Positions 1-36,062 of a stretch of DNA of 36,062 bases are shown piece after piece. Origin of the DNA: a virus; IMG/VR virus record IMGVR_UViG_3300030333_007237, positions 7,398 through 43,459 of that record. One strand, written 5' to 3'. Within the stretch, counting starts at the first letter, position 1, and each line of letters begins with the position of its first letter. Both the position numbers and the translations under genes were made by a program. Under the pieces are notes generated by a model. The model made no database searches. It was not told where the DNA came from and saw nothing but the letters and a program-made list of their open reading frames with translations.

Positions 1-301
1 TCGTATTCATATATTCAGCATAGACAATGGGGTCTTGTTTATCTAACCAATTAAGATTTACCTGAATGGTTTGCCAAGTTTTAACTGCTAATTCATCAGC
101 AAGTCTATAAGTTGCATTTTCTGTTAGTTCATCAATATCAGGAATCCATGACTTACACGGTTCCCAATCTTTACAATCACCAATGGATTTATCTGGAAGT
201 TCTTGTCCTTTTGTGACAGCCTCAACCACCAAACATTTACCATTTTCTTCGATATAGAAAACATGAATTGCATCTGATTTTTCTGATTCGTATTTTTTCA
301 T
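1..301 (-). CDS. Hypothetical protein, 3' end outside window
   Basis: The first 100 codons of an open frame start at ATG 301 and run off the left edge without a stop. A GGAGA ribosome binding site lies 7 bases upstream (309-313). The visible protein begins MKKYESEKSDAIHVFYIEEN and is acidic and soluble, with no signal peptide or membrane segment. Two cysteines lie close together in a GDCKDWEPCKSW segment near residues 43-52. I do not recognise the family. It follows the last fibre gene by 19 bases, so it is probably co-transcribed with it. Its size and composition fit a small accessory or fibre-assembly protein, but that rests only on position. Confidence 0.75.
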   Translation of the reverse strand, partial: MKKYESEKSDAIHVFYIEENGKCLVVEAVTKGQELPDKSIGDCKDWEPCKSWIPDIDELTENATYRLADELAVKTWQTIQVNLNWLDKQDPIVYAEYMNT

Positions 302-320
302 ATTTGATTCTCCATTCTCA

Positions 321-2219
321 TCATGCCATATCATCTCTTCTCTCTAAGAACCACCAAACATATTGATAGTAATTTTGAATTTGTGAATAAGAGTCACCGA
401 CTGCTCGGAACCGATACGAAAATCTTGAGTTTTGGTTGCCACTCATATTGATACTGGCACCGGTAATATTTATGAAACCCTGTGCGCCACGGTCACCACC
501 CCAATAGTACTTACCATGTCTCAATTGCATTACTAGGTAAATATATCCATCATATGTTTTGTTATTGGGGTCTGTTATTGCACCAGGCTGGTAATTGAAT
601 CCACTGTTGCTATGATTACTCAAAGTGTTGTAGTAGGAAGTACTACCCCCACAATCGGGTGACCCCCCAACTCCTGCATTCTGGGCATTCTCAAGCCCGT
701 TGTGCGACCAACCAGCATTAAACATTGGGTGTTTGGAATCACTACCATTTGCTAGGTGATAACACCACCCACGATTGCCCTTAATGTGGTTGGTTTGGAA
801 CTCACCCCATTTGATAGGCACGGTTAGTGTACCGAAAGAACCATCCGCCCACTCTGGTACACCGTTTTTATTCAATATGATTTGGGCGTCATTGCCGGAA
901 TTTTCCTGAAGATATAACTTACTTTTGTTTCCTGCTTTACCAAGTTCTAAGTTGCCGGGAGTGATTCTTACATCACCCCGAAGGTCAGAACTACCATCAA
1001 CATCTAACTCACCTTCAAGGAAGGTGTCAAGATTAACGGTTGCATTATTCTGAACGATTAATTTTCCCTGAACTGTTGCACTTTTGCCTCCGGCCGTACC
1101 ATCGGTGTTTTTCAATTCTAGAATACTATCGCTGGCGTAATTTACATTCTGACTATAAACAACAAAGTTTAATGTACTATCTGTCTTGGGAACAGACGCA
1201 TCACTGTTATAGTAGATGGCGGCGTGACCTTGAGCAGGATTCTCATCTGCACCGTGGAATCTAATGAAAGCAAATTTATTTGTTATCAATTTGATTTGGG
1301 GGGCGGATGCAACATCTGCACCACCCTGACTATCAAAGGAGAAAGTATTACCACCGGCACTAACTGGTCGGAGTAATAAGGAAGGAGTATCGGCATTAAT
1401 TTGAAGTGTACCTAATGGTTGGCCGGTCTGACCAAGAACAGAACTGTAATCAAACTGAGTGGTGGAATTGGTGTTGAGTTTACCAATACTTACACAAACA
1501 TCATTGCCTTCTCCTGCACCCGAAATACTCTTTCGCCAAATTTGCAATGCCGAAACACCTGCTTGGTCGGGTTTAAAGTTTACGGGTTGTGTCGCATCTG
1601 CTTGTTCAAATGAGTGAACAAGCCCTTTTCTTTGTGCGTAGCAACTATAACCAGATAGAGTTCCATCCATAGAACCACCAACATTTCCTTGTAATCTCGA
1701 CCACAGTGTTGGTGCTTTTGTTGAAGAGTCACCAGACTCAAGGTATAAACTTGGACCATTTGGAGAATAAATGTGGAGGTGTGCTAATGCTTTTGCAAGT
1801 GGGTCTTTCTGACTATCGGAACCACCATCTACCTTTGAAAGAATATTGATTCCAAACAAACCCTCGTTGTGTGAACCACTATCAACACCTTGAAAACTAT
1901 TGGTAGGATATGAATATGCACTGCTTGCAATTCTATGGTAGTATGATTGAACAGGATAGGAACCACCAGAACTTGTTGCAGTTGAAACACCAATATCAAC
2001 ATACTTGTGTCCGGTGTTTGACCGAATATCAAACAACAGAGGTTTGAAGTTTTGCCATGTTCCCTTTGCACCACTGCAATCGGTTGATGTCCCATCGGCG
2101 CTCTCTACGAAAACTAGAATTTCACCGTCATCAGCATTTGGTGTGTTGATGATATTGCCAGGTTGTGCGTTTAAATTAATTGCACTGGCGTTTGTATTTC
2201 TTGTACTACCACAACTCAT
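321..2219 (-). CDS. Putative tail fibre / receptor-binding protein (632 aa)
   Basis: The 632-residue protein starts MSCGSTRNTNASAINLNAQP and is rich in Gly, Ser, Asn and Asp, with few Lys or Arg, as in beta-structured fibre proteins. Residues about 380-450 read like a repetitive beta-segment (ATVQGKLIVQNNATVNLDTF, then GELDVDGSSDLRGDVRITPG) of the kind used in trimeric fibre shafts. Residues about 460-632 are aromatic-rich and end in YYQYVWWFLERRDD, which could be a compact globular tip. The start ATG 2219 lies 3 bases after the stop of the upstream fibre gene, with GGGAG about 9 bases before it. Downstream of two fibre genes, it may be the distal adhesin. No catalytic motif is visible, and the family assignment rests on composition and position. 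Confidence 0.65.
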   Translation of the reverse strand: MSCGSTRNTNASAINLNAQPGNIINTPNADDGEILVFVESADGTSTDCSGAKGTWQNFKPLLFDIRSNTGHKYVDIGVSTATSSGGSYPVQSYYHRIASSAYSYPTNSFQGVDSGSHNEGLFGINILSKVDGGSDSQKDPLAKALAHLHIYSPNGPSLYLESGDSSTKAPTLWSRLQGNVGGSMDGTLSGYSCYAQRKGLVHSFEQADATQPVNFKPDQAGVSALQIWRKSISGAGEGNDVCVSIGKLNTNSTTQFDYSSVLGQTGQPLGTLQINADTPSLLLRPVSAGGNTFSFDSQGGADVASAPQIKLITNKFAFIRFHGADENPAQGHAAIYYNSDASVPKTDSTLNFVVYSQNVNYASDSILELKNTDGTAGGKSATVQGKLIVQNNATVNLDTFLEGELDVDGSSDLRGDVRITPGNLELGKAGNKSKLYLQENSGNDAQIILNKNGVPEWADGSFGTLTVPIKWGEFQTNHIKGNRGWCYHLANGSDSKHPMFNAGWSHNGLENAQNAGVGGSPDCGGSTSYYNTLSNHSNSGFNYQPGAITDPNNKTYDGYIYLVMQLRHGKYYWGGDRGAQGFINITGASINMSGNQNSRFSYRFRAVGDSYSQIQNYYQYVWWFLERRDDMA

Positions 2220-2222
2220 CTA

Positions 2223-5200
2223 TTACGCTCCCTCGTCGTTTTGATAGAAATCATAACCCAACCGTGCTTCTTCTTCTGGAGTATAGATTTCAGAAATTAC
2301 TGCGTAGTTTCCTGTCAGGTGTGCCAACCCTGCATCAGACCCAGTATTGTAATTTGACTTAAAGACAAACCCATCTGCGTTTCTGTCAACAACTGAGAAA
2401 CCAGTTAATCTATAAGTTGATTCTTCTACACCGAATACAAATACTTCGGGTCGTTCATACAGTTTTTCAACTTCATACGGAATAAATTCTCTGCTGTGGA
2501 AAGTACCACCAGTTGGGGGTGCAGATATGTCACCGTGATTTTCATCACCAGTCAAGTGCTTGAATGTTGTGAATGAGAAATCTCTTCTAACTTCGTAATA
2601 CCGTTCACATAGTTGTTTTTCAATTTGGTCTGGTCGGTATTCCCAACGAGAAGCCTTTTGACCTCTTTCCATTTGCACCTGTGCTAGATTCCATTCGTGT
2701 GGATAGTTGCATGGAAGATGCTGTGGAAGAGTAGAAGAACCATAACCAACCAATTTATTCTCAATACCTGCTTCGATATCTGCGTAAGTAAAGAAGTTAA
2801 CTTCGAAGTAATCATTGAGTCTATCACCAACTTTGATTCCTGATAGATGTGGAACTCGGAAAGTAATTTCATATTTCTTCCATACTGGATGGAGAGAAAT
2901 TCTAACGCCGGGAAGAACTCGGCAACAAGCAGTCTTGTCTGGAGCGCCTCCACTTGTCCATCTACCACCAAGGTTATCACATTCAATTTCACTGGTAACA
3001 GAACCAATACCGTCTACACAACAATTACCGGTGATTATATCACCTCGTTGGTCGCATACCACATCGTAACAGTGTTCACCTGTTAAGTATGTTGTTCCAC
3101 AATCACCAGAAACTACTTCATAACATTTACCATCTGCTTCGTTACAACATGCACCATGACCGGTACATGTGACGGCACTACAGAGTACACCATTTCCGTG
3201 ATGAATACCACTTACTGCGTAACATTGACCTGTTGTGTACATTCCGAAACATGTACCATCCCAGTGGCAGCAAGCACCACCAGTTGTGCAATCGATGTCA
3301 CTGTCGGCACATCTTGTCGCCCAACCATTCCATGCACCACCACTAGTGTAACATTGATTAATATCTTCACCGTCTAAGCATGTTCCATTTGTTTGACAAC
3401 ATGCACCTGTCGAACCAGTAGCACAAAGACCAACGAACCCTCCGGGCAGGTAATCGTCGTTGTTTGGAATTTCATTCCATTTTAGGTGCATATATGTACC
3501 TTCGCATACTGTTGCAGTTCCCGATGCACAACCCAATCCGACATATGATGTACCGTGAATGTAATCGGAACTACAGTCACCCGTAGCGAATGCAGGAACG
3601 GCATCCCATCCTGTGCAACAAAGACCATAACTTACACAACATTCACCGCATCTACCGGCAGTAGAAGCACAACCAGGACAGAATGTATTTGCACCTTGGA
3701 ATGTTCCACCATATGATTCGCATAAAGTTCTGTCGATATTGTCAACACAACCAGATTCAATAGCCGAAACCCCACAAAGACCACAGCAAGCACCGACTAC
3801 TATTTCCTCACCAGTTCCACCGTCATCTCTGTCGTCTGGGTTGGTTCCAATACCAATTGATTCTTTACCATCGGTATTCGCTTCCACACCCGACCTTGTA
3901 GTACCATCAAATCTAAATGGTGTTGTGTCTTTACTAGTAGCAGAGAATTTGGCTGATTCAGTAATCTTGTACCAGTCACATTGACCTTCCGGGCAACTTG
4001 TTTGACCGAAACATTTTCCTTCGGGGTCTGTACATAATGTCCATGAACCCTTACAGTCTTCGCAAGTAGTAATTTCACATGCACCTTGACTATAACAGCA
4101 ATATCCCTTAGGACATACATCAACACCACAATCTACGCCGGGTGGGCACTGTGAGCAATTACCACTGTATGATTGACACCTCGAACAACATTTGCAACCC
4201 TGACATTCGGCGGGAATTTCGCTACCACAATCAAAACATGTATCTGTGCAATATTCACAGTCTTGAATATTACCCTTTACACCGATGCTATTAATATTAC
4301 TCGACTCAACAAGAGTGGAGTCAAATTCTAAGTTGGGGGATTTTGGGTTGTTACCCATGTTCCCAAATGATTTTGAAGAACTAAATTTTGATGTCGAAGA
4401 GTGATATTTGCTGACGCTGTATTTTGAAGAAGAACTACGAGCAGTGTTTCCATATTGCTCTTCCCCATAACCAGTGATTGGTGAAATGTCACTACCAAAG
4501 CACTGTTTGAGGTTGATATGAATATCACCATTTGTTTGTGGTCCTGGAATGCCTCTTGCCCAGAAACTTAAGGTCACATATTCATCTTGACCTTCTGCAA
4601 ATGTTCTTACACCTTCAATTCGTTGACTGAAAGCACAGAAACCTTTGTGTTCAGAACCGGCACCACCTTCATCATCGTCACCATAACTAAAGTTTCTGTA
4701 TGGATAGCCGGGAATATCACCAGTAAATCCTTGGTGTCCTGTAAGTCCTTCACTAGTGCAATAACCAGTCACCAGACCTAAAATTGTTCTATCTGCACCT
4801 TCTGTAATTTTGATTCCGTCTGCACAATAATCACCGGTAGTACAAACATTTTCTAGGTCCAATGCACCAAAGATGTACATGTCTCCATGTCTGTAGTAAT
4901 CATTTCCGGTATTCCAAATTCCATCACCAACACCACCGGTTCCACCAGTTAATCCCCAAACGGGACCGGCAATGTCATTACCAGAAGCATTTCCTGTTGC
5001 TTCTAGAATACCATCAACGAAAAGTTTATATTCGTTACATTCATTGTTTCTTGCAAAACAGATATGGTGCCATTCACCATCATTGATATTTGTTTTACCA
5101 GTTACAGAAAGTGGGTGTTCCCAACTTAGATTGTTACCCGTAGCACCTTCTCTGTTAAATTGTACGACTGGATAAAGATTGCCGGTGGGTGTTGCACCAC

Positions 5201-7100
5201 CATAGTGACCGGTGGGGGTATATAATCTCCAATCATCTGTCGCAATAATTTGGAGATTTGTATTCCAGTGACCATTAATTCCTGTAATTGCTGTTCTTTC
5301 CAGAGAGTTCGCAACACTGCAAGGTCCACTGGTCCCTGTGATGTACGGGGCGCATGTGTTCCAATGATAGGCATGGTCGCCGGTTACACCACCATAGTAT
5401 GTTCCATAAGTCTGGTTGTCAGTGGGTGGAGTACCAAATCTCAACAATGTGATTGGTGCGTGACCACCGAAGGGTCCCACATCTTGACCGGCATAACCAC
5501 TAACTGCACCGGTGAGATGTGTTAAACCACCAGAAACTTTAAACCAACCTTCAATGGTAAATTCTTGTCCGTTTGCAGGATAGTCTGGGTCTTTTTTACT
5601 CCAATCAAACGGACCTGCAACTGCTATCCAGTCGTTCCTTAAGTCGGAAGAATGGTGTTCCCCCACACAATAAGCATCATCTGATTCGTATTTATTTTGC
5701 CAAGACAGTGATGCAGGTTTTTTACCCGATACTGATTTCCATGATGTTGGGAAATTTCGACCTTCACCTGTTCTAATAGAACCACCGACAACAGTAACAT
5801 CTCTTCCGTATCTTGTTTCGTCTTTAATGCCGATTGTTTGACCATCAATTCCTTGTGGGTCATTCATATTAAATGCGGCAGAATAATTTCCTTCTTCGTG
5901 ACCTGTTAGGTAACTTTGAATTTTTGCGTAATATTTTGGATAGTAGGGAACTGCGGTTTGACCATCGGGGAATCTTCCTAAATTAATTCCACCTTTCCAT
6001 TCTGTAGTTGTATTGTCATCCCAATATACTTGATTTACCCATCTATCTGCTGTGTAGAAAGATTGGTTTCCTGTGATACCACCGGTAACATTGAAGTTTG
6101 TTCCTCTTTGCCAGTAATCAAACCCACCATTAATAATTTGGTTTGTAAATGGGTTACTTGAACTTGGGCAATGTACTACTGCATTCGCATCTTTCTGATA
6201 ACGAATAATAAAGTTGATGGCAGTGAAAGGTGGCATGTTGTCACCGGTAAGTTCACGGTCTTGACCAGAACTATCTGAACCATCAAAGTCATCACCTGCG
6301 GCAAGAGTCGAGATTTCAGAACCGCCAGTTGCACCAAGATTTCGAGTTGTTAGTCCTGTTCCAGAACCGGCAATATTGGCACCCAGAGGGAACCGACCTT
6401 GTAAGTCGGGAATATGGAACCAATCGGCATCACTTCCACCCGACATTCCATATGTGTGGCCGATTACATTGAACAGGTCTTGCCACTTTCCACCTGTAAT
6501 GAACTTTGAACCGTCACATAGTAAGTGACCATCGGGAATTTGACCTGTTGGTCCTGCGAATGGAAGAATTTGACCAACTGGAGAAATTTCAGTAACATCG
6601 ACTGTACAATCTCCACCGATTACTGTACCAATGTAGTTTACAACATAACCACTCTTGACATCGGTTGTGAGCAACATTGGTTTGATAACTTCACCGGCAC
6701 CCTGTGGTTGATGACACACAAGTTTGCCAGGAATTTCTCTATCAAGATAATAAACTTTTGGATGCTCTAAAGTATCACTCATCAGGTCTAATCTGAAACG
6801 ACCTTGAAGAACAACAACAAAAGTATCACCCTCGACGGATTCTACAACACCAAGTGCTTCTGCGTTCTCAGGATTATTTGCTAGTGCCTTTACCCAACCT
6901 ACTGTTTCGTTTCCATACCCAGGCGGATCCGCAGGACCACCATCGTGTCGAACGACATCACCTGGCCGTAGCATGTGGTTATTGACAAATGCTTCGACGC
7001 CATAGGCACCACGGGCAGGATCCCAACCTCTTAACTGAGTAAAGGTTTCCTTGATTGTTCGGCGTTCATCGCCACCAAGATGGAAAGCACTATATGACAT
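2223..7100 (-). CDS. Giant tail fibre/adhesin: collar, LamG-like and cysteine-repeat domains (1625 aa)
   Basis: Probable receptor-binding tail protein. Residues about 43-170 form a module also present in the upstream fibre gene. Residues 173-262 look like a phage tail collar domain (PVGQILPFAGPTG, LLCDGSKF, FHIPDLQGRFPLGAN). From residue 318 a carbohydrate-binding-type domain begins (IINGGFDYWQRG, YTADRW). Its later pieces appear at about 822-866 (FSQRIEGV, VTLSFWARG, LKQCFG) and 1396-1503 (WKKYEITFRVPHLSGIKVG, AQVQMERG, LCERYY). Between these pieces lie a LamG-like region (FTIEGWF at 514-520, WHHICFARN at 677-685, YKLFVDGILEATG at 691-703) and a cysteine-rich segment (948-1394). The second part of that segment holds about six GxCC repeats. 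AGGAGA lies 9 bases before ATG 7100. Assignments are by motif reading, and the receptor is unknown. Confidence 0.85.
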   Translation of the reverse strand: MSYSAFHLGGDERRTIKETFTQLRGWDPARGAYGVEAFVNNHMLRPGDVVRHDGGPADPPGYGNETVGWVKALANNPENAEALGVVESVEGDTFVVVLQGRFRLDLMSDTLEHPKVYYLDREIPGKLVCHQPQGAGEVIKPMLLTTDVKSGYVVNYIGTVIGGDCTVDVTEISPVGQILPFAGPTGQIPDGHLLCDGSKFITGGKWQDLFNVIGHTYGMSGGSDADWFHIPDLQGRFPLGANIAGSGTGLTTRNLGATGGSEISTLAAGDDFDGSDSSGQDRELTGDNMPPFTAINFIIRYQKDANAVVHCPSSSNPFTNQIINGGFDYWQRGTNFNVTGGITGNQSFYTADRWVNQVYWDDNTTTEWKGGINLGRFPDGQTAVPYYPKYYAKIQSYLTGHEEGNYSAAFNMNDPQGIDGQTIGIKDETRYGRDVTVVGGSIRTGEGRNFPTSWKSVSGKKPASLSWQNKYESDDAYCVGEHHSSDLRNDWIAVAGPFDWSKKDPDYPANGQEFTIEGWFKVSGGLTHLTGAVSGYAGQDVGPFGGHAPITLLRFGTPPTDNQTYGTYYGGVTGDHAYHWNTCAPYITGTSGPCSVANSLERTAITGINGHWNTNLQIIATDDWRLYTPTGHYGGATPTGNLYPVVQFNREGATGNNLSWEHPLSVTGKTNINDGEWHHICFARNNECNEYKLFVDGILEATGNASGNDIAGPVWGLTGGTGGVGDGIWNTGNDYYRHGDMYIFGALDLENVCTTGDYCADGIKITEGADRTILGLVTGYCTSEGLTGHQGFTGDIPGYPYRNFSYGDDDEGGAGSEHKGFCAFSQRIEGVRTFAEGQDEYVTLSFWARGIPGPQTNGDIHINLKQCFGSDISPITGYGEEQYGNTARSSSSKYSVSKYHSSTSKFSSSKSFGNMGNNPKSPNLEFDSTLVESSNINSIGVKGNIQDCEYCTDTCFDCGSEIPAECQGCKCCSRCQSYSGNCSQCPPGVDCGVDVCPKGYCCYSQGACEITTCEDCKGSWTLCTDPEGKCFGQTSCPEGQCDWYKITESAKFSATSKDTTPFRFDGTTRSGVEANTDGKESIGIGTNPDDRDDGGTGEEIVVGACCGLCGVSAIESGCVDNIDRTLCESYGGTFQGANTFCPGCASTAGRCGECCVSYGLCCTGWDAVPAFATGDCSSDYIHGTSYVGLGCASGTATVCEGTYMHLKWNEIPNNDDYLPGGFVGLCATGSTGACCQTNGTCLDGEDINQCYTSGGAWNGWATRCADSDIDCTTGGACCHWDGTCFGMYTTGQCYAVSGIHHGNGVLCSAVTCTGHGACCNEADGKCYEVVSGDCGTTYLTGEHCYDVVCDQRGDIITGNCCVDGIGSVTSEIECDNLGGRWTSGGAPDKTACCRVLPGVRISLHPVWKKYEITFRVPHLSGIKVGDRLNDYFEVNFFTYADIEAGIENKLVGYGSSTLPQHLPCNYPHEWNLAQVQMERGQKASRWEYRPDQIEKQLCERYYEVRRDFSFTTFKHLTGDENHGDISAPPTGGTFHSREFIPYEVEKLYERPEVFVFGVEESTYRLTGFSVVDRNADGFVFKSNYNTGSDAGLAHLTGNYAVISEIYTPEEEARLGYDFYQNDEGA
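2919..3797 (-). repeat. GxCC cysteine-repeat array in the 1625-aa fibre
   Basis: Residues about 1102-1394 hold roughly six degenerate copies of a cysteine repeat. The clearest start at GACCQTNGTC (1232), GACCHWDGTC (1275), GACCNEADGKC (1316) and GNCCVDGIG (1358). Two more divergent copies start near 1103 and 1159. The pattern is GxCC, a short loop, C, about 8-10 residues, C, a Gly-Gly-aromatic turn, then C and a closing C. Spacing between starts is about 40 residues. Copies differ at the DNA level, so this is an old protein repeat and not a recent tandem duplication. Confidence 0.75.
4821..5567 (-). other. LamG / concanavalin A-like domain within the 1625-aa fibre
   Basis: Residues about 512-760 of the 1625-residue protein carry the marks of a concanavalin A-like (LamG) fold. 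An early strand reads FTIEGWFKVSGG, a late strand reads WHHICFARN, and YKLFVDGILEATG follows. A closing strand is MYIFGALDLENV. Such domains usually bind glycans. It lies between pieces of the NGGFDYWQRG / FSQRIEGV / VTLSFWARG domain, so it looks like an insertion into it. Confidence 0.65.
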
Positions 7101-7109
7101 TTATCTTTT

Positions 7110-7115
7110 TCTCCT
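7110..7115 (-). promoter_or_regulatory. Ribosome binding site of the 1625-aa fibre gene
   Basis: AGGAGA on the minus strand lies 9 bases before ATG 7100, in the longest true intergenic gap of the window (34 bases, 7101-7134). No hairpin terminator is visible in this gap, so read-through from the preceding fibre gene is likely. Confidence 0.7.
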
Positions 7116-7134
7116 AGAAGTCATAGTATGTATG

Positions 7135-10100
7135 TCAGTTGACATAACACCCACCAATATTTGCATAATCTGAACTATCGTGGGCACCACCAGATGGTCC
7201 GGGATTTCCAACATTACTAGCACCCGTTTCAGTAATTACCTCGATTGATGGATAACAGTTCCCTTCAATGGAATATGTGTTTGTCTCATCATAAACAATT
7301 GGGTCACCATCGGCCGGTGGGAAAACGGATGCGTATGGAGCGTTGAAGACAATATCGGCACCAGAAATATATCTTCTGGAAATATCAACATCAACATTAG
7401 CAGAATCTCTGTTGTCATACTGATTTAGAAGTTGCTGACACTCATCAAACGATACACCAACAACATTGAATGCTGCGTTCCCTCCTCCGGCAGTTCCACC
7501 TGCATTTACACAACAACAGACACCGTTTCTAATTTGCCATGTCGAACCACCAGTTGTGGTTGATGCAAATTCGGGAGCAAGAATCTGCTTGATATTAAAC
7601 TGTGTATACAATTCTTCACTACCAGTTACCCAACCACCACTAAGTGGTGCAGACTTGCCACTCGAATCTTGTAATGGAAGACCCCAGTTGCCACGAATGG
7701 ATACACCATAACCCGAAGTGTCTATACCACCAGATGTAGCATTAATCTTTTGGCTGTGGTCGTGTGCAGGTTGAATATATCTTGGGTACACATTTGCACC
7801 CGCCGAGAAGTTCTGGCCGGCGTTTCCTCCTGTGTGGAATTCACCTGCGTACACCTCGACTAAAACCTGTGTTTCGAATTGATTACCAGCATTACCGGTC
7901 GAAAGTATATCTACCAAACGACCCATAGCAACAAGGTCATGAACTTGAGCGCCAACCGAATCATCAAGTGACATTCCACCTGTAATTTGATAAATCCAGT
8001 TGTTTCCACCTGTTGCGAAGTTACCTTCCCACCCGGCCGGGGTGCCATCGTGGTCGAGGGTGAGTGTTTGTGTACCAAGTACGCTGAAATCAGTTCTTTT
8101 CGCCACAACCTGTGTCGCAACAAAGAACTTAGCAGGACCATGAGGTACTCGTAAGTTACCCTTCATTACACTTGCTTCACCAGGACCGGCATTGCTACCG
8201 AACATTACTGGGTAGAAACCGGTGATACCGTCAACACTTACATTTCCTAGTGGAACATAGTTAACAAATTGCTGTGGGTAAGTTCCAGTTAACCCATCTG
8301 AAAAACCACTTGGTCTAGTGTTGTAGAAACCATCACCCGCCTGCTTGTAGTTCACACCATTAGGGAATGTACCATGTCGGTCTGGCATGTGTGCGAGCAA
8401 TACTGCTCTGTGTCCAAAGTTTTCACCATCACCAATCGGTACACTAATATCGAATTGGTAATCAGCAGAATCTAAACCAATTTGGTCTGCTGTTAGGAAC
8501 GAATATTCAATTAGTGCCGCATCCTGAACAAGTTCAACATCACCGGTGTTTGCCCATGTTGTGTTAATGGGATTTGCGGGGTTGTCGTTGTTGAGAGGAC
8601 CAATCATCGCGTATCTAGGATGGTGTCCCATCTTGTTCAATCTTCGAATATGAAGACCAGGCACATTTGTTCTAGTTGTACCGGTTGTGAATGAAGTGAT
8701 GTTACCAGAATCATCAGTACCACCAGAAACGCCTGGTTTCTGACTTTCAAAGAAGTTTACTTCACCATACAGAGTGTTAACTTCGTCATCATCGCTACTG
8801 AGAGTTGTGTCAATGCTTAATTTACCATTTGCAACCTTTAAGTGGCCTGCAAGCACAGTACCGAAGTTATCTTTATCAATCTTCGACCAATCGATGGCAA
8901 GGTCTTTAATTTTTGAACGGCTAATTTGCAAGTCATCAATGTTGTCAGTCTTGATTCTCAAATCGGTGGTTGTTGATAGATGTCCCCCAGTGATTTGAGT
9001 AGTACCAATATCAATACCTTGAATGGAACCGTCTTGAATGTGAGAACTATTAACTGCACCAGGATTGATTTTAGACGAACTGATTCCGAATGGAGCATCT
9101 GTAATCACACAACCATTTAAGGTGTTGCAGGCGATTAAACCTTCCCAATCGATTCCGAATGCCAATTTTGCCTGTGTGACAGAACCATCTTCTAGTTCAT
9201 CTGTACCAACAATGTTGTCATTGAGGTGTCTCTGAAGAATGGCGTTGTCTTTAATCAAAGCACCACTAATTTCAAGGTCACCAATTTTCACTTCGGTGAT
9301 GCTCTTGTCTTTAATGTGAAGACTACCATCAAGTTCACCGACACCAAAGTGCATACCCGTAACTTGACCGGCACCAATATCTGGTCCAGAGATGTGAAGT
9401 TTACGGAGGAAGAGATTTCCACCGGCGTTTACTTCAAGGAATCTTCTGTTGGTTGCAGGGTCAGGGTTGTTATCATTACCGGCATTTTCTTGATTAGTAC
9501 CATCTGGAGTGTTTCCATAGTAACCAAGAATATCGGTTCCATCTGGAACAAACCCATCTTTAACAATATCATAATATGTTTCAGTTGGTTCGATGATATC
9601 ATCGGGTGTTCCGGTTGCGGGGTCGGGAATGACACCACCAGAGTAATTTACAACAACCGCAGTTGTTTGTGATGTTGCAACCATCATTACCTTACGAACA
9701 TTACCAATATTCTTACCATCTCGGTTGTCTGGTTCTTCTTCTGTCAGTCTACCAGTTTGTCCGGGACGAACAGAAACAAAGTAAGGTTCGCCTGGTAATA
9801 GGAAATTTGCACCTTCGTGTGGTACGGGGTGGTTACCCATATCATCTTTGTCTAGGAAGGCGGCAATCTCACCAGTTGTGAAACTGATTGGTCCACTGTA
9901 GCAAATTTCGAAAGTGTTTACATCGTGAACACGACTGACAATACCCAGTGCTTCTGAGTTGATTGTTGCATCGGTTGCATTTGGATTGGTTGCACTGTAT
10001 GGTGCTTCTTCACCTGTTGCAAGTTCTGATGTAACTTGTGAACCGAATGCTCTGACCCATTCTTTTGCCGAGTCTCCTGCACCACCTTCTGGTTGGTCTG

Positions 10101-12921
10101 TTCTGAATCTTCGAACCGCCATACCAGTAATAAATCCGTGTGGAGTAATATCACCACCATGTGTTCTAGATGTGATTACTTCTCTGTTTACCCATGAGTG
10201 ATTTAGAACACCATACTGGTCTGCGACTGGAACATTGTATGGTCTAGCATATCGAGCGAATGAATCGCCGTGTGTGATAGAGTTAAAACCAATTAAAGTT
10301 CCTGCGGCATCTCTCTTTCGTGGAGGTTCTGCATATGTTCCATCTGAGAATGGTTGACCAGTTGTACTGAACACTGGTACATAATGTGTACCATCGGGGT
10401 TCATAATCCAACCGGTTACTTCTTCAGTTCCTGCTTCACCACCAGAAAGTGGTCCTGGGTAGTTTGCAGTTCCACCGGAAATCATGTATGTGTAATGGAG
10501 TGCGTTCTTTCCTGTAGACGCGGCGGTCTTGTTGTATCGAACCTTGAAACCTTTGGTCGAATCACCAACATTGGTAAATCTAATACCAGAGTAGTCTCTT
10601 GCCGAATTACCATAGATTGGAATATCACTAACGGAACTATACATTCCCTTAGGCCATTCACCATCATTGGCATTATCTCTTGTTCCCTCAAATTCAATGT
10701 GTTCTGTTGTTCTCCAAGCACCACCGAGTGTTGTGGTGTCTGCACCATCGGAACCATAATTGAATGTCCATTCTTTGTTGTCGGCCATCCAACCTGCTTC
10801 AATACTAATATAGTCGCCAGTAGTGGCACCCATTGAAGCATTTCCGATTGTAGTCCATGGAACTGGTAATGTAGAACCACCAGTACCACAACCTGCGTTG
10901 AAAATTGTACCACCAGTAATTGAAAACCCAGTGGGACCTGTTAGATTATCTTGTGTCCATTCGGTGACACCATCAATTACAAGCAATGCATCTTTATCAA
11001 GACCCACCACATTTGAAGGTGTACCAGTTGCACCAGAACTTGTACCGGAAATCATACTATCGGTTGCATACTCGCCGGGGGATCCTGAAAGTGCAACACC
11101 AGTAATAAAGTATCCAGTTTTAACTTCGATGGTCGTTGTGAATGGTTCACCTGCTGTAATCATTGATACAACTTCACCAGTACCAACAATAGTATCGGCA
11201 ACGATTTGAACAACTTCTTCACCAATATTGAAGATTGAACCACCAGAACCCCACGAATATAATGCACCATTACCAGATGCAAATCTAGCAAGTGTGAAGT
11301 CATCTAGGTCTTTACCGGTTACATATTTGTCAACGATACCATAAACACCACGGGTATCGAAGATTCCGTTTCGATTCTCTGCGGTTGTTGCTCCAGGACC
11401 TGTGATTGTATTATCGAATGGAAGATACAAAGTTGTAAATTCATCACCAGAAACATTGACTGATGAGTCCGAGTAGTTCGGCATCGTCGTTTCATTTACA
11501 CCTGTGATACCATGAGGGTTGTGTGTCGAACCACTTCTCAAACGAACACTTGACATCGCACCCAAGAACATATTACTTGTGGAGTTCAATGGGTGAATCG
11601 AACCACCACTTACTGCTTTCGCACCAATTAAGAGTGGGTCGTTTGCGTGTCCTGTTGCAAGGTTTGTTGCACCTGCTGTGGAAGAAAGATTTGTTCCACT
11701 ATGCGAGACAATTTGATGACCGATTCTAACATTGTTTTTGTACATGGCAATACCATGACCAGAAACACCTGCAACGACAATGTGCTTCCATGATGTACCC
11801 TCAGTCATGTCATCTACATAACCCGTGACAGTACCAGTTGCACCCGCTTCATTTTTGTAGTGAAATTGTAGGAAACCAGTTGTTCCGGGCGAACCACCGG
11901 CAACATATTCGAGGCGGAATGATTCATCACCACCCGTTCCCCATCTTTCCACAATTGCTTTTGATGCGGTTCCGGTTGGTCTGAACCAACCATCAATTTG
12001 CCAGTCGCCTGTTAGGTGGAAGTTTTCTGGACCAGATGGTGGTTGAACCACTTCGATATAACTTCCGGTGTACCCCGAGTGACCATCTGCACCGAAGTAA
12101 CCTGCCCATCCTAACGCTCCATTGGCATTAATACCAGATAGGTCATCTGTTAGATGAACATCATTGGCGAAAACTTGGTTTGCACCCTGAATCACATAGT
12201 GACCGGAAACATAAGTTTCGTTTGTAATGTGGTCTTCGGCAAATTTAATTTGCTGACGGTCTGGGTCTTCTGTTTTTCCAAGAACGGCAATACCGGCGCG
12301 GTTTGTTTTATTACCACCAAGAAGGGCATCTGTGCTATTGAAATCTGGTCTTGGTAAAGCAATGCCTTGTTCGTTGAAAGGAACTGCGAGTTCTAATTGT
12401 TGGTCTTCTACTCTAAAGTTTTGTGTTGTTGCGACCGAGAAATCATTAATGAATGTAATATCACCTGCAAAAATATGGTCCCCGTAGATTGTTTGGGGAA
12501 GCATAAATGCCGCTTGCACTTTTCGTAATTTAGTTGGATCCGCCTCGGCACCACCTGCGTGATTTGTTTCCATCATAAAAAATGCATCATCGGGAACCAA
12601 AATATCATCGGTGGTTGTATCTGCATCTGGATTCGTAAAGACTTCGGCCGCCTGTAATCCAACAATATCTACAGTCAATTCATTGTAGATATTTACCCGT
12701 ACACCAGGACCTCTATTGATTTCGATTTCACTAAAAGTATCACTGTGTTGAAGACCACCATCTCCTGCAACATCAAACATGTTGAGCGGGTTCAGAGCGG
12801 CAATAATTTGATTACTCTTATCAAACCAATCATTGAAAGAATCCACCAACTTAAGTGGAGTTACATGGATTAGGTTATCCGATGAATACGGAAAATAAAT
12901 TTCTGGTCCTGTTACTGGCAT
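7135..12921 (-). CDS. Giant virion fibre protein with LamG-like domain (1928 aa)
   Basis: Probable long tail-fibre or baseplate-peripheral protein. The N-terminus (EIYFPYSSDNLIHVTPLKLV) probably attaches it to the virion. Residues about 300-460 look LamG/ConA-like (WQIDGWFRPTG, WKHIVVAGVSG, IAMYKNNVRIG). Residues about 928-1097 share a module with the next fibre protein (MAVRRFR, EWVRAF, SEALGIVSRV, VVVNYSGGVI). Residues about 1195-1350 are fibre-type repeats with recurrent SI/SV, K(I/L) and DG steps (KDKSITEVKIGD, LEDGSVTQAKLAFG, IQDGSIQGIDIG). Near the C-terminus is a VCCCVNAGG motif. TAATG overlaps the small gene before it and supports ATG 12921. The family is inferred from motifs and context, and no enzyme site is visible. 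Confidence 0.8.
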   Translation of the reverse strand: MPVTGPEIYFPYSSDNLIHVTPLKLVDSFNDWFDKSNQIIAALNPLNMFDVAGDGGLQHSDTFSEIEINRGPGVRVNIYNELTVDIVGLQAAEVFTNPDADTTTDDILVPDDAFFMMETNHAGGAEADPTKLRKVQAAFMLPQTIYGDHIFAGDITFINDFSVATTQNFRVEDQQLELAVPFNEQGIALPRPDFNSTDALLGGNKTNRAGIAVLGKTEDPDRQQIKFAEDHITNETYVSGHYVIQGANQVFANDVHLTDDLSGINANGALGWAGYFGADGHSGYTGSYIEVVQPPSGPENFHLTGDWQIDGWFRPTGTASKAIVERWGTGGDESFRLEYVAGGSPGTTGFLQFHYKNEAGATGTVTGYVDDMTEGTSWKHIVVAGVSGHGIAMYKNNVRIGHQIVSHSGTNLSSTAGATNLATGHANDPLLIGAKAVSGGSIHPLNSTSNMFLGAMSSVRLRSGSTHNPHGITGVNETTMPNYSDSSVNVSGDEFTTLYLPFDNTITGPGATTAENRNGIFDTRGVYGIVDKYVTGKDLDDFTLARFASGNGALYSWGSGGSIFNIGEEVVQIVADTIVGTGEVVSMITAGEPFTTTIEVKTGYFITGVALSGSPGEYATDSMISGTSSGATGTPSNVVGLDKDALLVIDGVTEWTQDNLTGPTGFSITGGTIFNAGCGTGGSTLPVPWTTIGNASMGATTGDYISIEAGWMADNKEWTFNYGSDGADTTTLGGAWRTTEHIEFEGTRDNANDGEWPKGMYSSVSDIPIYGNSARDYSGIRFTNVGDSTKGFKVRYNKTAASTGKNALHYTYMISGGTANYPGPLSGGEAGTEEVTGWIMNPDGTHYVPVFSTTGQPFSDGTYAEPPRKRDAAGTLIGFNSITHGDSFARYARPYNVPVADQYGVLNHSWVNREVITSRTHGGDITPHGFITGMAVRRFRTDQPEGGAGDSAKEWVRAFGSQVTSELATGEEAPYSATNPNATDATINSEALGIVSRVHDVNTFEICYSGPISFTTGEIAAFLDKDDMGNHPVPHEGANFLLPGEPYFVSVRPGQTGRLTEEEPDNRDGKNIGNVRKVMMVATSQTTAVVVNYSGGVIPDPATGTPDDIIEPTETYYDIVKDGFVPDGTDILGYYGNTPDGTNQENAGNDNNPDPATNRRFLEVNAGGNLFLRKLHISGPDIGAGQVTGMHFGVGELDGSLHIKDKSITEVKIGDLEISGALIKDNAILQRHLNDNIVGTDELEDGSVTQAKLAFGIDWEGLIACNTLNGCVITDAPFGISSSKINPGAVNSSHIQDGSIQGIDIGTTQITGGHLSTTTDLRIKTDNIDDLQISRSKIKDLAIDWSKIDKDNFGTVLAGHLKVANGKLSIDTTLSSDDDEVNTLYGEVNFFESQKPGVSGGTDDSGNITSFTTGTTRTNVPGLHIRRLNKMGHHPRYAMIGPLNNDNPANPINTTWANTGDVELVQDAALIEYSFLTADQIGLDSADYQFDISVPIGDGENFGHRAVLLAHMPDRHGTFPNGVNYKQAGDGFYNTRPSGFSDGLTGTYPQQFVNYVPLGNVSVDGITGFYPVMFGSNAGPGEASVMKGNLRVPHGPAKFFVATQVVAKRTDFSVLGTQTLTLDHDGTPAGWEGNFATGGNNWIYQITGGMSLDDSVGAQVHDLVAMGRLVDILSTGNAGNQFETQVLVEVYAGEFHTGGNAGQNFSAGANVYPRYIQPAHDHSQKINATSGGIDTSGYGVSIRGNWGLPLQDSSGKSAPLSGGWVTGSEELYTQFNIKQILAPEFASTTTGGSTWQIRNGVCCCVNAGGTAGGGNAAFNVVGVSFDECQQLLNQYDNRDSANVDVDISRRYISGADIVFNAPYASVFPPADGDPIVYDETNTYSIEGNCYPSIEVITETGASNVGNPGPSGGAHDSSDYANIGGCYVN
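8872..9339 (-). repeat. Fibre-shaft repeats in the 1928-aa protein
   Basis: Residues about 1195-1350 contain short imperfect repeats in which a Ser-Ile or Ser-Val pair, a Lys-Ile or Lys-Leu pair and a Asp-Gly or Asp-Asn turn alternate every 10-20 residues. Examples are KDKSITEVKIGD, LEDGSVTQAKLAFG and IQDGSIQGIDIG. This spacing is typical of intertwined trimeric beta-helices in phage fibres. That fold is an inference. Confidence 0.6.
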
Positions 12922-13136
12922 TAGTCAGAATTCCTTTTCAATAACTCGTTCAGCAAGAATTTAACTTCTTCGAGGTCTTTCTTTATAGTATCTATTTCGG
13001 CAAGTTTCGCCTGCTCTTCATCTTTTCTCTTTTTTTGCTCTTTATACTTCCTGAGTCCATCTAAATCGGTGGACAGAAGTGCCTTTGAATGTGGGTCACG
13101 AACCAAATGACTGTTTTCTACCTTCAACTTTTCCAT
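12921..13136 (-). CDS. Small coiled-coil virion-module protein (71 aa)
   Basis: The 71-residue protein starts MEKLKVENSHLVRDPHSKAL. The N-terminal third is a short conserved-looking segment (VRDPHSKALLSTD), and residues about 28-70 are highly charged. The C-terminal half has leucines at heptad-like spacing (LAEIDTIKKDLEEVKFLLNE), predicting a coiled coil. GGGGTG lies about 6 bases before ATG 13136. The stop shares TAATG with the next gene, the 1928-residue fibre, so the two may be made in a coupled way. It could be an oligomerisation or attachment factor for a neighbouring giant protein. Small proteins with a similar N-terminus occur, from memory, in marine T4-like phages, but no function is known to me. 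Confidence 0.75.
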   Translation of the reverse strand: MEKLKVENSHLVRDPHSKALLSTDLDGLRKYKEQKKRKDEEQAKLAEIDTIKKDLEEVKFLLNELLKRNSD

Positions 13137-13139
13137 TTA

Positions 13140-16100
13140 TCACCCCGGCAGAGCAATTGCTCTTAAATCTTTCACTCTTGGGACTTTGGCAGAATCGCTT
13201 GAATACAGTACTAGTTTAATTGCAAACCGATTAAAGGAATCGGACACATCACCAGTCACTGTTTCGAACTTCATATCCTGTAAGTCATCTGAATATGTAT
13301 TCGTTGAAGTTTGAGTCAATTGTACATAACCCAAATCATCAAAGTCTCCTTCATACTCTGGTGTCGCAGAACGAATGAACGCTTGAATACTTGAACCTTG
13401 TGGAAGATAAGTGTTCAAATGCACTTCCATCTTATCAGATTCAAATCCTTCTTCGAGAGTAACACGACGAGTGATGTATCTACACACACCACCACCACCA
13501 GTTAGGTTGGATGGGAACCCCTCGCTAATAATACCAGGCATTTGTGCCTTTGGATTCAACTCACCATTGTAATTTGAATTTGTTGGGTCGGTTATTGTAT
13601 TTGAGTTAATCAAGTTTTCAACGGCAAGAAGATTCAATCTTTCTGCATCAATTACCGGACTCACTCTGCTATCAGATGTTGACATCCCAACACGGAGTTT
13701 ACATGTTGCATTACTAGATTCTCCATCATATACTTCATTAATTCTATGGGTTGTTTCCATTTCAACATTGGTATTTGGTTTAATTGTCATTGCAGAAGTT
13801 TCAGAGAACGAACCAATTCCATTACCATTAGTTGAAGTGTGTAATTTAAATGTTGCATTTGTTTGACTAAACTCTTGATAGTCTGCAAGAAGTTTAATAA
13901 CATCAACACCAACATAATGTCTATCTGCAACCGGTGATGTTGTATATCCTTTATTTTTGAATTGAACATCACCACTCGAAACAAAATCACATCTATTAAT
14001 TCTAAACATGATGTCTTTAGTTTGGTCAGCAGACCAAGTGCTTGAATTCTGTGATAAGAACATCACACCAGCATATGGTTGGTTTGCGATTGGGTCCGCA
14101 TCTGTGTTCTTTTCACTATCAATTCTGTTTGCACCAACTTCTGCCGTGTAAATGTGATAATCACCACTGTTTGATATAACTGTGAATGAGTATTCACCGG
14201 GCGATAAGAAGATTGGATTATCAAAATCGAATCGTGTGTAAGATGAAGATGAATTTGGATTCGGAGTAGTCGATACATTAACATCTTCGAATCTCTTTGT
14301 CTTGACCGCCATTGGAATGATTTCACCAGAACTTGGATAACCATTTACCATAGGTCGAATTTCTACCGTCACGGGTAGACTACCATCTCTCATTGCAAAC
14401 CAAAGGTCGATACTAGACACGAACATGCCATTTGGATTTGTTACTGGATCCACTAAGAATGATTGTGCAACTGGATCCCTCCAGATTGTATCTGTCTCTG
14501 TTTTTGTTTGGTTGAATCTATCAATTGGGTTAGTTAGAATAGTTTCAGTATTTACATTTGGTCGTTTATTAATAACTGGTCGTGTTCCTTTACCTTGATT
14601 GAACACATAACCATTAGCGGCAAATGTAATATCTGCGGCGGTTGTCGCTGTTGCAACATTATTATCCGAAACATCTGTTATACGAAGTTGTCGTTCACCA
14701 GTTCGGAATGTTCCTGCCGGTAGTTTGGTATGGAATGGGAATTCACCCTGAGAATTTGTTCTGAAATTGAAGGCTGTAATCGTCGCTGTTTGGTCAACGA
14801 TTCCGGCCGGTCCATTATTCTTAATAATATCACCGACTTTAAATTGTCCAACAATATCTTTAACAACCAAAGTACCCGATGTTTGACTACCCCCATCACC
14901 ACCATAATTCCAAACAGAAATCTTACAGGTCGAACCTGCTCTATCACCGGTTGTATTTTCAAGTACGGTGTCTTCAGCAGTTCCGTCTGTTGGTAGCACG
15001 AACGCATCAGCATTTGCAAAACCAACATCCCATGTCAATGGTGTTGTGAAATCATTGATTTTGACACCATCAAAGAAAATATGAATATCGGTATTTGGTT
15101 TCAATCCTCTAGATGTTGCGTCAATATCAACCGCTCGCATATAAGGAACTAAACTGACATTGAAAGTTCTATTTCCAAGACTCTTAATAATACTCTCGGG
15201 AATATTTCTTGTACGAATACCTCTTCGTGTTTTTACCTTTCCAGATTCAAAAACTTCTCTGGTAATCTTGCCTGGTTGTGTACTTGCCCAACCAATTGAT
15301 TCTTCGGTAGGTACATTTTCCTTTCCTGTCCAAACCAATTCCCAATCGTTCCACTGTGTTCCGAAAGGATTATCTTTTTGTACCCAGGCGTCATTTTCAC
15401 CTTCAGCGTTAGTTTGAACAATTGGTTTAGTTGAAACATCATACCATGTATCTGATTGTGGGGTACATCTAATGTCACCTTGCCACTCGATAGTGTGGAA
15501 TGGGTTCACACTAATACTTGTGCTTGCCATTGGTTGTTCAATTTCTTTCACTTCAGAATAGTTTAGTGTGAATAAACCACTTTCACTACCAGTAATCTGT
15601 GCTTCACCAACCGAATCATCGTGAACAAGAGTGATTGGTCGTGTTTCGAATTCTGGACGCAGTTCTTCTTTCTCGAAATCAATTGAGCAACTATAGTCAG
15701 GGTTTGTAACATCACCAACACTGTGACCCTTGAATGGGTCAACAAGAATACCATTCTTAAATATATCTGTTCCGTTGGAATCAGTAATACTTAAAGCATC
15801 TGTTTCTTTTTCAAGTAATGACAGTGTGGTGTAGTATTCGAGTCTATCCACACGCTTATCGATTTTACCAATATCTCTCATGGTATATCGTTTGTTCTCA
15901 ACATACCGAGTATTGACATCGTTGATATCAAATGTGTACGCAGGAATTTTTGCCACATAAAGTGTCATCGAATCGTCGCGGTCGGGTGGTGTAGGAGAAT
16001 CTTCCTTTGGAATACCACGAATCGCTTGGAATTCTTTGTCCCTTGTAAGAACAATTTTATCAACTCTTGGTAGGTAGTGCTTGTAGTCAATTGTTCCAGA

Positions 16101-18881
16101 CTGACCTGCTTTTGGAATCCAACTACTACTTGTACCAGTTAGGCCACCACTACTTCGTAGGGGGCGGAAGTCTAAACAATCTCGTAGGTCGAATACTTTA
16201 CCTTGTTTCTTACTGGTATATGTTGGAATGTTTTCGTAACCAGAAAGATATGAACCACCACCAGTAATATTTGCAAAGAAGAATCCGTTATCTCCACCAC
16301 CATGAGCATAGTATGTGTATGAAACGAATCCGGTAATTGTACCACTTGAAGGAATATTATCGGTGTTTGTATCACCAAACTTGGCATTCTTCTTGAGATT
16401 TAGTTTACCATAGTCGAACCAGTTATCTGTTTGGCCACCATCAAAGAAGAATTTGGTTGAAACATCTTCTCCCTTAACTAGTGGGTCACCAGTATTCATA
16501 AACAATCCTGTGATGCCGATTACATCGGCATGTGGTAGGGTAAATACGCCATTTTCACCGGTGATGTAATAATCACTTACTGCTGTTACGGTTTTTGTTT
16601 TCTGGTAGGATCCGGGGTCTGTTACTTTAAGTGTACCGATTAATCTCAGAGTTGTTCCAGAACTAATACCATGAACACTTAGGTTGGAGAAAGTAATATC
16701 CTGACCAGAGTTTGTGATTGAACCGGAAACCCCTGCATCAGATGTCAAATCATATGTTTGACCGTTCGCAGGGTTAACTAAGATGTAATGTTCTTTAATA
16801 TCAGTATCAGTAAGTGGTGAGGGACTCACATCACCATACCAAGTAAGGTTTGGATCCGCTGTTGATACTACAAATTGAACGGAATTATCAGATTGAGTGT
16901 TCTCGCCCACTTCTTGTTGAACATGGTAAATGATATCATCGATTTGTTTAAGTGTGTTTCCAAATGGAATTTGATAAATAAGACTTGAACTGTTTTGTTC
17001 GTACAATTTCGTGACACCAGTTGTTCCGGCACCAACACCACCCGAAATTAAGAATGTCGCGGGTCCGGTATTACCATAATTTAATTGTCTGATTGCTCCA
17101 ACAGGATACTTTAAATCACCAAGTTCACCAGTGACATGTTCAATGGGAACTGCGGAACGCATTTGCAGGTCGTAAATGTGTAGTTTATTTTCATCATCGT
17201 CATATCTACCAACCTGACGAACGCGACATGTACCAATACCTGTTACTGGTTCGTGAGTTCCGGCCGGGCCACTTAAGCCACTTTCAAATGTACCGGTGAG
17301 ATAGTAATTAGCATTTGATGTCTGACCTGTGACTGCACCGCCACTTGGCAACTCTCCACCAGTATGAAGGTGTGTTGAAATTGTTAATACAGAACCACCT
17401 GTGTTGTAAATAGGACTCCATGCAACTACTGTACCGCTAATACCTGAACTGTGAACCACATGTTCGCCCGGAACAAATTTCCTACTAAGCGATGCGGGTT
17501 CGTTGATGGTGTAACGGAAAACTGGACCATAGAGAGTCATCAGTCTACCATGCTCTACAAATCCGACGGCCCCTCCAGGCAACTCGCCCCATTTACCACT
17601 AACACCACCGGCAACTCTGAAATAATTTCCAAGCGAAAGGCCAATATTTGTATCTGTGTATTGTCGAATGTGGTCATCGGTTCTTGCTTTATCAATCTTA
17701 ACATATTCAGTTACGAGATTTTCATGTTCGTAACCAAAGACATATGATTTACCTGCTTCCATTCCGATTGCAAGAGCATCACCAGTACCACCTTGTGCTT
17801 CTGTGTATACTCCACCATTGCTTCCTGTTAACAAGTGTTCTTTGACGACAATACCATATGGTTTGACAGTATAGTTGCCAGATTCATCGTATGTTCTTCT
17901 TGCTAACTCATCACCCAAATCAGAGTATACTGGGTATTTTTGTTGTTTGACTAAATAGTCATTTTCAACTCGCAAGATTTCAAAGAAATCTTGCTTACTA
18001 ATTCCAGTGCTACCGGCAGTAGCATCGAAATTTAAACTGTTAAGAGTTAAAGTGTACTTAAGTCTATCGGATCCAGGAGCGGCATAGTTACTAGAACCTC
18101 TTGCGGGGTCAAGTAAACTTACATCGTCTTTGGAAGATACAAATTCTTTCTTGATATCAAAACCAATTGATGCCGTTTGGTTGTGGAAATACCGCTCACC
18201 TGTTATATGTCTTTCGGGTACAATTGTTTGCGGCAAGGCATTTACGAAGAATCCGTCAACATAGTAAATACTAGTATCGTTGGAAATCACAGACGCTTCC
18301 AAACCGGTCAATCCAGCGGATGTGCTTGTTGCATCAAAGTGAGCGTAACCAGTAGGACCATCTGATGGTTTAATTGTTACATCAAATCTAGAAGATGTTC
18401 CCGTTGTATACAGATGTTCATTTGGAGAAAATGTAGAATCATCTAAGTATTTAATAAAGAGAATTGAAAACGGGTCTTCTGTATTTCCAGTAGCAGTGTG
18501 GAGAACTCTTGCCTTTGCGGTTCCTGTCACACTGTAAATAATCTTGTCTCGGAAATCTAAGTGATTGATATCACCAGTTGGGTTGTAACCAGTAATTGAC
18601 CCAGTTACCCCCAATGTCGAGGGGTCAAAAACAGAATCAAGTCGAATCCAATCTGCTCTGGTTACAGCACCCGCAGGACCATATACTCTACTTCCATTCT
18701 CAAATACATGGGAGGCGAATCTACCAACTTGATTCTGAAGTGTTGTTTGTAATTGTGTAAGTTCTCTTGCCTGTACGGCATAACCGGGACGGAAAAGAGT
18801 TCTTAAATACTCTTGCCCATTTAAGGCCCAATCGTCGTAATATGGGTTGATGTTGTAATCTGTTTTGTCATAGATTGGCAT
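13140..18881 (-). CDS. Giant DUF4815-type virion structural protein (1913 aa)
   Basis: The N-terminus (YDKTDYNINPYYDDWALNGQ, then FRPGYAVQARELTQLQTTLQ) matches my memory of DUF4815, a domain of large structural proteins in cyanophage-type T4-like myoviruses. Around residues 1000-1030 is a second recognisable stretch (IDKRVDRLEYYTTLSLLEKE). Residues about 1795-1913 form a compact C-terminal domain (ITRRVTLEEGFESDKMEVHL, LPRVKDL-like ending). Loops are rich in Thr-Gly steps. It lies directly after gp8, and AGGAGA sits 9 bases before ATG 18881. That position suggests a baseplate-peripheral or fibre-connector protein, perhaps replacing T4 gp9-gp12 functions, but this is inference. No catalytic motif or membrane segment was seen. 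It contains five of the window's twelve GGATCC sites. Confidence 0.75.
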   Translation of the reverse strand: MPIYDKTDYNINPYYDDWALNGQEYLRTLFRPGYAVQARELTQLQTTLQNQVGRFASHVFENGSRVYGPAGAVTRADWIRLDSVFDPSTLGVTGSITGYNPTGDINHLDFRDKIIYSVTGTAKARVLHTATGNTEDPFSILFIKYLDDSTFSPNEHLYTTGTSSRFDVTIKPSDGPTGYAHFDATSTSAGLTGLEASVISNDTSIYYVDGFFVNALPQTIVPERHITGERYFHNQTASIGFDIKKEFVSSKDDVSLLDPARGSSNYAAPGSDRLKYTLTLNSLNFDATAGSTGISKQDFFEILRVENDYLVKQQKYPVYSDLGDELARRTYDESGNYTVKPYGIVVKEHLLTGSNGGVYTEAQGGTGDALAIGMEAGKSYVFGYEHENLVTEYVKIDKARTDDHIRQYTDTNIGLSLGNYFRVAGGVSGKWGELPGGAVGFVEHGRLMTLYGPVFRYTINEPASLSRKFVPGEHVVHSSGISGTVVAWSPIYNTGGSVLTISTHLHTGGELPSGGAVTGQTSNANYYLTGTFESGLSGPAGTHEPVTGIGTCRVRQVGRYDDDENKLHIYDLQMRSAVPIEHVTGELGDLKYPVGAIRQLNYGNTGPATFLISGGVGAGTTGVTKLYEQNSSSLIYQIPFGNTLKQIDDIIYHVQQEVGENTQSDNSVQFVVSTADPNLTWYGDVSPSPLTDTDIKEHYILVNPANGQTYDLTSDAGVSGSITNSGQDITFSNLSVHGISSGTTLRLIGTLKVTDPGSYQKTKTVTAVSDYYITGENGVFTLPHADVIGITGLFMNTGDPLVKGEDVSTKFFFDGGQTDNWFDYGKLNLKKNAKFGDTNTDNIPSSGTITGFVSYTYYAHGGGDNGFFFANITGGGSYLSGYENIPTYTSKKQGKVFDLRDCLDFRPLRSSGGLTGTSSSWIPKAGQSGTIDYKHYLPRVDKIVLTRDKEFQAIRGIPKEDSPTPPDRDDSMTLYVAKIPAYTFDINDVNTRYVENKRYTMRDIGKIDKRVDRLEYYTTLSLLEKETDALSITDSNGTDIFKNGILVDPFKGHSVGDVTNPDYSCSIDFEKEELRPEFETRPITLVHDDSVGEAQITGSESGLFTLNYSEVKEIEQPMASTSISVNPFHTIEWQGDIRCTPQSDTWYDVSTKPIVQTNAEGENDAWVQKDNPFGTQWNDWELVWTGKENVPTEESIGWASTQPGKITREVFESGKVKTRRGIRTRNIPESIIKSLGNRTFNVSLVPYMRAVDIDATSRGLKPNTDIHIFFDGVKINDFTTPLTWDVGFANADAFVLPTDGTAEDTVLENTTGDRAGSTCKISVWNYGGDGGSQTSGTLVVKDIVGQFKVGDIIKNNGPAGIVDQTATITAFNFRTNSQGEFPFHTKLPAGTFRTGERQLRITDVSDNNVATATTAADITFAANGYVFNQGKGTRPVINKRPNVNTETILTNPIDRFNQTKTETDTIWRDPVAQSFLVDPVTNPNGMFVSSIDLWFAMRDGSLPVTVEIRPMVNGYPSSGEIIPMAVKTKRFEDVNVSTTPNPNSSSSYTRFDFDNPIFLSPGEYSFTVISNSGDYHIYTAEVGANRIDSEKNTDADPIANQPYAGVMFLSQNSSTWSADQTKDIMFRINRCDFVSSGDVQFKNKGYTTSPVADRHYVGVDVIKLLADYQEFSQTNATFKLHTSTNGNGIGSFSETSAMTIKPNTNVEMETTHRINEVYDGESSNATCKLRVGMSTSDSRVSPVIDAERLNLLAVENLINSNTITDPTNSNYNGELNPKAQMPGIISEGFPSNLTGGGGVCRYITRRVTLEEGFESDKMEVHLNTYLPQGSSIQAFIRSATPEYEGDFDDLGYVQLTQTSTNTYSDDLQDMKFETVTGDVSDSFNRFAIKLVLYSSDSAKVPRVKDLRAIALPG

Positions 18882-18894
18882 TTACTTTGTTCTC

Positions 18895-21096
18895 CTAAAA
18901 GCCCAGTACGACTTTGATATCTTCTTCTTGTTCGAAGTTTCTTAAAACAGGCCTCATATTCTGTATGTATATTAATTCACCAGACCCCTTCTCTAGTTCT
19001 GGAATATCAACCGAAGATACAGTAGAAACTTGTGGTGGACTAGTTAATGAATAATTTTCATCAGATGTTTCGGGTAAGAAAAGGGAAATATCGTACAGAT
19101 TTTCACCTGTCTTGAACTTACCGTCAACCGCAATTAGTTGTAGTGTACCGGTTGTTCCGTTGGTCCCGGCAGACCAATTAAGAACCACCCCAGTGGTTGA
19201 AGTATCTTGACCAACCAAAATGGTATCTTGAGGATATGTTGTATCAGTCAAAGCATCTTGTCCAGATACTGCTTCCACATTCACTTCTGTGTACAATTTA
19301 TATGTTAAATCTGTGTCGTTGTTGTATGGGGTGATACTTCGTACAGTTGCCAAACTAGAACCAGTGCTGAAATTCCAAGCACCAGAATCTAATTTGAAGG
19401 CATTAATTGCTTCACCAGTAACGCTACCATCGGCAGCAGTACCAATAAAGTCACCTGCATTGATATCATAAACTGTTAAAAGTCCATAATCTTTAGAAGT
19501 CAAATCATACGAGAATCTACTGACCTTTGCTACGGCATTTGACCTATCACCAATGATGTAATCGCCGCTTACAAAAGTCGTGTCATTGAATAATCGTGTA
19601 CCATCGCCAGTAATTGCATCAATTGTAATCACTGCTGTCACTGGTAATTCAGTTCCTGCAATCTTTCCTGTGTGGTCGCCCCCACCAGATGCACCACCGG
19701 AACTAATAAGTGGATTCTTGATAATACCAATTGACCTAAAATCATTTGTAATATTGAAGTCACCTGCTTCATCTCTCTCGAACGAAACAACTAACATTAT
19801 TTGGTCTGCTCCCAGTTCTTTGACAGGGTTACTACCAAACCCACCCTTTGGTGGAATCGATACTTTAACAATTGGTTCGACCGCAGGTGTATCGATAACT
19901 CTCCCTCTTGGGTAGATATCTGCTGTTCCTGTGGTGTAACCCGAACCACCACTGACCATATTGATTTTTTCAATCTTTTGGAATGTTTCCGTGTTTGGAT
20001 TTGTCAATGATTCTTGTGGGTATAATTTAATAGATGCTTCTGCATTTTCACCATCACCTCTGATTGTGCATTTTGGAACAATGCTATAAACACTGTGGTC
20101 TGAACCTTGAGAAGCAGATAGACTATCTTGCCAATTTCTATCAAGATAAAGTGTTCTTGTAGATGCAACATAACCTGTGATGTGTCTTACTTGTCCTGAA
20201 CCAGAACCAGAAGTGATAACTACAGAGTAACCATTGTAATAATCATTAATGGCAGAACTTGCGCCGATTTCATTTGCTAGAATCAATTCTGCACGAACAT
20301 CACCTCCAGTGATACCGCTACCGGGCACATCGATTCTTGGGTCGTTTTCGCCAATTTCTTCTCTATCAACTTTGGTTACTGTCACACAACTTGGAACAGT
20401 TCTTACAAAAGCATCACCTTCAAGAACCACATCAATGTGGTCAATTTGTCCGTCTTTCGCTGCCTGTTGAACATCCCACTGTAATCGAGTTTCATCTAGA
20501 AGTTCGGAAGAATTCAGTGTTTCGACATACTGAACAGGAATGTATTCGTCTGTCATGAACCGAAACAGTGTCTCTGGAATTGTATACAAATATTTCCATC
20601 GATAACCGTCCTCTAATTCGATGATATTTGGTGAGGTTCCACTTGGTTGTTTTGTAGATGTTCCACCTCGATTGTTTGAAATGCACATATACACATGGTT
20701 TTCGTTTGTCAGGACATAGAATCTTTTTGGCCACTGACCGGCAATATTTGCACTTTCATATGGTGGTTTCAATTCTCTAAACAATTCAACATCTGGGTCA
20801 TACTCATCCCATACATTATCAGCAGTCCAATCGATACGAGGAATTGCATGATAAGCATCGATTTGTCTAATTCGTTTAGCACCAATTGCATCTCTCCATG
20901 CTCCAAATGTCACACTAGTACAATCTCTTGCTAAACGGGGTGAAGTGTCGTTTCCTTCTTCCCACGATGGTCCGGTTCCCCAAGAATTTGTTCTACCAAA
21001 AACCATAAAATAGCGGTCACGGGAATTGGTTTTGAAGTTATCAAACCAATCCGCTGCCCATAGTCTTTTCATTGAATTCTTAACTGGATCCGCCAT
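18895..21096 (-). CDS. gp8: Baseplate wedge protein gp8, enlarged (733 aa)
   Basis: This matches T4 gp8, which dimerises in the wedge and helps hold gp6, gp7 and gp10. The N-terminal region (YFMVFGRTNSWG, IPRIDWTADNVWDEYDP, LEDGYRWKYLYTIPE) and the extreme C-terminus (GELIYIQNMRPVLRNFEQEE) correspond to the ends of T4 gp8. T4 gp8 is about 334 residues and this protein is 733. The extra length lies in the middle, roughly residues 230-690, and is a beta-rich, Thr/Gly-rich expansion (SGITGGDVRAELILAN, MVSGGSGYTTGTADIYPRG). The start is firm: AAGGAGAG ends 4 bases before ATG 21096. It sits between the gp7-position gene and the DUF4815 gene, as expected for a T4-like wedge operon. Confidence 0.85.
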   Translation of the reverse strand: MADPVKNSMKRLWAADWFDNFKTNSRDRYFMVFGRTNSWGTGPSWEEGNDTSPRLARDCTSVTFGAWRDAIGAKRIRQIDAYHAIPRIDWTADNVWDEYDPDVELFRELKPPYESANIAGQWPKRFYVLTNENHVYMCISNNRGGTSTKQPSGTSPNIIELEDGYRWKYLYTIPETLFRFMTDEYIPVQYVETLNSSELLDETRLQWDVQQAAKDGQIDHIDVVLEGDAFVRTVPSCVTVTKVDREEIGENDPRIDVPGSGITGGDVRAELILANEIGASSAINDYYNGYSVVITSGSGSGQVRHITGYVASTRTLYLDRNWQDSLSASQGSDHSVYSIVPKCTIRGDGENAEASIKLYPQESLTNPNTETFQKIEKINMVSGGSGYTTGTADIYPRGRVIDTPAVEPIVKVSIPPKGGFGSNPVKELGADQIMLVVSFERDEAGDFNITNDFRSIGIIKNPLISSGGASGGGDHTGKIAGTELPVTAVITIDAITGDGTRLFNDTTFVSGDYIIGDRSNAVAKVSRFSYDLTSKDYGLLTVYDINAGDFIGTAADGSVTGEAINAFKLDSGAWNFSTGSSLATVRSITPYNNDTDLTYKLYTEVNVEAVSGQDALTDTTYPQDTILVGQDTSTTGVVLNWSAGTNGTTGTLQLIAVDGKFKTGENLYDISLFLPETSDENYSLTSPPQVSTVSSVDIPELEKGSGELIYIQNMRPVLRNFEQEEDIKVVLGF

Positions 21097-21100
21097 TTAT

Positions 21101-21108
21101 CTCTCCTT
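21101..21108 (-). promoter_or_regulatory. Ribosome binding site of gp8
   Basis: AAGGAGAG on the minus strand lies just before ATG 21096 and overlaps the TAA of the preceding gene. It is the strongest ribosome site in the window and fixes the gp8 start. Confidence 0.75.
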
Positions 21109-23662
21109 AAGGTTCTGGACCTCCAGATGACCCACCCTCTGGGCATGTGTCTTCAACCGCAGATACACCCGTTGCTCCGCTCCATTCATATCCATCATTT
21201 GCGGCATATCCACTATCAAAAATATCACCTTTCAACATTCTAACAAACGGTTGTATTTGAACATGTTTAAATTGAGTATATGTTGTCTTCTCTGTTCTAT
21301 ATATGCTACTAAACTGCAAGTCATCATAATCATCGGGATTAACATTGTCGGAATACATTTGTGTTTCATAAACAGTTCCGCTCTCCCATCCATGCAACGG
21401 TCCAAAATGGGTAAACGAACCTGCGACTTGTTCTAAAATCAAGACAGAACCACGAACACCAACAGGTGCAGGAGTCCAACTGATAACATGACCTACTGCG
21501 TAGAATGGCAATCCACTAACGGGATAGTTGTTGTATGGGTCATGATAATGTTGTACTACCAATTCATGTTTCTTGAAATCTTTACCTTCTTCATATGGAA
21601 CATTGATTTCATAACCAACTTCTTTGTAGTCTGTGTTTTCAAAAATACCGGTGACACCTCTAACTCTTGGGTGTGGATAAATTGCCCAGTATTTATTTTC
21701 ACTCCATTCACCCTCTCTCAGAGGCCCGCTTTCACCGACCTCGACGACAACATAATCGCTTCCACTTGCCAAATTGGCATCACCAATATTCAGCATATGG
21801 AAATTACCGGCAGTCGGTCCAAAATCAATAGTGTCTTTGTGGAATCCTGAAACACCCGTTACCAAACCACCCGTAAGATATCCCCCTCCAGTTACATCAT
21901 ATTGTATACCACCACTAATAAGAGGACCGTTGTAGATACTACCACCACTGACAATAGATTCTGTGGCACCGGTTAGATGCCAAAATCTACTACCAGTCAT
22001 GAAATGGTAATTATCTGCTCCATGACTAATCACTTCAATATCAAAAACATTTCCTGTATTATTTTTGGTCTTGCTTGTGATGTAACCAACTGCATATCCT
22101 GCGGGTTCGTGGAAACCTCCAGTTTGTCCAGTTATACCACCAGTAAGAGAAACACCAGTTAGACCAGTTTCACCTGTTACACCGCTTTGGATAATCCAAT
22201 CGCCTGTGGCAAAATGGTCCCATGCAGTGCTACCCGATGTGTTGAATTGCATCGAGATTCTTTCTTGCATGGAGTCACCAACCCTGGCACCTGTTGGAAA
22301 GTGTCCGGTAAGACCACTTTCAAACTCGTCACTATAATCGGCAATACCATTACCGGTTGTGGGGTTGTGACCACACGGATATAAATCTGTTCCACTTAAG
22401 TTTGACCTCAAGTTTTCCCATGTTTTAAATGTGTACGGAGTATAGTGTCCAAGTAATGGAATTTCATAAAGATATTGGTATGCTCTGTTTTGTATAGGAT
22501 TTTGATGTTCTCGCAAAATCAGAACATTGGCAAACATTTTCAAACCGGCGGGGTGAATAATTCTCTTCACCGTTTCTTTGAAAACATCCAGAGTCATTTC
22601 ACTCTTAAGGACATACGAGAATGTTTGGTAATAGTAGTTATCTTGAATTTTCTTGTTTGAACTTAGTTTACCATCGTTACCAGACCAGTAACCTTCATAC
22701 TCACACAAAGAACCATATTGACCAGTGACCATCGCACCAGTTCCCTTTACTGTATCAATTGTAAATGTTGGTTGTTCTTTTGTAGGGTCGTAAGCAACAC
22801 CGAAGTTTGTTGTTTTCACATATGACAATGAACCCCTTGGCGATACTGTATCCAATTGACCTTGGGCACCAAAACCAAAAACATTGGTTGAAATTGAAAC
22901 TCTTTGGTCAACCTCATAACCCGAACCACCAGTTAAAACCGAAATTCCTTGGAGAACTGGGTACACTGTTTCATAAATGGTTTCTGTGCTACCATCATCC
23001 AAGAGAACAGTACATTCAATTTGTTTCCCAACTTTAAATTCTCCGTAGATATCATCGATGAAAATTTCAGCAACATCATATCTACCTTCTCTGTACTGGA
23101 GAACTCTTGTACATCTTGCATATGCTTCTACTTCTTTGGTTGTATCATTCCTTTGACGAATTTGTCTCGTCGCCATCTTTGAGATTTGACCAGAACCCAC
23201 AGAAACTTTAATTGATTTTTCGGCAATCCATTTACCATCAGATACTCTGAAGATATCAGTTTTTGGATAGTAGAATTCCAGATAAGCATCATACAACACA
23301 CGAAACAAAAACTTGAACGACCTCTCGGTTCCCTTTGCTCCATAGAACTCTTTGACATTCTTTACAAGAGTTTCTTTACTTACCATCTCACCAGTGTCTT
23401 TGTCAATTGCAAGTTTAACTGGAAAATTGTTGAGGTATTCGTTTTTAAAGTGTGTATAGAAAGATTCTAAAGATTCATCAATATCACCCAAGTCTTGTAA
23501 CATACCAGTTCTTCTAATAGGATTATCACTGGTTTCCAACCACTTGTAATACTCTTCCATGAAATCTAAAAATTCAGAGTGGTCATCCCGTACCCAATCT
23601 GGCGCCTGTTCTCTAATGAAAGGCGAAACTGGAAATTTGGTTGGGCGATTATCTTTTCTCAA
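21107..23662 (-). CDS. Baseplate wedge protein in the gp7 position (851 aa)
   Basis: The 851-residue protein lies between gp6 and gp8, where T4 has gene 7. Its N-terminus (RPTKFPVSPFIREQAPDWVR, then FMEEYYKWLE) and residues 100-150 (FYGAKGTERSFKFLFRVLYD) look like the conserved wedge part seen in marine T4-like phages. I cannot show by eye that it is homologous to T4 gp7 (about 1032 residues). Residues about 436-605 are dominated by hydrophobic-Thr-Gly steps, about 16 in 170 residues. The start is TTG 23662, overlapping the gp6 stop as TTGA, with AGGTAG 6 bases upstream. The next Met is residue 35, inside the conserved-looking part, so the TTG start is preferred. It probably bridges gp6 and peripheral proteins. 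Confidence 0.7.
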   Translation of the reverse strand: MRKDNRPTKFPVSPFIREQAPDWVRDDHSEFLDFMEEYYKWLETSDNPIRRTGMLQDLGDIDESLESFYTHFKNEYLNNFPVKLAIDKDTGEMVSKETLVKNVKEFYGAKGTERSFKFLFRVLYDAYLEFYYPKTDIFRVSDGKWIAEKSIKVSVGSGQISKMATRQIRQRNDTTKEVEAYARCTRVLQYREGRYDVAEIFIDDIYGEFKVGKQIECTVLLDDGSTETIYETVYPVLQGISVLTGGSGYEVDQRVSISTNVFGFGAQGQLDTVSPRGSLSYVKTTNFGVAYDPTKEQPTFTIDTVKGTGAMVTGQYGSLCEYEGYWSGNDGKLSSNKKIQDNYYYQTFSYVLKSEMTLDVFKETVKRIIHPAGLKMFANVLILREHQNPIQNRAYQYLYEIPLLGHYTPYTFKTWENLRSNLSGTDLYPCGHNPTTGNGIADYSDEFESGLTGHFPTGARVGDSMQERISMQFNTSGSTAWDHFATGDWIIQSGVTGETGLTGVSLTGGITGQTGGFHEPAGYAVGYITSKTKNNTGNVFDIEVISHGADNYHFMTGSRFWHLTGATESIVSGGSIYNGPLISGGIQYDVTGGGYLTGGLVTGVSGFHKDTIDFGPTAGNFHMLNIGDANLASGSDYVVVEVGESGPLREGEWSENKYWAIYPHPRVRGVTGIFENTDYKEVGYEINVPYEEGKDFKKHELVVQHYHDPYNNYPVSGLPFYAVGHVISWTPAPVGVRGSVLILEQVAGSFTHFGPLHGWESGTVYETQMYSDNVNPDDYDDLQFSSIYRTEKTTYTQFKHVQIQPFVRMLKGDIFDSGYAANDGYEWSGATGVSAVEDTCPEGGSSGGPEP

Positions 23663-25518
23663 TATGTTCTACCTGCGGTTACTCTTGTTACACCACCAGA
23701 ACCAGGACGAGTGATATCGTTCATCGTCAGCGAAACGGCAGATAAATCATTTACATCCATTGTAAGAATAATGTTTCTTTTGATTTCGATATCTTGCTCT
23801 GCCGGAGTTGCGGAGATTTTGATTTCTGTAATGTTGTCAATTGAAATTGGATTGAATTGTCTAATCACCAGTTTACCTGTTGTATAATCGACCATACCCA
23901 AATCATTGTTATAGTATACTTTGTCGTTGTTTACATCGAAGTAATACAATCGAAGTTTTCCATTACCATCATCATCAATAAAGGATGGAACATTTTCCTT
24001 TCCATTGAAATGAACAAATGATGTGGAAGAAACTACTGGCATGTGACCATCGTGTGGGTGGAAAATACCATTACCATATTCAAATTCATATGTTCTAAGT
24101 TGTCCCAATTCGGGTGAAAGACGATACTCCATCTTTACCTCTAATTCGTTACTGAGAATTGCATCATCGACTTCATCAATCTTGTGTTGGAAGTCAGACA
24201 TGTACAACGCTCTATTAAATTTCTCCAAATCTTGGTCAACGAAAAGTTTAATTCGTTCATAGATTGCATTGCTCAAATCGAGAGCAGACCTTACAGTTTT
24301 TCTAGAATCGTAATTTACATTACCTGTGAATGAAAGATAAATGTATACTGGGTCTACCACCTCTGGTGTAATGGAAACAACATTTCGTCTTTTCAAAAGG
24401 TCGTTTGCAATTGTCAGTTTTTCAATCGAACTAATGTATCTACCTTCTTTTGGTTTCAAAGAGATGAATACTTTACCGTATTGCGGTGGGTCGTTATCTT
24501 CACCACCCCAGATATACGCACTTTCAATATCTGGGTAATCTCTCAATAAAACATATTCATAATCGTTTGTTGTGACCGCTCTTTCTTGTGCTTGATATGC
24601 TAGAGGTGCGTAGTACTTAATAGAATCTGTTGTTTCTCTATCAGAACCCCCACCTGCTGCCGATACGACTTCCACTGTCGATGTACCATAGTTGAATGTT
24701 GGTGTGGTTACACTGTCACGAATACCTACATCATTAGCAGATTCTCCGTGGGTTGAAAGATATTCAACTGTGATGATATTACCATCAATGGCGGCGGTGC
24801 TTACAACACCGTCACCGAAGTAAATTTCATATTGTTGATTTTCAATTTCTTGTAAATAGTATGCTTTTGAATCTGGTGTCAAGTCAATAACATTTTTGAC
24901 TGGTTCCCATACATCAGAGAACCCTGTAGTATCAGAACGAGATTTCTGAACACGAACCGTTAATGTTCTGGTGTCGGCATTCACATCTGGGATAATAAAT
25001 TTTTGGTCGGGGTTGTTTGCGTCAACAACAAATGTAATTGTCTGGAGACTTCCTTCATATAATTGAATACCTCTAGCACTATAACTACCATCGGTTTCTT
25101 GAAGAATTTTGTGATTTGAAAGTGTTACAAAGGAAAAAGATGAACCACCTGCCGATGCAGAAAAAACTGCTCCCTTGGGAATAAAGTTTTGGGTTGGTGC
25201 ATTGGTTGATTTCCAGTTTACATTTACCGTTGCAATAGGAGCAGTAACGGACCTTGGAACATATGCTAAATGCTTTGCTAAAGATACAACTGAATTTCTG
25301 AGAATGGCACTATCGAGGAACATTTCATTTGCAACCATGTTTGCATAGAATGATTGATAGTGTGTGTTATATGCCAACAAGTCCAATAAGATTGACATCC
25401 CTGAACCATCAAAGTTGAAGTCCTTAAATTGGTCTTGGGAGGCAAGATAAGATTTCAGATTACTTTTGATGTTATCGAAATCAAGTTCGGTGATTCTAAT
25501 TTCTGCTCGTTCGGGCAT
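23659..25518 (-). CDS. gp6: Baseplate wedge protein gp6
   Basis: At 619 residues it is close to T4 gp6 (about 660), which forms the inner ring of the baseplate wedge and is related to gpJ of P2-type phages. The N-terminus is diagnostic: ITELDFDNIKSNLKSYLASQ, FNFDGSGMSILLDLLAYNTH, and NEMFLDSAILRNSVVSLAKH. The gpJ-like core follows around residues 290-460, including the segment EVVDPVYIYLSFTGNV. The gene begins in a TAATG overlap with gp25 and ends in a TTGA overlap with the gp7-position gene. This gives the expected gp25-gp6-gp7 order. The protein is not obviously expanded, unlike gp5, gp8 and gp53 here. Confidence 0.93.
   Translation of the reverse strand: MPERAEIRITELDFDNIKSNLKSYLASQDQFKDFNFDGSGMSILLDLLAYNTHYQSFYANMVANEMFLDSAILRNSVVSLAKHLAYVPRSVTAPIATVNVNWKSTNAPTQNFIPKGAVFSASAGGSSFSFVTLSNHKILQETDGSYSARGIQLYEGSLQTITFVVDANNPDQKFIIPDVNADTRTLTVRVQKSRSDTTGFSDVWEPVKNVIDLTPDSKAYYLQEIENQQYEIYFGDGVVSTAAIDGNIITVEYLSTHGESANDVGIRDSVTTPTFNYGTSTVEVVSAAGGGSDRETTDSIKYYAPLAYQAQERAVTTNDYEYVLLRDYPDIESAYIWGGEDNDPPQYGKVFISLKPKEGRYISSIEKLTIANDLLKRRNVVSITPEVVDPVYIYLSFTGNVNYDSRKTVRSALDLSNAIYERIKLFVDQDLEKFNRALYMSDFQHKIDEVDDAILSNELEVKMEYRLSPELGQLRTYEFEYGNGIFHPHDGHMPVVSSTSFVHFNGKENVPSFIDDDGNGKLRLYYFDVNNDKVYYNNDLGMVDYTTGKLVIRQFNPISIDNITEIKISATPAEQDIEIKRNIILTMDVNDLSAVSLTMNDITRPGSGGVTRVTAGRTY
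23669..23674 (-). promoter_or_regulatory. Ribosome binding site supporting a TTG start
   Basis: AGGTAG on the minus strand lies 6 bases before TTG 23662, inside the last codons of gp6. It supports initiation of the gp7-position protein at TTG in a TTGA overlap. The next Met is 34 codons downstream. Confidence 0.55.
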
Positions 25519-25907
25519 TATCTAATCCTTTGTAGTACCATTGACATATCTATGTCCGTTTGTGTATTTTTTAGTCTAAACAAAATAGTAACGCCATAAT
25601 GATTTCGGTCCATAGCAGGGTCAACCGCAACATCAATCAAATCAACTCTCGGTTCATATGCAGTGATTACATCACGAATTCTATTGCCAATTAATTGTGC
25701 AGTAACCGGTGTAACATTTTCAAAAAGAAGACCCCTTACACCAGACGATAACTCAGGGTGAAAGTGTCTTTCATATTTATTCGTCAAAACCAAATTCTGA
25801 ACAGACTTTTTTACTGCTTCGACATCAACCCTCTTTGAAACATCTCCATTGAGAGGATGTGCCAAAAAATTTAAATCTAAGTCCGTATATTTATTCTTCT
25901 TTGCCAT
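25518..25907 (-). CDS. gp25: Baseplate wedge protein gp25
   Basis: The 129-residue protein has the length and motifs of T4 gp25 (132 residues), the wedge protein that contacts the inner baseplate and nucleates sheath assembly. Related proteins occur in type VI secretion (TssE) and in other contractile phages. The ERHFHPELSSGVRGLLFENV segment and the conserved Glu-Pro-Arg in YEPRVDLIDVAVD (near residues 84-86) are typical. ATG 25907 lies inside the end of the membrane-protein gene (17-base overlap). The stop shares TAATG with gp6. One of the smallest and least altered genes in the block, it is a reliable landmark. Confidence 0.95.
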   Translation of the reverse strand: MAKKNKYTDLDLNFLAHPLNGDVSKRVDVEAVKKSVQNLVLTNKYERHFHPELSSGVRGLLFENVTPVTAQLIGNRIRDVITAYEPRVDLIDVAVDPAMDRNHYGVTILFRLKNTQTDIDMSMVLQRIR

Positions 25908-26565
25908 ATGTACCCCACAATCTAGATTCGATGTATCTCCTCTTATCTATCAATTCTTCTTTGACCCGAACGAAATCAATTTCATCAACTTTCCCCCAAT
26001 TGCACCATTCCACCACAACAGCACCATTCAATTCGCCCTTAAGTCCACGAAGTGGTAGGGTGGAGAACATCAGGACTCTATTTCCCTCTAGCACTCTCTT
26101 GAAATGGGAAACTTCAAGTGTTGATGTCAAGACTGGTTTTGTATCATCACCGGCAACTTTTTCCAAGAAGTCGGAATACATTGTCAAGAGAACATCTTGT
26201 CTTTCCATCTGTGTTTCGTTAACACCGTCAACACATGATTCGTGAGTGACAGACATTTTTTGCATACAGTTCCCGTTGATAACTTGCCCACCGTTATGAA
26301 ACTGGACTATGTGTGTTCGTGCGGCATCGAGTTTGATTCTAAGTTCTGTGAGATACTCATGGACTTTATTGTGTCTTGAAATGAAATTTGAATTGGGTGG
26401 TATAACCGATTTCTTCTTATTGAATTTCCTCGTCAGGGCAATAATAGCAGGGATGCCTACGACAACACCGGCAGCAAGTGCAAGTATCACCATTCCTACT
26501 TCTACCCATGACCCGAAGATATCAACGGATCCAAAATTGTTATCCATGTCTACCGGTACTTTCAT
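25891..26565 (-). CDS. Membrane-anchored protein of unknown function in the baseplate operon (224 aa)
   Basis: One clear membrane segment occupies residues about 21-44 (VEVGMVILALAAGVVVGIPA and on), followed by basic residues (RKFNKKK), suggesting the C-terminal domain faces the cytoplasm. That soluble domain contains RTHIVQFHNGG, MSVTHESCVDG and a later strand LNGAVVVEW. This resembles GAF/PAS-like sensor folds in outline, but the resemblance is weak. I chose ATG 26565 because GGGAG lies 6 bases upstream and it forms TAATG with the PAAR stop. The in-frame ATG at 26616 would add 17 residues and a long overlap. A membrane protein between PAAR and gp25 is not part of the T4 baseplate. It may act in infection or lysis. 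Function unknown. Confidence 0.75.
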   Translation of the reverse strand: MKVPVDMDNNFGSVDIFGSWVEVGMVILALAAGVVVGIPAIIALTRKFNKKKSVIPPNSNFISRHNKVHEYLTELRIKLDAARTHIVQFHNGGQVINGNCMQKMSVTHESCVDGVNETQMERQDVLLTMYSDFLEKVAGDDTKPVLTSTLEVSHFKRVLEGNRVLMFSTLPLRGLKGELNGAVVVEWCNWGKVDEIDFVRVKEELIDKRRYIESRLWGTYGKEE

Positions 26566-26864
26566 TAACCACTCCCGAATGTGTCTGTCGATGCGTTTGA
26601 AGCGGCCGAACCGCAATTTAGTGGGTCACCAACCCGAACTGCTTGTATACCATTGATGAAAATATTAGAAGATGCTTTAATAACAGCACCATCATGGCAA
26701 GGTCTTTTGTCAGAACACTCCTTGCAGTGAATTGCATATTTGTCGCCTTCTCGAACGAGTGCTTTGTGGTTGACAAAAACATTGGGAGAACCCTGAACTG
26801 CCGGCCTTGGAGGCCAACATCCATGTCCTGTGCATTTGTCTCCAACTCGTACAATTCCTGGCAT
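26565..26864 (-). CDS. PAAR-domain spike tip protein
   Basis: The 99-residue protein has two PAAR half-repeats: RVGDKCTGHGCWPPRP with SPNVFVNHKALVREGD, then HDGAVIKASSNIFINGIQAV with RVGDPLNCGS. PAAR proteins form the sharp metal-binding cone on top of the spike in contractile systems. The T4 counterpart is gp5.4 (97 residues), which caps gp5. Here an HCKECSDKRPCHDG segment near residues 46-59 adds three cysteines beside two histidines, which could change or add metal coordination. The gene follows its neighbour's TAG directly (TAG-ATG), and its TAA overlaps the next start. It lies three genes after gp5, so it is most likely the tip of the gp5 spike. Confidence 0.92.
   Translation of the reverse strand: MPGIVRVGDKCTGHGCWPPRPAVQGSPNVFVNHKALVREGDKYAIHCKECSDKRPCHDGAVIKASSNIFINGIQAVRVGDPLNCGSAASNASTDTFGSG
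26572..26576 (-). promoter_or_regulatory. Ribosome binding site deciding the membrane-protein start
   Basis: GGGAG on the minus strand lies 6 bases before ATG 26565. This ATG shares TAATG with the PAAR stop. It is preferred over the upstream in-frame ATG at 26616. Confidence 0.65.
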
Positions 26865-27701
26865 CTAACAACTCCTTGGCGGGAAATATCCCTTTTCCTT
26901 CATTTTCGTCAAGTAAGTTTCATTATCTACAAATTCCCCATCGACCATAAACCCATTTCTTTCATTGGTGTGATTGATATTTTTGATGAACTTATCGCGG
27001 TCTGAGGTCCAATTATTTATACACGGAAGGGTAAAAGTTCGTCTACTAAATCCCGCATTATTGACGGCAATTACAGTAAATCGATAATTGATTCTAATAT
27101 TCAATGATTCAGACCCGCATGTTGCATAGTTTGTTTCATCGTACTCAAAATCTTCTGGGCAACCACAAGCGTTGACCTCTTCCCATTTGTAATTTGGATA
27201 ATTATCTTTGCACGCCAACAACCACTCGTCAATATCTGTAATTACCCCAGACAGTGTACCGGAGAATTTGTCTAGTTTTAACCCAACGGGAAGAGTTCTT
27301 TTGTCTGTTACACATTCGGTGCATATATTGCCGTCGAACATTGTGTATTGGGACATATCTTCATTTGCCAAACCATCTGCTCCAGTTATAGCAGTGAACG
27401 CAGAACCCGAACCCAAGCAAAAATTATTGTCTTCTGAAAATCCTTCTCTTGGTTGCAACCAAAATTCTGTCGATGGTGTATAACTTGCATTGTATCTGGT
27501 AGAAGTCGAATCCTCACCGTTTCGCCAATCTGCTTCTGCTTCTTCGGGAAACTCCTCTGTTCCTAAAACACCACAATAAAACAAAGCATCATTTGCTTGA
27601 AATGTTACAGAGTAAGAACAACCCTCCGATGTTGTTGGTAACATGGAAGGAGTAATCCATCTTGGAGGTCGAAGATGTAATGGGTTTGTGACAGTTGGCA
27701 T
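26865..27701 (-). CDS. Cysteine-rich protein with putative Ig-like (He_PIG-type) segment (278 aa)
   Basis: The 278-residue protein starts MPTVTNPLHLRPPRWITPSM. A stretch near residues 141-155 (LPVGLKLDKFSGTLSGVI) matches the usual form of putative Ig-like He_PIG domains (Pro-x-Gly-Leu-x-Leu, then Ser/Thr-Gly-x-Leu/Ile-x-Gly). A following strand (NIRINYRFTVIAVNNAGFSR) also fits an Ig-type fold. There are about eleven cysteines, including ICTEC and ACGC pairs, many for a phage structural protein. The C-terminal region (FMVDGEFVDNETYLTKMKEK) looks helical. It lies between the glycine-rich gene and PAAR, with TAATG at its start. It is probably a spike or baseplate decoration, but its function is unknown. 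Confidence 0.65.
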   Translation of the reverse strand: MPTVTNPLHLRPPRWITPSMLPTTSEGCSYSVTFQANDALFYCGVLGTEEFPEEAEADWRNGEDSTSTRYNASYTPSTEFWLQPREGFSEDNNFCLGSGSAFTAITGADGLANEDMSQYTMFDGNICTECVTDKRTLPVGLKLDKFSGTLSGVITDIDEWLLACKDNYPNYKWEEVNACGCPEDFEYDETNYATCGSESLNIRINYRFTVIAVNNAGFSRRTFTLPCINNWTSDRDKFIKNINHTNERNGFMVDGEFVDNETYLTKMKEKGYFPPRSC

Positions 27702-28474
27702 TATCCATACGCCTTTACAATTACTTTTCCGTGCGCCCCGCTACCGCCAGCAAATGGGGAAGTGGCCACACAAACACCGGAAGTACAATCAGAGGCGCCT
27801 CCACCCCCACCACCACCGGGCACGGTTCCGGTTCCACCGGCCGGATTCGAAGCGGATGCAACTCCACCTGCACCACCAGAACCACCGTTTGCCCCGGCAC
27901 CACCTGCATTTCCGTTTTGTGCAGAACCACTAGCAGATTGAATACCAGTACCATCCGTACCATCAGTGTTTGTTATGTTTCCATTTGTAGCAGAACCTCC
28001 CGCACTGAAATCTGGAGGACTGTTCAGAATAATTCCTTGACATCTACCACCAATTCCACCACCGGCACTAATGCTACTAAATGTTGTAATTGTTGTTGAA
28101 CTTCTTTTGTGTGTGTCAATTGTAGTTGCACCACCATCAGTTCCTTTGGTATTAAGTCCACCAGATGAAGAACTTCCGGCACCACCCGCACCAACAGTAA
28201 AGTTTAAGGTGTCACTTGGTTGCATATTTGCTAGTTGGTATTTGTGTTTGACATAGGCACCACCCCCACCACCTCCACCACTTTGGTGTTGGGAACCACC
28301 GCCGCCCTTTCCACCACCTGCTGTTTTGTCACCTGCACCACCACCTCCACCACCACCCCACATCTCAACTTCGAGATATACAGTGCCAGCAGGAATGGCA
28401 CCAGTCGATGTAATCGTTCCGGTGTCGAGCAACTGGTATTCTCTAGTACTTGCCGCTCTTGATGCACCAATCAT
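27701..28474 (-). CDS. Glycine-rich putative adhesin (257 aa)
   Basis: The N-terminal 40 residues form a beta-rich cap (STGAIPAGTVYLEVEMW) that leads into long glycine tracts. Runs of seven glycines occur near residues 40-46 and 66-72, and others near 53-60, 185-215 and 220-235. The protein ends with a short strand, GAHGKVIVKAYG. This layout is common to glycine-rich phage tail proteins annotated as adhesins, some of which fold as polyglycine type II helix bundles (known for gp38-type adhesins). Whether this one folds so is inference. The start shares ATGA with the gp5 stop, and its stop shares TAATG with the next gene. Close coupling to gp5 suggests it decorates the spike or a fibre tip. Confidence 0.7.
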   Translation of the reverse strand: MIGASRAASTREYQLLDTGTITSTGAIPAGTVYLEVEMWGGGGGGGAGDKTAGGGKGGGGSQHQSGGGGGGGAYVKHKYQLANMQPSDTLNFTVGAGGAGSSSSGGLNTKGTDGGATTIDTHKRSSTTITTFSSISAGGGIGGRCQGIILNSPPDFSAGGSATNGNITNTDGTDGTGIQSASGSAQNGNAGGAGANGGSGGAGGVASASNPAGGTGTVPGGGGGGGASDCTSGVCVATSPFAGGSGAHGKVIVKAYG

Positions 28475-31400
28475 GAGAAGTTAATTCCACCTACGAATCC
28501 ATAAACTGTTGTACCACCGTCTGTGGTGAGGAATGAAATGATGTCTGTACCAGTTGTTCCCAATGCGGGTTCAACACCACCAGGCCATTTAATTGATGTC
28601 TCCCAGAAATTACTACTTCCGGTCATCAATGCACCACTCTTGATTATGAGTGTCATGGAACCGGCAGTTCCGGCAGCAGGTTCGTTTGCGAAACTAATTG
28701 CACTTGATGCAACCATTCCACTCGATGTTGAACCAGTAACTTCTTGAACATTACCATTTTCCCAGTTAAGACTGATGCTCTTCTTATCTCCGTGGTCGTA
28801 TACGGTTTCGGAATAGTCTTTAAGTTTTGGTCTTTCGAGTTCAATGTCACCCATTGCAACTTTATTTGTTGTTGTAACAATCTGGTCTGCACCACCACAG
28901 TGAATTGTAAACTGGTCTGCATCAAACTTGAGATAAGTATCACCATCTCCGTAGTGACCCAAGAGATTTTCAAACTTGACTTCATTACATCGCATATCAA
29001 GTCTTGAACTTGAAACATCATTGAAGTGAATTGCATTAGCACTTACATTGCCAATCCATCCGTCTTCTGTTATTTCAACATTACCACCAAGAATCAAATT
29101 ACCACCGGTGATGGTGGTATTACCACTTACAAAGAGTGGGTCGTTTCCTGTGCCACCAACGCCAATTTTTGTAATCTCCAAGTCTTTGGTGTCGGTCCAA
29201 TGGCCTCCCTTTGAGAACATACCAGTAATACCAGTATCAAAATGTAAAACAGAACCATGTTCGGGGTAACTTGTAAAGCAGACATCTGCTAAGTGACCCA
29301 ACCAAAGGTGTCGAGGATGGTACTGACTATAGTTGTAGTATATTTCTCCACTAAGACCAGTAACACCTGAGATTCCCGAGATACCAAAAGAACTACCGGT
29401 TATTGGTTCTGTTGGGTCAAATGTCCATATAGTTGCCGGCCAATTACAACCATTTTGTCCTGTACCACCAGTCATTAGTGTGGGTGGACCCGTCATTAAA
29501 CCTCCGGCATTACCTGCTTGTTGATAAGCATATGCTTGACCAAAGAAAGAATTCGGGGTGAAAGTTCCTGCACTCTCAAATGATTCTTTACTGAGATTTG
29601 CTTTACCAGAACCTGGCGTTGGAGCGTTCGGTATCATTGCCTTAACAACAGCAAGTTTTTCACAATCGTCGTCTTCCCAACCATCATCACAATCCTCTGA
29701 ATTACACATGCAACAACCAAGAACTGCTGAACACGGTTGACTGAGAACACAATCAGCATTGCAATCATCATAGTCGGTATTTTCACAATCATTACCATCA
29801 CAACATGCACAACGGGGCGGTGGGTTACCACCACACCAGTTAACATCAGAACAGTCGCCAACACCTGGACCATTATTACAAAGACCACCCAGTGTTTGAC
29901 ACAAAGCACAACTTATGTACCCAAGACACATTGTACCAAGACAACATACGCCTTGAAGGCCAGCATCTCCACATGGATTCACCGGTGAGCATGGTCCGTT
30001 ACCTTGGTAAGAACCATTGATTTGGTCACATTGACATTCCGACATGAAGTAACCGAAACCATTCTTACAGCAACACCCTAATGTACCAACCGAACAAGTA
30101 GTACCCGTACAGTGCGACCCAGAATTAAATGTTCCGTTAATATTAGAACATCCATCTTGTGTGGTGTCGAAGCATTCTCCACATCCATAACAACATGAAC
30201 CAGTAACAGCACCAGAACATGTTCTACCGGAACAAGCGGTTGCAGACCAATCACCACCGATATCAACACAATTTTGTTGAACAATGCTGTCGGTGCAATT
30301 TCCATCATAGCAACACGAACCAACGGAACCAGTAACAAGACCGGCAGCAAATGTAAAGGTTACATTAACTGCATCACCATCACTGAATGTGTGAGTTGTT
30401 GCCTTTTCTTCTGCACTAAATTTATGAAGATTGCCACTATCTTGTGTTTCATCATTTAATTGATAAATTCTAAACTTTTCTGGTTCTTCGGGAATATAAA
30501 CTTTGCAATATCCAAATGGTGAGAACCCACCAAAAACATCATCAAAGATGTCAAGGAAATTGTTGATGTCGGGGTTGCTAGTTTCCGCAGTTTCATTGTG
30601 TAATGTTAATACATCACTACCAAAACCAATTTGACCTGCACTAGAAACAGTACCAGTTTCCCAGTTGTATCGGAATGTCATTCCACCATAGTCACCGGTC
30701 GCACCATCTGCACCGGCCGCACCATCGGAACCCGCCGCACCATCTGCACCGTTCGCACCTGCCGGTCCGGTAGGTCCGGTATCTCCTTGTGGTCCTTGTG
30801 GTCCGGTTGGTCCAGTAGGTCCAGTGGCGCCGTCTGAACCAGAACCACTACCACCAGTTGCGAAGAAACCACTAATTGCTTTTGTCAAGTCAAGAGCGGT
30901 TAGACCACTTCCGTTTGCAATTGTCTGAACAGTGGCATCACCATTCGATGCTACTGCTTCAATGGCATGTTTAACTCTAATTTTTGTTCCGGGCGTAGTA
31001 ACATCAAGAACAACATGAACGGTAGTTGTTCCCTCTGCGTTCGTAGTGGTAGCACAAGTGTGGTATCCTTCTGTGCCTGGAATGTCTGCCCAACTGACAA
31101 GTTTCTTTTGCAACCAACTCTTGACGGTTGTTGCTCGAACACCTGCTGTTAGTTGACTACCAACACGATACATGACGAGATATTTACCTGCATAATTAAA
31201 TGTCAAACAATCATCTGTTGCATCCCATGTGAACGAAACTGAATCGGTGTTTAGTGCTTCGGCATAGTTGACTACAACTCCGGGCCCTGCAACACCACCT
31301 GTTGCATACACCGATTGTCCACCGGCATTATCATAACCATCCCAAATACCAGAACCTGTTACTCCTGCTCCACCGCTACCGGTTGTTCCATTGATGCCTG

Positions 31401-32613
31401 GGATACCCTGCGGTCCTTGAGGACCGGCAGGACCTTGAATTGTTTGAATTGGACTACCTGCCGCAATTCCACCTGCGACTGTTCCGGCCGCCGCACCTGC
31501 TCCTGCTCCTGCTAATGCATCGCCCAAGGCGTTTGTTGCTAGGTCACTATTAATAAATTGTTGTACTGCTGGTAACAGATAATCAGGAATAGCGTTTGCG
31601 GCATCGTTCGAATCAAATTCATCTGACCTTCTCGCCTTTGTTCCTTTTCCTGTATCCGAAGCACACGCCCCGTTCATATCAGAAACACCACCTTCGGGGT
31701 TCATGTCGATACGGGGCGCACTAAGTGTCATTCCTGCACCTGCACTTAGAATGTAAGTGCCTGCCACAGATACACGCATACTACCATCTACTTGTTGCCT
31801 ACAGTCACCACCAATATTGGCAAACATGTCACCATCACATGTGAGGTCAACATTTGATTTCACATAAATCTTGGCATCACCATCAACAGTAATGTTGGCG
31901 TTTCCTTCAACATGCTTGAAGTCATTACCCTTGGTGATTTCATAATTGTCTTTGACATTCTTTGTTACCTTTGTACCATCAGGATGAATCTCTTCTGAAG
32001 TTCCTGCTTTATGATACCGGTGCAATCTTTCTGCACCAGGCGTATCGTCCCACTCTTCAATGTGGCCCGATTCACTTTGTCTTACATGATTATATGGATA
32101 CTCCGCCGCATATGGTGTTTCTGGTTCACTCCATTCACCACATTGTGCAGTTTGTACATCTTTATCAATACCATCCTTTTTGAGTTGGATGATTGTTTCT
32201 TCGATTTTCTCGTTTCGCCCCAGTCGGTTCGTATCTACTTCACCAGTTACGGTTGGATACTTACCGGTAGGGTCATTGAATCCTTTTCCAGGATCCGCTT
32301 CAACTTCTGGTTTACCTGCAAGAGTACCAAGCATAACTGGTTCTTGTGCAGATATACCATCACGGAAAAACCCAAGAACCCATGTTCCCTCAACAGGACC
32401 CAGTGGTGTTGTACCAACACCGCTCATTGCCGCAGATGTTAATGGTTGTAGTGGGTATGCCCACGGTAACATTTCCGTTGGGATTTCAGATTTCTTATCA
32501 CTATGGAAACCCAGACAACGAACTCTACAACGGCCTAGTTTCAGAGGGTCGTTTCTATCTTCAACCACCCCCTGAAACCAAACATAATTATCTAGGCCCA
32601 TAACTTTTGACAT
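28471..32613 (-). CDS. gp5: Central spike gp5-like protein, no lysozyme, with collagen-like and cysteine-repeat extensions (1380 aa)
   Basis: Residues 1-105 are the gp5 OB-fold (VWFQGVVEDRNDPLKLGRCR, LPWAYPLQPLTSAAMSGVG, GPVEGTWVLGFF). T4 gp5 then has a lysozyme. Here only a linker of about 60 residues follows and no Glu-Asp-Thr lysozyme site is seen. Residues about 167-300 match the T4 spike beta-helix (SGHIEEWDDTPGAERLHRYH, VEGNANITVDGDAKIYV). T4 gp5 stops near there (575 residues). This protein continues with a collagen-like stretch (391-411), a beta domain resembling C1q/BclA (about 425-580), a longer collagen-like stretch (592-641), six cysteine repeats (765-985), and a C-terminal domain ending in IKWPGGVEPALGTTGTDIIS and YGFVGGINF. 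How the extensions coexist with a PAAR-capped tip is unclear. The stop overlaps the next ATG. Confidence 0.9.
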   Translation of the reverse strand: MSKVMGLDNYVWFQGVVEDRNDPLKLGRCRVRCLGFHSDKKSEIPTEMLPWAYPLQPLTSAAMSGVGTTPLGPVEGTWVLGFFRDGISAQEPVMLGTLAGKPEVEADPGKGFNDPTGKYPTVTGEVDTNRLGRNEKIEETIIQLKKDGIDKDVQTAQCGEWSEPETPYAAEYPYNHVRQSESGHIEEWDDTPGAERLHRYHKAGTSEEIHPDGTKVTKNVKDNYEITKGNDFKHVEGNANITVDGDAKIYVKSNVDLTCDGDMFANIGGDCRQQVDGSMRVSVAGTYILSAGAGMTLSAPRIDMNPEGGVSDMNGACASDTGKGTKARRSDEFDSNDAANAIPDYLLPAVQQFINSDLATNALGDALAGAGAGAAAGTVAGGIAAGSPIQTIQGPAGPQGPQGIPGINGTTGSGGAGVTGSGIWDGYDNAGGQSVYATGGVAGPGVVVNYAEALNTDSVSFTWDATDDCLTFNYAGKYLVMYRVGSQLTAGVRATTVKSWLQKKLVSWADIPGTEGYHTCATTTNAEGTTTVHVVLDVTTPGTKIRVKHAIEAVASNGDATVQTIANGSGLTALDLTKAISGFFATGGSGSGSDGATGPTGPTGPQGPQGDTGPTGPAGANGADGAAGSDGAAGADGATGDYGGMTFRYNWETGTVSSAGQIGFGSDVLTLHNETAETSNPDINNFLDIFDDVFGGFSPFGYCKVYIPEEPEKFRIYQLNDETQDSGNLHKFSAEEKATTHTFSDGDAVNVTFTFAAGLVTGSVGSCCYDGNCTDSIVQQNCVDIGGDWSATACSGRTCSGAVTGSCCYGCGECFDTTQDGCSNINGTFNSGSHCTGTTCSVGTLGCCCKNGFGYFMSECQCDQINGSYQGNGPCSPVNPCGDAGLQGVCCLGTMCLGYISCALCQTLGGLCNNGPGVGDCSDVNWCGGNPPPRCACCDGNDCENTDYDDCNADCVLSQPCSAVLGCCMCNSEDCDDGWEDDDCEKLAVVKAMIPNAPTPGSGKANLSKESFESAGTFTPNSFFGQAYAYQQAGNAGGLMTGPPTLMTGGTGQNGCNWPATIWTFDPTEPITGSSFGISGISGVTGLSGEIYYNYSQYHPRHLWLGHLADVCFTSYPEHGSVLHFDTGITGMFSKGGHWTDTKDLEITKIGVGGTGNDPLFVSGNTTITGGNLILGGNVEITEDGWIGNVSANAIHFNDVSSSRLDMRCNEVKFENLLGHYGDGDTYLKFDADQFTIHCGGADQIVTTTNKVAMGDIELERPKLKDYSETVYDHGDKKSISLNWENGNVQEVTGSTSSGMVASSAISFANEPAAGTAGSMTLIIKSGALMTGSSNFWETSIKWPGGVEPALGTTGTDIISFLTTDGGTTVYGFVGGINFS
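29659..30321 (-). repeat. GxCC cysteine-repeat array in gp5
   Basis: Residues about 765-985 hold six degenerate repeats starting at GSCCYDGNC (765), GSCCYGCGEC (805), GCCCKNGFG (846), GVCCLGTMC (888), CACCDGNDC (935) and GCCMCNSEDC (966). The first four are about 36-42 residues long and the last two are shortened. Typical copies continue with CxxxGGxW-like turns (NCVDIGGDWS) and end in a CxxxxC pair. The same repeat is in the 1625-residue fibre. About 45 cysteines in this segment imply disulfides or metal binding. Confidence 0.8.
30691..30840 (-). repeat. Collagen-like Gly-X-Y segment of gp5 (second)
   Basis: Residues about 592-641 read as uninterrupted Gly-X-Y triplets (GATGPTGPTGPQGPQGDTGP, then PAGANGADGAAGSDGAAGAD). 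This can form a trimeric collagen helix, which suits the trimeric gp5 spike. It connects the C1q-like-looking domain to the cysteine-repeat half. Confidence 0.85.
31381..31443 (-). repeat. Collagen-like Gly-X-Y segment of gp5 (first)
   Basis: Residues about 391-411 form a short Gly-X-Y run (TIQGPAGPQGPQGIPGINGT). It follows an Ala/Gly-rich linker after the spike beta-helix and precedes a beta domain with C1q/BclA-like features (FNYAGKYLVMYRVGSQL near 472-488). Confidence 0.8.
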
Positions 32614-32616
32614 AAC

Positions 32617-32769
32617 TTAGTTCTCTTTCTTTTTCTCAACCCACTCTTCTGCCCACTTCTTCCAATCCTCTAAATCTTCTTCTGTATATTTATTTGGTTT
32701 TTCAACAGACTTTTTAGGAAGAGACTTCTTTGCATTTTCTAATTCTTCGAACTCATCATAGTTTAACAT
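32617..32769 (-). CDS. Small charged protein (50 aa)
   Basis: A complete 50-codon frame fills most of the 169-base space between the hub gene and gp5. It starts at ATG 32769 with AGGGAG 7 bases upstream (32777-32782), directly after the hub stop. It ends in TAA at 32617, 3 bases before the gp5 start. The protein begins MLNYDEFEELENAKKSLPKK and ends EDWKKWAEEWVEKKKEN. It is rich in Glu and Lys, with four aromatic residues in an amphipathic-looking C-terminal helix. The good ribosome site and exact fit between neighbours support expression. I do not recognise the family. Possible roles, on position only, are a hub-spike assembly factor or regulator. Confidence 0.75.
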   Translation of the reverse strand: MLNYDEFEELENAKKSLPKKSVEKPNKYTEEDLEDWKKWAEEWVEKKKEN

Positions 32770-32776
32770 GAGTAAA

Positions 32777-32782
32777 CTCCCT
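32777..32782 (-). promoter_or_regulatory. Ribosome binding site of the 50-aa gene
   Basis: AGGGAG on the minus strand lies 7 bases before ATG 32769, immediately after the hub stop codon. It is the main support that the 50-codon frame is translated. Confidence 0.65.
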
Positions 32783-34075
32783 TTAGATGTTCATTGTCTT
32801 TGTATCTGGATACGGTGTTTCGACCGATTCCCTACGAAGTTCTAAAAATAATTTGTAATCTTTATTTGTGATGGCATGTCTAATTTGTGTAATCATATAT
32901 TTACCACTTACTGAAGCATCATACCACTGCTTCATTGTTCCAACGGGTTCTGTTGATGGTAATCTAACATCTACGATATCACCAACTCTTCTCCTTGAGT
33001 CGCCCGGCACGATGAGGTCGAGTCCTTGACCAAATAGCAATTGTGTCATCAAAGAATTTCTTTCCAAAACGAAATCCTCTGTTTTCTCATTATCACGAAT
33101 GTCATCATATTTATATGTGTGCTTTGGTTGCACCCTCAGAAACGAACTGTCGGAACTATTAACTGCACCCATTGCGGTCGAAATGGGTTTGTGTTTTTCG
33201 ATGGAGGGTGTTTCTTCAAAATGTTCATTGTAGTTGAATTTCTTTTCGGTTACAGTCTTACCGATTAAATCATGCGTTAGAATTCGACCAGAGAACATAC
33301 CTCTTTTCATTTGCTCTGCTCTTTCAGATGATGGTTTAATTGTATACGCTTCAATGTTTTTCAACTCACGCAAAATATCCCTTGCACCACTTTCCTGAAC
33401 TACCGTGCCCGCAGGGTCGAATCTATATTCCTGTTGCGTGTCATTTTCCATTAGTTTCGATAGAGAAACAAAATAATTGGCATCAATGGTTTCAAAGAAT
33501 CTATAATTGCTAACTTTTGTATTCTTTTCGGAAATTGCTCTTTTGGATAACCAATTGATAGCAGAGAAAGGTTTCCAATTTGGAATCACAAACTTGTGGG
33601 TGTCTAATGTTTTCTCGGTTACAATAACCTTGTCTTCTGAAACATACTCTTTGAATATTCTTTCAACTATTTCACTAACCTTACCTTCATATGCCTTTGA
33701 CACTCTCTTTTGAATATCATAGAAATGAGATTTACTGACAAGTTCAATTGTGTATCTTTGCATCTTTTGTGACTTGTCTGATATTCTAGTAGAAATTCCA
33801 TCAACCATAAGAGACAGTTTGCATTTTGGAAAACCTGGCGTGAAGAAAGTTATATCAACAGTTTCTTGTCCCATTAGAGGCATGTGTTGTGCCAAGTTAA
33901 TACCTTCAACCAAAGAAATCCTTGCGGTCAAGAAATTCTCAAAAAGGTTTTCGAAAATATCAATAGTGTCGAAGTGGTTTGTTAAATCGAGAGAAGCACC
34001 ATTTGGTGAACTCAATCGACATTCTTCGATGAGATATTCATTTGCTTTGAATAGTTCATTCTTTCTATCCAACAT
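32783..34075 (-). CDS. Baseplate hub protein, gp27-type (430 aa)
   Basis: The 430-residue protein lies between gp53 and gp5, and its size is close to T4 gp27 (391 residues), the trimeric ring that carries gp5 and extends the tail tube. The N-terminal region (LDLTNHFDTIDIFENLFENF, ARISLVEGINLAQHMPLMGQ) and a middle part (WKPFSAINWLSKRAISEKNT) look like hub proteins of contractile phages (T4 gp27 / Mu gp44 / P2 gpD group). The C-terminal part has a beta-barrel-like segment (GQGLDLIVPGDSRRRVGDIV, then YMITQIRHAITNKDYKLFLE), usual in this fold. I use ATG 34075, 2 bases after the gp53 stop. An alternative TTG at 34081 would overlap that stop but has a poorer ribosome site. Similarity to T4 gp27 itself is not obvious by eye. 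Confidence 0.75.
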   Translation of the reverse strand: MLDRKNELFKANEYLIEECRLSSPNGASLDLTNHFDTIDIFENLFENFLTARISLVEGINLAQHMPLMGQETVDITFFTPGFPKCKLSLMVDGISTRISDKSQKMQRYTIELVSKSHFYDIQKRVSKAYEGKVSEIVERIFKEYVSEDKVIVTEKTLDTHKFVIPNWKPFSAINWLSKRAISEKNTKVSNYRFFETIDANYFVSLSKLMENDTQQEYRFDPAGTVVQESGARDILRELKNIEAYTIKPSSERAEQMKRGMFSGRILTHDLIGKTVTEKKFNYNEHFEETPSIEKHKPISTAMGAVNSSDSSFLRVQPKHTYKYDDIRDNEKTEDFVLERNSLMTQLLFGQGLDLIVPGDSRRRVGDIVDVRLPSTEPVGTMKQWYDASVSGKYMITQIRHAITNKDYKLFLELRRESVETPYPDTKTMNI

Positions 34076-34077
34076 AA

Positions 34078-35787
34078 TCAATTATCCAGTAGTTGTTCAA
34101 TTTCTTTTACGGCGATATCCAAATACTCTGGTCGTAGAAGTCTGATTGGCCGCTTCTTTTCGTTTTCATCCAATTCATACTCTTCCATAGAGACTGCGTT
34201 GATGGTAGCACCATCAATCAATTGGTTGTCTTGGGTGTATTTGTACAATAAAGTTTCTTGCCAATCAAGTGGCACTGGGTTGATAACAGTACCAGAATAG
34301 ATTGTTCCGTTTTCGTCAGCAAAAGGATTCAAGGTGTTACCATTGGCATCTTCAAAGTGATGTAAAGATTTTTCCGGTAGCAATACAATCTTAAGAATAG
34401 GAATTGGTTGATTCAAATCGATAATTGAATCTGGTACTGTTCCACCATCAAATAAACTTCTTTGATATTGTTGACGACCATAGGACATGTCAGTGATAAC
34501 TTCTTGGAATCCTGAGCGTTTTCTATACGCACTGGTCAATGAATTTACAAACATTGACTTATCAATTCCAAACCATCTGTATTCTTTCGCCTCTAGTGAT
34601 GGTTTTTCGAAATTGAAATGACTTGTACTTTTTTCCGAATCGCAACAGGCAAGTAGTTTAATAGAAGGATTGATTTTTCCAAGAAACTGAGAAAAGAAAG
34701 ATTCTGCACCTGTTCCTGGACTACTTCCCTTCCATTCGTTCGTGAAAATCATTTCACCCCGATGTTGTTTCGTCAATGTATTTGTGCTTCCAACACAAGA
34801 ACACCTACCACCACTGACTTGGGCAATAATTTCAAAGTACATGGTATTGGTGCCATCTTCATTTTCAGTTTCAGAAAAATTCTGAACATCAATTTTTTCA
34901 GTTGGAGCGCCTTTATTACCTGCGAAGCATATTGATTGTTCTGTGGCATTAATTGAATATTTGCAAGAAGATGTTTTGTTGTTTTTTGGTTGTGTGGTGA
35001 CTGTAACTCGAAGTTTAAAGTGTCTTTGACAATAACCACAAATTCCATCTACAGTTTTGGAACAATCACCACCATCTGGTTCGAGACTTAATGTTCCTGT
35101 TCCCTGTGCATTGGGAACTCCTGCCGATATATCTTGTTTCGTCAAGGGGGAAAGATACAATGGATTGTTTTTGCTCTTATCATCATTATATTGAACAATA
35201 CCATCTAATTGTTGCTGACCTTGAGATGTTCGGTATTCATACACTGGGTCTTCGTCTTCGCCATAATTCTGCACTGACCCATAGACACTGATACCATCAC
35301 CAACTTGATAATCTACATCACCATCAAGAATTATTTTGTGGAGTGATTTGTCTGTTCCCAAACATTCCTTTGTGTCTATTAGTCTCCAATAATTTGGTTC
35401 ACCTTCCTCACCGGTGACATATCGATTGATACCAACAAGGTCACCAGTCTTTACTTTGAAGTCCGAACTATTCAAGAAGCACACCGTTCCTTTGTACTTT
35501 CTTTCAAATAGGTCTGACATTTCTTGACTGCTCATCACCCATTCGTGAATAGGATTAATTTTCTCATTGAACAATAAAACAACCCAATGGAAATTTGGGT
35601 CACCATAAATTTTGTCTGCAATGATTTCTGGTCGGTCGGTGTCTTTGGTATTGTATTCAATAAAATAATCGCCTTCGTCTTTTAAGCGTTTTCTGAAAGC
35701 GACCCGTTGGAGGATATTCGTAGCAAGAGTATACTTTTGCTTATCTTCTAGGTCATACCAAACTGAGGAGAAATTTCCAAAATACAT
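34078..35787 (-). CDS. gp53: Baseplate wedge protein gp53, enlarged (569 aa)
   Basis: Residues 1-100 are clear gp53: a Tyr-Phe-Ile-Glu-Tyr strand, then DRPEIIADKIYGDPNFHWVV and NPIHEWVMSSQEMSDLFERK. The C-terminal 60 residues (MEEYELDENEKKRPIRLLRP, EYLDIAVKEIEQLL) match the usual gp53 end. T4 gp53 is 196 residues, while this protein is 569. The extra material lies at about 100-510 and includes a cysteine-containing stretch at 236-392 (CSKTVDGICGYCQ, SGGRCSCVGS, LACCDSEKS). gp53 completes the wedge and contacts the central tube region. The start forms TAATG with the preceding gp48 stop. The insertion presumably projects from the wedge, and its fold and role are unknown. Confidence 0.9.
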   Translation of the reverse strand: MYFGNFSSVWYDLEDKQKYTLATNILQRVAFRKRLKDEGDYFIEYNTKDTDRPEIIADKIYGDPNFHWVVLLFNEKINPIHEWVMSSQEMSDLFERKYKGTVCFLNSSDFKVKTGDLVGINRYVTGEEGEPNYWRLIDTKECLGTDKSLHKIILDGDVDYQVGDGISVYGSVQNYGEDEDPVYEYRTSQGQQQLDGIVQYNDDKSKNNPLYLSPLTKQDISAGVPNAQGTGTLSLEPDGGDCSKTVDGICGYCQRHFKLRVTVTTQPKNNKTSSCKYSINATEQSICFAGNKGAPTEKIDVQNFSETENEDGTNTMYFEIIAQVSGGRCSCVGSTNTLTKQHRGEMIFTNEWKGSSPGTGAESFFSQFLGKINPSIKLLACCDSEKSTSHFNFEKPSLEAKEYRWFGIDKSMFVNSLTSAYRKRSGFQEVITDMSYGRQQYQRSLFDGGTVPDSIIDLNQPIPILKIVLLPEKSLHHFEDANGNTLNPFADENGTIYSGTVINPVPLDWQETLLYKYTQDNQLIDGATINAVSMEEYELDENEKKRPIRLLRPEYLDIAVKEIEQLLDN

Positions 35788-36062
35788 TAGTGTCCTCTCT
35801 CTACTTGTTGTCTAGTAAGTTGTGTTGTTTCCTTGAAGGTAAGGGATAGTTTCATACTCGCAGGTCTACCGTCTGGTAGAATATTCCAACCCTCTGCCCC
35901 TGCAAAGTCCACATCAATCTTACTGATTACACATGGTCTGAATTTATGCAAATGTTTATTTTTACCAGACTGATACTGGTATGAAATCAGAAATTCAGAT
36001 GGCATGATGTAGAATCTACCACCACTTGATAATTCTGGGTACGCATGTTTTCTGAATGTTCT
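35787..36062 (-). CDS. gp48: Baseplate tail-tube cap protein gp48 (C-terminal part), 5' end outside window
   Basis: The last 91 codons of an open frame enter from the right edge and end in TAA overlapping the gp53 start (TAATG). The fragment reads FRKHAYPELSSGGRFYIMPS at its left part and MKLSLTFKETTQLTRQQVER near its end. It resembles the C-terminal, tail-tube-like domain of T4 gp48 and gp54, which cap the hub and start tube growth. A position directly before gp53 favours gp48 in the order used by cyanophage-type T4-like phages. gp54 is the alternative, since the two proteins are related. The Met at 36005 is internal to a continuing frame and is not the true start. Confidence 0.7.
   Translation of the reverse strand, partial: RTFRKHAYPELSSGGRFYIMPSEFLISYQYQSGKNKHLHKFRPCVISKIDVDFAGAEGWNILPDGRPASMKLSLTFKETTQLTRQQVERGH

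Follow-up and report, generated by a model that had tools for sequence, protein, structure and literature searches.

GATC has been purged from the DNA of a marine T4-like phage except where it lies within GGATCC, and this purge is real, strong and recurrent: T4-like relatives keep the site in two nested grades, either only as GGATCC or as GGATC on either strand, and unrelated phages of SAR11 are found that lack GATC altogether. The stretch analysed, hereafter the window, comprises bases 7398–43459 of IMG/VR record IMGVR_UViG_3300030333_007237 (G000, 43,459 bp) and is 36,062 bp long. It carries T4-like baseplate wedge, neck and tail fibre genes, and the first 7.4 kb of the contig hold the terminase and part of the sheath. 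Three protein scans with the window genes found no further contigs of the window phage's genome.

GATC in the window and its contig

All 12 GATC in the window sit in GGATCC (Table 1), and this exact count agrees with the positions listed in the original prediction. The count that it proposed beyond the window found one further GATC in the remaining 7,397 bases, also within GGATCC, giving 13 of 13 for the contig. Expectations were taken from codon-preserving shuffles of the contig genes (300 rounds), which yielded a mean of 145 GATC (range 114–166) against the 13 seen, far under expectation and thus site avoidance. Outside GGATCC, no GATC was seen against about 138–145 expected; by context, HGATCD was absent (81 expected), as was one-sided GGATC (64 expected). 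GGATCC was seen 13 times against a mean of 6.6–7.4, a count reached by 1% of the shuffles. Because 13 were seen against 7.4 expected while the other contexts stood at zero, GGATCC is spared and mildly in excess. The earlier claims that GATC is strongly depleted beyond what coding can explain, and that GGATCC is undepleted and perhaps overrepresented, were thus borne out, and the shuffles rule out chance, codon use and composition as causes of the depletion.

Table 1. Features of the window, and AlwI-type loci of SAR11
Feature	Location	Strand	Basis
T4-like structural gene block without GATC outside GGATCC, genes all on the - strand	1..36062	.	counts, shuffles, gene identity
GGATCC site	6925..6930	.	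sequence count
GGATCC site	7018..7023	.	sequence count
GGATCC site	11080..11085	.	sequence count
GGATCC site	12536..12541	.	sequence count
GGATCC site	14446..14451	.	sequence count
GGATCC site	14473..14478	.	sequence count
GGATCC site	16608..16613	.	sequence count
GGATCC site	16852..16857	.	sequence count
GGATCC site	18069..18074	.	sequence count
GGATCC site	21086..21091	.	sequence count
GGATCC site	26527..26532	.	sequence count
GGATCC site	32291..32296	.	sequence count
SAR11 AlwI-type gene (PF09491) beside D12 methyltransferase	L390:1435-3758; L391:2-2310; L393; L396	.	Pfam

Two grades of exemption among T4-like relatives

IMG/VR was scanned with the baseplate gp6, terminase and sheath of the window phage and a capsid alignment of relatives, and the GATC contexts were read for each contig. 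By gp6, the nearest cultured phages were Melnitz (host OM43) and Mosig and HTVC008M (both on SAR11 strain HTCC1062). The strict grade, with GATC in GGATCC only, comprised the window contig and the SAR11 phage Mosig, in which all 19 GATC over 141,461 bp lay in GGATCC and about 307 GATC were expected. The loose grade, with GATC kept in GGATC on either strand, comprised HTVC008M (83 of 83 GATC within GGATC; HGATCD 0 against about 208 expected) and two IMG/VR contigs, G001 (124 kb) and G015 (177 kb), each with 121 of 121 GATC in GGATC, spread evenly along the sequence; several other IMG/VR contigs obeyed the loose rule as well. HGATCD was absent from all five genomes, with 81–218 expected in each (188, 200, 187 and 218 by codon-preserving shuffles in the four beyond the window contig). 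Within the three loose-grade genomes, GGATCT was partly lost (13, 18 and 15 seen; 51, 48 and 64 expected), and GGATCA was near or somewhat under expectation (35, 65 and 79 seen; 52, 63 and 83 expected).

The closest contig, L010, with 95% terminase identity to the window contig, had its sole GATC in GGATCC. L002 (66% identity in gp6) had 18 GATC, of which GGATCC accounted for 15 and GGATC for the remaining three, and many related T4-like contigs were free of any GATC, GGATCC included. Judging by its sample code, G001 may come from Lake Erie. SAR11-type T4-like phages have been reported from that lake (PMC7029224). An assembly artefact is unlikely, as two phages that were isolated and sequenced independently obey the rule. 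Conserved functional sites were likewise rejected as a cause, given that the window contig and L010 share 4.4 kb at 84% identity and have one GGATCC each, in different places.

In the terminase tree, the loose (5-mer) label could not be mapped with fewer than five changes, nor the strict (6-mer) label with fewer than three, on well-supported (starred) branches. The former count takes in G006, whose label comes from one one-sided site out of its two GATC and which should rather be regarded as almost devoid of GATC. The pair of the window contig and L010 adjoined L011, which has no GATC, and was well separated from G001 and from Mosig, HTVC008M and G015, a placement that needs the exemption rule in at least three separate lineages. 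The strict Mosig and the loose G015 stand side by side in one clade, so that the grade changes quickly.

Other depleted and retained sites

The contig genes also lacked ACGT (96 expected) and AGCT (67 expected), neither with an exempt context. The hexamers GGTACC, CTGCAG and TTATAA were absent from the contig (18, 12 and 12 expected), and AGCC/GGCT was low (15 against 109 expected). From these many depleted motifs it follows that pressure bears on the genome at numerous type II-like sites, of which GATC alone carries an exemption. CGGCCG was in excess in the contig (11 against 2 expected).

As a control, 83 depleted genome–palindrome pairs were searched for a split of this kind at thresholds chosen after the GATC case had been seen, which makes this a screen rather than a test; GATC split from GGATC(C) seven times and CCGG from GCCGG three times, and two other splits were weak. 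With so few splits among the 83 pairs, nested exemption is no automatic result of site depletion. The CCGG cases, in which the depleted site is mostly kept within GCCGG, were Melnitz (L156/L157/L164), G007 (L151-L155) and G006 (L147-L150); in Melnitz, all 15 remaining CCGG lay in GCCGG, and the rest stood at 0 against 63 expected. By these counts, CCGG/GCCGG is a possible second nested exemption.

Several further patterns were seen. AGCT and the non-palindromic 4-mer AGCC/GGCT were absent in the cyanophage-like contigs L053, L056, L057, L060, L064 and L085 (in one such contig, AGCC/GGCT was 0 against about 85 expected). G015 (L248-L256, 177 kb) had no CATG against about 614 expected and two TCGA against 229. 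All 15 GATC of G007 (91 kb) fell in bases 1-10000 (L151) and the other 81 kb had none, which probably means that this end was imported recently or that the contig is a chimera. The Roseobacter phage CRP-804 (L446-L447) reverses the rule of the window, with GGATCC at 0 against about 11 expected and other GATC free.

GATC absence without exemption in other SAR11 phages

Among 14 SAR11 phages in culture that are not T4-like (T7-like and others; records L408, L409, L424-L437 and L442-L445), 11 had no GATC in any context, where about 15–21 one-sided GGATC and one or two GGATCC were expected per phage. HTVC010P, HTVC119P and HTVC200P did not avoid GATC. Because 11 of the 14 have none, the pressure would not be private to T4-like phages; on these counts, SAR11 phages in general seem to be exposed to GATC-cutting pressure, and the exemption seems to belong to the T4-like phages. 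HTVC011P, HTVC019P, Eistla and HTVC031P, all on HTCC1062, are among the zero-GATC phages, so that GGATC(C) is not retained by all phages of one host. Because these same-host phages have no exemption, it would be due neither to the specificity of the cutter nor to methylation by the common laboratory host, a comparison that must allow for phages whose main hosts in the sea may be strains other than the one used for isolation. Many of the non-T4-like SAR11 phages were also without GGCC, AAGCTT, AGTACT and CTTAAG.

Restriction and methyltransferase genes in SAR11 hosts

Two papers (PMC7029224, PMC9516812) state that SAR11 carries almost no restriction systems. We searched 397 SAR11 genomes, which represent the host group of Mosig and HTVC008M and may not include the host of the window phage. 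No gene of the DpnII type (PF04556) or of the MutH/Sau3AI type (PF02976) scored above the cut-off in these 397 genomes. AlwI-type restriction genes (PF09491) were found in five of them, and in three of the bearing genomes examined the gene adjoins a D12 DNA methyltransferase (Table 1). D12 methyltransferases occurred in about a dozen of the 397 genomes, about nine besides the AlwI-linked ones. Some D12 genes had no obvious nuclease partner and lay near typA and groEL (L383-L389, L392), with varying flanking genes. GATC was not avoided in SAR11 DNA around rRNA genes (1930 seen, 2065 expected).

Candidate shield genes in the phages

Directly downstream of the DNA polymerase, Mosig encodes an MT-A70-like adenine methyltransferase (truncated at the end of the record), G015 an N6/N4 methyltransferase (PF01555) and Melnitz a C5 methyltransferase. 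The same slot holds a DruA-like gene in HTVC008M and no modification-type gene in G001; the window contig spans structural genes, and its post-polymerase slot lies outside. HTVC008M, recorded as complete, had no DNA methyltransferase recognisable by catalytic motifs, PF05063 (MT-A70) or PF01555 (N6/N4), and the 124-kb fragment G001 had none by catalytic motifs, PF05063, PF01555 or PF02086. A Dam-type methyltransferase (PF02086) was found in none of 14 related virus records, a search that included G001. The lack of a recognisable methyltransferase in HTVC008M and G001 is the main weakness of reading the protection as methylation. PF01555 matches in G006 and G007 were rejected as the shield since their presence is out of step with the exemption, and DruA/DUF4338 was rejected since it occurs in HTVC008M and Mosig, not in G001 or G015. 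HTVC008M has two DruA/DUF4338-like genes (L162:49535-50000 with L163:1-659, and L162:36116-37258), one of which occupies the slot where relatives carry DNA methyltransferases.

Explanations of the nested exemption

The best explanation is GATC-cutting restriction pressure combined with phage-carried protection of GGATC(C), which in its full form we judge about as likely as not to be right; that restriction caused the purge is likelier than the details of the protection. From the surviving sites we infer the enzyme, the modification, the phage as its supplier and the strand logic, as follows. The window phage would be one of a marine and freshwater T4-like group. In the hosts of this group, or in neighbouring ones, an enzyme would cut GATC wherever it is unmodified, and selection would remove GATC from the phage genomes. 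A sequence-specific DNA modification carried by the phage, most simply methylation, would block cutting at GGATCC. If it is the GGATC strand that receives this modification, both strands of the palindrome GGATCC would carry it but only one strand of a one-sided GGATC, and the grade of the surviving sites would be set by whether the cutter tolerates a single modified strand. This explanation is strengthened because the rule recurs in far-apart lineages and because a second grade (GGATC) exists; the methyltransferase genes after the polymerase of Mosig, G015 and Melnitz and the precedent of M.Nph3I also speak for it. Against it stand the failure to find a DpnII-type or MutH/Sau3AI-type gene in the 397 SAR11 genomes and the partial loss of GGATCT in loose-grade genomes, which is not predicted by simple GGATC methylation. 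A more specific version, which we offer tentatively and consider doubtful as a whole, is that a strong GATC-cutting defence acts on SAR11 phages and that the T4-like phages independently gained a narrow GGATC/GGATCC shield, which at least in HTVC008M would be something other than a recognisable methyltransferase.

The protection may instead be given by the hosts, whether SAR11 subclades or others, if a GGATC- or GGATCC-specific methyltransferase of theirs methylates the phage DNA and no phage gene is needed. HTVC008M and G001, without a recognisable methyltransferase, would suit this, as would the SAR11 AlwI-type gene beside a D12-class methyltransferase, AlwI itself cutting GGATC, and the scattering of these genes and of other D12 genes over the SAR11 genomes. 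However, such host genes are rare (1-3%) against a seemingly complete exemption in the phages, and the HTCC1062 podophages keep neither GGATC nor GGATCC, which makes the idea unlikely. The original prediction thus survives in that GATC-cutter pressure with GGATCC protection is still the best reading, while a general host methyltransferase as its source is disfavoured by these podophages.

Its alternative, a restriction enzyme that spares GGATCC, fared worse. A cutter that itself leaves GGATC (or GGATCC) uncut, the true site being something like HGATCD, would fit the zero HGATCD in every loose-grade genome, and the graded survival, with GGATCA kept and GGATCT partly lost, would suit a flank preference. 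Nevertheless, two grades would demand two cutters, each with an unusual exclusion, and neither the SAR11 podophages, same-host ones among them, nor the T4-like contigs without GATC retain GGATC or GGATCC, so that we consider such a cutter improbable.

Self-avoidance, in which a T4-like phage purges the sites of its own GATC nuclease for host DNA breakdown, would accord with the few known restriction systems of the hosts and with SAR11 DNA that does not avoid GATC, but is very improbable in view of the same purge in unrelated T7-like SAR11 phages and the lack of a restriction-type nuclease among 30 phage proteins (unknowns and methyltransferases) checked against Pfam. Methylation-dependent cutting, whereby a Dam-like enzyme would methylate GATC except in GGATC(C) and a DpnI-type enzyme elsewhere would cut the methylated sites, can hardly be credited: Dam-like D12 methyltransferases do exist in some SAR11 genomes, but they are rare, and the podophage loss of GGATC would be left unexplained. 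Mutation or codon bias without selection against GATC has practically no chance of being the cause, as the shuffles never came near the 13 GATC seen and all forbidden contexts stand at zero in five genomes.

Returning to restriction pressure with phage-carried protection, the surviving sites, beyond counts of missing ones, would reveal from sequence alone what the attack (GATC) and the shield (GGATC or GGATCC) each recognise, and this could be applied to uncultured phages. On this explanation, the host pool of SAR11, whose members are the commonest bacteria of the sea, is predicted to contain a defence that cuts GATC, in contrast to the surveys that give SAR11 almost no restriction systems, and the two cultured phages Mosig and HTVC008M make this predicted defence testable.

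Comparison with known systems

No published description of such a nested exemption was found in the open-licence literature, and an earlier mention elsewhere is possible. In the text of Rusinov et al. 2018 (PMC6286503) available to us, GATC is depleted in 46 of 46 phages whose hosts encode a matching enzyme. That avoidance, a short palindrome depleted under type II restriction pressure, is like that of the window phage; in the same portion of the paper, however, the site is treated as one class and survival within a longer sequence is not mentioned, whereas the window phage displays such survival. GANTC is reported in part of a 2022 paper in Microbiome (PMC9516812) to be depleted in pelagiphages, a case resembling that of GATC in that it concerns SAR11 phages whose hosts are without known restriction systems, and differing in the motif and in that this part reports no exempt context.

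The recognition sequences of BamHI-type (GGATCC) and AlwI-type (GGATC) systems are the two exempt sequences; unlike sites under attack by such enzymes, they are kept by the exempt phages, and AlwI-type genes alone were seen, in hosts. The closest likeness to the proposed shield is M.Nph3I of phage NrS-3, a phage methyltransferase on GATC-containing sites that strongly prefers GGATCC, methylating it over 95% and the other three RGATCY sites about 32% (PMC10734518). M.Nph3I differs in being part of a restriction-modification pair and in recognising RGATCY, whereas the shield enzyme of the window phage is so far a proposed one.
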